Source: Cryobacterium sp. MP_M3 (GTDB taxonomy: Bacteria; Actinomycetota; Actinomycetes; Actinomycetales; Microbacteriaceae). From it: a DNA stretch of 64,000 nucleotides. Below the pieces are notes generated by a model. That model was given only the letters and a program-made list of their open reading frames with translations, was not told the DNA's origin and did no database searches. Shown in pieces: positions 1 to 64,000 of this stretch. The stretch is taken from the NCBI RefSeq assembly GCF_015752155.1, contig NZ_JADOVI010000001.1, positions 558,001-622,000 of the forward strand, written 5' to 3'. Numbering within the stretch: position 1 is the first letter of the stretch; each line of letters begins with the position of its first letter. The position numbers were made by a program, and so were the translations under genes.

Positions 1-1
1 C

Positions 2-211
2 GCGATCGGCCAGTTCGGCGCCGAAATCCTGATCGGGAAGCACTACGGTGCCGCCCTGCTCTTCATCACTCCGCTCGCGCTGGCCGTCGTGCACCTGACC
101 AGCCCGGTGCCGGTGCCCGAGCTGCTGGTCGACCGGGTCGTCGAGACGGCGCTCGGCGGGGGGATCGCCATCCTGATCGTGCTCCTCGCGCGAACCCGGC
201 AGCCTTCCTGA
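2..211 (+). CDS. FUSC-like membrane protein, C-terminal fragment
   Basis: The window opens inside this gene; 69 codons and a TGA stop remain. The tail carries AEILIGKHYGAALLFITPL followed by a Val-Asp-Arg-Val-Val-Glu-Thr segment and a final hydrophobic helix (GGGIAILIVLLA). This resembles the second half of FUSC (fusaric-acid-resistance-like) membrane proteins, in which a conserved E-x-L-I-G-x-x-Y stretch precedes a membrane segment. Such proteins are thought to export aromatic acids or similar compounds. The upstream part and start are outside the window, so the assignment rests on this short match only. Confidence 0.55.
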   Translation, partial: AIGQFGAEILIGKHYGAALLFITPLALAVVHLTSPVPVPELLVDRVVETALGGGIAILIVLLARTRQPS

Positions 212-298
212 GAGCTCGTGCAGGACGCATTGGAGGCGCACAGGTTGTTCTCAGCTTCTCGATAGGGATTCAACTGAATCGGCCGGAAAGCTCCAAGT

Positions 299-1714
299 AT
301 GAGCCTCGACACCCGTCCCACCCAGCGCGTCCAGCGCCACACCTCGGTGCCGCGCATCCACCCGAACTACCACCGGCGGATGCGCCTGGCCGACGGACTT
401 CAGATCATCGCGGTGGTCTCGGTCGCCCTGGTGATCGCGATCTTCCTCGCCGACGGAGGGGCATCCCGCTTCGGCACCCCGGCCGACGCGATCACCTCAC
501 TCGGCGTGGTGACCGGCCTCGTCGGCACCGATCTCCTGCTCCTGATGATGCTGCTGGCCGCGCGGCTCCCCTCGATCGACCGCGCCTTCGGGCACGACAG
601 CGCGATGGAGCTGCACCAGTCGCTGGGAAAGCCTGCCCTCTACCTGATCCTCGGCCACGGCGTCCTGCTCACCATCGGCTACGCGATGGTGCAGCCGGCC
701 ACGGTGTTCGCCGAGGTGTGGATCATGCTCACGACCCTCCCTGACATGCCGCTCGCGTTCGTGGGCCTCGGGCTGCTCGTGACCGTCGTGGTCACCTCCC
801 TCGTCGTGGTGCGGCACCGCTTCCGGTACGAGGCGTGGCACCTGGTGCACCTGCTCTCCTACGTGGCCGTGCTCGTGTCCATCCCGCATCAGCTGAGCGT
901 GGGCACCCTGTTCCGCGAAGGCTCCGTGCAGCGCTACTACTGGCTCGCCCTCTACATCGGGGTGGCCGGCTCGATCCTGCTGTTCCGGTTCATCGTGCCG
1001 ATCGTGCGCTCGCTCCGGTCCCGGCTCGTGGTCGAAGGGGTCGACCCCGTCGCCCGCGGCGTCGTCTCGATCCGGTTGTCCGGGCGTCAGCTGCGCCGGC
1101 TCAAGGCCCGCTCAGGCCAGTTCTTCATCTGGAGGTTCTGGACGCCGAAGCTCTGGTGGCAGGCGCATCCGTTCTCGCTGTCGGCCGCACCGACCGGCAA
1201 CGCGCTGCGGATCACCGTGCGCGGCCTCGGCGACGCCTCCTCGGCCCTGTCGGCGCTGCCCAAGGGCACCAGGGTCAGCTTCGAAGGCCCCTACGGCCTC
1301 TTCACCGACTTCGCCCGCACCTCTCCCCGGATCGTGCTGATCGCCGCCGGCATCGGGGTGGCCCCGATCAGGTCGCTGCTCGAAACGGCGACCTTCGCCC
1401 CGGGCCAGGCCACCGTGATCCTCCGGTCGAGCACCGCCGACGACACCTACCTCGTCGACGAACTGGCCGACCTCTGCCGCGCCAGGGGCGCCGAACTGCG
1501 CATCGTCGCCGGCAAGCGCTCACCCGGCGTGAGCAGCTGGCTCCCGGCGGACGCCGTGCGGGCCAGGGTCTCCCTCGCCACGCTCGTGCCCCAGGTTCGG
1601 GAGGCGGATGTCTACATCTGCGGTCCCCGGCGCTGGACCGACGAGGTCGTGCGCGACGCCCGGGCGGCCGGCCTGCCGACACGGCAAATCCACTTCGAAA
1701 GGTTCGACTGGTGA
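299..1714 (+). CDS. Ferric-reductase-like transmembrane flavin/NAD oxidoreductase
   Basis: A 471-residue membrane oxidoreductase. About six hydrophobic helices occupy residues 30-235, with histidines in the third and fifth helices (LILGHGVLL, WHLVHLLSY) placed as in heme-binding ferric reductase domains. The C-terminal half is a ferredoxin-reductase module: FAD-binding HPFSLS near residue 300, GPYGLF, the nucleotide-binding AAGIGVAPIRSLLE near 350, and a terminal CGPRRWTDEV motif. It should take electrons from NAD(P)H in the cytoplasm and pass them across the membrane. A GGAAAG sequence precedes the ATG. Its stop overlaps the start of the FMN-binding gene (GTGA), and apbE follows, so the likely electron acceptor is the next protein rather than ferric iron directly; the acceptor is inferred. 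Confidence 0.85.
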   Translation: MSLDTRPTQRVQRHTSVPRIHPNYHRRMRLADGLQIIAVVSVALVIAIFLADGGASRFGTPADAITSLGVVTGLVGTDLLLLMMLLAARLPSIDRAFGHDSAMELHQSLGKPALYLILGHGVLLTIGYAMVQPATVFAEVWIMLTTLPDMPLAFVGLGLLVTVVVTSLVVVRHRFRYEAWHLVHLLSYVAVLVSIPHQLSVGTLFREGSVQRYYWLALYIGVAGSILLFRFIVPIVRSLRSRLVVEGVDPVARGVVSIRLSGRQLRRLKARSGQFFIWRFWTPKLWWQAHPFSLSAAPTGNALRITVRGLGDASSALSALPKGTRVSFEGPYGLFTDFARTSPRIVLIAAGIGVAPIRSLLETATFAPGQATVILRSSTADDTYLVDELADLCRARGAELRIVAGKRSPGVSSWLPADAVRARVSLATLVPQVREADVYICGPRRWTDEVVRDARAAGLPTRQIHFERFDW

Positions 1715-2220
1715 GATTCCGCGCGATAACCCTGGCCACGCTGGCCTCCGTCTCCGTGGTCGGCATCGGCTGGCAGCTCGGCGCCCAGCTCACGGCATCC
1801 CAGCAGACCCTGGCCTCGTCGGTGCCGGCTGCGGCGACGAGCACCGCCGCCGCGACGGGCTCGGCGGCGGCCCCGTCTGCCACGCAGCCGGCCGCCCCGG
1901 CGGCGGCCACCGCCGCCGCTCCGGCGCCCGCCCCGGCCACGCCGAGCGGCACCTTCGACGGCTCGGTGGTGCAAACCCGGTTCGGACCCGTGCAGGTGTC
2001 CGTGACGATCGCGAACGGGACGATCACCGAGGTCACGGCGCTCCAGCTGACCAACGACGGCGGCCGCTCGGTGATGATCAGCAACCAGGCGGCGCCGATC
2101 CTCCGCAGCGAGGTGCTCGCCGCCCAGTCGGCCCAGGTGCAGAACGTGAGCGGTGCCACCTACACGTCCGGCGGCTATCTCACCTCACTGCAGGCGGCCC
2201 TCGACGCCGCCCAGTTCTAG
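1711..2220 (+). CDS. Exported FMN-binding domain protein (covalent flavin carrier)
   Basis: GTG start inside the previous stop (GTGA) with GAAAGG 8 nt upstream; 169 residues. Residues 1-28 form a hydrophobic signal or anchor segment, residues 30-78 are an Ala/Pro/Thr-rich linker, and residues 80-169 match the FMN_bind fold. The sequence SGATYTS near residues 147-153 fits the flavinylation motif of NqrC/RnfG-type domains, in which ApbE attaches FMN to the last threonine of the GAT (about T150). The neighbouring apbE supports this. It is likely an extracytoplasmic one-flavin electron carrier fed by the upstream reductase; its final acceptor is unknown. Confidence 0.85.
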   Translation: MRFRAITLATLASVSVVGIGWQLGAQLTASQQTLASSVPAAATSTAAATGSAAAPSATQPAAPAAATAAAPAPAPATPSGTFDGSVVQTRFGPVQVSVTIANGTITEVTALQLTNDGGRSVMISNQAAPILRSEVLAAQSAQVQNVSGATYTSGGYLTSLQAALDAAQF

Positions 2221-2236
2221 CCGGTCCGGCACCGTG

Positions 2237-3025
2237 ATGCCGTCCGCCGCCCAGGTCTCGCCCGAGGACAGAGCCGGAACAGGCGCGCTCACCGTGACGT
2301 CCATGGGGACGGTGCTGAGCATCCGGTTCGGCCGCCCGGTCGACCCTGCCGCCCGCGAGGCCGCCCGCGAGGCGGTCGCCCGCGTGTTCGAACGGTGGGA
2401 CGCCCGGTTCAGCCTGTACCGCGACGACTCGGAGCTGAGCCGGATCAACCGGGGCGAACTCCGCCTCACCCAGGCGAGCCCGGCGCTGCGGGACTGCTAC
2501 GCGCTGGCCCTCGACTGGCGCGACCGCACCGACGGGGTGTTCACCCCGCACCGGGCGGATGGCGTGCTCGACCTGTCCGGAGTGGTCAAGGCCCTCGCCA
2601 TCGACGAGGCCGGGGGAGCGCTGCACGCCCTCGGTCAGGGGGACTGGTCGCTGAATGCGGGCGGGGACATCCTCGTCGCCGGGGACCAGGCGCCGGGGCT
2701 CGACTGGGTGGCCGGCATCGTCGACCCGGAGGACCGGGCGCGCACGCTGGCCGTCGTCCCCCTGGCGCTGCCGCTCCGGGCGGTCGCGACCTCCGGCAGC
2801 GCCGAACGCGGCGACCACATCTGGTCTTCCGCCGGCGGGGGGCCGTCGCCATACCGGCAGGTCTCCGTTCTCGCCCGTGACGTCGTGACCGCCGACGTGC
2901 TGGCCACGTCCATCATCGCCGGCGGGGAGGCGACCCTGAACCGGAGCACCGAGACCTGGCCCGTGGAGGTGCTCGCCGTGCTCCGGGACGGGTCGCTCCT
3001 GGCCACCCCTGGGTTGCGCGCCTGA
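2237..3025 (+). CDS. apbE: FAD:protein FMN transferase (ApbE family)
   Basis: Transfers the FMN moiety of FAD to a Thr/Ser in a target motif. A 262-residue product from ATG 2237 (GTG 2234 is the adjacent alternative). Family marks are the N-terminal S-M-G-T-V segment, LNAGGDILVAG near residue 140, and TADVLATSI near residue 220, which correspond to the flavin-binding and Mg-binding blocks. It is the third gene of a module whose second gene carries the flavinylation motif. No signal peptide or lipobox is visible at either start, although many ApbE proteins act outside the membrane, so where flavinylation takes place is open. Confidence 0.88.
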   Translation: MPSAAQVSPEDRAGTGALTVTSMGTVLSIRFGRPVDPAAREAAREAVARVFERWDARFSLYRDDSELSRINRGELRLTQASPALRDCYALALDWRDRTDGVFTPHRADGVLDLSGVVKALAIDEAGGALHALGQGDWSLNAGGDILVAGDQAPGLDWVAGIVDPEDRARTLAVVPLALPLRAVATSGSAERGDHIWSSAGGGPSPYRQVSVLARDVVTADVLATSIIAGGEATLNRSTETWPVEVLAVLRDGSLLATPGLRA

Positions 3026-3122
3026 CCCGGCCCGGCCGGCACCCTTGTCGGGGGTTGGCGAAGAGCGTACCGTGGCTGGCGCGGGGGCACCCGGCCCTTC
3101 GCCTGGCGGGGAGGAAACGATC

Positions 3123-3359
3123 ATGACAATGGACCCGGATGGGCTCTGGCCGCGTCGAGCGGACGCGGCGAACGACGGCCTGGACGAGGATCGCGACCTT
3201 GACGACATCGCCCTCACCCTCGACGAGGATCTGCCGATCGACCCGGACGCCGAGGACTGGACCGTCGACGCCGATGACCGCGCTGTCGACTTCGACGACG
3301 CCGACGACCGGGATGCCGACCGGGACGCCGACCTGGATGCGGAGGAGTACCGGAGCTAG
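3123..3359 (+). CDS. Small highly acidic protein, function unknown
   Basis: A 78-residue product with a strong ribosome site (GGGGAGGAAACG) ending about 5 nt before the ATG. More than a third of the residues are Asp or Glu, in runs such as DEDRDLDD and DADDRAVDFDDADDRDADRD, and there is little hydrophobic content, so it is probably disordered. I recognise no family. It could bind cations or a basic partner, but nothing here shows that. It follows apbE by about 100 nt and faces an MFS gene tail-to-tail. Confidence 0.6.
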   Translation: MTMDPDGLWPRRADAANDGLDEDRDLDDIALTLDEDLPIDPDAEDWTVDADDRAVDFDDADDRDADRDADLDAEEYRS

Positions 3360-3484
3360 CTCGGGCGGGCGACGGGAGCCGGCGGGGGCGACTCAGGGCT
3401 CGGCGCGCCGGTTTCGGCAGGGCGCGCCCGCGGCCGCGGCCGCGGGCTGCGGAACGGGGCGCGGCCTGGGGCGGGTCACCGTGG

Positions 3485-4828
3485 TCAGTCGGTGTCGAGG
3501 CCGGAGGCCGGTCCGGTGTCGGCGAGCGGATGCGCGATCTCGTCGCGCGGCATCCGGAACAGCACGATCGCGGCGATCGCGAGCACCGGCGGTACCAGCC
3601 CCGCGACCAGGAACGCGGGAGCGAGGCCGATCGCCTCGCCCACCGGCCCGGCCACGGCCATCGACACCGGCATGAGCGCGAGCGACACGAAGAAGTCCAG
3701 GCTCGACACCCGGCCGAGCAGCGATGCGGGCACCCTGCGCTGCAGCAGGGTGCCCCAGATCACGGTGCCTGCCTCGAAGGCGAAGCCGGCCACGAACAGG
3801 GCGGCGACCATGACCCACAGGTCGTTCGTCACCCCGATCAGGGCGATCGGCACGCAACCGAGCCCCCAGAGCAGGTTCATCACCGTGAGGTAGCGCCGCG
3901 GCAGCACCCGGGAGGCGACGAGCAGCGACCCGGCCGCTCCGCCGATCCCGAACGCGGCCAGGGCGAGCGCGAACCCGGCCGGTCCGCCGCCGGCCTGGTC
4001 CTTGACGGCGAACGGCAGCAGCACCTCGATCGGACCCATCAGCACGAGCACGAGCAGCGTGAAGTAGGAGAGCGTTCCCAGCAGCCAGGACGTGCGGAGC
4101 ATGTAGGCGAAGCCGTCACGGACATCCGTGAGCATCGACATGATCGGATGCCGCCGGGCCGAGCCGCCAGCCGGTTCCCCGGGTTCGCGGCGCGACGGGG
4201 CCGCCCGCATCACCACGAGGAAGCCCATCGCCAGCACCTGGGCGGTCGCGATGAGCGCGAACGCCGCTCCGGGTGACGCGACGGCGATCGTGGCGCTCGC
4301 CACGGCCGGCCCGGCGGCCTGCATGATGATCGGCCGCAGCATGCCCTCGACGCCGTTCGCGGCGAGCAGTTGCCCGGCCGGCAGGATCGCCGGCAGCAGC
4401 GCCGAGTAGGCCGGATAGTAGAAGCCGTCGGCGATTCCGAGCACGACGGAGACGAGGGCCAGGTGCCAGATCTCGATCCCGCCCGTCAGGGTCAGCACGG
4501 AGGCCACCCCGAGGGAGAGGGCCTTGGCTCCCTCGACCGCGATCATGATCCGCCGCTGGGGGATGCGGTCGGCCAGGGCGCCGCCGACGAGCACTGCGGC
4601 GATGAGCCCGGTCGCAGCACCGGTCGCCACGATCGACAACTCCGCCGGCCCGCCGCCCTGAGCGATCACCTGCCAGGCCACGGCCACGATCCACATGCCC
4701 GCGCCGAAGAGCGACAGCGTCATCGACGCGACCAGGACCCGGTATCGGGGCTCGCGGAACGGCTGGGCGGCACGCGGCAGCCGCCGGGCGCGGGGATCGG
4801 GCCCGAGGTCGGCGGGGTCGTCCTCCAT
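3485..4828 (-). CDS. MFS transporter (EntS-like, MFS_3 type)
   Basis: A 447-residue membrane protein with about 12 hydrophobic helices. Residue patterns such as ADRIPQRRIMIAVEG in the first cytoplasmic loop and VASRVLPRRYLTVMN in the second half are typical of the MFS_3 group that includes enterobactin exporter EntS and many drug exporters. An exact AGGAGG lies 7 nt before the ATG, fixing the start. A 20-nt GC palindrome (3427-3446) lies past its end and may stop transcription from both sides. The substrate cannot be told from sequence; export of a small molecule is the family expectation. Confidence 0.8.
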   Translation of the reverse strand: MEDDPADLGPDPRARRLPRAAQPFREPRYRVLVASMTLSLFGAGMWIVAVAWQVIAQGGGPAELSIVATGAATGLIAAVLVGGALADRIPQRRIMIAVEGAKALSLGVASVLTLTGGIEIWHLALVSVVLGIADGFYYPAYSALLPAILPAGQLLAANGVEGMLRPIIMQAAGPAVASATIAVASPGAAFALIATAQVLAMGFLVVMRAAPSRREPGEPAGGSARRHPIMSMLTDVRDGFAYMLRTSWLLGTLSYFTLLVLVLMGPIEVLLPFAVKDQAGGGPAGFALALAAFGIGGAAGSLLVASRVLPRRYLTVMNLLWGLGCVPIALIGVTNDLWVMVAALFVAGFAFEAGTVIWGTLLQRRVPASLLGRVSSLDFFVSLALMPVSMAVAGPVGEAIGLAPAFLVAGLVPPVLAIAAIVLFRMPRDEIAHPLADTGPASGLDTD

Positions 4829-4912
4829 CAGGGAATCCTCCTGTGCGGGTCAGGGCACCGTCCAGACCATGATGCGCCGGCGCGAGGCCCGGCGCCAGAC
4901 ATCCGGCGCACC

Positions 4913-4918
4913 TAGGCT
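4913..4918 (+). promoter_or_regulatory. -10 hexamer TAGGCT, leaderless promoter
   Basis: TAGGCT with 6 nt to the GTG at 4925, so transcription should begin at or near the start codon. No clear -35 is seen. Confidence 0.55.
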
Positions 4919-4924
4919 GGGCCC

Positions 4925-5575
4925 GTGACCCCGATTCCGCGCCCCGAGCCCCAGGCCACGGATGCCGCGGAGCCTTCGCGCACCCCGGCGGCCGGGGCAC
5001 GGCTTCCTGCCCAGTTGGCGCTGATGGTTGCCGGCGGAGCGCTCGCGGGCGGCGCGGCGCGGCTGCTCTTCCTGCTCCTGCCCGGCCCGTGGGGCACCCT
5101 CGCGAACACGAGCGCCCTGTGGGGGCTCGTGCCCTTCTTCGCCGTGGCAGCCCTTCGGGTCCGAGCCCGTCGCGCGGCGGTCGCCGGAGCACTGTGCCTG
5201 GCCGCGATGGTCGCCGTCTGGGTGCTCCTCGCCCCCGCGCCGCCGACCCTGCGGGAAGTGGCCCTGTGGGGAGTCGTCGGGGTCGTCGCCGGGGCACTGT
5301 GCGGCCTCGCCGGCGGACTGGTGCGGCGAAGCGGACCCGTGCTCCGGCGCTCCGCGGCCGCGGCGATCGGCGGGGTCGTCCTCGGGGAAGGCGTCTACGG
5401 CATCCTGCTGATCGGCGGCCCGCAGTGGTGGCTGGAGGCGGCCGTCGGCGCCGCACTCGCGCTCGCCTGGGGGCCCGCGCCCCGTGACCGGGCGGTGGCG
5501 CTCGCCGGGGCGGTGCTCGTGGCCGGAGCCCTGTTCGGCGCATTCGTGGCCTACGACGCGATCGCGGCCGGCTGA
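4925..5575 (+). CDS. DUF6518-like membrane protein
   Basis: A 216-residue protein with about six hydrophobic helices after a polar N-terminal stretch of about 30 residues. It looks like the actinobacterial DUF6518 family (conserved LWGLVPF, LGEGVYG and GPQWW-type segments), whose function is unknown. The start is GTG without a ribosome-binding sequence but with a TAGGCT hexamer 6 nt upstream. It is transcribed away from the MFS gene at 3485-4828; the two promoters share a gap of about 96 nt. Confidence 0.7.
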   Translation: MTPIPRPEPQATDAAEPSRTPAAGARLPAQLALMVAGGALAGGAARLLFLLLPGPWGTLANTSALWGLVPFFAVAALRVRARRAAVAGALCLAAMVAVWVLLAPAPPTLREVALWGVVGVVAGALCGLAGGLVRRSGPVLRRSAAAAIGGVVLGEGVYGILLIGGPQWWLEAAVGAALALAWGPAPRDRAVALAGAVLVAGALFGAFVAYDAIAAG

Positions 5576-5641
5576 CCGCCAGCGGCGGGAGACCGGGCAG
5601 CCGACTGCGGGCCGGATGCGGCGCGGGCGAGCCGCGCGGGC

Positions 5642-6031
5642 TCAGGCGCCCGAGGGCGTACGCCGCAGCCTCGTCGCGAGGAGCGCGATCGCACGCCAGC
5701 CGAGCAGGAACAGGCCGAGCACGATCGTGGCCACGAGGATGAAGGTCGGCTGGACGCCCTGCCCGCTCGCGAGCCGCAACAGCATCCCGCCGGCCACCGT
5801 GCACAACCAGACGCCGATACCGGTCCAGACGATCCGCCGGGGGCTGCGCCAGACGCGCAGCACGAGCCAGCCGATCGCGAGCCCGCCGAGGAACGGCCAC
5901 CACGTCGTCAGCACACCGAGGAGACCCTCGCCGTGGCTGGCCCGGCCGATCAGGGCGAAGACCAGCACGAGAACGGCGTCAATGGATGCCGGCACGATGA
6001 CGGATGCCGGGACTGCTCGCTGTGCGCTCAT
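5642..6031 (-). CDS. DUF3054 family membrane protein
   Basis: A 129-residue protein with four hydrophobic helices. The order 'D-A-V-L-V-L-V-F-A-L-I-G-R', then TWWPFLGGLAIGW and WTGIGVWLCT, matches the DUF3054 family, common in actinobacteria and haloarchaea and without a known function. It starts at an ATG 6 nt after a TAGGCT hexamer on the minus strand. It lies tail-to-tail with the DUF6518-like gene and just downstream of the VIT-family gene on the same strand. Confidence 0.8.
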   Translation of the reverse strand: MSAQRAVPASVIVPASIDAVLVLVFALIGRASHGEGLLGVLTTWWPFLGGLAIGWLVLRVWRSPRRIVWTGIGVWLCTVAGGMLLRLASGQGVQPTFILVATIVLGLFLLGWRAIALLATRLRRTPSGA

Positions 6032-6037
6032 CCCGCA

Positions 6038-6043
6038 AGCCTA
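6038..6043 (-). promoter_or_regulatory. -10 hexamer TAGGCT, leaderless promoter
   Basis: Minus-strand TAGGCT 6 nt before the ATG of the DUF3054 gene (start at 6031). Confidence 0.55.
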
Positions 6044-6066
6044 CGGGCCGGGCTCGGCGGCGTGCG

Positions 6067-6777
6067 CTAGATCGACGTGCCGATCAGGGCGCCGATGGCC
6101 CAGGTCACCCCGAGGGCGAGCAGGCCGCCGACGACCACCCGGGAGATCGCGCGGGTCTTCGGGCTGCCGCCGAGGTAGGCGCTCAGCCAGCCCGTGATGA
6201 CGAGGGCGATCGCCACGGCGAGGAACGTGGCCGGCAGCCGCCAGGCGGGCGGCGGCAGCAGCACCGCGAGCAGCGGCAGGATGGCGCCCACCGTGAAGGC
6301 GAGGGCGGAGGCGAACGCCGCATGCCACGGATTCGACAGCTCCTCCGTGCCGATGTGCAGTTCCACCTCGAGGTGGGCGCCGAGCGCGTCGTGCGCGGTC
6401 AACTCGAGCGCCACCTGCCGGGCGGTGTCGGAACTGAGCCCCTTCGCCTGATAAAGGCCGGCCAGTTCGGCCAGCTCCTGATCCGGCATGTGCTCGAGCT
6501 CCCAGCGTTCCTTCGCGATCAGGGCGCGCTCGGTGTCGCGCTGGCTGCTCACCGACACGTATTCGCCCAGGGCCATCGAGATGGCGCCGGCGAGGAGGCT
6601 GGCGACGCCGGCGATCAGGATGGCGGCGGCATCCGGAGTCGCGGCCGCAACGCCCACGACGAGGGCGGCGACCGAGACGATGCCGTCGTTGGCGCCGAGC
6701 ACTCCTGCGCGGAGCCAGTTGAGGCGCGAGGCGTGGCCCGCGGAGTGGGGATCGGTGCCGTGTTCCGGTTCAGTCAT
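6067..6777 (-). CDS. VIT1/CCC1-family iron/manganese transporter
   Basis: A 236-residue protein from ATG 6777. N-terminal RLNWLRAGVLGANDGIVS is the signature first helix of the VIT/CCC1 family; GAISMALGEYVSVSSQRD and the cytoplasmic, acidic helical insert (residues 85-130, with Glu-rich AKERWELEHMPDQELAEL) are family features, the insert normally holding metal-binding Glu residues. Five membrane helices are visible. The expected role is removal of Fe2+ or Mn2+ from the cytoplasm. A minus-strand TTGGAT hexamer lies 6 nt before the ATG, which hints at a leaderless transcript. Confidence 0.88.
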   Translation of the reverse strand: MTEPEHGTDPHSAGHASRLNWLRAGVLGANDGIVSVAALVVGVAAATPDAAAILIAGVASLLAGAISMALGEYVSVSSQRDTERALIAKERWELEHMPDQELAELAGLYQAKGLSSDTARQVALELTAHDALGAHLEVELHIGTEELSNPWHAAFASALAFTVGAILPLLAVLLPPPAWRLPATFLAVAIALVITGWLSAYLGGSPKTRAISRVVVGGLLALGVTWAIGALIGTSI

Positions 6778-6921
6778 GTCTGCATCCAAGCATCCCCCGG
6801 TCGCCGGCGCTACCAAGGGCTGGCTGGTCTTTCCCGCGGCCCGGCTCGGCCGGGAATCCGCTGCCCCGGCCAGAGTTCGCGATGGCGATGTGGGACGCTA
6901 GAGTTTGAACTGGCCAGTATG

Positions 6922-6935
6922 TCTTGATGTCGAGC
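6922..6935 (+). promoter_or_regulatory. Operator-like palindrome upstream of sucC (TCTTGA-TG-TCGAGC)
   Basis: Half-sites TCTTGA and TCGAGC with a 2-nt centre. It abuts a possible -10 (TACATT, 6936-6941) about 75 nt before the sucC start. The same half-sites in the order TCTCGA-TG-TCAAGA lie upstream of icd. From memory, the MarR-family regulator TamR of Streptomyces uses sites of this general look at TCA-cycle genes; binding here is inferred. Confidence 0.5.
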
Positions 6936-7013
6936 TACATTCGGCTCTGCACACTGTGCCCACACCCCCTCGTACCCAGCAGGAACGCCAAGACGCGGAT
7001 TGGAAAGAGCAGC

Positions 7014-8183
7014 GTGGATCTTTACGAATACCAGGCCAGAGACCTGTTTGAACAGTATGGAGTCCCGGTTCTGCCGGGCATCATCGCGGACACCCCCGAA
7101 GAGGTGCGCGCGGCCGCGGAGAAGCTCGGCGGCGTCGTCGTCGTCAAGGCCCAGGTGAAGGTCGGCGGTCGCGGAAAAGCCGGCGGAGTCAAGGTCGCCA
7201 AGACCCCCGACGATGCCGAAGTCGCCGGACGGGCCATCCTCGGCCTCGACATCAAGGGCCACACCGTCAACCGGGTCATGGTTGCCGGGGGAGCCCGAAT
7301 CAAGCAGGAGTTCTACTTCTCCGTGCTGCTGGACCGCACCAACCGCTCCTACCTCTCGCTTGCGAGCTACGAGGGTGGCGTGGAGATCGAGGTTCTCGCC
7401 GTCGAGAAGCCCGAAGCGCTCGCCTACACGGCGATCGACCCGATCGCCGGGATCGACCTGGCGAAGGCCCGCGAGATCGCGATCGCGGCGAAATTCCCGG
7501 CCGAACTCGTCGACAAGGTCGCACCGGTCTTCGTGCAGCTCTACACCGTGTTCACGGGTGAAGACGCGACCCTGGTCGAGGTCAACCCCCTCGTCCTCAC
7601 CGAAGAGGGCGACATCATCGCGCTCGACGGCAAGGTCACGATCGACGAGAACGCCGGCTTCCGCCACCCGAAGCACGCTCTCCTCGAGGATGCGGCCGCC
7701 GCCGACCCGCTCGAGGCGAAGGCCAAGGAGAACGACCTCAACTACGTCAAGCTCGACGGTGAGGTCGGCATCATCGGCAACGGCGCGGGGCTCGTCATGA
7801 GCACCCTCGACGTCGTCGCGTACGCCGGAGAGAACCACGGCGGCGTCAAGCCGGCCAACTTCCTCGACATCGGGGGCGGAGCATCCGCCGAGGTCATGGC
7901 CGCGGGCCTCGACGTCATCCTCGGCGACCCGCAGGTCAAGGCCGTCTTCGTGAACGTCTTCGGCGGCATCACCGCCTGTGACGCCGTCGCGAAGGGCATC
8001 GTGGGTGCGCTCGCCGAACTCGGCAGCGCCGCCAACAAGCCGCTCGTTGTGCGCCTCGACGGCAACAACGTCGAGGAAGGCCGTCGCATCCTCGCCGAGG
8101 CCAACCACCCGCTCGTCACACTGGCCGCCACCATGGACGAGGGCGCCGACAAGGCCGCCGAACTCGCCCACGCCGCGAAGTAA
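7014..8183 (+). CDS. sucC: Succinate-CoA ligase, beta subunit
   Basis: ADP/GDP-forming succinyl-CoA synthetase beta chain, TCA cycle, cytoplasmic. 389 residues from a GTG with GGAAAGAG 5-6 nt upstream; the product begins [22 protein letters not shown]-like, the canonical SucC start. The ATP-grasp part shows [19 protein letters not shown] near residue 45 and VEVNPLV near residue 195. The C-terminal CoA-ligase domain carries FLDIGGGAS and NVFGGI, the latter contacting the phosphohistidine of SucD. sucD follows after 13 nt, and a hairpin terminator closes the operon. The transcript leader holds the operator-like palindrome at 6922-6935. Confidence 0.96.
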
Positions 8184-8196
8184 GGGATTTTCGAAC

Positions 8197-9084
8197 ATGT
8201 CAATCTTCCTCAACAAGGACTCCAAGGTCATCGTGCAGGGCATCACCGGCGGTGAGGGCACCAAGCACACCGCCCTCATGCTCAAGGCCGGCACCCAGGT
8301 CGTCGGCGGCGTGAACGCCCGCAAGGCCGGCACCACCGTCGTGCATGGCAGCGTCGAGCTGCCCGTGTTCGGCACGGTCGCCGAGGCCATGGAGAAGACG
8401 GGCGCGGATGTCTCCATCGCGTTCGTCCCGCCGGCCTTCACCAAGGACGCCGTCATCGAGGCCATCGACGCCGGCATCCCGCTGCTCGTCATCATCACCG
8501 AGGGCGTGCCGGTGCAGGACTCAGCCGAGTTCTGGGCCTACAACATCGCCAAGGGCAACAAGACCCGCATCATCGGTCCGAACTGCCCCGGCATCATCAC
8601 CCCCGGTGAGGCCCTCGTGGGCATCACGCCGGCGAACATCACCGGCAAGGGCCCGGTCGGCCTCGTCTCCAAGTCGGGCACCCTGACCTACCAGATGATG
8701 TACGAACTGCGCGACCTCGGCTTCTCCACCGCCATCGGCATCGGCGGCGACCCCATCATCGGGACCACGCACATCGACGCGCTCGAGGCGTTCGAGGCTG
8801 ACCCCGAGACGCTCGCCATCGTCATGATCGGCGAGATCGGCGGCGACGCCGAGGAGAAGGCGGCCGAGTACATCAAGGCCCACGTCACCAAGCCTGTCGT
8901 CGGCTACGTCGCCGGCTTCACCGCTCCCGAGGGCAAGACCATGGGCCACGCCGGCGCCATCGTCTCCAACGGGGCCGGAACCGCCCAGGGCAAGAAGGAG
9001 GCCCTCGAGGCCGCCGGGGTCAGGGTCGGCAAGACGCCGAGCGAGACCGCCACCCTGCTGCGCGAGGTTCTCGCCGCACTGTAG
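8197..9084 (+). CDS. sucD: Succinate-CoA ligase, alpha subunit
   Basis: 295 residues, normal for SucD. It begins [19 protein letters not shown], with the CoA-binding GITGGEG motif at about residue 15. [12 protein letters not shown] lies near residue 125. The active-site histidine that is phosphorylated sits in GHAGAIVS near residue 250. It works with SucC to convert succinyl-CoA to succinate with substrate-level phosphorylation. It is the second gene of a two-gene operon ended by the hairpin at 9103-9126. Confidence 0.96.
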
Positions 9085-9102
9085 GACCAGCATCCGCACG
9101 AT

Positions 9103-9126
9103 GGGCCCGCCAGACCAGGCGGGCCC
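9103..9126 (+). terminator. Hairpin terminator after sucCD
   Basis: Perfect 9-bp stem GGGCCCGCC / GGCGGGCCC with loop AGACCA, 18 nt after the sucD stop, followed by TTCGTCGT. There is no long T tract, as is usual in high-GC actinobacteria. Confidence 0.75.
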
Positions 9127-9168
9127 TTCGTCGTCTCCGGGGTAGCGCTGGCCCACGTTGCTCTCTCG

Positions 9169-9261
9169 CCCTGTCGAATTCGACGGAGATATTGCCGGAA
9201 ACGGCCCGGAATCGTCAGCTCAGCGGCCGAACGGGCAAAATCTCCGTCGAATTCGACAGGG
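9169..9261. repeat. Intergenic inverted repeat IR-A
   Basis: Perfect 22-bp arms at 9169-9190 and 9240-9261. Each arm contains the self-complementary GTCGAATTCGAC. A further 5-bp stem lies inside (TTGCC 9192-9196 with GGCAA 9234-9238). It lies between the sucD terminator and the -10 of the DUF6350 gene. It is one of six intergenic elements of the same architecture in this window. Confidence 0.85.
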
Positions 9262-9297
9262 GCGGCGAGGGCGAAACCCGCAGCCTGCCCGGCCAAG

Positions 9298-9303
9298 TAG
9301 GCT
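9298..9303 (+). promoter_or_regulatory. -10 hexamer TAGGCT, near-leaderless promoter
   Basis: TAGGCT 8 nt before the ATG at 9312. Confidence 0.5.
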
Positions 9304-9311
9304 CGTGGCCG

Positions 9312-10565
9312 ATGAACCGCATAACGACAGCCCTGCTCGCCGCTCTCGAGGCGGTCATTGTCGTCGCCATCGGCGTCGGGATCGCGCTCGTGCCGCTGAC
9401 CGTGCTCTGGGCCACCCAGTTCGGCCTCGCCATCGACTGGGTCGTCTTCTGGCGGGCCGCGGTGGACGTCTGGCTGCTCGGCAACGGCGTCGACCTGACC
9501 GTGCAACTCGACCCGGCAGTGGTCACCGCGCTCGGGCTGCCCGGCTCAGAGGCCCCGTTCACTCTCACCATCGCCCTGCTCGGCTACGGTCTGCTGGCCG
9601 TGCTGCTCGGCCGGCGCACCGGCGCCCGCGCCGCCGAAACCCCGTACCGCTGGGTCGGCGCCGGGGCCGCGATCGCCTGCTACGGCCTGCTCGCGACCGT
9701 GCTCAGCCTGACCGCGGGCACGGATGCTGTGCGTCCCTCACTCCCGCAGGGAATCCTGCTCCCGACGGCGGTCTACGCGGCCGGGGTGCTCAGCGGTGTG
9801 CTCAGCGGCCTGCTCGGCGGCGCGCCCCGCGGCCAGGCGGCCGGCGCCCTCGTCAGGCGCTACCGCACCCTGCCCGCCGTGGCCCGCGGCATCGCGGCAA
9901 CGGCCCTCCGCGGCGGAACCGCCGCCGCCGCCGCCATCGTCCTGGTCTCCGCCGTGGCCGTCTTCGTGCTCATCCTCAGCAACTACGCCACGGTGATCGG
10001 CCTCTACGAGACGGTGCAGTCCGGCCTGACCGGCGGCATCGTGCTCACCCTGCTCGAGCTCGCGCTCATCCCCAACCTGGTCGTCTGGGCGGCCGCCTGG
10101 CTCGTCGGACCCGGCATCGCGGTCGGCGTCGGCACGAGCGTGTCCCCGGTCGGCACGGCCCTCGGCTCGGTGCCCGGCCTGCCCATCCTGGGGGTGCTCC
10201 CGCACGGCACGCTCGGGTTCGGGTTCCTCGGCCTGCTGGTGCCCGTCCTGATCGGCTTCCTCGCCGCGGCCGTGACCCGGCAGCGACAGGCCAGCACCGA
10301 CACGGCGCCGCCCACCATCCCGCAACAGCTGGTCACCGGGCTGGCGACGGGAATCGTCGCCGGCATCCTGCTCGGCCTGCTCGCCTGGTGGTCCGGCGGG
10401 GCGATGGGCCCCGGGCGGCTCGTGGAGGTCGGTCCCAACCCCCTGCTGGTCGGACTGCTCACCGCCGTCGAGGTGGGTGTCGCGGCCTGCGCCGGGCTGC
10501 TGACCCCGCATCCGTTCCAGCGCGGCCGCGTCACACCGAGGAACGAACCGGCCGCCAAACGGTAG
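9312..10565 (+). CDS. DUF6350 family membrane protein
   Basis: A 417-residue, Ala/Gly/Val-rich membrane protein with about nine or ten hydrophobic helices. It matches the actinobacterial family DUF6350 in length, composition and place: such genes commonly lie directly upstream of purN-purH, as here (9 nt before purN). Some databases call the family PerM-like cell-division proteins; nothing in this sequence proves that role. The ATG at 9312 is chosen because TAGGCT lies 8 nt before it and no Shine-Dalgarno sequence is seen. Confidence 0.75.
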   Translation: MNRITTALLAALEAVIVVAIGVGIALVPLTVLWATQFGLAIDWVVFWRAAVDVWLLGNGVDLTVQLDPAVVTALGLPGSEAPFTLTIALLGYGLLAVLLGRRTGARAAETPYRWVGAGAAIACYGLLATVLSLTAGTDAVRPSLPQGILLPTAVYAAGVLSGVLSGLLGGAPRGQAAGALVRRYRTLPAVARGIAATALRGGTAAAAAIVLVSAVAVFVLILSNYATVIGLYETVQSGLTGGIVLTLLELALIPNLVVWAAAWLVGPGIAVGVGTSVSPVGTALGSVPGLPILGVLPHGTLGFGFLGLLVPVLIGFLAAAVTRQRQASTDTAPPTIPQQLVTGLATGIVAGILLGLLAWWSGGAMGPGRLVEVGPNPLLVGLLTAVEVGVAACAGLLTPHPFQRGRVTPRNEPAAKR

Positions 10566-10568
10566 GCT
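10563..10568 (+). promoter_or_regulatory. -10 hexamer TAGGCT, leaderless promoter for purN
   Basis: TAGGCT 6 nt before the GTG at 10575; it overlaps the stop codon of the preceding gene. Confidence 0.55.
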
Positions 10569-10574
10569 CGTCCC

Positions 10575-11168
10575 GTGCTGTCATTGGTCGTGTTGATCTC
10601 AGGCGGGGGATCCAACCTTCGCTCCCTGCTCGAGGCGTGCCAGGATGCCGAATACCCGGCCCGGGTCGTCGCCATCGGCGCCGACCGTGACGCCGACGGC
10701 CTCGACCTCGGCGAAGAGTTCGGGATCCCGACCTTCACCGTGCCGTTCACCTCCCACCCCAGCCGGGAGGCCTGGGGCGACGAACTCCTGGCCCAGATCC
10801 GGCAGTGGACGCCCGACCTGGTCGTGCTGAGCGGTTTCATGCGCCTGCTCCCGCCGCGGGTGGTGGCCGCCCTGTCGCCGCAACTGCTGAACACGCATCC
10901 CGCTTACCTGCCCGAATTCCCCGGAGCGCACGGGGTGCGCGACGCGCTCGCCGCCGGCGTGCCGGAAACCGGGGCCAGTCTCATCGTCGTCGACACCGGT
11001 GTCGACGACGGACCGATCATCGCGCAGGAGAGGGTGCCGGTGCTACCCGGCGACACCGAAGCATCCCTGCACGAACGAATCAAGACCGTCGAGCGGCGCC
11101 TGCTGGTGCAGGCCGTGCTCGACATCGCCAACGGACACGTCGACCTCGAGGAGCATTCCCAGATATGA
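10575..11168 (+). CDS. purN: Phosphoribosylglycinamide formyltransferase
   Basis: Third step of de novo purine synthesis: transfers a formyl group from 10-formyl-THF to GAR. 197 residues, family size. The N-terminal [14 protein letters not shown] binds the phosphoribosyl moiety; the catalytic Asn-His lie in [17 protein letters not shown] near residue 105 and the Asp in [12 protein letters not shown] near residue 140. It starts with GTG 6 nt after TAGGCT. Its stop overlaps the purH start (ATGA), so the two should be translationally coupled. Confidence 0.96.
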
Positions 11169-12841
11169 GCGGGCACACCAACGACCAGAGCCTGTACCGC
11201 GAGCGGGACACCGTGCCGGTGAAGCGCGCGCTGATCTCCGTCAGCGACAAGACCGGCCTGCTCGAGCTCGCCGGGGCCCTCGCGGCCGCCGGCGTCGAGA
11301 TGGTCTCGACCGGATCGACCGCCGCGACCATCCGCGCCGCCGGCCACGAGGTGACGGATGTCTCCGCCGTGACCGGTTTCCCCGAGTCCCTCGACGGCCG
11401 GGTGAAGACCCTGCACCCAGGCGTGCACGCCGGCATCCTCGCCGACCTCCGCCTCGAGTCGCACGAGGCCCAGCTGAACGACCTCGGCATCGCCGCCTTC
11501 CAGCTCGTCGTCGTGAACCTCTACCCGTTCGTCGAGACCGTGGAGTCCGGCGCGTCCCCGGCCGAGGTCATCGAGCAGATCGACATCGGCGGACCGGCGC
11601 TCGTGCGCGCCTCGGCGAAAAACCACGCGAACGTGGCGATCGTGGTCGACCCCGACGACTACGACGAGATCATCGCGGCCGTCGCCGGCGGCGGAACCAC
11701 GCTGCGCCTGCGCCAGAAGCTCGCCTCGCTCGCCTTCGAGCACACGGCCGGCTATGACCTCAGCGTCTCCGCCTGGTTCACCGAGAACGTCTACGACCAG
11801 TGGCAGGACGACGTCGAGGCCCTCGACGAGGAGATCCTCGAACAGTTCGACGCCGTCATCGCCACCAGCTTCGAGGCCGAGGCGTCGTTCCCCGACACCC
11901 TGGCCATCCAGGCCACCCGCAAGGCCGTGCTCCGCTACGGCGAGAACTCGCACCAGGCGGCGGCGCTCTACGTCGGCGACGGCGGCGAGGGCATCGCGCA
12001 GGCCGTGCAGCGCCACGGCAAGGAGATGTCCTACAACAACTACGTCGACGCCGACGCCGCTGTGCGCGCCGCCTTCGACTTCACGGAGCCGGCCGTGGCC
12101 ATCATCAAGCACGCCAACCCGTGCGGGATCGCCATCGCAGGCCCCAAGGCACCGGATGCGATCGCCTCCGCCCACAAGCGCGCCCACGACTGCGACCCGG
12201 TCTCCGCATTCGGCGGGGTCATCGCGGCCAACCGCATCGTGACCCTCGGCATGGCCGAGACCGTCAGCCAGATCTTCACCGAGGTGCTCGTCGCCCCCGG
12301 CTTCGAACCGGCCGCGTTCGAACTGCTCAGTGCGAAGAAGAACATCCGCCTGCTCGAACTCCCCGCCGACTACCACCGGTCCTCACTCGAACTGCGCCAG
12401 ATCTCCGGCGGACTGCTCGTGCAGGAGACCGACACCTTCGACGACTTCGACTCGTCCGGCTGGACTCTCGCCGCGGGCGAGGAGGTCGACGCGGCCACCC
12501 GCGCTGACCTCGAGTTCGCGTGGAAGGCCTGCCGTTCGGTGAAGTCGAACGCCATCCTGCTCGCCCACGGCGGCGCATCCGTCGGGGTGGGGATGGGCCA
12601 GGTCAACCGGGTCGACTCCTGCCACCTCGCAGTGCTGCGCGCGGGCGACCGTGCGGCCGGCTCCGTCGCGGCCTCCGACGCGTTCTTCCCGTTCGCCGAC
12701 GGCCTGCAGGTGCTGCTCGAGGCCGGCGTCACCGCGGTCGTGCAGCCCGGCGGCTCGGTGCGCGACGAAGAGGTCATCGCGGCGGCCGTCGCAGCCGGCG
12801 TCAGCATGTACTTCACCGGGGAGCGCCACTTCTTCCACTGA
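11165..12841 (+). CDS. purH: Bifunctional AICAR transformylase / IMP cyclohydrolase
   Basis: Last two steps of IMP synthesis. 558 residues, slightly longer than the usual 520-530 because of an N-terminal extension of about 20 residues. Residues 20-165 are the MGS-like IMP cyclohydrolase domain ([45 protein letters not shown]). The rest is the AICARFT domain, with RYGENSHQ, the catalytic KHANPCG near residue 315, and a terminal [18 protein letters not shown]. The substrate AICAR (ZMP) is the ligand class read by the ZTP riboswitch upstream of glyA at 39855. It overlaps purN by 4 nt. Confidence 0.97.
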
Positions 12842-12924
12842 TCGCGTGCGGCAGGCACCGCGGACTCTGGCACGATTAAGGGGTCCGAGGTGCCACCAGA
12901 CGCGCAGCGGCGGGAAGGGCAGCC

Positions 12925-14121
12925 GTGTCAGACCTCGAGGGCTTCATCCAGCCGGACTACCTGATCGCGCTCCTGGTCGCCGTCGTGGCCGCCGTGGCGA
13001 TCACGGCGATCACCGCGCTCGTGTTCCGGATGGTCGGCCGGAGAGAGGCGTGGGCCCGCACCCTGGTCGGGCTGGCCAGGGTCCCGTTCCGGCTGACCCT
13101 GCTGATGGGCACCATGTGGTCCGTCAACACGCTCTTCCTGCAGAGCACGGCGGAAATCGAGCGCCTGGTCGACTTCGTGTTCCGCGCCCTGTTCATCGCC
13201 GCGGCCACCTGGCTGGTCTGCGCGCTGCTCTACTTCATCGAGGAAGTCACCGCCGTCCGCTATCGGGTCGATGTGCGCGACAACCGGGTCGCCCGGCGGG
13301 TGCGCACCCAGTTGCGGATGCTGCGGCGCATCGGCGTCGTCGTGGTCATCATCTGCGCCATCGGGGCCGTGCTGCTGAGCATCCCGGGGGCCGCGACCCT
13401 GGGCGCCAGCCTGTTCGCCTCGGCCGGCCTGCTCAGCGTCGTCGCCGGCCTCGCCGCCCAGTCCACCCTCGCCAACGTGTTCGCGGGGGTGCAACTGGCC
13501 TTCAACAACGCCCTGCGGGTGGACGACGTCGTAATCGTCGAGAACGAGTGGGGGAAGATCGAGGAGATCACGCTCACCTACGTGGTCGTGCACATCTGGG
13601 ACGACCGGCGGATGGTGCTGCCGTCGACCTACTTCACGACGAATCCGTTCCAGAACTGGACCCGGCACAACAGTGAACTGCTCGGCGCCGTCGAGTTCGA
13701 CCTGGACTGGCGGGTCGACCCGGCCGGCATGCGCCGGGAGCTGGACCGGATCGTCGCCCAGACCGACCTCTGGGACGGTCGCGTCGTCGTGCTCCAGGTG
13801 ACGGATGCCGTCGGCGGCTTCGTGCGGGTGCGCGTGCTGGTCTCCGCCGCCGACGCTCCCACCCTGTTCGACCTGCGCTGCCTCGTGCGGGAGAACCTGA
13901 TCGACTGGCTGATCACCCACAACCCCGACGCCCTGCCGGTGGGCCGGATGGAGCTGCGGCGGGAACCGCAGACCAAGCCTGCCGTCGCGCGTGGGCCGCA
14001 GCCGTCGCACCCTGTGACCGCGCCGATCGGGCTGTTCTCCGGCGATGAGAACGCCAAGGCGCGGGCCGCGGAGTTCACCACGTCGATCCCCGTGCAGGAG
14101 GGCCCGGCGGGCGAGCGCTGA
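12925..14121 (+). CDS. MscS-family mechanosensitive channel
   Basis: 398 residues starting at GTG with GGAAGGG upstream. There are four hydrophobic segments (about residues 10-30, 55-75, 85-105, 135-185). The pore helix and beta domain carry the family pattern: GLLSVVAGLAAQSTLANVFAGV near residue 165, then VDDVVIVENEWGKIEEITLTYVVV and FTTNPFQNWTR. It is expected to open on membrane tension and release solutes during hypo-osmotic shock. The C-terminal 60 residues are polar and family-atypical. Confidence 0.88.
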   Translation: MSDLEGFIQPDYLIALLVAVVAAVAITAITALVFRMVGRREAWARTLVGLARVPFRLTLLMGTMWSVNTLFLQSTAEIERLVDFVFRALFIAAATWLVCALLYFIEEVTAVRYRVDVRDNRVARRVRTQLRMLRRIGVVVVIICAIGAVLLSIPGAATLGASLFASAGLLSVVAGLAAQSTLANVFAGVQLAFNNALRVDDVVIVENEWGKIEEITLTYVVVHIWDDRRMVLPSTYFTTNPFQNWTRHNSELLGAVEFDLDWRVDPAGMRRELDRIVAQTDLWDGRVVVLQVTDAVGGFVRVRVLVSAADAPTLFDLRCLVRENLIDWLITHNPDALPVGRMELRREPQTKPAVARGPQPSHPVTAPIGLFSGDENAKARAAEFTTSIPVQEGPAGER

Positions 14122-14202
14122 CGAGGCTAGTCTGGGTCAGTCGCCGCGCCACAACCGCGGCCCCAACCCACCGGCCCACAAGGTCAGCAAGGAGAAACAG
14201 TC

Positions 14203-15285
14203 ATGACCCTCACGCAACCATCACCGTCGCTGGATGCGCTCGTCGGAATCCCGTTCACCCACGAACGCGTGCTGATCACCACGGGCATCCGCTCGGGCCT
14301 CGTGATCACCGTGGCCGTGCACTCGACCAGGCTCGGTCAGGCCCTGGGCGGCGCCCGGATGTGGCAGTACGAGAACTGGACCGATGCCGTCGCCGACGCC
14401 CTGCGCCTCTCCGCGGCGATGACTCTGAAGAACGCGGCCGCCGGGCTGAACCTCGGCGGCGGGAAGTCCGTCATCCAGCTGCCCCTCGGCACCACGCTCA
14501 CCGAGGCGGAGAAGCGCGACGCCATGCTCGACCTCGGCGACGCGATCGAGAGCCTGGACGGCGCCTACATGACGGCGGAGGACGTGGGCACGAACGCCGA
14601 GTTGATGGCCGTAGTCAAGGAACGCACCGACCACGTGTGCGGCCTCCCTGCCGCCAGCGGCGGCGTGGGCGAACCCGCCGACGCGACCGCGGCGGGCGTC
14701 TACGCCAGCGTCGTCGCCACCCTCGACGCGCTGTTCGGCAGCCGGGAGGTGTCCGGCCGGCACATCGTCATCTCCGGGCTCGGCCAGGTCGGCGGACGCC
14801 TCGCCACGGCGCTGGCCGCGGCGGGCGCCCGCCTCACCGTCAGCGACGTCAACCTCGCCCGGCGGGAGCTGGCCGACTCGCTCGGCGCCACCTGGGTGTC
14901 CGTCGACGACGTGCACCTCGTGCCGGCCGACCTGTTCGTGCCGTGCGGCCTCGGCGGGGTGCTCACCGCCCGCGTGATCGGCGAACTCAATGTGCTCGGG
15001 GTCGTCGGCGCCGCCAACAACCAGCTCGCCCAACCGGAGGGCGCCGCCCAGCTCGACGCGCGCGGCATCCTCTGGGCGCCCGACTTCGTCGTCAACTCCG
15101 GCGGGGTCATCTACCTGGCGCTCGCCTCGGAGCCGGGTGCCGACCTGGACGCCGTCGCGGCGCGGGTCGACGCGATCGGCGACACCGTGTCGACCATCTT
15201 CGCGGATGCCCGCGAGCAAGGGATCACGACCCTCGCCGCCGCCGAGGACCTGGCCGCCGCCCGGCTGGACGCGGCGCGCCGCTGA
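14203..15285 (+). CDS. Leucine/valine (branched-chain) amino acid dehydrogenase
   Basis: A 360-residue Glu/Leu/Phe/Val dehydrogenase with AAGGAGAAAC about 5 nt before the ATG. The dimerisation/catalytic domain (residues 20-140) shows MTLKNAAAGLNLGGGKSVI, with the catalytic lysine in GGGKS, and MTAEDVGTNAELM. The Rossmann domain starts near residue 185 with VISGLGQVGGRLA. Length and the short N-terminus fit leucine or valine dehydrogenase rather than GDH. It reversibly deaminates branched-chain amino acids to 2-oxo acids with NAD. A TAGTCT hexamer at 14128-14133 may be its -10. Exact substrate preference is not decidable here. Confidence 0.88.
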   Translation: MTLTQPSPSLDALVGIPFTHERVLITTGIRSGLVITVAVHSTRLGQALGGARMWQYENWTDAVADALRLSAAMTLKNAAAGLNLGGGKSVIQLPLGTTLTEAEKRDAMLDLGDAIESLDGAYMTAEDVGTNAELMAVVKERTDHVCGLPAASGGVGEPADATAAGVYASVVATLDALFGSREVSGRHIVISGLGQVGGRLATALAAAGARLTVSDVNLARRELADSLGATWVSVDDVHLVPADLFVPCGLGGVLTARVIGELNVLGVVGAANNQLAQPEGAAQLDARGILWAPDFVVNSGGVIYLALASEPGADLDAVAARVDAIGDTVSTIFADAREQGITTLAAAEDLAAARLDAARR

Positions 15286-15398
15286 CGCCTGGCCGGCCGG
15301 ACGCGCCGGGGCGCTGACGCCGGCGCCGCCGCGGGGGAGTCTCGGCCCCCACGCAGCGGCGCCCGGCACCCGCCGAATCACGGGCGGCTGCCGGGCCA

Positions 15399-15404
15399 TA
15401 CACT
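15399..15404 (+). promoter_or_regulatory. -10 hexamer TACACT, leaderless promoter
   Basis: TACACT 6 nt before the ATG at 15411. Confidence 0.5.
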
Positions 15405-15410
15405 GGCGGG

Positions 15411-16199
15411 ATGGAACCCGTCGCCGTGCCCCAGCCTTCCCAGCGCCGCGCCCTCGTGCGCCGGCCCGCCCGCAACCTCGCCGAGGGGCTCCTCACCCAC
15501 ATCGAGCGCACCGAGGTGGATCCTGCGCTGGCCGAGACGCAGTGGCGCGGCTACGTCGCCGCGCTCGCGGCCGAGGGCTGGGAGACCATCGAGGTCGAGC
15601 CGGCGCCGGAGCTGCCGGACTCCGTCTTCATCGAGGACGCCGTGATCATGTTCGGCGACCTCGCCGTCGTCGCCAGCCCGGGCGCCGAGACCCGCCGTGG
15701 CGAGACGGCCGGGGCCGAGGCCGCCGTGGCCCGCCTCGGCATTCCCGTGCAGCACATCGACCTGCCCGGGACCCTCGACGGCGGCGACGTGCTGAAGGTC
15801 GGCCGCACCGTGTACGTCGGGCGAAGCCTCCGCACCAACGACGAGGGCATTGCAGCGTTGCGGAACATCCTCGCGCCGCGCGGCTACACGGTGGTCGCGG
15901 TGCCGATCAGCCGCGCGCTGCACCTCAAGACCGCGGTCACCGCGCTGCCCGACGGCACCGTGATCGGCTTTCCGCCGCTCGTCGACGACCCGTCGGTGTT
16001 CGAGAGGTTCCTGCCCGTTCCGGAGGCCCACGGCACCGCGGTCGTCGTGCTCGACAACCGCACCGTACTGATGTCCTCGGCCGCCCCGCGCTCGGCGGAA
16101 CTCTTCGCCCAGCGCGGCTACCGCGTTGTCGCCGTCGACATCTCCGAGTTCGAGAAACTCGAGGGCTGCGTCACCTGCCTCAGCGTGCGGGTCCGCTGA
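15411..16199 (+). CDS. ddaH: Dimethylargininase (DDAH) or related amidinohydrolase
   Basis: 262 residues with the pentein fold pattern of dimethylarginine dimethylaminohydrolase. Substrate-binding PDSVFIEDAVIMF lies near residue 65, LDGGDVLKVG near 122, the catalytic His in SRALHLKTAVT near 170 and the nucleophilic Cys in EGCVTCLSVRV at the extreme C-terminus, which is typical of the family. It should hydrolyse N-methylated arginine to citrulline and methylamine. The start lies directly behind a -10-like hexamer. No arginine-pathway gene adjoins it. Confidence 0.88.
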   Translation: MEPVAVPQPSQRRALVRRPARNLAEGLLTHIERTEVDPALAETQWRGYVAALAAEGWETIEVEPAPELPDSVFIEDAVIMFGDLAVVASPGAETRRGETAGAEAAVARLGIPVQHIDLPGTLDGGDVLKVGRTVYVGRSLRTNDEGIAALRNILAPRGYTVVAVPISRALHLKTAVTALPDGTVIGFPPLVDDPSVFERFLPVPEAHGTAVVVLDNRTVLMSSAAPRSAELFAQRGYRVVAVDISEFEKLEGCVTCLSVRVR

Positions 16200-16211
16200 C
16201 GGATTCTTCCC

Positions 16212-16240
16212 TTGCGCTCGGCCGGCATCGGTCGTAGTCT
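16212..16240 (+). promoter_or_regulatory. Sigma-70-type promoter for the 44-codon ORF/ABC operon
   Basis: TTGCGC (16212-16217), a 17-nt spacer and TAGTCT (16235-16240). It lies 60 nt before the ATG at 16300 and is one of the few sites here with both hexamers at good spacing. Confidence 0.5.
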
Positions 16241-16299
16241 GAAAGGCTGCCTGATCAGGGGGGGCACAGCACAGAAGACGACGCGCTCAGGAGGCCGAC

Positions 16300-16434
16300 A
16301 TGACACAGACAGCACAACGACAGCTCGCACCGGATGCGAACCTCGGCGCTGCCTTCGGTGCCGGCTTCCAACCCGCCGGCTTCCAACCCGCCGGCCTCCG
16401 CCCCGCCCGCCTCCGCCCCGCCCGCGCCGCGTAA
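16300..16434 (+). CDS. 44-residue peptide with 5-residue repeats, upstream of ABC exporter
   Basis: An ATG preceded by AGGAGG at 6-nt spacing opens a 44-codon frame ending in TAA. The peptide begins MTQTAQRQLAPDANLGAAFG and continues as GFQPA, GFQPA, GLRPA, RLRPA, R-A-A, encoded by four 15-nt DNA repeats (16363-16422). I recognise no family. The good ribosome site and own promoter argue it is translated. Its place 197 nt ahead of a two-gene ABC exporter suggests either a leader peptide that controls the exporter by ribosome stalling, or a small secreted substrate; both are inference. Confidence 0.5.
   Translation: MTQTAQRQLAPDANLGAAFGAGFQPAGFQPAGLRPARLRPARAA
16363..16422 (+). repeat. Four 15-nt tandem repeats inside the 44-codon ORF
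   Basis: Units GGCTTCCAACCCGCC (twice), GGCCTCCGCCCCGCC and CGCCTCCGCCCCGCC; in frame they encode G-F-Q-P-A or G/R-L-R-P-A. Confidence 0.85.
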
Positions 16435-16630
16435 CCCGCCGGCACCCGCACCGGCACGACCCGCCCCGCACCAGCCCGCAGCTCCCAGACCGCTGCCCGC
16501 GCTCCGGAAGCTCCACCCTTCCGCCCGTCGCCGACGGAACCCGAACGTCGTCGACACCCACCGGCGTCTCATCGCGCCGCATGCGCCAGATCGCCGCGCA
16601 CCAGACAACTGACCGATTCAGGACTCACAC

Positions 16631-18487
16631 GTGACCACGCTCACCGACCAGGAACATCCGTTCGACGACGCAGGAGACACCCCACCCATCCGGAGGACCA
16701 CCCTCCAGACCCTGCTGCGTCTCTACCCCTACGCGAGGCCGGCCCTGCCGCGCCTCACCCTCGGCATGCTCGCCGCGCTCCTCGCCGCGCTCGTCGCGCT
16801 CGCCATCCCGCAGGTGCTGCAACGGCTCGTCGACGGCGCGCTGTCCCGGCAGGACTCCGCCCAGATCTGGCCCGCCGTGGTCGCGATCCTCGGGCTCGGC
16901 GTGCTCGAGGCGGTGCTGATCGGGCTCCGGCGCTGGTTCGTGCTCGGCCCGGGCACGCACATCGAGGCCCGGATGCGCAACGCCCTCTACGCCCGGCTTC
17001 AGGACCTCCCGGTCTCATTCCACGACCGCTGGCCGAGCGGCCAGCTGCTCTCCCGCGCCGTCAGCGACCTCAACCAGATCCGGCGCTGGATCTCGTTCGG
17101 GCTCGTGCTCCTCGTGGTCAACCTGGTCACGATCGTGATCGGCGCGGTCATCCTGGTCTCGATGAACTGGGTCCTCGGCGTCATCTTCCTGGTCTGTTCG
17201 GTGCCGCTCTGGATCGTCGGCTACCTGTTCGAGGAGAAGTACTCCGTCGTCGCCCGGCGCAGCCAGGACCAGGCGGGCGACCTGGCGACGGCCGTCGAGG
17301 AGTCGGTGCACGGCATCCGCGTGCTCAAGGCGTTCGGGCGCGGTTCGTTCGCGCTGAAGAACTTCTCCGCGCAGGCGGAGAGCCTGCGCGGCACGGAGAT
17401 CGAGAAGGCGCGGGCCATCGCCGGCATCTGGCTCTGGCTGCTGCTCGTGCCCGATGTCGCCTTCGCGCTCTGCCTCGTCGCCGGCGTCTGGCTGGCCAGC
17501 CAGGGGGAGCTCACAGTGGGCGGCCTCGTCGCGTTCTTCGCCACCGCGACCGTGCTGCGCTGGCCGGTCGAGTCGATCGGGTTCCTGCTGTCGATGACCT
17601 TCGACACCCGCACCGCCACCGACCGGTTCTTCGACGTGCTCGACGCCCCGAACACGATCACCGACCCCGAGCATCCGGCCACGATCGACCACCCGCAGGG
17701 ACGCCTCGCCTTCGAGGACGTGCACTTCCGCTACCCCGACTCGCCCGACCGGTTCCCCGACCTGCTCGACGGCATCGACCTGGTGCTCGAACCCGGCGAG
17801 ACGATGGCGCTGGTCGGCCTGACCGGCTCCGGCAAGTCGACCCTCACCGCGCTCACCACCCGGCTCTACGACGTGACGGCGGGCGCAGTGACCCTCGACG
17901 GGGTGGACGTGCGGGCCCTCGGCCGTGAGGAACTGCGCCGCCACCTGGCGATGGCGTTCGAGGACGCGACGCTGTTCTCGGCATCCGTGCGCGACAACGT
18001 TCTGTTGGGCCGCCCCGAGTGGGCCGAACGCTCCGGCGACGCGGATGCCGCGCTCGAGGAAGCGCTGCAGGTCGCCCAGGCAGGGTTCGTGCACGAGCTC
18101 CCGCAGGGTGTGGACACCCTCGTCGGCGAGGAGGGGATGTCCCTCTCCGGAGGCCAGCGGCAACGGCTCGCCCTCGCCCGCGCCGTCGCCGCGAAGCCCG
18201 CGGTGCTCGTGCTCGACGACCCGCTGTCGGCGCTCGACGTGGACACCGAGTCGCTGGTCGAGGCGGCGCTGCGCGAGGTGCTCGCCTCCACCACCGCGCT
18301 GGTCGTCGCGCACCGGCCGTCCACGGTCATGCTCGCCGACCGGGTGGCGCTGCTCGAAGGCGGCAGGATCACTGCGGTCGGGCGGCACTCCGACCTGCTC
18401 CGCCAGAGCGAGCACTACAAGTTCGTCATCTCCAGCCTGGAAGACGAAGAACGACGCGAATCCGCACGGAAGGGGGTGACGCTGTGA
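16631..18487 (+). CDS. ABC exporter half-transporter, degenerate ATP-site subunit
   Basis: 618 residues: an N-terminal six-helix type IV exporter domain (about residues 30-330) and a C-terminal nucleotide-binding domain. Walker A is [10 protein letters not shown], signature LSGGQ is intact, but Walker B reads [12 protein letters not shown], with Asp in place of the catalytic Glu. Its partner (next gene) has the normal Glu but an altered signature (VSAGQ). Both changes fall in the same composite ATP site, as in heterodimeric exporters such as TM287/288. GTG start with only a weak ribosome site. It overlaps the partner by 4 nt. Substrate unknown; multidrug or lipid-like export is the family expectation. 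Confidence 0.88.
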
Positions 18488-20289
18488 GCGTCACCGGAGT
18501 CGAAGGAGAAGAGCGCAGCAACTTCAGCGCCGCGGAGAGCAAGCAGATCCGGGCGAGGTCGCTGCGCCTGCTCGGGTCGCTGCTCGCCCCCGTGCGCTGG
18601 CCCGTGATCGCGGCGATGCTCATCGTCGTGCTCTCGACGGTCGCGCAGGTGGCCGGTCCGGCGCTGATCGCCTACGGGATCGACCAGGGGCTGCCGGCGC
18701 TGCTCGACCAGGACTGGTTCCCGCTCGCCGCCACCGGGGTGGTCTACCTGCTCACCGGCGTGATCGGCGCGGGCCTGATCGCCTGGTACACGCTGATGTC
18801 CGCCCGGATCAGCCAGGGCGTGCTGATCGACCTGCGCAAACGGGTCTTCCTGCACACTCAGCGGCTGAGCCTTGAATTCCACGAGTCGTACACCTCGGGC
18901 CGGATCATCTCCCGGCAGACGAGCGACCTCGACGCGATCCGCGAGCTGCTCGACTCCGGGATCAACCAGCTCGTGCAGGGCCTGCTCTACATGACCTTCA
19001 CCGCGATCGCCCTGTTCGCGCTCGACGGGATGAGCGGGCTCGTGCTGTTCGGTTCCCTGGTGCCGCTGCTCATCCTCACCCGGTGGTTCCAGGTGCGCTC
19101 GCAGACGCTGTTCCGGCAGTCCCGGACCGCCTCGGCGAGCCTGATCGTGCAGTTCGTGGAGACCATGACCGGCATCCGCGCGGTCAAGGCCTTCCGGGCG
19201 GAGAAGCGCAACGAGAAGGTGTTCGGCGAACTCGTCGAGGACTACCGGAAGGTGAACGGCCGGGTCATCCAGCTGTTCGGCATCTTCGACCCCGGTCTGG
19301 TGCTGATCGGCAACGTCGCGGTCGCCGTGGTGCTCCTGGTCGGCGGGTTCCGGGTCGCCGACGGGCAGCTGGCCATCGGCGCCCTGCTCGCGGCGCTGCT
19401 CTACACCCGGCGGTTCTTCGACCCGATGGAGGACATGGCGATGTTCTACAACTCCTACCAGTCCGCCGCCGCGGCGCTGGAGAAGATCTCCGGCGTGCTC
19501 GAGGAACACCCCGGCGTGCCCGACCCGGTGGCGCCGGTCGACCTGTGGAAGGCGCGCGGGCAGGTGTCGTTCGACCAGGTGAGCTTCGCCTACCAGAGCG
19601 ACCGGGTCATCCTGCCCCGGTTCGACCTGACGCTCCCGGCGGGGCAGACCATCGCCCTGGTCGGGTCGACGGGGGCCGGCAAGTCGACCCTGGCCAAGCT
19701 GATGGCCCGGTTCTACGACCCCTCCGACGGCCGGGTCAGCCTCGACGGGGTCGACCTGCGCGACCTGCACCCGAAGGACCTGCGCCGGGCGATAGTCATG
19801 GTGACCCAGGAGGCGTACCTGTTCAGCGGGTCCGTCGCCGACAACATCGCGATCGGCAAACCGGATGCCACGCCCGCCGAGATCGTCGCAGCGGCGCGGG
19901 CCGTCGGTGCGCACGACTTCATCGAGGGGCTGCCCAGCGGGTACGACACCGACGTGAACAAGCGCGGCGGACGGGTCTCGGCCGGGCAGCGGCAGCTTAT
20001 CTCGTTCGCGCGGGCGTTCCTCGCCGACCCGGCGGTCCTCATCCTTGACGAGGCCACCTCGAGCCTGGACATCCCCAGCGAACGGCTGGTGCAGCAGGCC
20101 CTGCAGACCCTGCTGGCCGATCGCACCGCCGTGATCATCGCGCACCGGCTGTCGACCGTGGCGATCGCCGATCGGGTGCTCGTGATGGAACACGGCCGGA
20201 TCGTCGAGGACGGCACCCCGGCCGACCTCATCGCGGGCACGGGGCGTTTCGCCCAGCTGCACGCCGCCTGGCGGGAGTCGCTCGTCTAG
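18484..20289 (+). CDS. ABC exporter half-transporter, catalytic subunit
   Basis: 601 residues from the GTG in GTGA shared with the previous stop. The membrane domain covers about residues 35-335; the NBD has Walker [11 protein letters not shown], signature VSAGQRQ in place of LSGGQ, and Walker [13 protein letters not shown] with the catalytic Glu, followed by the switch histidine in IIAHRLSTV. It should form a heterodimer with the product of 16631-18487, with one active and one degenerate ATP site. Its TAG stop lies in CTAG, which is also the stop of the convergent cupin gene on the other strand. Confidence 0.9.
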
Positions 20290-20702
20290 GCGCCGGTGGC
20301 CGGGCCGAGCGGCTGCCCGGCCGCGGCCGTGGGCGACGACGACGTCGGCGCGGGCTCCTTCAGCTCGAAGAAGATCGTGTGCGTCTCTGTGTCGCCCGTG
20401 TTCTCACCGGAGTGCTCCTGGGCGGCCAGCCAGCGGGCCTCGCCTTCGGGCAGGACCACGTCCACCTCCCGGCCGTTCGCGGAGAGCCGCCGGCTGAACG
20501 AACTGAGCGTGAACATCACGCTGTCGGGATGCGCGTGCGGGGTGGTCTTGTCGCCGGGGGAGTCGCGGTACTCCAGCACGCGCACGCGCTCGTTCTCCAG
20601 GATCACGCGGTAGTGCCCGGGATTGGTCCGCACGGGGTCGTTCGCCGGCGCGGCTTCGTCACTGGGGACGGCATCGCCGGTCAGTGCTGGATCGTTCGTC
20701 AT
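20286..20702 (-). CDS. Small cupin-like protein (paralogue 1)
   Basis: 138 residues; a single cupin-type beta-barrel is suggested by [30 protein letters not shown] (metal-binding His pair) and AQEHSGEN near residue 90. About two thirds of the 90-residue core is identical to the gene at 20890-21330, so the pair arose by tandem duplication. Both lie on the minus strand, each with its own -10-like hexamer just before the ATG. Proteins of this kind are annotated only as cupin or cytoplasmic protein; no reaction can be named. The stop shares CTAG with the convergent ABC gene. Confidence 0.75.
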
Positions 20703-20708
20703 GGCGGC

Positions 20709-20714
20709 AGGCTA
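20709..20714 (-). promoter_or_regulatory. -10 hexamer TAGCCT, leaderless promoter
   Basis: Minus-strand TAGCCT 6 nt before the ATG at 20702. Confidence 0.55.
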
Positions 20715-20797
20715 ACACCGTGCGTCCGGCAGGGACAGGTGCAGTCCGGCACCCGGTCCGCGAGCCCGGTCCGCGCCGCCCGGCACCCGGGGCGGCC

Positions 20798-20865
20798 TCG
20801 CGGCGCACCGTGCGGAACGGGGCGCACCGTAGAACGTGCGCCGGCTTCCGCACGGTGTGCCGCGA
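20798..20865. repeat. Intergenic inverted repeat IR-F
   Basis: Arms 20798-20817 and 20846-20865 pair over 20 bp with one G-T type mismatch. Inside sits a second perfect stem, GGCGCAC (20821-20827) with GTGCGCC (20836-20842). It lies between the two cupin paralogues and has the two-tier form of IR-A to IR-E. Confidence 0.8.
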
Positions 20866-20889
20866 CATGATGCCGGCGACTCCGTCAGG

Positions 20890-21330
20890 TCAGGCGAAGC
20901 CCCAGGCCTTCTCCTCGTCGCTCGACGCGTCGGAGAGAGGGGTTCCGGTCAGCGGGCGGGGCGCGACGGGACCCAGCGGGTGGTACCCGGGGTCGGGGGC
21001 CCGCACGGCCGCCTCCTTGAGTTCCACGAAGATCGCGTGCGTCGGGGTCTTGCCGATGTTGAGGCCGGCGTGTTCCTGGGCTGGGAGCCAGCGCGTCTCC
21101 CCGGCGGGCAGTTCGACGTCGAGCTCGCGACCCTCCGACGACAACCGCCGGGCGTAGGCGCTCAGGGTGATCATCACACTGTCGGGATGCTCGTGCGGGT
21201 TGGTCTCATCGCCGGGGGCGTCGAGGAACTCGAGCACGCGAACACGCTCGTTCTCGAGGAGCACCCGGTAGAGCCCGGGGTCGGTGACGAGGGGATCCAG
21301 GGGATCGGTGGCTTTCTTTTCGCTGTCCAT
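20890..21330 (-). CDS. Small cupin-like protein (paralogue 2)
   Basis: 146 residues from ATG 21330. Core segments [30 protein letters not shown] and AQEHAGLN parallel the first paralogue; the His pair and the later His are kept, so both could bind a metal. The C-terminal tail differs (PLTGTPLSDASSDEEKAWGFA-type, acidic). A TACCGT hexamer ends 5 nt before the ATG. An open extension upstream to 21483 exists but lacks any start signal and is not conserved with the paralogue. Function unknown. Confidence 0.72.
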   Translation of the reverse strand: MDSEKKATDPLDPLVTDPGLYRVLLENERVRVLEFLDAPGDETNPHEHPDSVMITLSAYARRLSSEGRELDVELPAGETRWLPAQEHAGLNIGKTPTHAIFVELKEAAVRAPDPGYHPLGPVAPRPLTGTPLSDASSDEEKAWGFA

Positions 21331-21335
21331 GTGGC

Positions 21336-21341
21336 ACGGTA
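21336..21341 (-). promoter_or_regulatory. -10 hexamer TACCGT, leaderless promoter
   Basis: Minus-strand TACCGT 5 nt before the ATG at 21330. Confidence 0.4.
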
Positions 21342-21498
21342 ACACCGTTGGGCGGCGCCGAACAAGGGTTCGGAGATGACCGGCAGCCGACGATTGCCGG
21401 TCCACCGCGGCGGGCGCCGGAAGCACCTTGACGCGTGCGGTGACAGGGACTAGGACGGAACGTGGGGCATCCGGATGAGTCATTCGATGGGAGTTCTC

Positions 21499-22404
21499 AT
21501 GAGCCGGTCAGTTTCCACCGCAGCGCAACGCCCGTCCCCCTCGCTCCGGGCTTTGGCCGCCCGCCGCCCGGTCAGCACGTTCTGCGTCGCCGCCGTCGGA
21601 CTGGTCCTGCTGCTGCAGACCCTGCTGCTGGTCGCGGGGCTCGACCTGACGCCCGGCAAACTCGCGGAACTCGTCATCCTGTTCGGGCTCGCCCTCCTGC
21701 TCACCACGTGGATCGGCGGGGCGCCCCTGGTGCGCCGGCTGCTCGGAGGCCTGGCGCGCTGGCGGTTCGGCGTCGGCCGGTGGCTGCTCGTGCTCCTGGC
21801 GATGCCCGCCCTCACCGTGGCGATCGGCCTCGCCACGGGCACCTTCCGCACCTCGCCCGACGGCTGGGGAGTGGTGACCCTCGACTACCTGGTCATCCTG
21901 GTGCTCATCGCCCTGACCGCGAGCATCTGGGAGGAGACGGCGTGGTCCGGTTTCGTACAGTCGCGCCTGATGGCGCGCCGCGGCCTGCTCATCGGCTCAC
22001 TGCTCGCCGCGGTGCCGTTCGCGCTCATCCACCTGCCGCTGGCCTTCGAGTCGTCCGGCCTGGCAGGGACGAGCCTGACGGATGCCTGGATCAGTTGGGC
22101 CTTCGTCATCGGCTCTGCGCCCTTCTTCCGCTACCTCGCGGGCGGCCTGCTGGTCGACACCGGTGGCAGCGTCCTCGCCGTCGCCCTCCTGCACGCGTCG
22201 TTCAACGCCTCCGGCTCGCTCAGCATCGTCCCCGGCGGTTGGCAGTACGCCCTCGCCCTCGTGGTGCTCACGATCCTCGTGGCCGCCTACCGCGCGATCC
22301 GCGGCCGCTCGCTCGTGCGCGGCACCGTGCCCGCCCTGGTGGAGCCGCAGCCACAGTCGAGGTCCCGGTCGAGTCAGGCCGGCGACCAGCGCGCCACGGC
22401 GTAG
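21499..22404 (+). CDS. CPBP (CAAX-protease-like) intramembrane protein
   Basis: 301 residues from ATG 21499, chosen because GGGAG lies 5 nt upstream; in-frame ATGs at 21475 and 21487 are possible. There are about eight hydrophobic helices. The CPBP motifs are present: EETAWSGF (Glu-Glu pair, near residue 145), FALIHLP (His) and ALLHASFN (His, Asn). Family members are Rce1-like metal-dependent intramembrane proteases or bacteriocin-immunity proteins; the substrate cannot be inferred. The 3' end overlaps the convergent ATL gene by 31 nt. Confidence 0.8.
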   Translation: MSRSVSTAAQRPSPSLRALAARRPVSTFCVAAVGLVLLLQTLLLVAGLDLTPGKLAELVILFGLALLLTTWIGGAPLVRRLLGGLARWRFGVGRWLLVLLAMPALTVAIGLATGTFRTSPDGWGVVTLDYLVILVLIALTASIWEETAWSGFVQSRLMARRGLLIGSLLAAVPFALIHLPLAFESSGLAGTSLTDAWISWAFVIGSAPFFRYLAGGLLVDTGGSVLAVALLHASFNASGSLSIVPGGWQYALALVVLTILVAAYRAIRGRSLVRGTVPALVEPQPQSRSRSSQAGDQRATA

Positions 22405-22691
22405 TCCACCCGGTAGCCGGGGGCCAGCGCGTTCAGCAGCGGCGTGCCCTCTGCCCGGTAGTGCGCGAGCGCGCGCGCCTCGTGTTCGAGCGGCGGGTGC
22501 CCGCCGGCACGGATGACCCGCCACCACGGCGCATCCGACCCGTAGTGGCTCATCACCTGGCCGACCACGCGGGCGCCTCGCGAGCCGAGCACCGCCGCGA
22601 CATCCCCGTAGGTCATCACCCGTCCGGGCGGAATCGAGTCGACGATGTCGAGCACGTGGGTCACGAACGGGCTGTCCGGGGCGATGCGCAT
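22374..22691 (-). CDS. Alkyltransferase-like (ATL) DNA repair protein
   Basis: 105 residues covering only the C-terminal DNA-binding domain of O6-alkylguanine-DNA alkyltransferases (IPPGRVMTYGDVAAVLG, with helix-turn-helix and Arg finger region GARVVGQVM). The active-site block, PCHR in true MGMT enzymes, reads APWWRVI: the alkyl-accepting Cys is Trp. This is the hallmark of ATL proteins, which bind alkylated guanines and hand them to nucleotide excision repair instead of repairing them. It is 13 nt downstream of a GNAT gene on the same strand. Confidence 0.85.
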   Translation of the reverse strand: MRIAPDSPFVTHVLDIVDSIPPGRVMTYGDVAAVLGSRGARVVGQVMSHYGSDAPWWRVIRAGGHPPLEHEARALAHYRAEGTPLLNALAPGYRVDYAVARWSPA

Positions 22692-22704
22692 GAGGCTGCC
22701 TCGG

Positions 22705-23157
22705 TCAGAGCTGGAGGGAGCCGATCGTTTCGCCGTAGGCGGTCTGGCCGATGTCGCGGAAGCCGATCCGGTGGAAGAACGATTCCGGGCCCTCTTCGCC
22801 GGGCTCCCAGATCACGGTGATGTGGTCGAAGCCGCGCTTGCGTGCCTCCTCGGCGAGAGCCTCCGCGGCGAACTTGCCGACACCCCTGCCCTGGGCGCTC
22901 GCGTCCACGTTGATCCGCCAGATGCAGGCACGGAACTCCTCGTGCGTCGATTCGGGGTCGAAGTTGCCGTGAATGAAGCCGGCCACCTCGCCGTCGAGCA
23001 GCACGACCCGCTGCCAGGATGTTGCCGGGTTGATCACGGATGCCGCGACCGAGTAGGAGACCGGAGCAATGTATTGTTCCTGGCCCGGCTTCAGGCTCAG
23101 GGTATTGGCCGCAACAATATTGCGCGCGGACAGTTCTTCCAGTCGTAGTTCACCCAT
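22705..23157 (-). CDS. GNAT-family N-acetyltransferase
   Basis: 150 residues with the acetyl-CoA-binding signature QGRGVGKFAAEALAEEA near residue 90 and FFHRIGF near the C-terminus (motif B). The core ACIWRINVDASAQGRG is typical of the family. The acetyl acceptor is unknown. The ATG lies 6 nt after TAGCCT without a Shine-Dalgarno sequence. The ATL gene follows on the same strand, so the two may be co-transcribed. Confidence 0.82.
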   Translation of the reverse strand: MGELRLEELSARNIVAANTLSLKPGQEQYIAPVSYSVAASVINPATSWQRVVLLDGEVAGFIHGNFDPESTHEEFRACIWRINVDASAQGRGVGKFAAEALAEEARKRGFDHITVIWEPGEEGPESFFHRIGFRDIGQTAYGETIGSLQL

Positions 23158-23163
23158 AGCAAC

Positions 23164-23169
23164 AGGCTA
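23164..23169 (-). promoter_or_regulatory. -10 hexamer TAGCCT, leaderless promoter
   Basis: Minus-strand TAGCCT 6 nt before the ATG at 23157. Confidence 0.55.
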
Positions 23170-23220
23170 ACGTGCGCCCGGGGGTGCCGGTAGTCGGGGT
23201 TTCGGCCGACCCGCGAACTG

Positions 23221-23236
23221 TCTCGATGTCAAGATA
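23221..23236 (+). promoter_or_regulatory. Operator-like palindrome upstream of icd (TCTCGA-TG-TCAAGA)
   Basis: Half-sites TCTCGA and TCAAGA flank TG, followed by TA. It ends about 15 nt before a -10-like TAGAAT (23252-23257), so it covers the -35 region, a repressor-type position. It is the same half-site pair as upstream of sucC at 6922. The binding protein is not in this window. Confidence 0.55.
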
Positions 23237-23300
23237 GTTGCGTCCCTCTAGTAGAATTGCCGTGGCCATTCAGGCCCCCCGACATTCTGAGGAGAATTCA

Positions 23301-24515
23301 TTGGCGAAGATCAAGGTTGAAGGCACTGTCGTCGAGCTCGACGGGGACGAGATGACCCGCATCATCTGGCAGGCGATCAAGGACACCCTGATTCACCCGT
23401 ATCTCGACATCGACCTCGAGTATTACGACCTGTCTATCCAGAAGCGCGACGAGACCGATGACCAGATCACGGTCGACGCGGCCCGCGCCATCCAGAAGCA
23501 CGGCGTGGGCGTCAAGTGCGCGACCATCACGCCCGACGAGGCCCGGGTCGAGGAATTCGGCCTGAAGAAGATGTGGGCGTCGCCCAACGGCACGATCCGC
23601 AACATCCTCGGCGGCACCATCTTCCGCGAGCCCATCATCATCTCCAACATCCCGCGCCTCGTGCCCGGTTGGAACAAGCCGATCATCATCGGCCGCCACG
23701 CGTTCGGCGACCAGTACAAGGCCACGAACTTCCGTTTCGAGGGCGAAGGCACGCTCAGCATGACCTTCACCCCGAAGGACGGCAGCGCGCCCCAGGAGTT
23801 CGAGGTCTTCCAGGCCCCGGGCAGCGGCGTCGCGATGGGGATGTACAACCTCGACAAGTCGATCATCGACTTCGCCCGTGCCTCGCTCAACTACGGCCTC
23901 GAGCGCAACTACCCGGTGTACCTCTCCACGAAGAACACCATCCTCAAGGCCTACGACGGCCGGTTCAAGGACATCTTCCAGGAGATCTTCGACGCCGAGT
24001 TCAAGGAACGCTACGAGGCCGCCGGTCTCACCTACGAGCACCGCCTCATCGACGACATGGTCGCATCCGCCATGAAGTGGGAGGGCGGCTACGTCTGGGC
24101 CTGCAAGAACTACGACGGCGACGTGCAGTCCGACACGGTGGCGCAGGGCTTCGGCTCGCTCGGCCTGATGACCAGCGTGCTCTCCACCCCCGACGGCAAG
24201 GTCGTCGAGGCCGAGGCCGCCCACGGCACGGTGACCCGTCACTACCGCCAGCACCAGCAGGGCAAGCCCACCTCGACCAACCCGATCGCGTCGATCTACG
24301 CCTGGACCCGCGGCCTCGCCCACCGGGCCAAGCTCGACGAGAACCCGGCGCTCGCCGAGTTCTCGCACACCCTCGAAGACGTGGTCATCAAGACGGTCGA
24401 GAGCGGCAAGATGACCAAGGACCTCGCGCTCCTGGTCGGCCCGGACCAGGGTTACCTGACCACCGAGGAATTCCTCGCGGCCATCGCGGAAAACCTCCGC
24501 ACCCGCCTGGCCTAA
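23301..24515 (+). CDS. icd: NADP-dependent isocitrate dehydrogenase (class II, eukaryote-like)
   Basis: TCA-cycle enzyme converting isocitrate to 2-oxoglutarate with NADPH production. 404 residues. The start is TTG: TGAGGAGAATTCATTG places AGGAG at ideal distance and the family N-terminus ([20 protein letters not shown]) follows at once. Substrate block [18 protein letters not shown] near residue 95, [13 protein letters not shown] near 132 and the cofactor block GTVTRHYRQ near 310 mark the homodimeric NADP type found in eukaryotes and many actinobacteria. The promoter carries the operator-like palindrome; a strong hairpin terminates it at 24528. Confidence 0.95.
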
Positions 24516-24527
24516 TCCCGCACCGCA

Positions 24528-24565
24528 CGCCGGAAGGCCCCGACTCTCGTCGGGGCCTTCCGGCG
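24528..24565 (+). terminator. Hairpin terminator after icd
   Basis: Perfect 17-bp stem (arms 24528-24544 and 24549-24565) with a TCTC loop, 12 nt after the icd stop. It is the strongest simple hairpin in the window. Confidence 0.85.
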
Positions 24566-24615
24566 TTGAGGCGAGCCTTTCCTTGCTGGCGCGGCGCGCC
24601 GCCCGGGGGAACAAT

Positions 24616-26517
24616 ATGAGCATGTCGTCTCTCTTCGGTGCCGTACGGCGCTACCCGCTCGTCGCGACCACGGTCGTCCTCGGGCTGGTCGGCGTGGTGC
24701 TCGCACTGGCCGGGCTGCCCGACCTCGTCCGCTGGCTGTTCAGCGGGTTCGGGCTGGCCGTGGCCGCCTACGAGGCCGTCGGCATGGTGCGGCGGTTGCG
24801 CCGCGGAACCTTCGGCGTCGACTTCCTCGCCATCACGGCGATCGTCGCCACCGTGCTCGTCGGCGAGTACGTCGCCACCATGATCATCGTGCTGATGCTC
24901 ACCGGCGGTGCGGCGCTGGAGGACTTCGCGGTGAACCGTGCCAAGCGCGAGCTCAACGCCCTGCTCCAGCGCGCCCCGCAGATCGCTCACCGGCACTCCG
25001 CCGACTTCACTGAGGTCGAAGACGTGCCGGCCACGGACGTGCGTGTGGGCGACCACCTCCTGGTGCGCCCGGCCGAGATCGTGCCCGTCGACGGGACGCT
25101 CGTCACCGACAGCGCCGCGTTCGACGAATCCTCCCTCACTGGGGAAAGCCTCCCGGTCGAACGCGTCACCGGCGACGCCATCCTCAGCGGGTCGATCAAC
25201 GGCCAGGCCGCGGCGACCATCCGGGCCACGGCGACGGCGGCCAACAGCCAGTACCAGCAGATCATCGCGCTGGTCGAGGAGGCGGCGGCCAGCAAGGCGC
25301 CCGTGGTGCGCCTCGCCGACCGGTACGCGGTGCCGTTCACCGCGGTGTCGCTCCTGATCGCCGGGCTGGCCTGGCTCTTCGGCGGCGACCCGGCGCGTTT
25401 CGCCGAGGTGCTCGTCGTCGCCACCCCCTGCCCGTTGCTGATCTCCGCGCCGGTCGCGTTCATGGGCGGCATGAGCCGCGCCGCGCGCAACGGCATCATC
25501 GTCAAGGGCGGCGGGGTGCTCGAGACCCTGTCGCGGGCGAGGACCGTCGTCTTCGACAAGACCGGCACTCTCACCCACGGTGCGCCCGCCATCGCCCGGG
25601 TGATCCCGGAGGCGGGCTTCGGCGAGGACGAGCTGCTGGCGCTCGCCGCGTCGGCCGAGCAATACTCCTCGCACGTGCTCGCGGCATCCGTCATCGCGGC
25701 CGCGCACGCCCGTGGACTCGCCCTGACCTCCACCGACACCGCCAATGAGGTCCCCGCCAACGGCGTCGTCGCCCGCCTCGGGTCGGCCGAAGTCACCGTC
25801 GGCAAGCTCTCCTACGTCAGGGACCGGGCGCCGGATGCCGTGGCCACCCCCCTCGACGGCGGCGAACTCGCCATCTACCTCGCCGTCGACGGCCGGTTCG
25901 CCGGGAGCATCGTGGCCAGCGACCGGCTGCGCGGCAACGCCAGACAGACGATGGCCGACTTCCGGGCGCTGGGTATCACCGAGACCGTCATGCTCACCGG
26001 GGACGCCCGCCCGACGGCGGAGCACATCGCGGCCCTGGTCGGCATCGAGAGCGTGCAGGCCGACTGCCTGCCCGTCGACAAGGTCGACGCGGTGCGCGGC
26101 CTCACCCGGCGACCGGTGATCATGGTCGGCGACGGGGTGAACGACGCGCCGGTGCTCGCCGTCGCCGACGTCGGCATCGCCATGGGCGCCAAGGGTGCCA
26201 CGGCGGCCAGCGAATCGGCGGACGTGGTCATCCTGATCGACGACCTGTCGCGCACCGCACGCGCCGTCGCGATCGGCCAGGACACGATCCGGATCGCCCT
26301 GCAGAGTATCTGGCTGGGCATCGCGCTGAGCCTGGCCCTGATGATCCTCGCCGCCGTCGGGTTCATCCCCGCCACGATCGGCGCCCTGCTCCAGGAGTTC
26401 GTCGACCTGGCCACGATCCTGAACGCGCTGCGCGCGATCGGCGGTCGCCGTGATGCCGCGGTGAAGGCCCAGGCGAGGGCGGAACTCCCCATCGCCGGCT
26501 CCGCCCTCGTGCACTAG
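24616..26517 (+). CDS. P1B-type heavy-metal-translocating ATPase
   Basis: 633 residues from ATG 24616, with GGGGGA upstream. There is no N-terminal metal-binding domain; membrane helices begin at once. The membrane metal-site motif reads ATPCPLLIS (TPC instead of the CPC of Cu/Zn/Cd pumps). The catalytic core is complete: DESSLTGES actuator loop near residue 175, DKTGTLTHG phosphorylation site near 315, and GDGVNDAPVLA hinge near 510. It should export a transition metal at ATP cost. TPC-type P1B pumps are poorly characterised, so the ion cannot be named. No metalloregulator adjoins it; the next gene is an AraC regulator. Confidence 0.88.
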   Translation: MSMSSLFGAVRRYPLVATTVVLGLVGVVLALAGLPDLVRWLFSGFGLAVAAYEAVGMVRRLRRGTFGVDFLAITAIVATVLVGEYVATMIIVLMLTGGAALEDFAVNRAKRELNALLQRAPQIAHRHSADFTEVEDVPATDVRVGDHLLVRPAEIVPVDGTLVTDSAAFDESSLTGESLPVERVTGDAILSGSINGQAAATIRATATAANSQYQQIIALVEEAAASKAPVVRLADRYAVPFTAVSLLIAGLAWLFGGDPARFAEVLVVATPCPLLISAPVAFMGGMSRAARNGIIVKGGGVLETLSRARTVVFDKTGTLTHGAPAIARVIPEAGFGEDELLALAASAEQYSSHVLAASVIAAAHARGLALTSTDTANEVPANGVVARLGSAEVTVGKLSYVRDRAPDAVATPLDGGELAIYLAVDGRFAGSIVASDRLRGNARQTMADFRALGITETVMLTGDARPTAEHIAALVGIESVQADCLPVDKVDAVRGLTRRPVIMVGDGVNDAPVLAVADVGIAMGAKGATAASESADVVILIDDLSRTARAVAIGQDTIRIALQSIWLGIALSLALMILAAVGFIPATIGALLQEFVDLATILNALRAIGGRRDAAVKAQARAELPIAGSALVH

Positions 26518-26548
26518 CCAACCGCTGGCGCGGATCACCGGTCGGTTC

Positions 26549-26554
26549 TACGGT
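26549..26554 (+). promoter_or_regulatory. -10 hexamer TACGGT, leaderless promoter
   Basis: TACGGT 6 nt before the ATG at 26561. Confidence 0.45.
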
Positions 26555-26560
26555 GGCTGC

Positions 26561-27457
26561 ATGACCTATCTCGAGCGGCCAGTGCCCGAGACGCTCGCTC
26601 CCGCCGTGACCCGGGTCTGGTACCAGGAGGCGGAAACCGCCGCCCGATACGAGCGGATATTCCCGCAGCCGGCCGTGCACTTCATTCTCAACCTGTCGGG
26701 TCCGTATCTCCTGCTCGATCAGGGTGCGGGGCAGGTGCGCTCCTTCCCGGCCGGTTTCCTCTCCGGATTGCAGCGCCGGTACCTGACCATCCAGAGCCCA
26801 CCGGTGATCCGGCACATCGGTGTGGAACTGGCTCCGTTCGGCCTCGCGCGTTTCAACACGCTCCGCGCCGACGCCCTCGCGGGCACCGTCACGGACAGCC
26901 AGGGACTCATCGGCGACACGACGGCGTTGCGGGACAGCGCACGGGCAGCACTGGCGGCGAACCCGGGAGAGGCCGGCCAGACTGCGGCGCTCGACCTGGT
27001 GCTGGCTCACCTGCGGGAGTGCGCCAGGCCAGGCCAGTCGCCGCCGGCCGGAATCCTCCGTGCCGTGGCACGGGTCCTGACCGACCCCGATGAGCCGGTC
27101 GCATCGCTCGCGGCCGGCGTCGGGCTCAGCCACCGCGCGCTCATCGACGGGTTCCGAACCTGGTGCGGTGTGGCTCCCAAGGTGTTCGCCGACATCGTGC
27201 GATTCCGGCAATTCGTCGCCGCCCTCCCGCTTGACGGGCCGATGCCGCCGTGGTCCGAGTTCGTCGGGGCATCCGGCTACTACGACCAACCGCATTTCAT
27301 CCGGGTGTTCCGTGCCTTCACGGGGTTCACCCCGTCCCGGTACCTCGAGATCGTGGCGCGCTACGGCACGGAATACGCCGCCTTCGTTCCGCTGGACACC
27401 CCGGGTGACGCGGCGGAAAAATATACAAGCCAGGCCGTCCACCGATTGCTACCGTGA
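26561..27457 (+). CDS. AraC-family transcriptional regulator
   Basis: 298 residues. Residues 1-150 form a cupin-like sensor domain (IFPQPAVHFILNLSGPY; DUF6597-like N-terminus). The C-terminal region holds two helix-turn-helix units, the first at VASLAAGVGLSHRALIDGFRT near residue 190 and the second ending in the AraC signature SGYYDQPHFIRVFRAFTGFTPSRY near 265. The downstream DUF1761 gene follows after 19 nt on the same strand and may be co-transcribed. Its signal and targets are unknown. Confidence 0.85.
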   Translation: MTYLERPVPETLAPAVTRVWYQEAETAARYERIFPQPAVHFILNLSGPYLLLDQGAGQVRSFPAGFLSGLQRRYLTIQSPPVIRHIGVELAPFGLARFNTLRADALAGTVTDSQGLIGDTTALRDSARAALAANPGEAGQTAALDLVLAHLRECARPGQSPPAGILRAVARVLTDPDEPVASLAAGVGLSHRALIDGFRTWCGVAPKVFADIVRFRQFVAALPLDGPMPPWSEFVGASGYYDQPHFIRVFRAFTGFTPSRYLEIVARYGTEYAAFVPLDTPGDAAEKYTSQAVHRLLP

Positions 27458-27476
27458 TGCGTCGGAAAGAGGAATC

Positions 27477-27869
27477 ATGGATGCTCAACTCAATTGGCCG
27501 GCGGTCCTCCTGGCTGCAGCCTCCACCTTCGTCATCGGCGGGCTCTGGTACTCGCTGCTCTTCGCCCGGCCCTGGCAGCGCGAGGCGGGCTTGAGCGACG
27601 AGCAGCTGAAGACGGGGTCGGCCCGGATCTTCCTCGGATCGTTCCTGCTGGCGCTGGTGATGGCCGCCAGCCTCGCGGCATTCATCGGTGACGGTGGTTT
27701 CGTCTTCGGAGTGTTCGCGGGCGCGGCGGCGGGACTCACCTTCGTCGCGGCGGCGGTCGGGGTGACCTACCTGTTCGAGCGAAGAAGCCTTCGCCTGTTC
27801 GCCATCAACGCGTCATTCAGCGTGGTGTCGTTCACCGTGATGGGCGCAATCATCGGCGCCCTGCAGTAG
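27477..27869 (+). CDS. DUF1761 family membrane protein
   Basis: 130 residues from ATG 27477 with GGAAAGAGGAA upstream. Four hydrophobic helices; the N-terminal pattern NWPAVLLAAASTFVIGGLWYSLLFA-like (GGLWYS then PW) is the DUF1761 signature. Function unknown. It sits 19 nt behind the AraC regulator gene. Confidence 0.75.
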   Translation: MDAQLNWPAVLLAAASTFVIGGLWYSLLFARPWQREAGLSDEQLKTGSARIFLGSFLLALVMAASLAAFIGDGGFVFGVFAGAAAGLTFVAAAVGVTYLFERRSLRLFAINASFSVVSFTVMGAIIGALQ

Positions 27870-27908
27870 CCGGTGCAGCAGCCGGCGCGGGGCGCCCGGT
27901 CGAGGCCG

Positions 27909-27914
27909 TAGCCT
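27909..27914 (+). promoter_or_regulatory. -10 hexamer TAGCCT, leaderless promoter
   Basis: TAGCCT 6 nt before the ATG at 27921. The 6-nt spacer AAGGGG could also act as a weak ribosome site. Confidence 0.4.
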
Positions 27915-27920
27915 AAGGGG

Positions 27921-29141
27921 ATGCGACGCATCCGCCTCAGCTCAGGAGCCCCACGGCCCGGGGCGACCCCGAAGCCGAGGCTCTCCCGCGAGGTGCTCGT
28001 GCTCGGCGTGATCGCGTTCTTCGTGATGGTGGGTTTCGGCGTCGTCGTGCCCGTGCTGCCGGTCTACGTGCGCAGCTTCGGGGTGGGCAACCTGGAGATC
28101 GGCGCCGTCGTCTCCGCGTTCGCGCTCATGCGCTTCGTCGCGAGCCCGTTCTGCGGCCGCCTGATCGACTGGGCCGGCGAACGGGCGATCCTGGCGACCG
28201 GCATCGGGATCGTCGCGCTCTCCAGCGGGCTGGTCGGCGTCGCCCAGAACTACCCTCAGCTGCTCCTGCTCCGCGGGGCCGGCGGCATCGGGTCCGCCAT
28301 GTTCACGGTCTCCGCGATGACCCTGCTCCTCGGCTCCACCTCGCCGGGCATCCGCGGCCGCGCGATCGGCTTCTACCAGGGCGGGTTCCTCCTCGGCGGC
28401 ATGGCCGGTCCCGCGCTCGGCGGACTCCTCGCCACGATCTCCCTGACCGCACCGTTCTTCTTCTACGCCGGCACGCTGACCGTCGCCGGCATCCTCGGGC
28501 TCCTGCTGCTCGGCCCGAGCCGGCGCACCGGGGTCGACGAGTCGGGCGCCGCCGTGCCGAGGGTCCCGTTCCGCACCGTGCTGCGCGACCCCCGGTTCCG
28601 GGCGGCCTGCCTCGCCAACTTCTCCCAGGGCTGGACCTCCTTCGGGGTTCGGAACGCGCTCATCCCGGTGCTCGTGGTCGAGGTGCTCCGGGGACCGAGC
28701 TCGTGGACCGGGATCGCCTTCGCGTTCGCGGCCGTGGCCCAGACCCTTGCGCTGGCCCCCGCGGCGCGGTTCGTCGACACGGTCGGCCGCCGGCCGGCCA
28801 TCATCGGCGCGTACGCGCTCGCCGCCGCGACGATTATGGCGGTGCCGTTCGCGCCTGACATCGTCGTGCTCACCGGGCTGCTCTGCGTCTACGGGGTCGC
28901 CTCGGCGTTCATGGGCACCGCCCCGGCGGCCGCGGTCGGCGACGCGGCCGGCGCCGGCGGGGGCCGCCCCGTCGCGGTGTTCTCGATGTTCTCCGACTTC
29001 GGCGCGATCATCGGCCCGCTGGTCGCCGGGTTCCTCGCGGACCGGTTGTCGTACCCGATGGCGTTCCTGGTCGGGGCATTGTTCTTCCTCGCGACCTCGC
29101 TCTACGCCACCCGGATGCCGCGCGAGACCCGCCGGGCCTGA
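27921..29141 (+). CDS. MFS transporter
   Basis: 406 residues with 12 hydrophobic helices. The motif A region reads GRLIDWAGERAILATG and recurs after helix 7-8 as RFVDTVGRRPAIIG. VVPVLPVYVRSFGVG in helix 1 and GFYQGGFLLGGMAGPALGG in helix 5 (motif C-like) favour a proton-driven exporter of the DHA1 kind. Substrate unknown. It is tail-to-tail with the YrdB-like gene at a 5-nt gap. Confidence 0.82.
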   Translation: MRRIRLSSGAPRPGATPKPRLSREVLVLGVIAFFVMVGFGVVVPVLPVYVRSFGVGNLEIGAVVSAFALMRFVASPFCGRLIDWAGERAILATGIGIVALSSGLVGVAQNYPQLLLLRGAGGIGSAMFTVSAMTLLLGSTSPGIRGRAIGFYQGGFLLGGMAGPALGGLLATISLTAPFFFYAGTLTVAGILGLLLLGPSRRTGVDESGAAVPRVPFRTVLRDPRFRAACLANFSQGWTSFGVRNALIPVLVVEVLRGPSSWTGIAFAFAAVAQTLALAPAARFVDTVGRRPAIIGAYALAAATIMAVPFAPDIVVLTGLLCVYGVASAFMGTAPAAAVGDAAGAGGGRPVAVFSMFSDFGAIIGPLVAGFLADRLSYPMAFLVGALFFLATSLYATRMPRETRRA

Positions 29142-29146
29142 CCCGG

Positions 29147-29497
29147 CTAGCGCAGTTCGGAACGGCCGGTGAGCACGCCGCTCACCGTCGCCACCAGGGC
29201 GAAGAGCACGCCGACCAGTGGCAACCCCAGGTCCCACCAGGCGAGAGCCGCGGCGCCGAAGACGGCGATCTCGACGACGGCCTTGCCGAACGGGTCGAGG
29301 GTGAACACGGCCTTGGGGGAGCGGAAGAGCGCCCAGAGCAGCACCGCGAAGGCCGGGGCGGCGATGCCGACGAGCACGCCGGGCCAGGGGAGCGGCCACC
29401 CCGCGAAACCCCAGAAACCGAGGGTGACGAACGCGAAGAGTTCGAGCAGGAACCGCAGGATGTCGTTGGCGCCGACCTGCGCGCGGGAATTTGTCAC
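29147..29497 (-). CDS. YrdB family (DUF2568) membrane protein
   Basis: 116 residues with four hydrophobic helices. RFLLELFAFVTLGFWGF, then AVLLWALFRSPKAVF and VEIAVFGAAALAWW are characteristic of the YrdB/DUF2568 family, function unknown. The GTG start lies 7 nt after TAGGAT on the minus strand; no ribosome site is seen. It is 33 nt downstream of purU, same strand. Confidence 0.8.
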   Translation of the reverse strand: MTNSRAQVGANDILRFLLELFAFVTLGFWGFAGWPLPWPGVLVGIAAPAFAVLLWALFRSPKAVFTLDPFGKAVVEIAVFGAAALAWWDLGLPLVGVLFALVATVSGVLTGRSELR

Positions 29498-29504
29498 GTG
29501 GTCA

Positions 29505-29510
29505 ATCCTA
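29505..29510 (-). promoter_or_regulatory. -10 hexamer TAGGAT, leaderless promoter
   Basis: Minus-strand TAGGAT 7 nt before the GTG at 29497, in the gap after purU. Confidence 0.5.
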
Positions 29511-29530
29511 CCGAGCGGCGGAATCCCGAA

Positions 29531-30403
29531 TCAGCGGAAGATGATGGTACGGGCCCCGTCGAGCAGCACCCGGTGTTCGGCGAACCAGGTCACCGCCTGG
29601 GTGAGGGTGCGGCTTTCCTCGTCCTGCCCGATCGAGACGAGCTCGGCCGGGGTGCGGGAATGGTCCACCCGCACGACGTTCTGCTCGATGATCGGCCCCT
29701 CGTCGAGGTCGCCGGTGACGAAGTGCGCGGTCGCGCCGATCAGCTTGACCCCGCGGGCGTGGGCCTGCTTGTAGGGGTTCGCACCCTTGAACCCGGGCAG
29801 GAACGAGTGGTGGATGTTGATGGCGCGGCCCTCGAGCACCTTGCACAGCTCGGGGGAGAGGATCTGCATGTACCGGGCCAGCACGACCAGTTCGATGTCC
29901 TCCTCCTCGATCGCCTCGACGACGCGGGCCTCGAACGCGGCCTTGCTGGCGGCATCCGTGATCGGCAGGGACTCGAAGGGCACGCCGTAGAAGCCGACCA
30001 GGTCGCGCAGGGTGCCGTGGTTGGACAGCACCAGCGGCACCTCGATCGGCAGCTGCCCGCCGCGCTGGCGGAAGAGCAGGTCGTTGACGCAGTTGCCCGC
30101 CGTCGACGCGAGCACGAGGGTGCGGACCGGACGGCCGACGACGTCGATGACGGACTCCATCGCGTACTTCTCCACCACGGGCGCGAGCTCGGCCTCGAGC
30201 TCCTCGCGCGGCGCGGGGCACTCCACCTGCAGCCGCATGAAGAACCGGCCGGTGTCGGCGCTGGTGAACTGCTGGCTCTCCGTGATGTTGCCGCTGGCCC
30301 GCACGATGGCGCCGCTGACCGCGTGCACGATGCCCGGCTGGTCGACGCAGACGAGGGTGATCACCCAGTGGTGACGTGTGCGGGGCGCGAGCGAGGAAGT
30401 CAT
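29531..30403 (-). CDS. purU: Formyltetrahydrofolate deformylase
   Basis: Hydrolyses 10-formyl-THF to formate and THF, balancing the one-carbon pool. 290 residues: an N-terminal ACT domain (residues 12-90, VCVDQPGIVHAVSGAI) and a formyltransferase-like domain with LVLSNHGTLRDLV, the catalytic Asn-His in NIHHSFLPGFKGANPY near residue 225, and the Asp in DLDEGPIIEQ near 255. The enzyme shares its fold with PurN. It starts at an ATG 6 nt after TAACCT. Together with purN, purH, glyA and folD it makes one-carbon metabolism a theme of this window. Confidence 0.94.
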   Translation of the reverse strand: MTSSLAPRTRHHWVITLVCVDQPGIVHAVSGAIVRASGNITESQQFTSADTGRFFMRLQVECPAPREELEAELAPVVEKYAMESVIDVVGRPVRTLVLASTAGNCVNDLLFRQRGGQLPIEVPLVLSNHGTLRDLVGFYGVPFESLPITDAASKAAFEARVVEAIEEEDIELVVLARYMQILSPELCKVLEGRAINIHHSFLPGFKGANPYKQAHARGVKLIGATAHFVTGDLDEGPIIEQNVVRVDHSRTPAELVSIGQDEESRTLTQAVTWFAEHRVLLDGARTIIFR

Positions 30404-30409
30404 CCGACT

Positions 30410-30415
30410 AGGTTA
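30410..30415 (-). promoter_or_regulatory. -10 hexamer TAACCT, leaderless promoter for purU
   Basis: Minus-strand TAACCT 6 nt before the ATG at 30403. Confidence 0.5.
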
Positions 30416-30577
30416 CCGGCCTCCCCGGCCGCCCGGATTGCACGTCGGGTAGACTGGGCAGCGGTCGGCGCAGCACGCCGGCCCCGGGCGCGCACGTCGG
30501 CGCGCAGTCAATCCGGACCGGCCCCGCTGCCACAGAGTGGCGGGCGCCACTGTTCCCGTCTGTGAGCCACAGCCACC

Positions 30578-31867
30578 ATGTCATTCACCGCGCCCATCAC
30601 CCTGCCATCGTCCGATCCGTCCGGCGAACCGGGCAGCCCTGGCCCGGCGCCGGGCCCGTTCCCCTGGGTGGGCCTGATCGCCCTCGCCGCGGCCGTCTTC
30701 CTGTCGGTCACCTCCGAAATGCTGCCGACCGGCCTGCTGCCGGACATGAGCCGGGCCCTCGGTGTCAGCGAGGCCCAGGTGGGGCTGCTCGTCTCCTGGT
30801 TCGCCTTCACCGTGGTGCTGACGAGCACCTCCCTCGCCCACCTCACCCGCCGGCTGCCCCGGCACGGCCTGATCGTGCTCGTGCTGGTCGTGCTCGCGGT
30901 CAGCAATGTGCTCACCGCGATGGCCCCGAACTACGCCTTCATGGTGGGCGGGCGCATCCTCGGCGGCATGGCGCACGGCCTGTTCTGGGCAGTGGTCGGC
31001 GCCTACGCGGCGCACCTGGTGCCCCGGGAGCAGATCGGCCGGGCCGTGGCGATCACGGTGTCCGGAGGCACCCTCGCGTTCGTGTTCGGCGTTCCGCTGG
31101 CCACGGCCGCCGGCCACCTGCTGGGCTGGCGGCTCTCATTCGTCGCCCTCGCCGGGTTGATGCTGGTGGGGGCGGTCGTCGTCTGGCGGTTCCTGCCGCG
31201 CGTGTCGCACTACGGTGCCCGCCGCACCCCTGCCGAGCTGGCCGCGATCGCCGACGCCGCGCCCGCAACCGCGGCGACACCGGCCGAACCGCGCCGCGAC
31301 CCGACCATGCCGGCGGTGATCCTGCTCTGTGCCATCACGGCACTGACCATGGTCGGGCACTACACCTTCTACACCTACATCGCCCCGTTCCTGATCGACG
31401 GGCTCGGCGTGGACGGCGCCGCCGTCGCGCCGCTCCTGTTCGCCTACGGCATCGCCGGCGCGCTGGGGCTGGTGCTCTCCGGCACCGTGTTCGGCCCACG
31501 GCCCCAGCTCGGACTCGTCATCGGAATCACGGTCTCCGCGCTGAGCGTCACCGTGCTGGCGCTATTCGCGTCGACGTTGCCGGTCGCCATCACCGCCTTC
31601 GTGCTGTGGGGGCTGGCCTTCGGCACCCTGCCGCCGCTGCTGCAGACCCGGCTGCTGCGCACCGCCTCCCGGCGCATCCGTGACACGGCCAGCGCCATCT
31701 ACACGACAGCGTTCAACGCCGGCATCGGCGGCGGGGCGCTGCTCGGCGCCGCCCTGCTCAACACGGTGGGCATGGACGCCGTGCCGGTGACCTACATCGG
31801 CATCCTGGTGCTCGCCCTCGTGCTGGTCATCGTCAGCGACGCGGTCACCCGCCGCCGCGCCGCCTGA
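30578..31867 (+). CDS. MFS transporter (drug or sugar efflux type)
   Basis: 429 residues, 12 hydrophobic helices. SEMLPTGLLPDMSRALGVSEAQVG at the N-terminus is the DHA1-type start seen in Cmx/CmlR chloramphenicol exporters and in sugar-efflux proteins. GGRILGGMAHGLFWAVVGAYA and a motif C region (ISGGTLAFVFGVPL-like) support an exporter. A TAGACT at 30450-30455 could be its -10, which would leave a leader of about 120 nt containing the stem GTGGCG-GG-CGCCAC (30537-30550 region) nested within CACAGA/TCTGTG. Confidence 0.82.
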   Translation: MSFTAPITLPSSDPSGEPGSPGPAPGPFPWVGLIALAAAVFLSVTSEMLPTGLLPDMSRALGVSEAQVGLLVSWFAFTVVLTSTSLAHLTRRLPRHGLIVLVLVVLAVSNVLTAMAPNYAFMVGGRILGGMAHGLFWAVVGAYAAHLVPREQIGRAVAITVSGGTLAFVFGVPLATAAGHLLGWRLSFVALAGLMLVGAVVVWRFLPRVSHYGARRTPAELAAIADAAPATAATPAEPRRDPTMPAVILLCAITALTMVGHYTFYTYIAPFLIDGLGVDGAAVAPLLFAYGIAGALGLVLSGTVFGPRPQLGLVIGITVSALSVTVLALFASTLPVAITAFVLWGLAFGTLPPLLQTRLLRTASRRIRDTASAIYTTAFNAGIGGGALLGAALLNTVGMDAVPVTYIGILVLALVLVIVSDAVTRRRAA

Positions 31868-31886
31868 GCCGCCACGCCTGGGCCGG

Positions 31887-31913
31887 CGGCGACCGGCCGG
31901 GCGCCGGTCGCCG
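31887..31913. terminator. Bidirectional hairpin between convergent MFS and permease genes
   Basis: Perfect 11-bp stem (arms 31887-31897 and 31903-31913) with loop CGGGC, midway in the 70-nt gap between two gene ends. Confidence 0.6.
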
Positions 31914-31937
31914 GCCTGCGCCCGGGGAACGCGCCTG

Positions 31938-33533
31938 CTAGGGCTTCGGGTGCCGGCCGTCGCGGTCGGAGAGCGGCCGGTTGGCGACCACCGGAATCTG
32001 GCCGGTGAAGCCCTCGCGGGCCGCCGCGATTTCGAGGATTCGTCCGCGGCAGGCATACCAGCCGGCGACCAGGGCCGGAATGATCACGATGAGGGTGCCG
32101 ATGGTGAGCGTGCCGGTCGGCCAGTCGAAGGCCATCAGCACGAGCACGCCGACGAGGAAGACGAGAGTGACGTAGCCCGTGTACGGGGCCCCCGGCATCC
32201 GGAACGCCGGTCGCGCCAGGATGCCCTTCTTCGCCCAGGCCTGCAGGCGCAGCTGGCAGAGCACGATCATGCCCCAGGCGCTGACGATCCCGATGGCCGC
32301 CATGTTGAGCACGATCTCGAAGGCCTGGTCCGGCACGATCGCGTTCAGGCCGACGCCGGCGAGAGTGACGAAGCCGGTGAGCAGGATGCCGCCGAACGGC
32401 ACCCCGTTGCGGCTGATCTTGCCGGCGAAACCGGGGGCAGATCCCGCGAGCGACATCGAGCGCAGAATGCGTCCGGTCGAGTAGAGGCCGGCGTTCAACG
32501 AGGACAGGGCCGCGGTCAGCACGACCAGGTTCATGATCACGTCGACGCCCTCGATCCCGATGCTGCCGAAGAACGTGACGAACGGGCTCTCGCCGGCCTT
32601 GTAGCTCGTGTAGGGGAGCAGGAGCGAGAGCAGCAGGATCGAACCGACGTAGAAGATGGCGATCCGCACGATGACCGTGTTGATGGCCCGCGGCATGACC
32701 TTCTCCGGGTTCTCGGTTTCGCCAGCGGCCGTGCCGATGAGCTCGATCGAGGCGTAGGCGAAGACGACGCCCTGCACGACCAGCACGGAGGCGAGCAGGC
32801 CGCCGGGGAACCAGCCGCCGTTCCCGCCGATCAGGTCGAACCCGACCTGGGCGCCGTCGACGGGGGTGCCGAAGATGACCATCCAGGTTCCCACCAGGAG
32901 GAAGGAGACGATGGCCACGACCTTGATCAGCGCGAACCAGAACTCCATCTCGCCGAACACCTTCACCGAGAGGAGGTTGAGGCAGAGCACCACGGCGAGG
33001 GCGATCAGCGCGAACAGCCACTGCGGCACCGCCCCGATCGGCGCCCAGTACTTGGCGAAGAAGTTCATGTACAGCGCCACGGCGGTCACGTCGACGATCG
33101 CGGTCATGACCCAGTTCATCCAGTAGAGCCATCCGGTGACGAAGGCGGTCTTCTCACCGAAGAACTCGCGTGCGTAGGAGACGAACGAGCCCGAGGACGG
33201 ACGGTGCAGCACGAGCTCGCCCAGGGCGCGCAGGATCAGGAACGCGAAGAACCCGCAGATGGCGTAGACGATGACGAGCGAGGGGCCGGTGCTCGCCAGC
33301 CGGCCGCCGGAGCCGAGGAACAGCCCGGTGCCGATGGCCCCGCCGATCGCGATCATCTGCACCTGGCGGGCCTTGAGCCCCTTGTGGAGCCCGTCGTCCT
33401 CGTGGACGCTGAGGGCGTCCGAGATGTGCTCGAGCGGGGTCTCCTTGGGGAGGCCGTGGTGTTCCCGATGTTCTCCGTGCCCGGTTTCGTGCGGGGCTGG
33501 AGGCTGTTCGGGCCCGTGGGTGGTGCTCGTCAT
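31938..33533 (-). CDS. Amino acid permease (APC superfamily, AAT type)
   Basis: 531 residues: a polar N-terminal tail of about 55 residues containing nine histidines, then 12 hydrophobic helices. [19 protein letters not shown] and the proline-poor loop [25 protein letters not shown] are hallmarks of the AAT family (GABA, asparagine, D-Ala/D-Ser, lysine permeases). [10 protein letters not shown] and [13 protein letters not shown]-like segments also fit. It imports an amino acid with protons. The His-rich tail is unusual and could bind metal. The start region lies back-to-back with the Mrp operon. Confidence 0.85.
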
Positions 33534-33635
33534 GGGGCCGCTTCCGTCGTTCGATTTTGGCCAACACTATCGCGCGAGGGCTTCCCGGCTCCTGTCGGGG
33601 GCCCCCGGACGGGGGAACCCGAGGCAGGCATCCGG

Positions 33636-33674
33636 TACACTGGACCTGACACTCTGACTGGGAGAGCCGGGAGG
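33636..33674 (+). promoter_or_regulatory. Promoter -10 (TACACT) and ribosome site of the mrp operon
   Basis: TACACT at 33636-33641 and GGGAGG at 33669-33674, the latter 4 nt before the mrpA ATG. This gives a short conventional leader, unlike the leaderless genes elsewhere in the window. Confidence 0.45.
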
Positions 33675-33678
33675 CCGC

Positions 33679-36633
33679 ATGGCGACAATCCTCCTGATTT
33701 TCCTGATCCTGTCGCTTTTCACGCCGGCCCTCACCCGTCGCCTCGGCCCCCGCGTGTTCTACCTGATCGCCCTGCTCCCGGCGGCGGCATTCGTCTTCAC
33801 CCTCGGCCAGACCGGGCTCGTCACCCGCGGCGGGGCGGCCACCGAGAGCATCCCGTGGATCCCGCAACTCGGCGTGGCGCTCTCCTTCCGCGTGGATTCG
33901 CTGGCCTGGCTGCTGGCCCTCGTCGTCACCGGGATCGGCGCGCTCGTGCTCGTCTACTGCGCACGCTACTTCGCCGCCGACGAGCCGGCCCTCGGCCGTT
34001 TCGCCGCCTGCCTGCTCGCCTTCGCGGGCACCATGTACGGGCTGGTCACCGCCGACGACATCGTGCTGATGTTCATGTTCTGGGAGATCACCAGCGTGCT
34101 CTCCTACCTCCTGATCGGCCACTACACGTTCAAACGCGAGAGCAGGGGCGCGGCGCTGCAGGCCCTCCTGGTGACCACGTTCGGCGGGCTGGTCATGCTC
34201 GTCGGCGTGGTGCTGCTCAGCGTGACCTCCGGCACCACCTCGCTCGCGCTGCTCGTGGCCGAGCCGGTCACCGGGCCGGTTGCCGGCTGGGCGGTGCTGC
34301 TGATCCTGGTCGGCGCCCTCTCCAAGTCGGCGCTGGTGCCCTTCCACTTCTGGTTGCCCGCGGCGATGGCCGCCCCCACCCCGGTCAGCGCCTACCTGCA
34401 CGCGGCGGCGATGGTCAAGGCCGGCATCTACCTGGTCGCCCGGCTCGCGCCCGGCTACGCGGACACCGCCGGCTGGCTGCCCGTGCTGGTGACGATCGGC
34501 GTCTGGACCATGCTCGTCGGCGCGTGGCGGTCGCTACGCAAACACGACCTCAAACTGGTGCTGGCCTACGGCACGGTCAGCCAGCTCGGCTTCATCATGG
34601 TCGTCGTCGGCTTCGGCAGCCGGGACGCGGCGCTCGCCGGGGCGGCGCTCCTGCTCGCCCACGCCCTCTACAAGGCGGCGCTCTTCCTCGTCGTCGGCAT
34701 CATCGACCACCGGGCCGGAACCCGCGACCTGCGACGGCTCTCCGGCCTCGGCCGCAGCGAACCCGCGCTCGCCGCGATCGCGCTCATCGCCGCCGCGTCG
34801 ATGGCCGGGCTGCCGCCGCTGCTCGGCTTCGTCGCCAAGGAGGCCGTGTTCACCGCGTTCCTCGAGGCCGGCCTGGCCGGCGACGGCTGGGGCTGGGTCG
34901 CGCTGGCGGGCACGGGCATCGGCTCGGTGCTGACCGTGGCGTACAGCATCCGCTTCTTCTGGGGCGCGTTCGGCACCCGCCCGGCGATGGCGCCCACCGC
35001 GCTGCACCCGAGCCGGTGGGACTTCGCCCTCGCGCCGGGCCTGCTCGCCGTCGCCACCCTCGCGCTCGGACCGCTGAGCGGCCTCCTCGACCCGCTGCTC
35101 TCGCCCTACGCGGACACGGTGCCCGGCGGCGGCGACTACCATCTGGCGCTCTGGCACGGACTCGAACCCGCCCTCCTGATCAGCACCGTGGTCGTGCTGG
35201 CCGGCGCCGTCCTGTTCTGGCAGCGGCTGCGAGTGGCCCGGGCGCAGGCGAGGGTGCCTGACTGGATCGACGCCGGGCGCGGCTATGGGTCCCTCGTGCG
35301 GGCCGTGGACCGTTCGGCGGACCGGGTCACCCACTTCGCCCAGCACGGCGGCCTGCCGCAGTACCTGGGCACGATCCTCGTCGTCTTCGTGCTCGCCCTC
35401 GGCTTCGCGGCGTCGGTCAACCGCAGCTGGCCCGAGACGCTCGTGCCCTGGGATTACCCGGGCCAGGTTCTGATCGCCCTGGTGATGGCGATCGCGGCGG
35501 CCTGGGCCGCCCGGGTGGTCAAACGGATGACGTCGGTGCTGCTCGCGGGAGTCACCGGCTACGGTCTCGTGGCGCTGTTCGCCCTCCACGGCGCCCCCGA
35601 CCTCGCCCTGACCCAGGCGCTGGTCGAGACGATGACCCTCGTCGTCTTCGTGCTGGTGCTGCGGCGGCTGCCGCCCCGGATCATCCAGAACAACCGCCCG
35701 GCGCACCGGCGGCGGCGCGCCCTGATCGGCGTACTTGTCGGCGCGGTGATGGGAACCATCGCGGTGATCGCCCTCGGCGCCCGCCAGGACCCGGGCATCG
35801 CGGCGGAGCTGCCGCGCCTGGCGCTCGAGGCCCACGGCACCAATATCGTCAACGTCATGCTCGTGGACATCCGGGCCTGGGACACGATGGGGGAAATCGC
35901 CGTGCTGATCGTCGTCGCCACCGGCGTCGCCAGCCTGCTGTTCGTCTCTGGACGGGCCGTGCCGCTGCCGCGGCTGAAGGGCTCCCGCAGCCAGCGGTCC
36001 CCGCGCAACCGGCGACGCATCGTCGCCGACCCGCAGGCGTCATCCGCCGGCCACGCCGTGAGCCGCCAGTCGTTCCTGCTGGCCGGCCGCACGATGCCGG
36101 AGGGTGACCGGTCGATCCTGATCGAGGTGCTGGTGCGCCTGCTCTTCCACCCCGCGATCATCGTCTCGGTCTACCTGCTCTTCGCCGGCCACAACGCGCC
36201 GGGCGGCGGGTTCGCTGGCGGTCTACTGGCCGGCCTCGCGCTCGTCTCCCGCTACCTGGCCGGCGGCCGCTACGAACTGGGCGAGGCCGCGCCGATCGAC
36301 CCGGGCAAGCTCCTCGGGCTCGGCGCCGTGCTCGCGGTCGGCACGGCCGTGGCGTCCCTCTTCTTCACCGGGATCCCCCTGGAATCGGCCTACGCCGCCG
36401 TCGACGTGCCCGTGCTCGGCCACCTCTCCTTCGGCACCTCCACCATCTTCGACATCGGGGTCTACCTGGTCGTGATCGGGCTCGCCCTGGACATCCTCCG
36501 CAGCCTCGGCAGTGAGATCGACCGGCAGAGCGAGGCGGGCGAGGCGGGCGAAACGCGCGAAACGCGCGAAACGAGTGAGGCAGAAACCGCATCCGCACCC
36601 GCGAGCGCGCCGGCGCCGGAGGTGCTGCCGTGA
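33679..36633 (+). CDS. mrpA: Na+/H+ antiporter subunit A, fused to subunit B
   Basis: 984 residues. Residues 1-640 are the NuoL-like proton-translocating part (MFMFWEITSVLSYLLIGHY, LSKSALVPFHFWLPAAMAAPTPVSAYLHAA, LKLVLAYGTVSQLGFI). Residues 650-720 match the MrpA-specific DUF4040/MbhD segment (TGYGLVALFALHGAPDLALTQ). From residue 800 a MnhB-like domain follows (LFHPAIIVSVYLLFAGHNAPGGGFAGGL), so subunits A and B are one protein; no separate mrpB exists. The C-terminal tail carries five 9-nt repeats. It heads a six-gene operon in which each stop overlaps the next start. The complex exchanges Na+ for H+ and supports pH and salt tolerance. Confidence 0.95.
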   Translation: MATILLIFLILSLFTPALTRRLGPRVFYLIALLPAAAFVFTLGQTGLVTRGGAATESIPWIPQLGVALSFRVDSLAWLLALVVTGIGALVLVYCARYFAADEPALGRFAACLLAFAGTMYGLVTADDIVLMFMFWEITSVLSYLLIGHYTFKRESRGAALQALLVTTFGGLVMLVGVVLLSVTSGTTSLALLVAEPVTGPVAGWAVLLILVGALSKSALVPFHFWLPAAMAAPTPVSAYLHAAAMVKAGIYLVARLAPGYADTAGWLPVLVTIGVWTMLVGAWRSLRKHDLKLVLAYGTVSQLGFIMVVVGFGSRDAALAGAALLLAHALYKAALFLVVGIIDHRAGTRDLRRLSGLGRSEPALAAIALIAAASMAGLPPLLGFVAKEAVFTAFLEAGLAGDGWGWVALAGTGIGSVLTVAYSIRFFWGAFGTRPAMAPTALHPSRWDFALAPGLLAVATLALGPLSGLLDPLLSPYADTVPGGGDYHLALWHGLEPALLISTVVVLAGAVLFWQRLRVARAQARVPDWIDAGRGYGSLVRAVDRSADRVTHFAQHGGLPQYLGTILVVFVLALGFAASVNRSWPETLVPWDYPGQVLIALVMAIAAAWAARVVKRMTSVLLAGVTGYGLVALFALHGAPDLALTQALVETMTLVVFVLVLRRLPPRIIQNNRPAHRRRRALIGVLVGAVMGTIAVIALGARQDPGIAAELPRLALEAHGTNIVNVMLVDIRAWDTMGEIAVLIVVATGVASLLFVSGRAVPLPRLKGSRSQRSPRNRRRIVADPQASSAGHAVSRQSFLLAGRTMPEGDRSILIEVLVRLLFHPAIIVSVYLLFAGHNAPGGGFAGGLLAGLALVSRYLAGGRYELGEAAPIDPGKLLGLGAVLAVGTAVASLFFTGIPLESAYAAVDVPVLGHLSFGTSTIFDIGVYLVVIGLALDILRSLGSEIDRQSEAGEAGETRETRETSEAETASAPASAPAPEVLP
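36532..36576 (+). repeat. Five 9-nt tandem repeats at the 3' end of mrpA
   Basis: GAGGCGGGC twice, GAAACGCGC twice, GAAACGAGT once; they encode EAG EAG ETR ETR ETS. In-frame units suggest slipped-strand expansion of a disordered tail. Confidence 0.8.
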
Positions 36634-37076
36634 GCGCGTCCCTGACCCTCGTGGTGCTGATGGCCGTGCTCTACGCCGCGGGCGTCTACATCATGCTCGA
36701 GCGCAGCCTCACCCGGGTGCTGATCGGCTTCGTGCTCGTCGGCAACGCCACCAACCTGCTCATCTTCCTCATGAGCGGCCGCCCCGGTGGCTCCCCGATC
36801 ATCACCGGAACCGCCCAGGACGCGGGGATGGCCGATCCGGTGCCGCAGGTGCTGATGCTGACGGCCATCGTGATCAACTTCGGGATCACGGCGCTCATTC
36901 TTGCCCTGATCTACCGGTCCTGGTGGCTGGCCCGGCTCGGCGACGAGGGCGACGACCTCGCCGACGAACACGCCGGTGAGACCACGTCGTCGGCGGAGGA
37001 GAACTTCCGTTCCTCCTCGGACGACGACGACGCCGTGCAGGCGTCCCTCGACGCCGGCGAGGAGGAGGCCCGGTGA
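36630..37076 (+). CDS. mrpC: Na+/H+ antiporter subunit C
   Basis: 148 residues with three NuoK-like helices: AVLYAAGVYIMLERSLTRVLIGFVLVGNATNLLIF is the family core, then ITGTAQDAGMADPVPQVLMLTAIVINFG with the conserved DPVPQALVLTAIVI-like stretch. The last 40 residues are an acidic, Ser-rich tail (SSAEENFRSSSDDDDA) longer than in typical MrpC. It overlaps mrpA by 4 nt and mrpD by 4 nt. Confidence 0.94.
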   Translation: MSASLTLVVLMAVLYAAGVYIMLERSLTRVLIGFVLVGNATNLLIFLMSGRPGGSPIITGTAQDAGMADPVPQVLMLTAIVINFGITALILALIYRSWWLARLGDEGDDLADEHAGETTSSAEENFRSSSDDDDAVQASLDAGEEEAR

Positions 37077-38641
37077 ACCCGATGACCATCCTGGTGCCCC
37101 TCGTCGTCGCGATCCCGCTGATCGGCGCGGCGATCACCCTCGCCCTCGGCCGGCGGCACCGCCGGCAGGTCGCGGTGAGCGTCGTCTCGCTGACCCTGGT
37201 GGTGCTGGCCGGCGCGGTGCTCCTCGTGCTGGTCGACCGGCACGGCCCCGCCGTCGTGCACGTCGGCGGCTGGCAGGCTCCGTGGGGGATCGTGCTCGTC
37301 GTCGACCGGCTGTCGGCCCTGATGCTGCTGATCTCGGCGCTGATGCTGCTCGGCGTGCTGCTCTTCGCGGTCGGCCAGGGCATCGTCGACGGCGACAGCG
37401 AGACCCCCGTGTCGATCTTCCACCCCAGCTACCTGGTGCTGGCGGCCGGCCTGTTCAACGCGTTCATCGCGGGCGACTTGTTCAACCTCTACGTCGGTTT
37501 CGAGATGCTGCTCTCGGCCAGCTACGTGCTGCTCACCCTCGGCGGCACGGGAGCACGCATCCGGGCCGGCGTCACCTACATCGTCGTCAGCCTGGTCTCC
37601 TCCGTGCTGTTCCTCAGCGCGATCGCCCTGATCTACGGCGCGACCGGCACGGTGACCCTCGCCCTGCTGGCCGAACGCATCCCGGCCCTGCCGACCGGGG
37701 TGCAGCTCATCCTTGGGCTGATGCTGCTGCTCGCCTTCTCGGTGAAGGCCGCCGTGTTCCCGCTGTCGTTCTGGCTGCCGGACTCCTACCCGACCGCCCC
37801 GGCCCCGGTCACCGCCGTATTCGCCGGCCTGCTCACCAAGGTGGGCGTCTACGCCATCCTGCGCACCCAGACGCTGCTCTTCCCCGAGAACCCGTTCTCG
37901 GTTCCGCTGCTGGTGGTGGCGATGCTCACCATGCTGGTCGGCATCCTCGGCGCGCTCGCCCAGGCCGACATCAAACGGATGCTGTCGTTCACCCTGGTCA
38001 GCCACATCGGCTACCTCATCTTCGGCATCGCCATCGGCACCCCCCTCGCCCTCGCGGCGACCATCTTCTACCTGGTGCACCACATCTCCGTGCAGACCAC
38101 ACTGTTCCTCTGCGCCGGGCTCGTCGAACGGGTCGGCGGCACCACCTCACTGGCCCGGCTCGGGGGGATGCTCAAGGCCGCGCCCGTCGTCGCCGTGCTC
38201 TTCTTCATCGGCGCCCTCAACCTCGGCGGGATCCCGCCGTTCTCCGGCTTCCTCGGCAAGCTCGCGCTGTTCCAGGCCGGCGCCGAGCTGGGCACACCCC
38301 TGGCCTACGCGGGGCTCGCGGCGGGCGCGGCCACCTCGCTGCTCACCCTCTACGCGCTCACCCGGGCCTGGAACATGGCGTTCTGGCGACCCCGCCGCGA
38401 GGTGGAGAACTACGAGTCCAGCATGCTCGACCGGCTCACCGACGACCCGCACGATGAGGGCACGGTCATCACCAAGACCGTGTCACCGCTGATGGTCGGG
38501 GCCACGGCGGCAATGCTCACGCTCACGCTCTGCCTGACGGTCTTCGCCGGCCCCGTCTTCGCCTTCGCCGCCCGCGCCGCCGCGGACATCGAGGCTCCCG
38601 CCACCTACGTCGACGCCGTCTTCCCGAACGGAACGCCATGA
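37073..38641 (+). CDS. mrpD: Na+/H+ antiporter subunit D
   Basis: 522 residues, NuoM/N-like with about 14 helices. GLFNAFIAGDLFNLYVGFEMLL (conserved Glu of the proton path), AVFPLSFWLPDSYPTAPAPVTAVFAGLLTKVGVY (conserved Lys) and IKRMLSFTLVSHIGYLIFG identify the subunit. With MrpA it forms the antiport machinery. GTG start inside the mrpC stop (GTGA); the next gene starts in its own stop. Confidence 0.95.
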   Translation: MNPMTILVPLVVAIPLIGAAITLALGRRHRRQVAVSVVSLTLVVLAGAVLLVLVDRHGPAVVHVGGWQAPWGIVLVVDRLSALMLLISALMLLGVLLFAVGQGIVDGDSETPVSIFHPSYLVLAAGLFNAFIAGDLFNLYVGFEMLLSASYVLLTLGGTGARIRAGVTYIVVSLVSSVLFLSAIALIYGATGTVTLALLAERIPALPTGVQLILGLMLLLAFSVKAAVFPLSFWLPDSYPTAPAPVTAVFAGLLTKVGVYAILRTQTLLFPENPFSVPLLVVAMLTMLVGILGALAQADIKRMLSFTLVSHIGYLIFGIAIGTPLALAATIFYLVHHISVQTTLFLCAGLVERVGGTTSLARLGGMLKAAPVVAVLFFIGALNLGGIPPFSGFLGKLALFQAGAELGTPLAYAGLAAGAATSLLTLYALTRAWNMAFWRPRREVENYESSMLDRLTDDPHDEGTVITKTVSPLMVGATAAMLTLTLCLTVFAGPVFAFAARAAADIEAPATYVDAVFPNGTP

Positions 38642-39225
38642 GCACCCCCCGGCAACGCCTCGCCGCCGCGGTGAACCAGGCACCCTTGTTCCTCGGACTC
38701 GTCGTCCTGTGGATGCTGCTCTGGGGCCGGTTCGGCTGGCTCGAGCTCCTCACCGGAACGCTGGTCGCGGTGCTGGTTGCGGTCACGTTCTACCTGCCCG
38801 CGGTGCAACTGAGCGGGCGGCTGAACCCGTGGCACAGCGCCCGGTTCCTCCTCCGGCTGCTCGCCGACATCGTGCGGGCCTCGGTGCAGGTCGCCGCGCT
38901 CGCCCTCTCGCCGCGATACCGCCCCGGCAACGCCATCCTCGCCATCGGGCTGAACACCCGCAGCGACCTGATCCTCACCTGGACCGCCGTGGCCACCTCG
39001 ATCGTGCCGGGTTCGATCGTGGTCGACGTCGACCGGGTGAGCTCCACCCTCTACCTGCACGTGCTGAACGTGCACACCGCCGCCCAGGCCGAACGGTTCC
39101 GGGCGAGCGTGCTCGCAACCGAGCGGCGGATCGTGCGGGCCTTCGGTTCACGTGAGGACGTCGAACGGATCAGGGCCTGCCCCGCCGGGGCGGCTGCCGC
39201 CCCCGACACCCGTGAAGGGGCCTGA
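38638..39225 (+). CDS. mrpE: Na+/H+ antiporter subunit E
   Basis: 195 residues with two N-terminal helices (LFLGLVVLWMLLWGRFGWLELLTG) and a cytoplasmic domain containing NTRSDLILTWTAVATSIVPGSIVVDVD, the MrpE signature, and LYLHVLNV. It is required for complex assembly in studied Mrp systems. Overlaps mrpD by 4 nt and touches mrpF (TGATG). Confidence 0.94.
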   Translation: MSTPRQRLAAAVNQAPLFLGLVVLWMLLWGRFGWLELLTGTLVAVLVAVTFYLPAVQLSGRLNPWHSARFLLRLLADIVRASVQVAALALSPRYRPGNAILAIGLNTRSDLILTWTAVATSIVPGSIVVDVDRVSSTLYLHVLNVHTAAQAERFRASVLATERRIVRAFGSREDVERIRACPAGAAAAPDTREGA

Positions 39226-39491
39226 TGATGGAGATCGTGGTCGTTGTCGCCGGGGTCCTGTTCGGCGCCGGCGCGCTCTGCGCCGTCTACCGGATCATCC
39301 GCGGTCCCACCGTGCTGGACCGGGTGGTCGCCTCGGACGTGCTCGTCGCCACCGTGATCTGCGCGCTCGGCGCCGAAATGGCGGTCAACCGGCACACCGA
39401 CAACCTCCCCGTGCTGCTGGTGCTCGCCCTGTTCGCCGTGGTCGGCTCGCTCAGCGTCGCCCGGTTCCTCACCGGCAGGGGCGACTCGTGA
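39225..39491 (+). CDS. mrpF: Na+/H+ antiporter subunit F
   Basis: 88 residues, three helices. AVYRIIRGPTVLDRVVASDVL is the MrpF signature, with the conserved Asp of the second helix. Two consecutive ATG codons begin the frame, the first using the A of the mrpE stop. It overlaps mrpG by 4 nt. Confidence 0.93.
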   Translation: MMEIVVVVAGVLFGAGALCAVYRIIRGPTVLDRVVASDVLVATVICALGAEMAVNRHTDNLPVLLVLALFAVVGSLSVARFLTGRGDS

Positions 39492-39844
39492 ACGACGTAG
39501 TGCAGGACGGCGTGACCGCCGTGCTCGTGCTCGCGGCGGCCGTGATGTGCTTCGCGGCCGGGGTCGGCGTCATCCGCTTTCCCGACGTGCTCAGCCGGCT
39601 GCACGCGGCCACCAAACCGCAGATCTTCGGCCTGATCGCGGTGACGGCCGACATCGCGGTGAACGATTTCAGCGTCGGCACGGTCACCCTCGTCGTGGCC
39701 ATCGTCGGATTCCAGCTCCTCACCGCGCCGATGGCGGCGCATCTCGTGGCCCGGGCAGCCTACGCCCAGGGCCGGTCGCGACCCGACCTGCTCTTCGTCG
39801 ACGAATTCGCCCCGGCCGACCGCCGGCCGCCCCATCGTGACTGA
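39488..39844 (+). CDS. mrpG: Na+/H+ antiporter subunit G
   Basis: 118 residues from the GTG in the mrpF stop. Three helices; GVGVIRFPDVLSRLHAATKPQIFGL is the conserved MrpG segment, and LTAPMAAHLVARAAY closes the last helix. It is the last gene of the mrp operon; the ZTP riboswitch/glyA promoter begins right after its stop. Confidence 0.93.
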   Translation: MNDVVQDGVTAVLVLAAAVMCFAAGVGVIRFPDVLSRLHAATKPQIFGLIAVTADIAVNDFSVGTVTLVVAIVGFQLLTAPMAAHLVARAAYAQGRSRPDLLFVDEFAPADRRPPHRD

Positions 39845-39854
39845 TAGGATCGAG

Positions 39855-39938
39855 CCTGTCGCAACTGGCGTAGCACGAAAGATGGGTCACCATCGGGGAG
39901 CGACTGACACGGTTAGTGGCCGCACGCCTGGGCCACGA
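39855..39938 (+). ncRNA. ZTP/ZMP riboswitch (pfl motif) upstream of glyA
   Basis: The conserved pfl blocks occur in order: GTCGCAACTGGCG (39858-39870), GGGTCACCATCGGGGAGCG (39884-39902) and CCGCACGCCTGGGCC (39920-39934). The last block (CCGC...GCCTGGGC) forms the pseudoknot partner in known ZTP aptamers. A TAGGAT hexamer at 39845-39850 fits as -10. A weak hairpin (ACGACG 39935-39940 / CGTCGT 39952-39957) follows, without a T tract, then AAGGAG before glyA, so control could be translational or Rho-linked. The ligand, ZTP/ZMP, accumulates when 10-formyl-THF is short and PurH stalls; binding normally turns expression on. Confidence 0.88.
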
Positions 39939-39982
39939 CGATTAATCATCACGTCGTTAACCAATTCGTCTAAGGAGACCCC

Positions 39983-41281
39983 GTGTCCGATTCCGTGCCA
40001 TCCACCGTCCTGAACTCCACGTTCAACGAGCCCCTCGAGGTCGTCGATCCCGAGATCGCCGCCGTGCTCGAGCAGGAGCTCGGCCGCCAGCGCGACTACC
40101 TCGAGATGATCGCGAGCGAGAACTTCGTGCCCCGCGCCATCCTGCAGTCGCAGGGTTCCGTGCTCACCAACAAGTACGCCGAAGGCTACCCGGGCCGCCG
40201 CTACTACGGCGGTTGCGAGTACGTCGACGTGGCCGAGCAGCTCGCGATCGACCGCGCCAAGGCGCTCTTCGGCGCCGAGTACGCGAACGTGCAGCCGCAT
40301 TCCGGCGCCACCGCGAACGCCGCCGTGCTGGCCGCCATCGCCAGGCCCGGCGACACCATCCTGGGACTCGAACTCGCCCACGGCGGCCACCTCACCCACG
40401 GTATGAAGCTCAACTTCTCCGGCAAGCTCTACAACCCGGTCGCCTACGGCGTCGACCCGGAGACGTTCCGTGTCGACATGGACGTGGTGCGCGACAAGGC
40501 CCTCGAAAACAAGCCGAAGGTCATCATCGCCGGCTGGTCCGCCTACCCGCGCCACCTCGACTTCGCGGCCTTCCGCAGCATCGCCGACGAGGTCGGTGCC
40601 CTGCTCTGGGTCGACATGGCTCACTTCGCCGGCCTCGTCGCCGCCGGGCTGCACCCCTCGCCCGTGCCCTACGCGGATGTCGTCTCCAGCACCGTGCACA
40701 AGACGCTCGCCGGACCGCGGTCCGGCTTCATCCTCTCCCGCGACATGACCCTGGCGAAGAAGCTCAACTCCAACGTCTTCCCGGGCCAGCAGGGCGGCCC
40801 GTTGATGCACGTGATCGCCGCGAAGGCCACCGCGTTCAAGCTGGCAGGCGAACCCGAGTTCAAGGAGCGCCAAGAGCGCACCCTCCGCGGCGCCAGCATC
40901 CTCGCCGCCCGGCTCACCGCCGACGACTCGAAGGCCGGCGGAGTCGACGTGCTCACCGGGGGCACCGACGTGCACCTCGTGCTCGCCGACCTGCGCAACT
41001 CGCCGATCGACGGCCAGCAGGCGGAGAACGCGCTGCACGACGTCGGCATCACGGTCAACCGCAACTCGGTTCCGTTCGACCCGCGCCCGCCGATGGTCAC
41101 CAGCGGCCTGCGGATCGGCACGCCAGCCCTCGCCACCCGCGGCTTCGACGACGCGGAGTTCACCGTCGTCGCCGACGTGATCGCCGAGGCGCTCAAGCCG
41201 GACGCCGACATCCAGGGCCTCCGCGCCCGGGTCAAGGTGCTCACCGAGGCCTTCCCGCTGTACCCCGGCCTGCAGCAGTAG
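39983..41281 (+). CDS. glyA: Serine hydroxymethyltransferase
   Basis: PLP enzyme converting serine and THF to glycine and 5,10-methylene-THF. 432 residues from a GTG with AAGGAG 5 nt upstream. [37 protein letters not shown] near the N-terminus is definitive (shown here by its parts); the PLP-binding lysine lies in [14 protein letters not shown] near residue 240. Expression is predicted to respond to ZTP through the riboswitch at 39855. folD follows 139 nt downstream, with inverted repeat IR-B between them. Confidence 0.97.
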
Positions 41282-41296
41282 CAGCCTCCCGGCCCG

Positions 41297-41360
41297 ACTG
41301 TTCCCGTTCCGGTCGAGGGTGCCCGCTGTGCGGGCGACTCTCGACCGGAACGGGAACAGT
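41297..41360. repeat. Intergenic inverted repeat IR-B
   Basis: Perfect 21-bp arms (41297-41317 and 41340-41360) enclose a second stem GCCCG-CTGTG-CGGGC (41321-41335). Outside, CCCG and CGGG could extend pairing past a 2-nt bulge. It starts 15 nt after the glyA stop and ends 60 nt before folD, so it may attenuate read-through or stabilise the glyA mRNA end. Confidence 0.85.
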
Positions 41361-41420
41361 GACGGGTGCGCGGCCCCGGCCGGCACCGCGATTGAGCAGC
41401 AACAAGTGAATGGAACCCGC

Positions 41421-42305
41421 ATGAGCGCAATCACCCTCGACGGAGTCAAGACCGCCTCCGCGATCAAGTCGGAACTGATCGACCGCATTACCGACCTCCA
41501 GGCGCACGGGGTCGTGCCCGGGCTCGGCACACTGCTCGTCGGCGACGACCCGGGCTCTCGCTCGTACGTCGCGGGCAAACACCGCGACTGCGCCGAGGTC
41601 GGCATCGAGTCGATCCGGATCGACCTGCCGGGGTCGGCGACGAGCGCGGATGTCCGCGCCGCCATCAAGGACCTCAACGCCAGCCGCGAGGTGACCGGCT
41701 ACATCATCCAGCTGCCGCTCCCCGTCGGCCACAACGACAACGCCATGCTCGAACTCATCGACCCGTCCAAGGACGCCGACGGCCTGCACCCGACCAACCT
41801 CGGCCGGCTGGTCCTGGGCATCGAGGGCGAACTGCGCTCGCCCCTCCCATGCACCCCGGCGGGCATCGTCGAACTGCTCCGCCGCTACGAGGTGCCGATC
41901 GTCGGCCGCAAGGTCGTCGTCGTCGGCCGCGGCCTCACCGTCGGCCGCCCGCTCGGCCTGCTCTTCACCCGCAAAGGCCTGGATGCCACGGTCACCCTCA
42001 CCCACTCGCGCACCGTCGACCTGGCCGGCGAGGTGCGCCGCGCCGACATCGTCGTCGCGGCGGTCGGGGTGCCGCACCTGATCCAGGCCGACTGGGTCAA
42101 GCCGGGCGCCGCGGTGCTCGACGTGGGCATCACCCGGGTGACCGACCCGGAGACCGGCAAGGGCCGGCTGACCGGGGACGTGCATCCGGATGTCGCCGAG
42201 ATCGCCGGCCACCTCTCGCCGAACCCGCGCGGCGTCGGACCGATGACCCGCGCCATGCTGCTGAGCAACGTCGTCAAGGCCGCCGAGCATGCCCTGCGCC
42301 CCTGA
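41421..42305 (+). CDS. folD: Methylenetetrahydrofolate dehydrogenase/cyclohydrolase
   Basis: Bifunctional enzyme turning the 5,10-methylene-THF made by GlyA into 10-formyl-THF, the cofactor of PurN and PurH. 294 residues. [17 protein letters not shown] holds the catalytic Lys region, [13 protein letters not shown] is the folate block, and the NADP site is [13 protein letters not shown] near residue 165, followed by TLTHSRT. The ATG at 41421 is chosen from the family N-terminus; no strong ribosome site is seen. It probably depends partly on the riboswitch-controlled glyA transcript. Confidence 0.95.
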
Positions 42306-42361
42306 CGGGCCGCGCTGAACTACGCTCGGGAGAACGAGCGTGAAACCGGAGGTCGCCAGCC

Positions 42362-43252
42362 ATGTCAGAGCCGACAGCGATGAGTGGAACGGTCCCTGCG
42401 CCTGCGCCTGCGCCTGCGGCCGCGCCGGGGACCGGACCGAGCCTGCGACTGGCCCTGTTCCAGGGCCGGGCCGAACCGCTTGACCTCACGGCGAACCTCG
42501 CCATGCTCGATCAGGCGGCCGGGGAGGCCAGGGCGGCCGGCGCCGACCTGCTGCTCACCCCCGAGCTCTTTGCCACCGGGTACGCCCCCGAGCTGATTCG
42601 CGACTCGGTCTCGGACGCTGCGGCAGCCGACCTCGACCGGGACCTGGCCGGCATCGCGGCCCGGCACGACATTGCCCTCGTCTACAGTGCGCCCGGTCCA
42701 GGACCGGCCGGGGCGCGCGGGATCACGTCCGCCCTTGTCGACCGCACCGGCCGGGTGCTGGCGCGATACGTGAAGTCGCACCTGTTCGGGCCCGAGGAAC
42801 GGGCCAGTTTCCGACCCGGCACCGCACCGCCGCCGGTGGTCGACTTCCTCGGCCTGAAGATCGCCCTGCTGATCTGCTACGACGTGGAGTTCCCCGAGGT
42901 CGTGCGCGACGCCGCCCTGCACGGCGCCACCCTCGTGCTCGTGCCGACGGCGCTGACCCGCGGGTATGAGAACGTCGCCCGGGTACTCGTGCCGGCCCGT
43001 GCCCTCGAGAACGCCGTGACGGTCGCCTACGCCAACCACGTCGGGGTCGAGGCCGGGCTCGACCTGGCAGGGGCCAGCGTGATCGTCGGACCCGACGGCA
43101 ACATCGTCGCGGACGCCGGCCGGACCACGGGCCTCAGCTACGCGACCGTCACGGCCGCCGGCCCCGACGTCGACTACCTCGCCGACCGCCGGCCCGAGCT
43201 GTACCGGTCCTGGACCGACGCGGAGCACGACCGCGGCGGCATCTCCGCCTGA
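42362..43252 (+). CDS. davA: Nitrilase-family amidase, probable 5-aminovaleramidase (DavA-like)
   Basis: 296 residues; after a Pro/Ala-rich N-terminal 25 residues the carbon-nitrogen hydrolase fold begins with LRLALFQGRAEPLD. The catalytic triad is visible: Glu in LLLTPELFATGY near residue 65, Lys in ARYVKSHLFG near 138, Cys in ALLICYDVEFPEV near 172. The pattern resembles DavA of Pseudomonas, which hydrolyses 5-aminovaleramide to 5-aminovalerate, and a lysine 2-monooxygenase-like gene lies 3 kb away. ATG start with GGAGG upstream; an ATG at 42380 is an alternative. A general omega-amidase role cannot be excluded. Confidence 0.75.
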   Translation: MSEPTAMSGTVPAPAPAPAAAPGTGPSLRLALFQGRAEPLDLTANLAMLDQAAGEARAAGADLLLTPELFATGYAPELIRDSVSDAAAADLDRDLAGIAARHDIALVYSAPGPGPAGARGITSALVDRTGRVLARYVKSHLFGPEERASFRPGTAPPPVVDFLGLKIALLICYDVEFPEVVRDAALHGATLVLVPTALTRGYENVARVLVPARALENAVTVAYANHVGVEAGLDLAGASVIVGPDGNIVADAGRTTGLSYATVTAAGPDVDYLADRRPELYRSWTDAEHDRGGISA

Positions 43253-43295
43253 GCCCCGGCCCCGTACAGGTGCCCGGCCCGGTCCAGGTGCCCGG

Positions 43296-44828
43296 TCAGG
43301 CCAGGTAACGCAGGGCGATCAGCAGTTCGGCGCGCACCTCGGCGTCATCGAGGTCGCGGTCGAGCACGGCGCCGGCCTGCAGCACGTGCCGGCGCACGCT
43401 GTTGCGATGCAGGCCCAGCAGGCGACCGGATGCGTCCCAGTTGCCGTTCTGGGACAACCAGGCCCGCAGCACACTGAGCAGCAGCTGCGCCCGGGCAGGT
43501 GGCAGACTCATGACCGGCTCGAGCAGGGCGCGCGCGAAAACCTGCCCGGCCTCGCGGCCGATGAAGGCGTGCACGTCCCGGTGGCCGTCCTCGACCAGCA
43601 CGGACCTCGCATCCGTCACCGCCCGGTGGCGCAGGGCGGCGGCCTCATCGTGGGACGCCGGCAGGTCGCGGGCGGCGACGGCCCGGCCGACCACGAACAC
43701 CCAGCCCTGCTCCTCGAGCGGGGCCAGGTCGGCGCGGGTGACGGTCAGCGCCGTGATCGCGACCACGCCCTCGCCGGTGAGGGCCGCGAGCCGGGTCGTG
43801 AACAGTCCGCGCCAGGCGAGCAGGCGGGCGAGGGCGTCCGGGGCGGACATGGGTGCCTCGCCGGCCGGTGCCACGCCGACGACGACGCGGAGCGGCGCCG
43901 CCTGCTCCAGTCCCACCGCGTGCGCGACCAGGTCGGCGAGGCCGGCTGGCGCGGCGGCGGAGTCCAGCAGCAGCGTGACCGCGAGCTGCGCCGGGGCGAT
44001 GTCGCCAGCCGTGCGCTGGCGGGCCAGCAGCTCCACCAGGCCCACCGTCGAACCCAGCACGCTCTGCTCGGCGGCGCCCCACTCCGGCCGGTGCCCCACG
44101 ACCAGCGCGCCGAGGTTCGTGCCGTCCACGCTCCGCACCGGATGCGCCACCGCAGCGAGACCGGTCTCGTCGGCGAGGTCGACCGCCACCCGGGGCCCGG
44201 AGCCGGTCAGGAGCCGGTCGAGCACCGGGGCGAGCCGAGGCGCGTCCGGCGCGCCGGGCGACTGCGCCCTGACCTGCCGGTTCGCTCCCACCAGCACCGC
44301 CCAGGTGGCCAGGCGTTCGGCCGCCACCATCAGCAGCTCGTGCTCCGGCCGGGGCTGCATCGTGGCCCGCATCAGGCGTTTGTTCGTGTCGGCGAGCGAC
44401 TTGAGGGTCTCGACGCGTTTGAGCTCGAGGATCTCGGCGAAGGTGCGGGTGACCATGACGAACGGTGTGCCCTGGGCCACCACGAGCAGGGGCAGGGCCG
44501 CATCGGCGCAGGCGTGGATCAGTTCGGGCGGCACCTCGGAATGCACCGGGCTGAGGCCGAGGCCGAGCGCGCCGACCCGGGCCGCCACGAGCCGGGCGAC
44601 GTAGTCACGGATGCCCGCCGCATCACCGGGCGTGATCGGGGTGCCCGCGGTGAGCAGCAGCTCGCCGCCGAGCAGGAACGGGGCAGGGTCGGCCAGCTCG
44701 CTGCAGGCAACCCACCGCAGTAGGGTTGGAGAGGCCGTCGCAGGTGCGGCCATGACCCGCCCGGCCAGCCGCGAGAGCAGCTGGGCAAGGGTTATCGTCG
44801 GCAGCCCGTCGGTTGAGGCTGGCAGCAT
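43296..44828 (-). CDS. PucR-family transcriptional regulator
   Basis: 510 residues from ATG 44828. The N-terminal PucR domain (residues 5-125) includes TLAQLLSRLAGRVMAAPA and GGELLLTAG; a central GGDEF-like/ligand region follows; the C-terminal helix-turn-helix is NGNWDASGRLLGLHRNSVRRHV near residue 465. Such proteins sense catabolic substrates (purines, GABA, proline, putrescine). It is divergent from the permease and lysine monooxygenase genes and convergent with the amidase, so control of lysine catabolism is the natural inference. A CATGAT hexamer 6 nt before the ATG suggests a leaderless transcript. Confidence 0.85.
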   Translation of the reverse strand: MLPASTDGLPTITLAQLLSRLAGRVMAAPATASPTLLRWVACSELADPAPFLLGGELLLTAGTPITPGDAAGIRDYVARLVAARVGALGLGLSPVHSEVPPELIHACADAALPLLVVAQGTPFVMVTRTFAEILELKRVETLKSLADTNKRLMRATMQPRPEHELLMVAAERLATWAVLVGANRQVRAQSPGAPDAPRLAPVLDRLLTGSGPRVAVDLADETGLAAVAHPVRSVDGTNLGALVVGHRPEWGAAEQSVLGSTVGLVELLARQRTAGDIAPAQLAVTLLLDSAAAPAGLADLVAHAVGLEQAAPLRVVVGVAPAGEAPMSAPDALARLLAWRGLFTTRLAALTGEGVVAITALTVTRADLAPLEEQGWVFVVGRAVAARDLPASHDEAAALRHRAVTDARSVLVEDGHRDVHAFIGREAGQVFARALLEPVMSLPPARAQLLLSVLRAWLSQNGNWDASGRLLGLHRNSVRRHVLQAGAVLDRDLDDAEVRAELLIALRYLA

Positions 44829-44994
44829 CGTCCCATCATGCCTGCAGCATTGGAGCCCGTCAATTTGATCCCCGCGCAGCCCGCTGGTGCGAATGGCCAC
44901 CGAACCGGGCAGCGCCGGGCAATCCGCCCGCAGGGCCGGGCACTCCCGCAACCTACGCTGACGACACCATCTTCAACGTCGGAACGGACTGTCA

Positions 44995-46497
44995 ATGACG
45001 ACCACTAGCCTGCCCCGAACCGAGGCGAAAACCTCACTCCGCACCCAGCTGGGCCGGCGCAAACCGATCGACCGGCTGCCGCACCCCGACGAGTCGCCCC
45101 TGCCGCACGGGGACCTCAAGCGCAGCCTCGGCCTCTGGCAGCTGACCATGATCAGCGTCGGCGCCACGCTGGGTACCGGCATCTTCGTGATCCTCGGCGC
45201 GTCGATCCCGCTCGCCGGGCCGGCGATCTGGATCGCCTTCCTCGTCGCCGGGGTCGCCGCCCTGCTCTCCGCCCTGTCCTACGCCGAGATGGCCAGCTGT
45301 GTGCCGGCATCCGGTTCAAGCTACTCCTACGTCTACGCGACCATGGGCGAGGGCATCGCCTGGGTCTGCGGCTGGTGCCTGGTGCTCGAATACGCCGTGT
45401 CGATCGCGGCCGTGGCGGTCGGCGCCGGCCAGTACATCAACGAGAGCCTCGCGACGTTCGGCCTGCACCTGCCGGACGCGATCGCCCAGCCGCCCGGCTT
45501 CGGCGGAGTGGTGAACCTGCCTGCCGCCGGTCTCGTGATCCTGTCGATGCTGCTGCTCATCCGCGGTGCGAAGGAAAGCGCCTGGGTCAACACGGTGATG
45601 GTCGGGGTCAAGATCGTCATCCTGCTCATCTTCGTCGCGATCGCGTTCACGGCCTTCTCCGCCCAGAACTTCGAACCGCTCGCCCCGATGGGAGTCGCCG
45701 GGATCTCCGCCGCCGCATCCCGGCTGTTCTTCTCCTACATCGGTTTCGACGCCGCTTCCACCGCCGGGGAGGAGGCCCGGAACCCCCAGCGCGACCTGCC
45801 GAAGGCCATCATCCTGTCGATGCTGATCATCACCGGCATCTACATCCTGGTCGCGATCGCCGCGATCGGGGCCCGGCCGTGGACCTGGTTCCACAGCGGC
45901 GAGGCATCCCTCGTCGTCATCCTGCAGCAGCTCACCGGGCAGCCGTGGGTCGCCCTGTTGTTCTCCGTCGGCGCCGTGATCGCCATCGCGAGCATCGTGC
46001 TGACCGTGCTCTACGGCCAGACCCGGATCTTGATGACCATGTCCCGGGACGGCATGGTGCCCAGGGTGTTCGGCCGGATCTCCCCGCGCACCCAGACCCC
46101 CGTCGCCGGCACCCTCATCGTCGGGATCGTCGTCGCGGTCGCCGCCGCGCTGATCCCGCTCGGCGAGCTCGCCGACGCGACCAGCATCGGCACGCTCTGC
46201 GCCTTCGCGCTGGTCAACCTGTCCGTGATCTACCTCCGGCGGGCCCGGCCCGAACTCCGGCGCTCCTACCAGGTCCCGTTCTACCCGCTGGTCCCGATCG
46301 CGGGTTTCGCCATGTGCGTGCTTCTCATGATCACCCTGGGCGGCACCACCTGGGTGGTTTTCGGAATCTGGATGCTCATTGGCACCGGCTTGTATTTCCT
46401 CTACGGTCGGAAGCACTCCGTCGTCGGCGCCCTGAGCGCCGAGGATTACGCGGACGCATCCGACTTCTCTCTGTCGACCGTGAAGGCATCCAAATGA
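44995..46497 (+). CDS. Cationic amino acid transporter (CAT/YfnA type), probable lysine importer
   Basis: 500 residues: a 45-residue polar tail, then 12-13 hydrophobic helices. KRSLGLWQLTMISVGATLG, ASCVPASGSSYSYVYATMGE and SYIGFDAASTAGEEARNPQRD are characteristic of the CAT branch of the APC superfamily, which moves Lys/Arg and others. Its stop overlaps the start of the lysine monooxygenase gene (ATGA), so uptake and first degradation step are coupled. A TACGCT at 44952-44957 could be the -10. Substrate is inferred from the partner gene. Confidence 0.82.
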   Translation: MTTTSLPRTEAKTSLRTQLGRRKPIDRLPHPDESPLPHGDLKRSLGLWQLTMISVGATLGTGIFVILGASIPLAGPAIWIAFLVAGVAALLSALSYAEMASCVPASGSSYSYVYATMGEGIAWVCGWCLVLEYAVSIAAVAVGAGQYINESLATFGLHLPDAIAQPPGFGGVVNLPAAGLVILSMLLLIRGAKESAWVNTVMVGVKIVILLIFVAIAFTAFSAQNFEPLAPMGVAGISAAASRLFFSYIGFDAASTAGEEARNPQRDLPKAIILSMLIITGIYILVAIAAIGARPWTWFHSGEASLVVILQQLTGQPWVALLFSVGAVIAIASIVLTVLYGQTRILMTMSRDGMVPRVFGRISPRTQTPVAGTLIVGIVVAVAAALIPLGELADATSIGTLCAFALVNLSVIYLRRARPELRRSYQVPFYPLVPIAGFAMCVLLMITLGGTTWVVFGIWMLIGTGLYFLYGRKHSVVGALSAEDYADASDFSLSTVKASK

Positions 46498-48191
46498 CAA
46501 TGGCATCCGAGCTCCCGCACCCGCCGGTGCCCGGCGAGGCCGCGCGCCCGCCGATCACCATGCTGAACCCGGACTTCCCGTTCAGCTACGACCACTACCT
46601 CGCGCACCCGGCCGGGCTCGGCCGCGTGCCCGACCTCAAACTGGGCACCGAGGTGGCCGTCGTCGGCGCCGGGCTGTCCGGCGTGATCGCCGCCTACGAG
46701 CTGCTCCGGCTGGGCCTCAAGCCGATCGTCTACGAGGCCGCCCGGATCGGCGGCCGGCTGAAGACGGCGGAGTTCTCCGCGGCGCCCGGCGTGGTCGCCG
46801 ACCTCGGCGGCATGCGCTTCCCCGAGTCGGGCAAGGCGTTCTACCACTACGTCGACACGGTCGGCCTGGAGACCCGCGAGTTCCCGAATCCACTGTCGGC
46901 CGTGACGCCGAGCACGCTGATCGAGCTGGAGGGCAAGGCCCACTATGCGGAGACGGCCGACGACCTGCCGCCGTTCTTCACCGAGGTGGCCGAGGCCTGG
47001 CGGCGGGCCCTGCGCGAGGAGGTCGACTTCGACGCCGTGCAGGACGCTCTCCGCACCCGTGACGTCGCCACGATCAAACGGATCTGGAACCGGATCGTCG
47101 CCGAGCTCGACGAGCAGACCTTCTACGGTTTCATCGCCGGCAGCGCCGCGTTCAGGGAGAAGTCCTTCGCCCACCGGGAGGCCTTCGGGCAGGTCGGGTT
47201 CGGCACCGGCGGCTGGGACACCGACTTCTCCAACTCCATCCTCGAGATCCTGCGGGTGGTCTTCACCGACGCGGACGACAAGCACCGGCGCATCCTCGGC
47301 GGCGCGCAGCGGCTGCCCGACGGCCTCTGGTCGCACACCCCCGACGACCTGGTGCACTGGCCGAAGGGCACATCGGTCGCGAGCCTGAACGGCGGGGTAC
47401 CGCGCGGCGCCGTCGCCTCGATCAAGCGGGGCGAGGACGGCGGCATCCGGATCACCGAGAAGTGGGGGGCGACCCGCGAATTCGAGGCGGCCATCGTCAC
47501 CTGCCAGTCCTGGCTGCTCTCCGCCCGGATCGACACGGAGGAGGCCCTCTTCGCGCCGGAGATGTGGACGGCGATCGAGCGCAGCCACTACATGCAGTCG
47601 TCCAAGACCTTCGTCATGGTGGACCGCCCGTTCTGGAACGACATCGACCCGGAGACGGGCCGGCACGTGCTGAGCATGACCCTGACCGACCGGCTGCCGC
47701 GGGCGACCTATCTGCTCGACGACGGCCCCGACAAGCCCGCTGTCATCCTGCTTTCATACACCTGGAACGACGACGCGCTGAAGTTCCTGTCGCTCAGCGC
47801 GGACGAGCGCACCGACCTCATGCTGCACTCACTGAAGAAGATCTACCCCACCGTGGACATCGCCTCCCACATCGTGGGTGAGCCGATCACGGTGTCGTGG
47901 GAGGCGGACCCCAACTTCATGGGCGCGTTCAAGAACAACCTGCCCGGCCATTACCGCTACCAGGAACGGCTCTTCGGGCACTTCGTGCAGGACGGATTGC
48001 CCGAGGCCCAGCGCGGCGTCTTCCTCGCCGGCGACGACATCTCCTTCACCGCCGGCTGGGCCGAGGGCGCGGTGACCACGGCCCTCAACGCGGTGTGGGG
48101 CACGGTGCGGCACCTCGGCGGAGCGTCGGCGGCCGAGAACCCCGGCCCCGGCGACGTCTGGGACGAGCTGGCCCCGGTCGTCCTGGGCTGA
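46494..48191 (+). CDS. davB: FAD amine oxidase family, probable L-lysine 2-monooxygenase (DavB-like)
   Basis: 565 residues. FAD site EVAVVGAGLSGVIAAYELL near residue 45, then YEAARIGGRLKTAEF and ADLGGMRFPESGKAFYHYVD. Several stretches parallel Pseudomonas DavB: a start with NPDFPFSYDHYLAHPAGLG, FGQVGFGTGGWDTDF, YMQSSKTFVMVDRPFW, ITVSWEADPNFMGAF and the terminal NPGPGDVWDEL. DavB converts lysine and O2 to 5-aminovaleramide and CO2. A tryptophan or arginine 2-monooxygenase is the main alternative. It overlaps the permease gene by 4 nt; the amidase for its product lies at 42362. Confidence 0.83.
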   Translation: MTMASELPHPPVPGEAARPPITMLNPDFPFSYDHYLAHPAGLGRVPDLKLGTEVAVVGAGLSGVIAAYELLRLGLKPIVYEAARIGGRLKTAEFSAAPGVVADLGGMRFPESGKAFYHYVDTVGLETREFPNPLSAVTPSTLIELEGKAHYAETADDLPPFFTEVAEAWRRALREEVDFDAVQDALRTRDVATIKRIWNRIVAELDEQTFYGFIAGSAAFREKSFAHREAFGQVGFGTGGWDTDFSNSILEILRVVFTDADDKHRRILGGAQRLPDGLWSHTPDDLVHWPKGTSVASLNGGVPRGAVASIKRGEDGGIRITEKWGATREFEAAIVTCQSWLLSARIDTEEALFAPEMWTAIERSHYMQSSKTFVMVDRPFWNDIDPETGRHVLSMTLTDRLPRATYLLDDGPDKPAVILLSYTWNDDALKFLSLSADERTDLMLHSLKKIYPTVDIASHIVGEPITVSWEADPNFMGAFKNNLPGHYRYQERLFGHFVQDGLPEAQRGVFLAGDDISFTAGWAEGAVTTALNAVWGTVRHLGGASAAENPGPGDVWDELAPVVLG

Positions 48192-48200
48192 CTGCCGGCC

Positions 48201-48302
48201 CAGTGCTGCGGGCAGTGCTGCGGGCAGTGCTGCGGGCAGTGCTGCGGGCAGTGCTGCGGGCTCAGTCCTTCGGGCTCAGCCCTGCGTGCTCAGTCCTGCG
48301 TG
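48201..48302. repeat. Tandem repeats: five 12-nt then three 14-nt units
   Basis: CAGTGCTGCGGG occurs five times without change at 48201-48260, followed by CTCAGTCCTTCGGG, CTCAGCCCTGCGTG and CTCAGTCCTGCGTG (48261-48302). The array fills the gap between two convergent genes and contains the stop and last codons of the carbonic anhydrase-like gene. Confidence 0.9.
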
Positions 48303-48838
48303 GCGGCGTGGGAGCCGGAGTGCAGGGCCGAGTGCTCCAGGTAGGCCTCGGCGTTGTGACGGATGCCGGCCACCTCGTCATCCGTCAGCGACCGGCGCAC
48401 CTTCGCGGGCACGCCGGCGACCAGCGAACGCGGCGGCACGACGCTGCCCTCGAGCACCACGGCCCCCGCGGCGATGAGGGAGCCCGCGCCGATGACGGCG
48501 CCGTTGAGGATGGTCGCCGACATGCCCACGAGCACGTCGTCCTCGATCGTGCAGCCGTGCAGCACGGCGCCGTGGCCGACGGAGACGCCCTGGCCGACGA
48601 TCAACGGGAAGCCGTGGTCGACATGGCAGGACACGTTGTCCTGCAGGTTGGAGCCGGCGCCGATCCGGATCGGCTCGGCCTCGGCGCGGAGCACCGCGTT
48701 GTACCAGACGCTGGCGTGCTCGGCCAGGATGACGTGGCCGACGAGCACGGCGCCGGGGGCGACGAACGCGGTGGCGGCCACGCTCGGTCCGGGGCGGTCG
48801 GAGAGGGTGATGATGCGGGCGGCGTTGTCGGCAGTCAT
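48290..48838 (-). CDS. Gamma-carbonic-anhydrase-like protein
   Basis: 182 residues of left-handed beta-helix (hexapeptide) type. Zinc ligand positions of gamma-carbonic anhydrases are present: the first His in DNVSCHVDHG near residue 70 and the others in GHGAVLHG near 95. GMSATILNGAVIGAGS is typical of the YrdA/CaiE group. Whether it hydrates CO2 or serves another acyltransferase-like role is open. A leaderless start is likely (TAGGCT 7 nt before ATG). Its 3' end runs into a tandem-repeat array. Confidence 0.85.
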   Translation of the reverse strand: MTADNAARIITLSDRPGPSVAATAFVAPGAVLVGHVILAEHASVWYNAVLRAEAEPIRIGAGSNLQDNVSCHVDHGFPLIVGQGVSVGHGAVLHGCTIEDDVLVGMSATILNGAVIGAGSLIAAGAVVLEGSVVPPRSLVAGVPAKVRRSLTDDEVAGIRHNAEAYLEHSALHSGSHAATQD

Positions 48839-48845
48839 ACGCGCC

Positions 48846-48851
48846 AGCCTA
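48846..48851 (-). promoter_or_regulatory. -10 hexamer TAGGCT, leaderless promoter
   Basis: Minus-strand TAGGCT 7 nt before the ATG at 48838. Confidence 0.5.
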
Positions 48852-48923
48852 GTGCGCCGCCTCCCTGCCCCGCCTCACCCTGCCGCCTCCCCGCGCCGCC
48901 GGGCTCCCGCCCGAGTCTCCACC

Positions 48924-48987
48924 CCGCCGAACTGTGAGAAATGCGCCATTCCGGCCCGAAAACCCGGCTTTGCTCACAGTTCGGCGG
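48924..48987. repeat. Intergenic inverted repeat IR-C
   Basis: Perfect 15-bp arms CCGCCGAACTGTGAG (48924-48938) and CTCACAGTTCGGCGG (48973-48987), each followed inwards by AAA or TTT one base later. It lies in the divergent gap before the ybaK-like gene. Its arm sequence is shared with IR-D beyond the other end of that gene. Confidence 0.85.
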
Positions 48988-49036
48988 AGGCTCGGCGGAG
49001 GCTCGGCGGATGCCGGCGGCAGGCGGGAGGGACGTC

Positions 49037-49042
49037 TAGTCT
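49037..49042 (+). promoter_or_regulatory. -10 hexamer TAGTCT, leaderless promoter
   Basis: TAGTCT 6 nt before the ATG at 49049. Confidence 0.5.
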
Positions 49043-49048
49043 GGCTGC

Positions 49049-49525
49049 ATGGTCAACACCGCTCATCCCGCCGTCGACCGGGTGCGTGTGGCACTCCGCG
49101 GCCACGGCCTCGATCCCAAGATCCGCTGGTTCGACGAGGCGGCCACGACCGCCCCGGCCGCCGCGGCCGCGCTGGGCATCGAGGTCGGTGCGATCGCGAA
49201 CTCGCTCGTCTTCCTGCTTGACGACGAGCCGCTGCTGGTCCTGACCTCCGGCGCCCACCGGGTCGACACCGAGTGGCTGGGGGAGCGCCTCGGCGGCACC
49301 ATCGGTCGCGCGTCGAAGGACGCGGTGAAGGCCGCCACCGGTCAGGTGATCGGCGGGGTCGCCCCGGTGGGGCATCCGTCGCCGCTGCGTACCCTGGTGG
49401 ATGTCGCGCTCGCCGAGTTCCCCGTGGTCTGGGCCGCCGCGGGCCACGCCCACACCGTCTTCCCGACCACCTTCGACGAGCTGGTGCGGATCACCGCCGG
49501 CGAATCGACCGCCGTGGCGCCCTGA
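49049..49525 (+). CDS. YbaK/ProX-type aminoacyl-tRNA deacylase domain protein
   Basis: 158 residues matching the stand-alone YbaK/prolyl-tRNA-editing domain: AAALGIEVGAIANSLVFLLDDEPLLVLTSG, then DAVKAATGQVIGGVAPVGH with the conserved Lys-x-x-x-x-x-T-G block and GHAHTVFPTTFDEL near the C-terminus. These proteins hydrolyse mischarged tRNAs (Cys-tRNAPro, Ala-tRNAPro). The gene has a leaderless start and is bracketed by two copies of the same inverted repeat (IR-C and IR-D). Confidence 0.85.
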   Translation: MVNTAHPAVDRVRVALRGHGLDPKIRWFDEAATTAPAAAAALGIEVGAIANSLVFLLDDEPLLVLTSGAHRVDTEWLGERLGGTIGRASKDAVKAATGQVIGGVAPVGHPSPLRTLVDVALAEFPVVWAAAGHAHTVFPTTFDELVRITAGESTAVAP

Positions 49526-49564
49526 ACGTCCTGCACCTCCTGCGCCTCTGAACGTCCCGAGCGC

Positions 49565-49641
49565 CGCCGAACTGTGAGAAAGTCCGCCCTTGGCCGTATG
49601 ACTTTGCCGGGGTTTCGGGCGGCCTTTCTCACAGTTCGGCG
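49565..49641. repeat. Intergenic inverted repeat IR-D
   Basis: 18-bp perfect arms (49565-49582 and 49624-49641), then one mismatch and six more pairs (49584-49589 with 49617-49622). The arm CGCCGAACTGTGAGAAAG is the same sequence as in IR-C. It sits between the convergent ends of the ybaK-like gene and galK. Confidence 0.88.
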
Positions 49642-49675
49642 AGGTAAGGAGGTGAAGGCGTGAGGAGGTGCGGTG

Positions 49676-50839
49676 TCAGTCCTCTTCGCGGGCGGCTCCG
49701 TCGGCGGCGCGCACCACGAACAGGTCGGGCGTGCCGAAGTCCTGGGCGGCGAACGCGGCCGTGACGGCGGCCGTCACAGCCGGGATCAGGGCGTGCGGAG
49801 TGAGGGCGATCGCGGCCCCGCCGAACCCGCCGCCGGTCATCCGCGCGCCGATCGCCCCGGCGGCCCGAGCCGTCTCGACCGCGAGGTCGAGCTCGGGCAC
49901 CGAGATCTCGAAGTCGTCGCGCATGGACACGTGCGAGGCGTCCAGGAGGGCGCCGATCGCGGTCGGGCCCTGCTCGCGGAGGGTGCGCACGGTGTCGAGC
50001 ACGCGCTGGTTCTCGGTGACCACGTGCCGCACCCGGCGGAAGGTCTCGTCGTCGAGCAGGTCGCGGGCCCGCGCGAGGTCGTCCACGTCGAGGTCCCGCA
50101 GCGACGACACTCCCATCAGCTGGGCGCCCTTCTCGCAGGAGGCCCGGCGGGAGGCGTAGCCGCCGGTCGAGTGGGCGTGGCTCACCCGGGTGTCGATGAT
50201 GAGCAGTTCGAGCCCGGCCGCGTCGAATCCGAGCGGGATGACCTCGGCGTCGAGGCTCCGGCAGTCCAGGAACACGGCCGCGTCGGCCCGGCCGAGCAGG
50301 GAGGCGGACTGATCCATGATGCCGGTCGGCGCCCCGACGGCCCGATTCTCCGCCAGCTGCCCGACCCGGGCCAGCACGCGCCGGTCCAGCCCGAGCTGCC
50401 AGACGTCGTTGAGGGCGACCGCGACCGCGCTTTCGATCGCGGCCGAGGAGGACAGCCCGGCGCCGATCGGCACATCCGAGTCGATGAACACCTCGAAGCC
50501 GGCCACGACGGCCAGGTCGGCGCCGAACTCGCCCAGCGCCCAGGCGACACCGAGCGGGTAGGCCGACCAGCCCTCGAGATTCTCCGGGGTGAGATCGTCC
50601 AGCGACAGCTCCACGGTCTCCTCGGCGAAGGAGCTGGCCACGCGCACCAGCCGGTCGGCCCGCACCCCCAACGCCACGACGGTGCGGCGGTCGATCGCGA
50701 ACGGGAAGACGAAGCCGTCGTTGTAGTCGGTGTGCTCGCCGATCAGGTTGACCCGGCCGGGAGCCGACCAGAGGCCGGTCGGCTCCGTGCCGAACCGGGT
50801 CTGGAAGCCGGTGGTCACCGTCTGGTGGAGGTCGCTCAT
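49676..50839 (-). CDS. galK: Galactokinase
   Basis: Phosphorylates galactose at C1 in the Leloir pathway. 387 residues. The GHMP signature appears as GRVNLIGEHTDYNDGFVFP near residue 25, the ATP loop as PIGAGLSSSAAIESA near 125, and motif 3 as GARMTGGGFGGAAIAL near 335. It overlaps galT by 4 nt (ATGA) and is the second gene of the divergent gal operon. Confidence 0.96.
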   Translation of the reverse strand: MSDLHQTVTTGFQTRFGTEPTGLWSAPGRVNLIGEHTDYNDGFVFPFAIDRRTVVALGVRADRLVRVASSFAEETVELSLDDLTPENLEGWSAYPLGVAWALGEFGADLAVVAGFEVFIDSDVPIGAGLSSSAAIESAVAVALNDVWQLGLDRRVLARVGQLAENRAVGAPTGIMDQSASLLGRADAAVFLDCRSLDAEVIPLGFDAAGLELLIIDTRVSHAHSTGGYASRRASCEKGAQLMGVSSLRDLDVDDLARARDLLDDETFRRVRHVVTENQRVLDTVRTLREQGPTAIGALLDASHVSMRDDFEISVPELDLAVETARAAGAIGARMTGGGFGGAAIALTPHALIPAVTAAVTAAFAAQDFGTPDLFVVRAADGAAREED

Positions 50840-52059
50840 GACTGGGCCTTTCCGGGGAGGGTGGCGTCCGGTGCGGCCAGGCCGGCGGCATCCGCGCCGG
50901 TGAGGGCGGCGGCCGCCGCGGCATCCGCCGCATCGGAACGTGCGAGGGCCGCGCGAATCGTCGCGGCAGCCTGCTCGGGGGTGACATCGCCGATCCAGGC
51001 CCCCATGGCGGCCTCCGAACCGGCCAGGAACTTGAGCTTGTCCTCGGCCCGGCGCGGGCTCGTCACCTGCAGCATCAGCCGGATCTCGTCGCGCCGCGTG
51101 TTCACCGGTGCCTGGTGCCAGGCGGCGATATACGGCGTCGGCGTGGCGTAGATGGCGTCGATCCCGCGCAGCAGACGGCGGTAGAGCACGGCCAGCTCGT
51201 CGCGTTCGGCAAGCGTGGTGCCGGCGAAGTCGGGCACGTGGCGGTGCGGGAGCATGTGCACCTCGATCGGCCAGCGGGCGGCGAACGGCACGAACGCGGT
51301 CCAGTGCTCGCCGGTCAGGATGACCCGGTCCCCGGCCTGCTCGGTGGCCAGGATGTCGGCGAACAGGGTCGGCCCGTACGCGTCGAGGGAGGCGATCACC
51401 CGCTGGCTGCGCGGCGTGACGTAGGGGTAGGAGTAGATCTGGCCGTGCGGGTGGTGCAGAGTGACGCCGATCGCCTCGCCGCGGTTCTCGAACGGGAACA
51501 CCTGCTCGATGCCGGGCAGCTGCGAGAGCGCGTGGGTGCGCTCCGCCCAGGCCTCGATCACGGTGCGGGCGCGGGTGACCGAGAGGCTGCCGAACGAGCC
51601 CTCGGTGGCCGGGCTGAAACAGACGACCTCACAGCGTCCGACCGAGGTGCGGATGCGGCCCAGGCCGATCACGGCCAGGTCGTCGAGTCCGGCGGGGGCG
51701 TCGGCATCCGTCAGCAGCGGGCCGAACGACGGTGACTTGTTCTCGAACACGGCCACGTCATAGTTGCTCGGCACCTCCGACGGGTTCTCCGGCGTCGACG
51801 GGGCCAGCGGGTCGAGGTGCGCCGGCGGCAGGAACACCCGGTTCTGGCGGGCCGCGGCGATCGACACCCATTCCCCGCTCAGCGGGTCCTGGCGCATCCG
51901 GGCCGTCGCGGGGCGCGGATCGAGCTCGCGCAGGTCGGCGGCCCGCTCCGGGGGGAGCGTGGTGCCCGGGTCATCGAAATAGATGAGGTCGCGGCCGTCC
52001 GCGAGGGTGTGGCGGTGACGGATGATGCCGGTGTCGGCGACGAAGTGTTCTGTATTCAT
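50836..52059 (-). CDS. galT: Galactose-1-phosphate uridylyltransferase
   Basis: 407 residues from ATG 52059; a GTG at 52071 in frame is possible and lies directly behind TTATC. The active site is in VTLHHPHGQIYSYPY near residue 175 (His-Pro-His), the nucleotide-binding start RQDPLSGEWVSIAAARQNR near 55, and LPHRHVPDF near 270. It exchanges UMP between UDP-glucose and galactose-1-phosphate. galK follows with overlap. The divergent DeoR-family gene and the AT-rich palindromes between them suggest galactose-responsive repression. Confidence 0.95.
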   Translation of the reverse strand: MNTEHFVADTGIIRHRHTLADGRDLIYFDDPGTTLPPERAADLRELDPRPATARMRQDPLSGEWVSIAAARQNRVFLPPAHLDPLAPSTPENPSEVPSNYDVAVFENKSPSFGPLLTDADAPAGLDDLAVIGLGRIRTSVGRCEVVCFSPATEGSFGSLSVTRARTVIEAWAERTHALSQLPGIEQVFPFENRGEAIGVTLHHPHGQIYSYPYVTPRSQRVIASLDAYGPTLFADILATEQAGDRVILTGEHWTAFVPFAARWPIEVHMLPHRHVPDFAGTTLAERDELAVLYRRLLRGIDAIYATPTPYIAAWHQAPVNTRRDEIRLMLQVTSPRRAEDKLKFLAGSEAAMGAWIGDVTPEQAAATIRAALARSDAADAAAAAALTGADAAGLAAPDATLPGKAQS

Positions 52060-52091
52060 GGCAGTGCCCACGATAACAAATTTGCGTATCG

Positions 52092-52117
52092 GAAACTAGA
52101 GGTTTCTAATTGAGAAC
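52092..52117. promoter_or_regulatory. Operator-like palindromes between galT and the DeoR regulator
   Basis: GAAAC-TAGAG-GTTTC (52092-52106) is a perfect 5-bp inverted repeat. It overlaps a longer imperfect one, GGTTTCT-AATTG-AGAACC (52101-52118). This 73-nt gap is the most AT-rich stretch in the neighbourhood. Binding by the adjacent DeoR-type repressor is inferred. Confidence 0.5.
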
Positions 52118-52144
52118 CAAAGCAAACTAAGTGAAGATGGTTCT

Positions 52145-53005
52145 ATGTCCGAATCAGAATCGCCGAAGGACCAGCACCCGGAACCGCCAGCCGATCGGGG
52201 TGCCCTTCCGCCGCACCAGCGGCGGGAGCGCATCCAGATGCTCGTCGACGAGCGCGGGTTCGTGCGGGTCAGCGAGCTCCGTGAGGCATTCGGAGTGTCC
52301 GGAGTGACCGCCAGGAGCGACCTCGACGCCCTCGAGGCGGCCGGGGTCCTCCAGCGCGTGCACGGCGGGGCGGTGCCGGCCCCGACGACGGGAGCCGGGG
52401 CGAGGCCCGACCGGGAGTCGTCGTTCGAGGAGGCGCTGGCGGCATCCGTGCTCCCCAAGCAGCAGATCGGCGTGCTCGCCGCCTCGCTCGTCTCGAGCGG
52501 CCAGAGCCTGATCCTCGACGTGGGCACGACCACCCTCGCGGTCGCGCGGGCCCTGCTGGCCCGCACCGAGTTGACCGACGTGGTCATCATCACGAACGGC
52601 CTGAGCATCGCGCTCGAACTCGAACCGGCCATTCCCCGGTTCACCGTGATCGTCACCGGAGGGTCGCTCCGCCCGCTGCAGCATTCCCTGGTCGAACCCC
52701 TGGCTGCGACCGTTCTTGGACAGGTGCACGCCGACCTGGCCTTCATCGGCTGCAATGGCGTGGACGCGGAGCGCGGCGTGACCAACATCAACCTCCCCGA
52801 GGCCGGCGTCAAGACGCTCATGCTCGCCGCCGCGACCCGGGCGATCGTCGTCGCCGACGGCTCGAAACTCGGCCAGGTGCATCTCGGCCGGATCGGCGCG
52901 CTGACCGCCTTCGACACCCTCGTGACGGATGCCGACGCCTCCGCCGACCTCCTGGCACCCCTCCGCGACGCCGGCCTCACCGTTCTCCAGCCGGGCTTAG
53001 GCTGA
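52145..53005 (+). CDS. DeoR/GlpR-family transcriptional regulator
   Basis: 286 residues. The N-terminal helix-turn-helix reads ERIQMLVDERGFVRVSELREAFGVSGVTARSDL in sequence (residues 27-60), the DeoR signature; the C-terminal sensor domain (SILDVGTTTLAVARAL-like LILDVGTTT near 120, ITNGLSIALEL, GCNGVDAERGVTN) binds phosphorylated sugars in this family. It is divergent from galTK and followed by galM, so it is probably the gal regulator. A 25-residue polar N-terminal extension precedes the DNA-binding domain. Confidence 0.88.
   Translation: MSESESPKDQHPEPPADRGALPPHQRRERIQMLVDERGFVRVSELREAFGVSGVTARSDLDALEAAGVLQRVHGGAVPAPTTGAGARPDRESSFEEALAASVLPKQQIGVLAASLVSSGQSLILDVGTTTLAVARALLARTELTDVVIITNGLSIALELEPAIPRFTVIVTGGSLRPLQHSLVEPLAATVLGQVHADLAFIGCNGVDAERGVTNINLPEAGVKTLMLAAATRAIVVADGSKLGQVHLGRIGALTAFDTLVTDADASADLLAPLRDAGLTVLQPGLG
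52998..53003 (+). promoter_or_regulatory. -10 hexamer TAGGCT, leaderless promoter for galM-like gene
   Basis: TAGGCT 6 nt before the ATG at 53010; it overlaps the end of the DeoR gene. Confidence 0.5.
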
Positions 53006-53009
53006 AACC

Positions 53010-53966
53010 ATGCGAGCAGCGACAGGCACACAGTACGAGTTGCGGGCGGCCACCCCGAGCGGGCCGGCCCTGGCGATCGTGACCGAGGTGGCGGCCGGAC
53101 TCCGCGTGTATTCCGTTGACGGAATAGACCTGGTCGAGCCCTTCCCTGCCGAGACGATCCCGCCCAAGTCGGCCGGCGTCGTGCTGGTCCCGTGGCCCAA
53201 CCGTATCCGTGACGGCGTGTGGCTGTATGACGGCAAGCCCAGGCAGCTTGCGCTCAACGACCCCGAGGAGCGCAACGCCATCCACGGGCTGCTCAGCGTC
53301 TCGCCGTATCGGCTGCTCGACCGCAGCGCGGCCGCCGTCACCCTGGCCGCGACGGTGTTCCCCCGGCTCGGCTACCCGTTCCAGCTCGACACCACGGTCA
53401 GCTATGCCCTCACCGACGACGGGCTCGACGTCACCCACACGGTGCGCAACGTGGGCACGGATGCCGCCCCGGTCGCCATCGGCGCACACCCCTATCTGAA
53501 GATCGGCGGCGTCCCCACCGACGACCTCACGCTCACGGCGGCGGTCGGCACGCGGATCGAGGTGGACGAACGCCTGAACCCGGTCGGCGAGGTGCCGGTG
53601 GACGGCACCGGCTACGACCTCCGTGGGGGCCGGCCGGTGCGGGACCTCGACCTGGACGACGGCTTCACCGCCGTCATGCGGGAGGCCGGCGGCGGCAAGG
53701 GAGCGGTGGAGCACTCGCTGACCGCGCCCGACGGCCGAAGCGTCATCCTCTGGGGTGACGAGAACATGCGCTATGTGCAGGTCTTCACGCCGCGCAACTT
53801 CCCGGTCGACACTCCCGACGGGCCGGTCCTGGGGCGCGCGGTCGCGGTGGAGCCGATGACGGCCCCCGCGAACGCCTTCAACACGGGGGCCGGCCTGCGC
53901 TGGCTGGAGCCCGGCGAGGCCTGGACGGTGCGCTGGGGCATCCGCCACACCGGCCTGGCCGACTGA
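53010..53966 (+). CDS. Aldose 1-epimerase family protein (GalM-like)
   Basis: 318 residues. Catalytic positions are kept: NAIHGLLS near residue 90, IGAHPYLKIGG near 160 (His acid) and AVEPMTAPANAFNTG near 285 (Glu base). It interconverts alpha and beta anomers of galactose or related sugars, feeding galK. Start 4 nt after the DeoR stop and 6 nt after TAGGCT, so it may be transcribed both from its own leaderless promoter and with the regulator. Confidence 0.9.
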   Translation: MRAATGTQYELRAATPSGPALAIVTEVAAGLRVYSVDGIDLVEPFPAETIPPKSAGVVLVPWPNRIRDGVWLYDGKPRQLALNDPEERNAIHGLLSVSPYRLLDRSAAAVTLAATVFPRLGYPFQLDTTVSYALTDDGLDVTHTVRNVGTDAAPVAIGAHPYLKIGGVPTDDLTLTAAVGTRIEVDERLNPVGEVPVDGTGYDLRGGRPVRDLDLDDGFTAVMREAGGGKGAVEHSLTAPDGRSVILWGDENMRYVQVFTPRNFPVDTPDGPVLGRAVAVEPMTAPANAFNTGAGLRWLEPGEAWTVRWGIRHTGLAD

Positions 53967-53999
53967 GCCTGGGTGGTCGGCTGGCAACGGGCAAACGGA

Positions 54000-54040
54000 A
54001 CGCCCGGTGGACGGCCGCAGTGCGGACATCCACCGGGCGT
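54000..54040. terminator. Bidirectional hairpin between convergent galM-like and permease genes
   Basis: Perfect 12-bp stem ACGCCCGGTGGA (54000-54011) / TCCACCGGGCGT (54029-54040) with an inner CCGCA/TGCGG hairpin. It lies mid-gap between two gene ends. Confidence 0.75.
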
Positions 54041-54068
54041 CGCCGACCGGTGACCCGGTCGGCCGCTC

Positions 54069-55568
54069 TCAGGACAGCACGTCCATGACCAGTTCCTCGT
54101 TCTCGCTGTGGGTGACGAGGGACAGAACGTAACCGCCGGCGAGCAGCGCGAACGGCAGCGCCACCAGGACCCAGCCGATCGGGCTCAGGCCCCAGGAGGT
54201 CGTCGTGGGGTCGACGCCCACGGCCACCGTGCCGGCGAGAAGCCCGAACCGGCTCATCAGGAGGTACTCGCCGAGAACCAGGCCGATCGCGGCGAGGACC
54301 GGCGCGACGACCGTCTGGAACAGGTTCTCGCCTCCCTTGTTCCGGTGGAAGTAGACGATGATGGCGATGCAGACGAGGACCTCGATCAGCACGATCGAGA
54401 CGACGGCGAGACCGCTGAACCAGTAGAACATGTTCAGCACCGGGTCGAGCTGGAAGACCGCGAAGGCCGCGATGATGAGGCCGGTGACGACCGACGTGAC
54501 CAGGGACGCGGTGCTCGGCGCGCCGCGCGGGTTCACGTGGCTGAGCGGCGCGGGCAAGGCCCCGCCGCGACCGAGCGCGAACAGGTAGCGACCCGCCGCG
54601 TTCTGGAAGGCGAGCAACCCGGCGAACAGGCTGGACAGCACGAGGATCCCCATCAGGGTCGCCATCCACGGGCCGACGTACTGCGTGGCGAGGGAGAAGA
54701 GCACGGCGGCGGGGTCGGCCAGCGGCACCCCGTCGAGGGTCGAGAGCTCCACGGTCTTCTCGACGACGGAGGAGGCGCCCATCCCGGTCACCATGGCGAA
54801 GGCGGTGAGCGCGAAGAGCACCGTGATGACACCGACGGCCAGGTACGTCGCCCGGGGCACGACCTTCTTGGGGTCCTTGGATTCCTCGCCGTAGATGGCC
54901 GTGGCCTCGAAGCCGATGAACGAGGCGAACGCGAAGGCGAAGGCGATCCCGGCCGAACCGGTGAGCCCGCCGGCGAGGATCGCGGTCGGGTTGAACGAGG
55001 CCCAGACGTTGATGCCCTCCGGCCCGCCGTCGGCGAGGATCGCGACCGACGTGACGATGAGGGCGGCTAGCTCGAGCAGCATGAGCACGCCGAGGACCTT
55101 GGCGCCCACGTCGACGCTGAGCAGGGAGAGCAGGGTGACCAGCACCCAGGCGAGGAGCGTCCAGGCCCACCAGGGGAGCAGTCCGACCTGGGCGGCCAGG
55201 AGCCCTCCGAAGAACCCGTAGATCGCGAGCTGGATGGCGAGGTAGGCGAGGATCGACACGAACGCCGAGGCGGTGCCCATGTGCTTGCCGAGGCCGCGGC
55301 CGACGTAGGCGAAGAAGGCGCCGGCGTTGGTCACCCGCTGGCTCATCGCCGCATAGCCGACGCTGAAGAGGAGCAGGGTGATTCCGACGATGAGGTAGGC
55401 CCCCGGGGCGGCCGCCCCGTTGCCGAGCACGATCGCCACGGGCACCGCGCCGGTCATGCCGACGAGCGGGGCCGCGGCGGCGACCACGAAGAAGACGATG
55501 CCGATCACGCCGAGCCTGCCCTTGTGCAGGGTGGTCTCCGGTTCGGCTTCGGTGCGGGTGGTCGTCAT
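54069..55568 (-). CDS. APC-superfamily amino acid/amine permease
   Basis: 499 residues from ATG 55568, with GAGGAG 6 nt upstream. About 12-14 hydrophobic helices; GVIGIVFFVVAAAAPLVGMTG at the start, VTNAGAFFAYVGRGLG in the first loop and FIGFEATAIYGEESKDPKKVVPRATY in the middle are typical of APC permeases. Its neighbours are a FeaR-like AraC regulator and a copper amine oxidase, so it may import an amine such as phenylethylamine, tyramine or putrescine; substrate is inferred from context. Confidence 0.84.
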   Translation of the reverse strand: MTTTRTEAEPETTLHKGRLGVIGIVFFVVAAAAPLVGMTGAVPVAIVLGNGAAAPGAYLIVGITLLLFSVGYAAMSQRVTNAGAFFAYVGRGLGKHMGTASAFVSILAYLAIQLAIYGFFGGLLAAQVGLLPWWAWTLLAWVLVTLLSLLSVDVGAKVLGVLMLLELAALIVTSVAILADGGPEGINVWASFNPTAILAGGLTGSAGIAFAFAFASFIGFEATAIYGEESKDPKKVVPRATYLAVGVITVLFALTAFAMVTGMGASSVVEKTVELSTLDGVPLADPAAVLFSLATQYVGPWMATLMGILVLSSLFAGLLAFQNAAGRYLFALGRGGALPAPLSHVNPRGAPSTASLVTSVVTGLIIAAFAVFQLDPVLNMFYWFSGLAVVSIVLIEVLVCIAIIVYFHRNKGGENLFQTVVAPVLAAIGLVLGEYLLMSRFGLLAGTVAVGVDPTTTSWGLSPIGWVLVALPFALLAGGYVLSLVTHSENEELVMDVLS

Positions 55569-55765
55569 GGGGTACTCCTCATCGAGTAGACAACGAAATT
55601 CAGGGGGTGAGGGCGCCGGCCGGCGGGTGCAGGGTGCAGCCGGTGTCGCCGGCGGTGTCGCCAACGGTGCCTGTGTGACGACTCTGCCCGAAGGCACGGT
55701 CGCGGAGTTGCCATTCCGGGTACGCCAGTTGTCGACCAGCGATGAAACGGATGCCGGGTTCCCGG

Positions 55766-56740
55766 TCAGCCGCGGCGGTAGCTGCTGGGCGGTTCGCCGA
55801 ACGCGGTGCGGAAGATCCGACTGAAATGCGCGGCGTCGATGAATCCCCAGCGCGCGGCGATCACGCCGACCGAGCGGGGGGCCAGGATCGGGTCCCGCAG
55901 GTCCCGGCGGCAGTGCTCCAGCCGCCGGGACCGGATCCAGCCGGACACCGTGGTGTCGGCCGCATGGAACACGTTGTGCAGCTGGCGCAGCGAGATGAAG
56001 TGGGCCGCGGCGATCCCCGCCGGCGACAGCTCCGGGTCGCCGAGCTCGGCCTCGATGTAGCGGTGGATGCTCGTGAGCAGGTCGCCGCGGGCTCCGGGCG
56101 CCGGGTCGCGACGGATGCTCAGCTCACTCTCGAACATCGTCGCGACCAGGTCCACTGCGTTGTAGGCGAGCCGGTGGCCGGTCGACCCGGACAGGGCGTC
56201 GAGGTTCTCGGCCAGCTGCACCATGAACGGGCTGATCATCCGGCCGAGCCCGGCGTCGCCGGCCATCCGCACCGCGGTGAGTTGCGCGATGGCATCCGCC
56301 GGCAGGTCGAGCGCATCGTGCGGGAACATCAGCACGAGGGTGCGGAAGTCCCGTTCGAACGCCAGGGTGTAGGGCCGGTTCGTGTCGTAGACGGCGAGGT
56401 CGCCGGGTCGGAGGGTGGCCTCGCGGTTGTCCTGGATCAGGATCCCGCTGCCGGAGAGCTGCAGGTTGAGTTTGAAGTACTGCCGGTCGGACCTGGCGAT
56501 GAGTGACGGGGTGCGCAGGACCTGGTGCCCGTTGGCCGTGACCTCCACGATGGAGAGGTCGTCGAGCACCCGGGAGCGCAGCGTGCCGTGGAAGTCCGGA
56601 GTGTCGGATCGCACCTCGAGCGGAACGAACGAATCGGAGACCAGGGTGCGCCACTCGCCGAACGAGTGCGCCTCCGCGCGACGGACGGCGTCGTCGCTGC
56701 CGCCGGCCGGGGTGGGCTGGGTGGCCATGGTCATCGTCAC
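55766..56740 (-). CDS. AraC-family regulator (FeaR-like)
   Basis: 324 residues from a GTG with AAGGAG 6 nt upstream; ATGs at 56734 and 56728 are alternatives. The N-terminal AraC_binding_2-type domain carries RPGDLAVYDTNRPYTLAFERDF near residue 115, a pattern shared with FeaR and NphR. The C-terminal double helix-turn-helix spans residues 220-320, ending AHFSRIFRTAFGEPPSSYR. FeaR in E. coli activates the tynA amine oxidase; a copper amine oxidase lies 860 nt away here, so a similar activator role is likely. Confidence 0.87.
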   Translation of the reverse strand: MTMTMATQPTPAGGSDDAVRRAEAHSFGEWRTLVSDSFVPLEVRSDTPDFHGTLRSRVLDDLSIVEVTANGHQVLRTPSLIARSDRQYFKLNLQLSGSGILIQDNREATLRPGDLAVYDTNRPYTLAFERDFRTLVLMFPHDALDLPADAIAQLTAVRMAGDAGLGRMISPFMVQLAENLDALSGSTGHRLAYNAVDLVATMFESELSIRRDPAPGARGDLLTSIHRYIEAELGDPELSPAGIAAAHFISLRQLHNVFHAADTTVSGWIRSRRLEHCRRDLRDPILAPRSVGVIAARWGFIDAAHFSRIFRTAFGEPPSSYRRG

Positions 56741-56848
56741 GGTGGGCTCCTTTGCCGTCGTGTACAGACACGCTGTGGCAGTAACCTAGCCGGGTTCGTC
56801 GGTAAAGTCACTCTTTTTTCGACAGATGTTGAAAAACGACGGTGCGAA

Positions 56849-57445
56849 TCAGTCGCCCGTCGCCAGCAACTGGAAGTAGCCGTCGAGCTGGGTGATCAGC
56901 TGGTTCGGCGAGTGGTCGGCGGGGGAGAGGGCCGCAGTGATCTGGGCGCCCAGCACCACCGTCATCAGGTGCCCGACGATGTCCGCGTCGTTGACGAGCG
57001 TGTGCACTTCCCCGCTCGCGCGGCACTCGGTGAGCAGTGCGCGCAGGGCCTGCCGCCACTGCAGCATGGAGGCGTCGTGCAGCTTCGCCTTGGCCGGGTC
57101 GCCGAGGGCCTTCTGCCAGAACGGGATGACGATCCGGGCCTCGCTGATCCGGATGTCGTCCAGGGGGAGGATCTCGTGGCAGTAGGCGCGCAGGGCGACG
57201 AGTCCGGTCTTCCCTGTCGTGGCGGTGCGCATTCGTTCGCTGGTCTGGCTGAACACGTGCCCGAACGCGAAGGTGAGTAGATCGTCCTTGGTGGGGAAGT
57301 ACGGCTTCAGTGCGCCGTTGGCGAACCCGGCTTCAGCCGCGATTTCGCGCATCGTCGCACCCTCGATGCCGTGCCTGGCGATGATGCGCCAGGTCGCGTT
57401 GACCAGCTCGACCCGACGCTGGTCGTGGTCGACAACCTTTGGCAT
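56849..57445 (-). CDS. TetR-family transcriptional regulator
   Basis: 198 residues. The N-terminal helix-turn-helix is clear (RRVELVNATWRIIARHGIEG, MREIAAEAGFANGALKPYFPTKDDLL at residues 10-55). The C-terminal ligand domain resembles the BetI/TetR_C_6 type. It is divergent from the copper amine oxidase gene and within 150 nt of it, so it probably represses that gene and itself in the absence of substrate. An AT-rich gap (57446-57597) separates them. Confidence 0.88.
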   Translation of the reverse strand: MPKVVDHDQRRVELVNATWRIIARHGIEGATMREIAAEAGFANGALKPYFPTKDDLLTFAFGHVFSQTSERMRTATTGKTGLVALRAYCHEILPLDDIRISEARIVIPFWQKALGDPAKAKLHDASMLQWRQALRALLTECRASGEVHTLVNDADIVGHLMTVVLGAQITAALSPADHSPNQLITQLDGYFQLLATGD

Positions 57446-57597
57446 GCTTCCCCGTCTCCGATAGTTCTCGAAGGAATTGACCCTTGCCCCCGAGCATAGT
57501 GAGCCCTATTCTTCTACAACCATAGGAAATAAATGCAGTGACGCATTTGGATGCCCGCGCATCCACCTGCCCGGCCTACAACCTCGAAAGGGTTCCC

Positions 57598-59541
57598 ATG
57601 ACACTCGCCTCCGCTGACGCCACCACCGCGTCGCCGCCCCTCGCCGGTGCGCACACGCTGACCACCGCCGCCGAACTCGAGTCGGTCAGGGCCGTCCTGG
57701 GCGACGCCGGCCTGCTCGGGGAGAACGTGCGGGTGGCCTACCTGGGCCTGCTCGATCCGCCGCGGGGCGCCGCGCCCGGCGAACCGAACCGACGCTTCCG
57801 GGCCTTCCTGCACGACATCTCCGGCGCCGCTCCGCGGGACGTCACGGTCTCGGCCACCCGGCGGGCCGTCGAATCCGTGGTCATGCTCGACACCGCGGTG
57901 ACCGGGGAACTGCCCGTGCTCGAGGAGGAGTTCGGCGCCGTCGAGGAGCTCCTCACCCACGACGCGCGCTGGCTGGCCGCGCTCGCCGCGCGCGGGCTGG
58001 ATGTCGCCACCGTGCGGGTCGCCCCGCTGTCGGCCGGCGTCTTCGAGTATCCGGAGGAGAAGGGCCGGCGCATCCTGCGCGGGCTCGCCTTCGTGCAGCA
58101 GTTCCCGGAGGACAGCCCGTGGGCCCACCCGATCGACGGGCTCGTCGCCTACGTCGACATCGTGAGCAAGACCGTCGACCAGGTCATCGACTACGGCGTG
58201 GTGCCGGTCCCGGCCGAGCACGGCAACTACACCGACCCCATGCTCACCGGCCCGCTGCGTGAGACGCTCAAGCCGATCGAGATCACCCAGCCGGAGGGCC
58301 CGAGCTTCACCGTCACCGGGGGGAACCATGTCGAGTGGGAGAAGTGGAGCCTCGATGTGGGCTTCGATGTGCGCGAGGGCGTCGTGCTGCACAACATCAG
58401 CTTCGACGATGCCGGGGTGCGCCGGTCGATCATCCGCCGGGCGTCGATCGCGGAGATGGTCGTGCCCTACGGCGATCCGTCGCCCGTGCGTTCCTGGCAG
58501 AACTACTTCGACACCGGCGAGTACCTGGTCGGCCAGTACGCCAATTCGCTCGAACTCGGCTGCGACTGCCTCGGTGAGATCACCTACCTCAGCCCCGTCA
58601 TCACCGACGGTTTCGGCAACCCCCGGGAGATCCGCAACGGGATCTGCATGCACGAGGAGGACTGGAGCATCCTCGCCAAGCACAGCGACCTCTGGACCGG
58701 AATCGAGTACACCCGCCGCAACCGCCGCCTGGTGATCTCCTTCTTCACGACCATCGGCAACTACGACTACGGCTTCTACTGGTACCTCTACCTCGACGGC
58801 ACCATCGAGTTCGAGGCGAAGGCCACCGGCATCGTCTTCACCAGCGCGTACCCGGGCAAGGGCTACCCGTATGCCTCGGAGCTGGCCCCGGGTCTCGGCG
58901 CCCCGTTCCACCAGCACCTGTTCAGCGCCCGGCTGGACATGGCCGTCGACGGGCTCACCAACCGGGTCGAGGAGGAGGAGGCGGTGCGGGTGCCGATGGG
59001 AGTCGGCAACGAACGCGGCAACGCCTTCACCCGCAAGCGCACGGTGGTGGCCAGCGAGGCCGACGGGGTGCGGGAGGCGGACATGCGGCACGGCCGCACC
59101 TGGCTGGTCTCGAACCCGAACGTGCTCAACCGCCTCGGCGAGCCGGTCGGCTACAAGCTCTACCCGCAGGGCCAGCCGACCCTGCTCGCGGACGAGGAAT
59201 CGTCGGTCGCGCGCCGGGCGGCGTTCGCGACCAGGGACCTCTGGGTCACCCGTTACGCCGAGGAGGAGCGCTACCCGACCGGGGACTTCGTCAACCAGCA
59301 CGCGGGCGGCGCCGGTCTTCCGGCCTATATGGCGGCGGATCGTGACCTGGACGGGCAGGACATCGTGCTCTGGCACACCTTCGGCCTGACCCACTATCCG
59401 CGGGTCGAGGACTGGCCGATAATGCCGGTCGACACCGCCGGATTCAAGCTCAAGCCCGAGGGTTTCTTCGACCGCAGCCCGGTCCTCGACGTGCCGGCGA
59501 GCGCCCCGGCCGCGGCGGGCGAGGACCACTGCCACTGCTGA
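57598..59541 (+). CDS. Copper-containing primary amine oxidase (TPQ enzyme)
   Basis: 647 residues from ATG 57598, chosen for the AAAGGG upstream; a GTG at 57538 is in frame but lacks signals. The TPQ-forming Tyr is in [12 protein letters not shown] near residue 385 (consensus N-Y-D/E-Y). The copper ligands are HQHL near residue 438 and THYP near 599. The general base Asp lies in YVDIVSKTV near 185 region. Length and order match Arthrobacter phenylethylamine/histamine oxidases. It oxidises primary amines to aldehyde, NH3 and H2O2. The protein ends in EDHCHC, a possible extra metal tail. Confidence 0.93.
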
Positions 59542-59587
59542 CCTCCCCCCACGCGAGCCTCTGCCGGATGCCCCAGTGTGTGGCTCT

Positions 59588-59675
59588 CGTTCCGAATTCA
59601 GGTGTGGACCCCGGAACAGTGCCACGGATGCCCGCCGGCGCGCCGGATCGGAGTTGTTCTCCTGAATTCGGGACG
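59588..59675. repeat. Intergenic inverted repeat IR-E
   Basis: 11-bp perfect arms CCGAATTCAGG (59592-59602) and CCTGAATTCGG (59661-59671), extended outwards to 59588/59675 with one T-G pair. A CCGGCGCGCCGG palindrome (59634-59645) sits inside. It shares the GAATTC core with IR-A. It lies between the amine oxidase and DUF445 genes. Confidence 0.75.
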
Positions 59676-59737
59676 CGATCGGAGGGTGTGCGGTGCGCGG
59701 GTTTCGCCGGCGGGGCCTGATCGGGCAGGCTGGGGGG

Positions 59738-61057
59738 ATGGCCAGACCGACGTCACCGCGAAACGACAGGCCCGAACACGCCCTGGCACCGGCCCCGGCG
59801 CGGCTGAGCCCGTCGGATGCCGCGCGCCTGAGCGCCCTCGTGCGGATGAAGCGCCTCGCGGTGGGCCTGCTCCTCGTCATGGCCGTCGTGTTCGCCGTGT
59901 CCTTCGCGCTCCAGGAGCGCTACCCGGCGCTGCAGTACGTGCGCGCGGCTGCCGAGGGCGGCATGGTCGGTGCGCTGGCGGACTGGTTCGCGGTGACCGC
60001 CCTGTTCCGCTTCCCGCTGGGACTGCGCATCCCGCACACGAACATCATCGCCAGCCGCAAGGACGAGATCGGCGCGAGCCTGGGCGAGTTCGTGGAGACG
60101 AACTTCCTCTCCGAGGACGTCGTGCGGGGCAAGCTCGAATCGATGGGCGTGTCCCGCCGGCTGGGCGCGTGGCTGTCGTCGCCGGAAAACGCCGGCCGGC
60201 TGACCGACGAGGTCGCGGTGGCCGGCACCGGGCTGCTCGAACTGCTCAGTGACGACGCCATCAAGGACCTGATCGAGACCGTCGCCCGTGAGCACCTCGT
60301 GCAGGCCGACTGGGCGCCGCCGATCGGCCGGGTCGGTGAGCGGCTGGTGGAGTCGGGGCAGCAGCACGCCGTCGTCGACCTGCTGCTCGAGCGTGCCCAG
60401 GGCTGGCTCCTCGCGCACCCCGAGGCCTTCGGCCGGGCCGTGTCGCAGCGCCTGCCGAGCTGGCTACCCGGTTTTGTCGACAAGCTCGTCGACGACAAGG
60501 CCCACCGGGAGGTGCTCGCCTTCCTCGACGCCGTCCGCACGGATGCCGCCCACCCGCTGCGGGCGGCCATCGACCGTTATCTCGTCGAACTCACGGGTGA
60601 CCTGCAGCACGATCCCGCCATGATCAACCGGGTGGAAACGCTCAAGCTCGAACTGCTCGACAGTGCCCGGCTGCGCGAATTCGCCGGGGAGACCTGGGAG
60701 GCGGTGAAAGCCTCCCTGGTCGATTCCCTCGGCGACCCGGCGAGCGCGCTGCGCGCCGGCATCCGTTCGACCGTGATCGAGGTCGGCGCCCGCCTGCTCG
60801 AAGACGGCGCCCTCGGGGCGCGGATCGACCGGTGGCTGGCCGACTCGGCCAGCTACCTCGTGCGGAGCTACCGGCACGAGATCGCCGGGGTCATCACCGA
60901 GACCGTCGAGCGGTGGGACGCGACAGAGACCTCGGAGAAGATCGAACTGCAGGTCGGCAAGGACCTGCAATTCATCCGCATCAACGGCACGGTTGTCGGC
61001 GCCCTCGCCGGGCTGGCCATCTTCGCGGCCGCGCAGGCCGTCGTGTCCCTGCTCTGA
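59738..61057 (+). CDS. DUF445 family membrane-associated protein
   Basis: 439 residues from ATG 59738 (GGGGGG upstream). A hydrophobic helix at residues 45-65 is followed by AAAEGGMVGALADWFAVTALFRFPLG, the DUF445/YjiN signature, a long helical region, and a terminal hydrophobic segment (VVGALAGLAIFAAAQAVVSLL). IPHTNIIASRKDEIGASLGEFVE is also typical. Function unknown; members are thought to be membrane-anchored coiled-coil proteins. Confidence 0.82.
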   Translation: MARPTSPRNDRPEHALAPAPARLSPSDAARLSALVRMKRLAVGLLLVMAVVFAVSFALQERYPALQYVRAAAEGGMVGALADWFAVTALFRFPLGLRIPHTNIIASRKDEIGASLGEFVETNFLSEDVVRGKLESMGVSRRLGAWLSSPENAGRLTDEVAVAGTGLLELLSDDAIKDLIETVAREHLVQADWAPPIGRVGERLVESGQQHAVVDLLLERAQGWLLAHPEAFGRAVSQRLPSWLPGFVDKLVDDKAHREVLAFLDAVRTDAAHPLRAAIDRYLVELTGDLQHDPAMINRVETLKLELLDSARLREFAGETWEAVKASLVDSLGDPASALRAGIRSTVIEVGARLLEDGALGARIDRWLADSASYLVRSYRHEIAGVITETVERWDATETSEKIELQVGKDLQFIRINGTVVGALAGLAIFAAAQAVVSLL

Positions 61058-61172
61058 CCCGGGGCCTGCGGCCGCGACACCCGGCCCCGAATTGCATACA
61101 ATCTCAGCGGATGGGGGATACTAGGCCAACCCGCGTGGACCACCCTCGCGCGCAGAATCGCAAGAGGAATCG

Positions 61173-62417
61173 GTGCACGAACTCATCCGCAGGTCGCTGG
61201 CGCCAACGATGCGCGCCTGGGCCGCGGCAGCCGAGAGGGAAGCCACGGACATCCCGATGCCCACGGATGCCCCGCAAGCGCACGCCGCGGGCGTCGATTC
61301 CGACCGCATCCTCGTCTTCGGCTCCGGGCCCGCGGTCGGCCGCGGGGTGATGAGCCACGACCTCGCCCTGCCCGGGGCGCTGGCCCGCGCGGTGTCGGTG
61401 CGCACCGGGCGCGGCGTCGACGTCGACGTCCTCGCCCTGTCCCGGATGACGTCGGTCACCGCGCTCACCGACCTCGGCGACCTGAGGCTGACCCGGTTCG
61501 ACGCGATCGTCGTCACCCTGGGGGTGAACGAATCGGTCACCCTGGCCTCCGAGCGGGTGTGGCGGCTCGAGCTGGGCAGGCTGCTGCGCCAGCTGGTCCG
61601 GAGCTCATCCGGCAGCACCCGGGTGTTCGCCGCCGGGGTCCAGCCCATCCGCTCGATCCCCGTCTTCGACAGCCCGCTCGGCGACCTGGCCGACGCGCAC
61701 GCCCGCAGGCTGAACCGGGCCACGGCCGCGATCTGCGCCGACATCCCGCGTGCCGACTTCGTGCCCCTCGAGGGGGCTCCGCCGCCCGCCTCCGGTCGAT
61801 ATCGCTCGCCGGAGGTGTACTCCCACTGGGCGGAGCTGCTCGCGGCGTCGATGGTGCCCGCGCTGGAGGCGGAGCGTTTCGCCTTCGCGCGGGAGGCTAC
61901 CCCGATCGTTCCGAAGGACGCTGCCACCCGCGAGGCGATGCGGCAGCACGCGGTCGACCGGCTCGGCATCCTCGACACGGCGCCGGAGGAGCGGTACGAC
62001 CGGATCGCCGACCTCGCCCGGATCATGTTCGGCACCCGGTCCGCCGCGGTGACGGTGATCGACCGTGACCGGCAGTGGCACAAGGCGCGGGTGTCCCTCG
62101 ACCCCTATGAGGTGCCGCGGAGCAGTTCCTTCTGCACGGTCACGATCCAGGGCCCGGAGCCGATGGTGGTCTCGGACGCCCTGCTCGACGAACGCTTCCG
62201 GGAGAGCCCGCTCGTGGTCGGCGAGCCGCACATCCGCTTCTACGCCGGGTTCCCGATCGAATCTCCCTCGGGGGAGCGGATCGGCGCGCTCTGCGTCTTC
62301 GACCCGGAGCCTCGCCCCGACGGGCAGGTGGACCTGGTCCTGCTGCGGGAGCTCGCGCTGATGGTCCAGCGCGAGCTGCGGCATCCGCCCCGCACCGACC
62401 GACCGGACACCGACTGA
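61173..62417 (+). CDS. SGNH-hydrolase-like domain fused to a GAF domain
   Basis: 414 residues from GTG. Residues 40-225 resemble an SGNH hydrolase: [14 protein letters not shown] for block I (Ser kept, the usual GDS changed to GSG), VVTLGVNES for block III (Asn kept), and [10 protein letters not shown] for block V (His kept, Asp absent). Residues 245-400 are a GAF domain: [69 protein letters not shown] domains bind small ligands or respond to redox/light. A TACAAT at 61097-61102 could be the -10. The 3' end lies in a duplicated sequence. I infer a signalling role; activity of the hydrolase part is uncertain. Confidence 0.75.
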
Positions 62418-62503
62418 CGCCGGATCAGGCGGGCGACGGGACACCGACTGACGCCGGATCAGGCGGGCGACCGGGTCAGGCGGGCGACCGGGTCAGGCGG
62501 CCG
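62405..62503. repeat. Direct repeats across the 3' ends of two convergent genes
   Basis: A 33-34-nt unit beginning GGACACCGACTGACGCCGGA occurs at 62405 and 62439 (the first copy contains the GAF gene stop). It is followed by two 17-nt units CGGGTCAGGCGGGCGAC-like (62472 onward), the last of which holds the stop of the hexapeptide gene. Confidence 0.85.
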
Positions 62504-62945
62504 AACGGAGCCCGGTCCCCGGCAGGTCGGCCCGGCGATGGGCGGCGTGGGCGGCCCGTGACGCGGTCGCGGCGGCCACCGCGTTGTCGGGCACCCGGAG
62601 GTCCCGGTCGAGGACGGTGCCGGCGGGGATGCGGGCGTTCCGGCCGATCCGGCAGTGGCTGCCCAGCCGGGCTCCGTTTCCCACCTTCGCGTCCGCGCCC
62701 ACGTGCACGTTTTGGCCGATGAAGACCTTCGACCCGATCACGGCCCCGTGGTCGATCCAGCTTCCGGGTCCGATCCACGACTCGGCGCTGACTTGCGCGC
62801 CGCTTTCCACATAGGCCGTGCTCGACACGAACGCGCTCGCGTGCACCCGGGCTGCGGGGGAGACCAGTCCGCGCCCGTTGCCGTGGCGCCGGTACTTCTC
62901 GATCACCCCGGTGTTGACCTCTACCTCTTCATTCACTCTTTCCAC
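62493..62945 (-). CDS. Hexapeptide-repeat (left-handed beta-helix) protein
   Basis: 150 residues. Residues 27-115 form about nine hexapeptide turns (AARVHASAFVSSTAYVESGAQVSAESWIG pattern of [LIV]-G-x4), as in acyltransferases and carbonic-anhydrase-like proteins, but no catalytic His cluster is obvious (one His in IDHGAVIG, one in GQNVHVGAD, one in LGSHCRIG). The C-terminal 35 residues are Ala/Arg-rich and look unstructured. A GGAGGT-type site precedes the ATG. Function unknown. Confidence 0.75.
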   Translation of the reverse strand: MERVNEEVEVNTGVIEKYRRHGNGRGLVSPAARVHASAFVSSTAYVESGAQVSAESWIGPGSWIDHGAVIGSKVFIGQNVHVGADAKVGNGARLGSHCRIGRNARIPAGTVLDRDLRVPDNAVAAATASRAAHAAHRRADLPGTGLRSAA

Positions 62946-63091
62946 GTGCGACCTCCTTGATTCGTCGCCGGGCCGTGCCCGTTCTGTTCTGCAGTATGAG
63001 CGGGAAACCCGAGCACTGACCGCATCAACGCTGTGCGCCCGCCGGGAATTCCGAAGAGTGCACTCCGCAGTCCGAGAGGACGCCCGCTGCG

Positions 63092-64000
63092 TCAGGGGGT
63101 CGCGGCCTCCGGGGAGCGTGGCGGGGAGACCGGCTCGGCCTCCGGAAGCGCGGCCGCCCGCCCGCCCGCGACCGCGGACACCCCGATCGTGACGAGGGCA
63201 CCCAGGATCAGCGCCGCGGCTTCGCCGGGCAGCAACAGGTTCGACTGGCTGCCGATCGTCACCGCGGCCACCGGCACCCCGAGTTGCGCGGCCGACATCA
63301 GGCCGAGCGGCAGCGGCAGCCCGAGGGCCCGCGTGACGGCGTGTGCCAGCACTGCGGCGACCCCCAGCGACAGGCCGAGCAGGATCATCTGCGGCCGGTT
63401 CAGGAGGTCGAGCAGGTTGAGGGAGGCGCCGAGCCAGACGAAGAACAGCGGGCCGAGGAATCCGTCGGCGATGGCGAACAGTTGCCTGGCCAGTCGCCTC
63501 GGTTCGCCGACGGCGGCAACGGCCAGCCCGAACGAGAACCCGGCCAGCATGATCGACACGTGGCTGTAGACCGCCAGGGCCGCCATGCCGAAGAGGATCG
63601 CGAGCTGGATTCGCAGCTCCAGTGCGAACTTGCGGGACTCCGACAGGTGGTGCAGCCGCAGTCTGGCCCCGTTCGCCTCCAGCCGGGAGAGCACGAGGTA
63701 GAGCACCACGGATGCGCCGGCCACCGCGGCCGCGCCGAGCGCCGCCCGGCCGGCGTTGGGCGGGTCGATCGCCAGCGGCAGCGCCACGATCGCGGCGATG
63801 TCCGCGATGGCGACCTGCGCGATCACCTCGAGCACCGGGCTCCCCTTCAGCCGCAGGGAATCGATGATGGGCAGCACCAGGGCGGCAGACGATGACGCGA
63901 GCAGCACGATGTACAGCGGCGCGTGGTTGATTCCGAAGAGCGCGGCGATCCCCACCCCGAGCCCGGCGGCGACCACGCCAGTCACGGTCGCGCGGGCAGC
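63092..64000 (-). CDS. Kef-type (CPA2) cation:proton antiporter, C-terminal part
   Basis: The frame is open to the window edge, so the N-terminus is missing; about 300 residues are seen with eight or nine hydrophobic helices. VAIADIAAIVALPLAID near the start is the CPA2 ion-path helix (Asp), and VSIMLAGFSFGLAVAA, ADGFLGPLFFVWLGASLNLLDLL (GLFFVxxG-type) and ALGLPLPLGLMSAAQLGVPVA follow the family order. Probably a K+ or Na+/H+ exchanger. A short tail without a TrkA-N domain ends it. GTG 63985 could serve as start only if the gene were truncated. Confidence 0.82.
   Translation of the reverse strand, partial: AARATVTGVVAAGLGVGIAALFGINHAPLYIVLLASSSAALVLPIIDSLRLKGSPVLEVIAQVAIADIAAIVALPLAIDPPNAGRAALGAAAVAGASVVLYLVLSRLEANGARLRLHHLSESRKFALELRIQLAILFGMAALAVYSHVSIMLAGFSFGLAVAAVGEPRRLARQLFAIADGFLGPLFFVWLGASLNLLDLLNRPQMILLGLSLGVAAVLAHAVTRALGLPLPLGLMSAAQLGVPVAAVTIGSQSNLLLPGEAAALILGALVTIGVSAVAGGRAAALPEAEPVSPPRSPEAATP

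Follow-up and report, generated by a model that had tools for sequence, protein, structure and literature searches.

A stretch of 64,000 nucleotides from Cryobacterium sp. MP_M3 (hereafter, the window) carries six inverted repeats, IR-A to IR-F, and the question they raise is whether they form one family of elements held together by a common fold, or something else. All six are present where a first, sequence-only reading had placed them, and an ungapped-stem scan of the window returned seven stems scoring at least 13, five of which are IR-A, D, B, F and C. When their RNA folds were compared with 200 shuffles, z-scores of -10.7 (A), -8.0 (F), -12.6 (B), -5.9 (C) and -8.9 (D) set five repeats far above the shuffled sequences; the fold of IR-E is only modest (-3.1), and one shuffle of the 200 folded equally well. 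Taken alone, IR-E would be compatible with chance palindromes in a GC-rich genome, an explanation whose probability we put close to nil in view of family membership, covariation and recurrence (see below) and of a 464-kb count that gave 42 non-overlapping inverted repeats and 10 mirror-repeat centres. A chance origin is ruled out for A, C, D, E and F; for IR-B, the argument relies on how it folds and on the fact that relatives have hairpins of another family in the corresponding gap.

The six hairpins are mostly members of several unrelated palindrome families spread between Cryobacterium genes. One family for all six, which the sequence-only reading had imagined as degenerate and keeping only its fold, was ruled out, since the families have no arms in common; the arms of A, C/D, E and F differ because these repeats come from separate families, and within each family the arms are conserved and the length is nearly constant. 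That most arms differ had been recognised; IR-C and IR-D, however, share the arm CGCCGAACTGTGAG. The suggestion of dispersed, intergenic, REP/MITE-like elements fared better, as many copies and compensatory changes were found. We consider it probable that several unrelated, non-autonomous mobile palindromic families of this kind account for most of the six, that their copies are tolerated and perhaps useful at the 3' ends of genes, and that they act as landing sites for an IS30-type transposon.

IR-A (9173-9257; none of the six is assigned a strand) is an 85-bp unit of family A with ends GTCGAATTCGACGGAG, located between co-directional succinyl-CoA-ligase-like and DUF6350 genes; the family alignment places its outermost CCCT/AGGG pairs in the flank, outside the unit. 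A separate terminator-like hairpin, read by eye as GGGCCCGCC-AGACCA-GGCGGGCCC followed by TTCGTCGTC (9103-9126, + strand), lies upstream of IR-A, directly past the succinyl-CoA-ligase-like gene; a stricter terminator scan did not flag it, and its presence there counts against the mobile-palindrome reading. IR-F (20798-20865) belongs to family F, with arms TCGCGGCGCACC; a sample of 22% of the genome has 5 copies, 68-74 bp long. IR-E (59589-59674) is an 86-bp unit of family E with ends GTTCCGAATTCAGG; weak by itself, it is backed by 17 further units of 86 bp that have its arms. In all, 18 such units were recovered from the MP_M3 genome, starting from 30 of 42 arm matches, along with 5 units of family A; these were searched at 86 and 85 bp, and the recurring arm spacing was also seen independently. 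IR-C (48925-48986, a 62-bp copy with arms CGCCGAACTGTGAG) and IR-D (49565-49641, 77 bp at present) belong to a third kind, the 63-bp family. IR-C precedes a tRNA-editing-domain (YbaK-like) gene and is the only repeat of the window in a divergent gap; IR-D lies in a convergent gap. The apparent inner structure of D includes a 17-nt transposon-end scar; the 18 units of family E have no consistent second stem, with the first 14 pairs holding in 72-100% and deeper pairing patchy (0-94%).

IR-B (41297-41360), a long hairpin in the co-directional gap between glyA-like and folD-like genes, is a similar hairpin lacking certain kin, although by eye it has TTCCGGTCGAG in common with a single hairpin from a cluster of five. 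It overlaps the start of a mechanical open reading frame, and the codon-score gene caller called it coding. Since the folD-like gene can start at ATG 41421, a reading whose Pfam match begins at residue 6, we take IR-B as intergenic. The two genes point in the same direction and perhaps form an operon, in which complete termination would do harm; this setting counts against the favoured mobile-palindrome reading.

Further copies of the 63-bp family were found both in MP_M3, which has 13 uninterrupted ones, and in relatives: 44 of 57 Cryobacterium genomes (MP_M3 included) have matches. Copy number within the genus ranges from 0 to at least 75, the latter in G041 (at least 150 matches listed, each copy matching at most twice). 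The MP_M3 copies are 62-65 bp long, IR-D excepted, and the units align without gaps. Compensatory change is present at 24 of 31 pairs, which vary on both sides, with 208 double-sided cells compared with 86.7 after shuffling and 44-99 in slid controls. In the outer arms the sequence itself is largely conserved, and covariation is found chiefly in the inner part, together with compensated switches at pairs 2, 3, 9, 11 and 12. Further, the unit has sharp edges: many inner columns pair beyond composition and flank columns almost nowhere. We had considered units nested inside older hairpins and rejected this, as the flanks pair at composition level save for single columns. In a sample of 861,568 bases of the MP_M3 genome, 39 of 64 non-coding hairpins (span of at least 40) fall into 10 multi-copy clusters; the 64 omit IR-E (below score) and IR-B (classed as coding), and 80 kb of the sample (C5, C6, C9 and C11) were chosen for 63-bp copies, so that counts of this family are biased. 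An Rfam search returned only a ZTP riboswitch above its threshold.

Who might move these units? A RAYT-type partner had been proposed, and a REP/REPIN system moved by such a Y1 tyrosine transposase would account for small, palindromic, extragenic units in many copies with an insertion sequence in their middle, as reported for REPs. We regard it as most improbable, given that Y1_Tnp (PF01797) was found at E 0.001 in 0 of 57 Cryobacterium genomes and in 5 of 14 control genomes, that reading the 63-, 85- and 86-bp units by eye showed no GTAG/CGTC-type tag, and that the units exceed the REP length of 20-40 bp stated in PMC3733652. The same Y1 result, with no mover matched, counts against the favoured mobile-palindrome reading too. 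Alternatively, the units might be MITEs of a classical DDE insertion sequence, the arms being its terminal inverted repeats. Terminal inverted repeats and near-constant lengths (86 bp in 18 units, 85 bp in 5) are MITE traits, and family E, with 14-bp inverted ends and an interior kept in one orientation in most copies, looks most like one. Nevertheless, inspection by eye of the edges of the 63-bp units and of family E showed no direct target-site duplication, which is unusual for a MITE and speaks against mobility more broadly. Of the 16 unpaired arms inspected, in G024 and G054, 6 are IS30 insertions in the loop and 10 have a mutated partner 62-63 bp away, and none gave a full-length parent with the arms as its ends. 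We regard this origin as doubtful.

The gene context of the units is far from random. Among 60 copies of the 63-bp family from 15 genomes, drawn from best-scoring matches with orthologues included, 38 lie in convergent gaps (about 8 expected), 18 in co-directional and 4 in divergent ones, 3 of these 4 being the IR-C site; the convergent excess has p 6e-19 against gap counts (gaps of at least 60 bp) from the MP_M3 sample only, with genes called by a codon-score caller built for this analysis. Family E is distributed likewise (10 convergent, 6 co-directional and 1 divergent of 17 units in gaps, with one further unit called coding), so that both families are over-represented in convergent and under-represented in divergent gaps, and many units lie 5-40 bp from both stop codons. 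The sequence-only reading had taken the mixture of gap types as a sign that the repeats are not simply terminators. The force of this argument is weakened, as in the window only C is divergent (A and B are co-directional, D convergent) and the 63-bp and 86-bp families favour convergent gaps. Hairpins shorter than 55 bp are likewise biased to convergent gaps (14 of 40), which counts against the mobile-palindrome reading. A C-over-G signal ahead of units was discarded, as composition past stop codons is much alike with and without hairpins.

The convergent bias fits a role at the 3' end, but would also arise if insertions survived only at a distance from promoters. The hairpins are GC-rich, a trait of intrinsic terminators. 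In the 60 copies, the left flank is pyrimidine-rich and the right flank purine-rich (G/A), and no U-tract was found past the stem; classical intrinsic termination is therefore not predicted, and this absence also weighs against the usefulness of mobile palindromes as gene ends. One may suppose that the units are host RNA hairpins under selection, as bidirectional terminators or 3'-end stabilisers, dispersed by incidental duplication of a useful part. The excess in convergent and deficit in divergent gaps, the short distances to both stops, the pairing kept by compensated change and the finding of different families in one gap of different species all agree with this supposition. It is nonetheless unlikely in our judgement, because selection on the fold alone leaves the near-constant lengths and conserved outer arms unexplained, as it does the 20 scattered copies in a single genome whose 26-bp arms are nearly identical and the range of copy number within the genus, and because the U-tract is missing.

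The arms also bear on how the copies change with time. At 14 shared sites (49 pairs, IR-D copy pairs excluded), orthologues between clades with different arm spelling have an arm identity of 0.62-0.73, about as dissimilar as non-orthologues, and within-genome averages are 0.88-0.90 in G041 and 0.98-0.99 in G024. In 34 of the 70 directed comparisons, however, arms resembled the orthologue more closely than the own-genome average, and nearer relatives retain a vertical signal; concerted evolution at fixed positions was accordingly set aside. A bolder idea is that the 63-bp palindrome, close to six helical turns long, might be a genus-wide bidirectional gene-end device, in which a trans-acting factor would read both arms at fixed spacing and act between convergent genes. 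All arms in a genome would then change with the factor, and distant species would keep, in some shared gaps, sites of the same kind whose arms are spelled differently. We think this rather improbable.

The 63-bp family is a landing site for an IS30-type transposon. In MP_M3, a transposon splits one 63-bp unit into 33 and 33 nt at its exact centre, with a 3-bp duplication (GCC); its inverted ends are GGCAAAGTCA and its transposase has HTH_38 and rve domains, a pair that we take to denote an IS30-type enzyme. Inverted repeats are reportedly named as the target of IS1630 in the title of a 1999 paper. The terminal 17-mer of this transposon occurs once in the window within 4 mismatches on either strand, and that site is the scar in IR-D (49592-49608, - strand, 17 nt with 1 mismatch), flanked by 27 nt of hairpin on the left and 33 nt on the right. 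Further, six unpaired arms near contig ends of G024 adjoin such ends, each with a different half-loop, and in G042 a copy sits in another palindrome, with arms and transposon ends on one diagonal. When flanks of 24 IS30-type copies were examined for palindromes, 5 passed and 19 failed (null 1.6%), a proportion that does not help the mobile-palindrome reading; L213 was excluded, 6 loci without a clear terminal repeat were dropped, and trimmed repeat tips removed the arms of L214. As the transposon sits at palindrome centres and leaves scars, its transposase might itself make or spread the palindromes. This is very unlikely: half-loops beside the transposon vary between copies as they do in empty units, so the transposon entered existing hairpins, and no related IS30 transposase was found at E 1e-20 in the 63-bp-rich genomes G001, G004, G005, G021, G036, G044, G052 and G056. 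Such unit-rich genomes count against the mobile-palindrome reading as well.

Comparison with relatives reveals presence and absence between species. Among the relatives compared, the IR-F site is occupied in 2 of 3 and the IR-C site in all 3; IR-D is present in the HLT2-28 relative, and the corresponding gap of the algoritolerans relative is without it. The glyA/folD-like gap of IR-B has a family A hairpin in two relatives, the IR-E gap has another palindrome in one, and sister species can thus have different hairpin families in the same gap. For IR-A, no anchors were found in any relative compared; PH31 anchors adjoin without a gap at F (unit absent or not resolved), and at A, D and E they are incomplete or lacking. 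Conversely, of 19 copies of the 63-bp family in relatives that could be anchored in the MP_M3 sample, 10 (3 MP_M3 sites) meet a unit and 9 (6 sites) meet none.

We can now spell out how the favoured mobile palindromes might work. A putative trans-acting recombinase would recognise the unit ends and spread copies in bursts, which would make copies within one genome alike. Copies would persist chiefly 3' of stop codons, most of all between convergent genes, where transcripts from either side could form a strong hairpin and thereby a putative bidirectional RNA end, by termination or as an exonuclease block. An IS30-type transposase favouring near-palindromic targets may then enter at the dyad centre, where landing does no harm, and subsequent deletions could leave scars like that in IR-D. 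Repeats of REP/MITE type would thus exist in actinobacteria in which no RAYT was found (57 Cryobacterium genomes), and the genus offers a natural copy-number series for finding the mover. With the convergent preference and the family swaps within single gaps, one can ask by experiment whether gene ends are provided by mobile palindromes. Entry at the exact dyad provides a clean natural target site, and the IR-D scar one route of decay.

As far as the portions of the literature used here describe them, REP, BIME and REPIN elements are likewise short extragenic palindromes with many copies that serve as IS targets (PMC3116915, PMC3733652, PMC2817692). The Cryobacterium units differ in their near-constant 63-86 bp, in the several unrelated families per genome, in having no Y1 match and in their strong convergent bias. 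Bacterial MITEs and the pneumococcal RUP, BOX and SPRITE are also short, non-autonomous and mainly intergenic, some of them terminator-like (in the part of PMC10969869 used), whereas the units described here have neither a seen target duplication nor a found parent IS. Stem-loop sequence families are similarly defined by their hairpin (PMC2267715, PMC1590033), and a table passage of PMC2267715 lists Corynebacterium and Mycobacterium as high-GC Gram-positives. IS1397, ISKpn1 and IS621 insert in REPs, and the flanking pieces have been argued to be the broken target and not IS ends (PMC1525189); here, too, an IS breaks a repeated extragenic palindrome. That source, in the portion used, names five families (IS3, IS110, IS4, IS256 and IS5), and the present case adds an IS30-type element that entered a 63-bp unit precisely at its dyad and duplicated 3 bp. 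Finally, a nearly palindromic hot spot (LHS) serves IS30 as a target, and in one plasmid IS30 occupies its central 2 bp, according to the passages used of PMC9333248 and PMC3317919; unlike IS30 and IS1630 as described there, the Cryobacterium transposon targets a dispersed repeat family and duplicates 3 bp, compared with 16-26 bp in four IS1630 copies.

All six intergenic inverted repeats of the sequence-only reading were found at their positions in the window (IR-A, 9169-9261; IR-F, 20798-20865; IR-B, 41297-41360; IR-C, 48924-48987; IR-D, 49565-49641; IR-E, 59588-59675), and when their folding was compared with dinucleotide shuffles five of them were far better, IR-E being the weakest. The proposal that they form a single family in which only the fold is conserved did not hold. 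Across 861,568 surveyed bases of the Cryobacterium sp. MP_M3 genome (3.94 Mb, 56 contigs), 64 non-coding hairpins had a span of at least 40; 39 of them grouped in 10 multi-copy clusters, with IR-A, IR-C/IR-D and IR-F in three separate clusters. IR-E scored below the survey level and so is not itself among these hairpins; a fourth cluster consists of four of its kin. For IR-B, coding according to our gene caller, the only likeness seen by eye is an 11-nt core that also occurs in one hairpin of a fifth cluster. The glyA-folD gap holds IR-B, and a ZMP/ZTP riboswitch (Rfam RF01750, 59.6 bits, window 39851-39940, + strand) lies directly upstream of the glyA-like gene. Several places on contigs 1 and 2 also carry palindromes of the GGTCGAGCTTGTCGAGACC type, a cluster of eight copies, and members of other small clusters (GGGATGGAGTTTTTCGCGAC, TTGCGGAGAAAACACC, GCATAACTCCTGCA and GTGGCTAACTCAGGAG).

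IR-C and IR-D belong to a 63-bp family, for which a covariance model was built on 14 copies. As had been anticipated for an element, further copies exist: 13 places match in the MP_M3 genome, plus one transposon-split copy outside that count, and matches are present in 44 of 57 Cryobacterium genomes, with at least 75 copies in the complete genome G041 (150 matches among those listed). A family-level search matched 10 of 299 genomes, 4 of them Cryobacterium and 6, with lower scores, from four other genera. Sixty-six copies, 4 from other genera, align without gaps across 63 columns, and with each of the 31 possible pairs counted, pairing holds in 85.4% of cells, versus 75.7% in shuffles and 32-41% when the alignment is slid. 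Compensatory change, the other expectation, is also seen: 24 of the 31 pairs show double-sided change, in 208 cells versus 86.7 in shuffles and 44-99 when slid. Among the outer 13 pairs there is little variation beyond compensated switches at pairs 2, 3, 9, 11 and 12. Since pairing in the flanks, single columns excepted, is no higher than composition predicts, the unit has sharp edges. In 20 copies fetched from another Cryobacterium genome, G024, the 26-bp arms are nearly identical and the 11-nt loop between them is variable. Family E comprises 18 units, each 86 bp long and bounded by 14-bp inverted ends, with an interior that is largely directional. Family A is represented by five 85-bp units and family F, in the sampled part of the MP_M3 genome, by five copies that measure 68-74 bp. 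At one family E locus (contig 16, 59600-59820) a full 86-bp unit is preceded by a tandem array of additional left arms, separated by short spacers, which looks like the product of repeated copying of the end.

Comparison of the IR-B to IR-F gaps with three relatives revealed turnover between species. IR-C is common to all three; IR-F is common to two, and in the third its anchors adjoin without a gap; the HLT2-28 relative has IR-D, which the algoritolerans relative lacks. In these two relatives a family A hairpin stands in the IR-B gap, where the third has neither kind; the IR-E gap has a one-arm remnant in the HLT2-28 relative and another palindrome in the algoritolerans one. Of the 63-bp copies, 60 were fetched and 19 of them had anchors in the MP_M3 sample: 10, at 3 sites, meet a unit there, and 9, at 6 sites, meet none, 2 of these 6 being occupied by other palindrome families. 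At 21 Cryobacterium loci, the hairpins seen by eye 3' of the YbaK-like gene represent four or more families, and some loci have none. The first matches of the YbaK-like protein encoded between IR-C and IR-D are Cryobacterium relatives, the best at 95% identity. Downstream of ybaK in C. shii (~6500-6830 of the fetched locus) hairpins of two families occur in alternation and the sequence flanking them forms direct repeats, which suggests local amplification of a hairpin block.

An IS30-type transposon has entered some of these palindromes. The MP_M3 element (1,262 bp, ends GGCAAAGTCA, 393-aa transposase with HTH_38 and rve) splits a 63-bp unit into 33 + 33 nt with GCC duplicated; the unsplit site was therefore 63 bp, entered at its centre. 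Near contig ends in G024, IS ends of the same kind are joined to six unpaired arms, each with a different half-loop, so the IS entered already existing hairpins. In G042, a further Cryobacterium genome, a related element (transposase 81% identical) occupies the dyad of another palindrome. Flanking inverted arms score at least 9 in 5 of the 24 IS30-type copies that have both ends, vs 1.6% of swapped flanks, and were not found at that score in the other 19. Within IR-D itself are 17 nt that match the IS end at all but one position, the sole such match in the window, and they account for the 77-bp length of IR-D. With 33 nt to the right of this remnant, its sequence makes it most likely that IR-D was once occupied by such a transposon, later partly deleted. 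The HLT2-28 copy has the last 6 nt of the same end, likewise followed on the right by 33 nt; this could be a more eroded trace of that event or a coincidence. Elsewhere (MP_M3 contig 9, 142434-142740), a 25-residue remnant of the IS30-type transposase end lies ~160 bp from a 63-bp unit.

As for a mover of the units, the suggested RAYT-type partner lost ground, no Y1 transposase being matched in the 57 Cryobacterium genomes. A related IS30 transposase is absent at E 1e-20 from several unit-rich genomes, and among the places fetched neither direct duplications at unit edges nor a full-length parent element was seen. Titles and abstract beginnings, from searches using the genus name in part, yielded no literature on such repeats in Cryobacterium.

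Sixty 63-bp copies, chosen among the highest-scoring matches of 15 genomes, occupy 38 convergent, 18 co-directional and 4 divergent gaps, where MP_M3 gap counts predict ~8 convergent and ~16 divergent; 3 of the 4 divergent copies are the IR-C site in different species. The 21 copies fetched from G041, 3 of them also in the set of 60, are 14 convergent, 6 co-directional and 1 divergent, and the 18 family E units 10, 6 and 1, with 1 called coding. Both stop codons lie within 5-40 bp of many units. On contig 1 of G041 (e.g. loci L327, L328, L334 and L335) some units fill nearly the whole convergent gap, and in gaps of this type our gene caller places gene ends 1-14 bp off each unit edge. Hairpins under 55 bp are convergent-biased as well (14 of 40), so this bias alone singles out no function. 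That the repeats are simple terminators is disfavoured: the 63-bp family has no U-tract, a separate terminator-like hairpin stands beside IR-A, and IR-B sits between glyA- and folD-like genes. Rather than as simple terminators, we favour reading the units, from their sequence and placement, as probably mobile, tolerated palindromes and putative bidirectional RNA ends.
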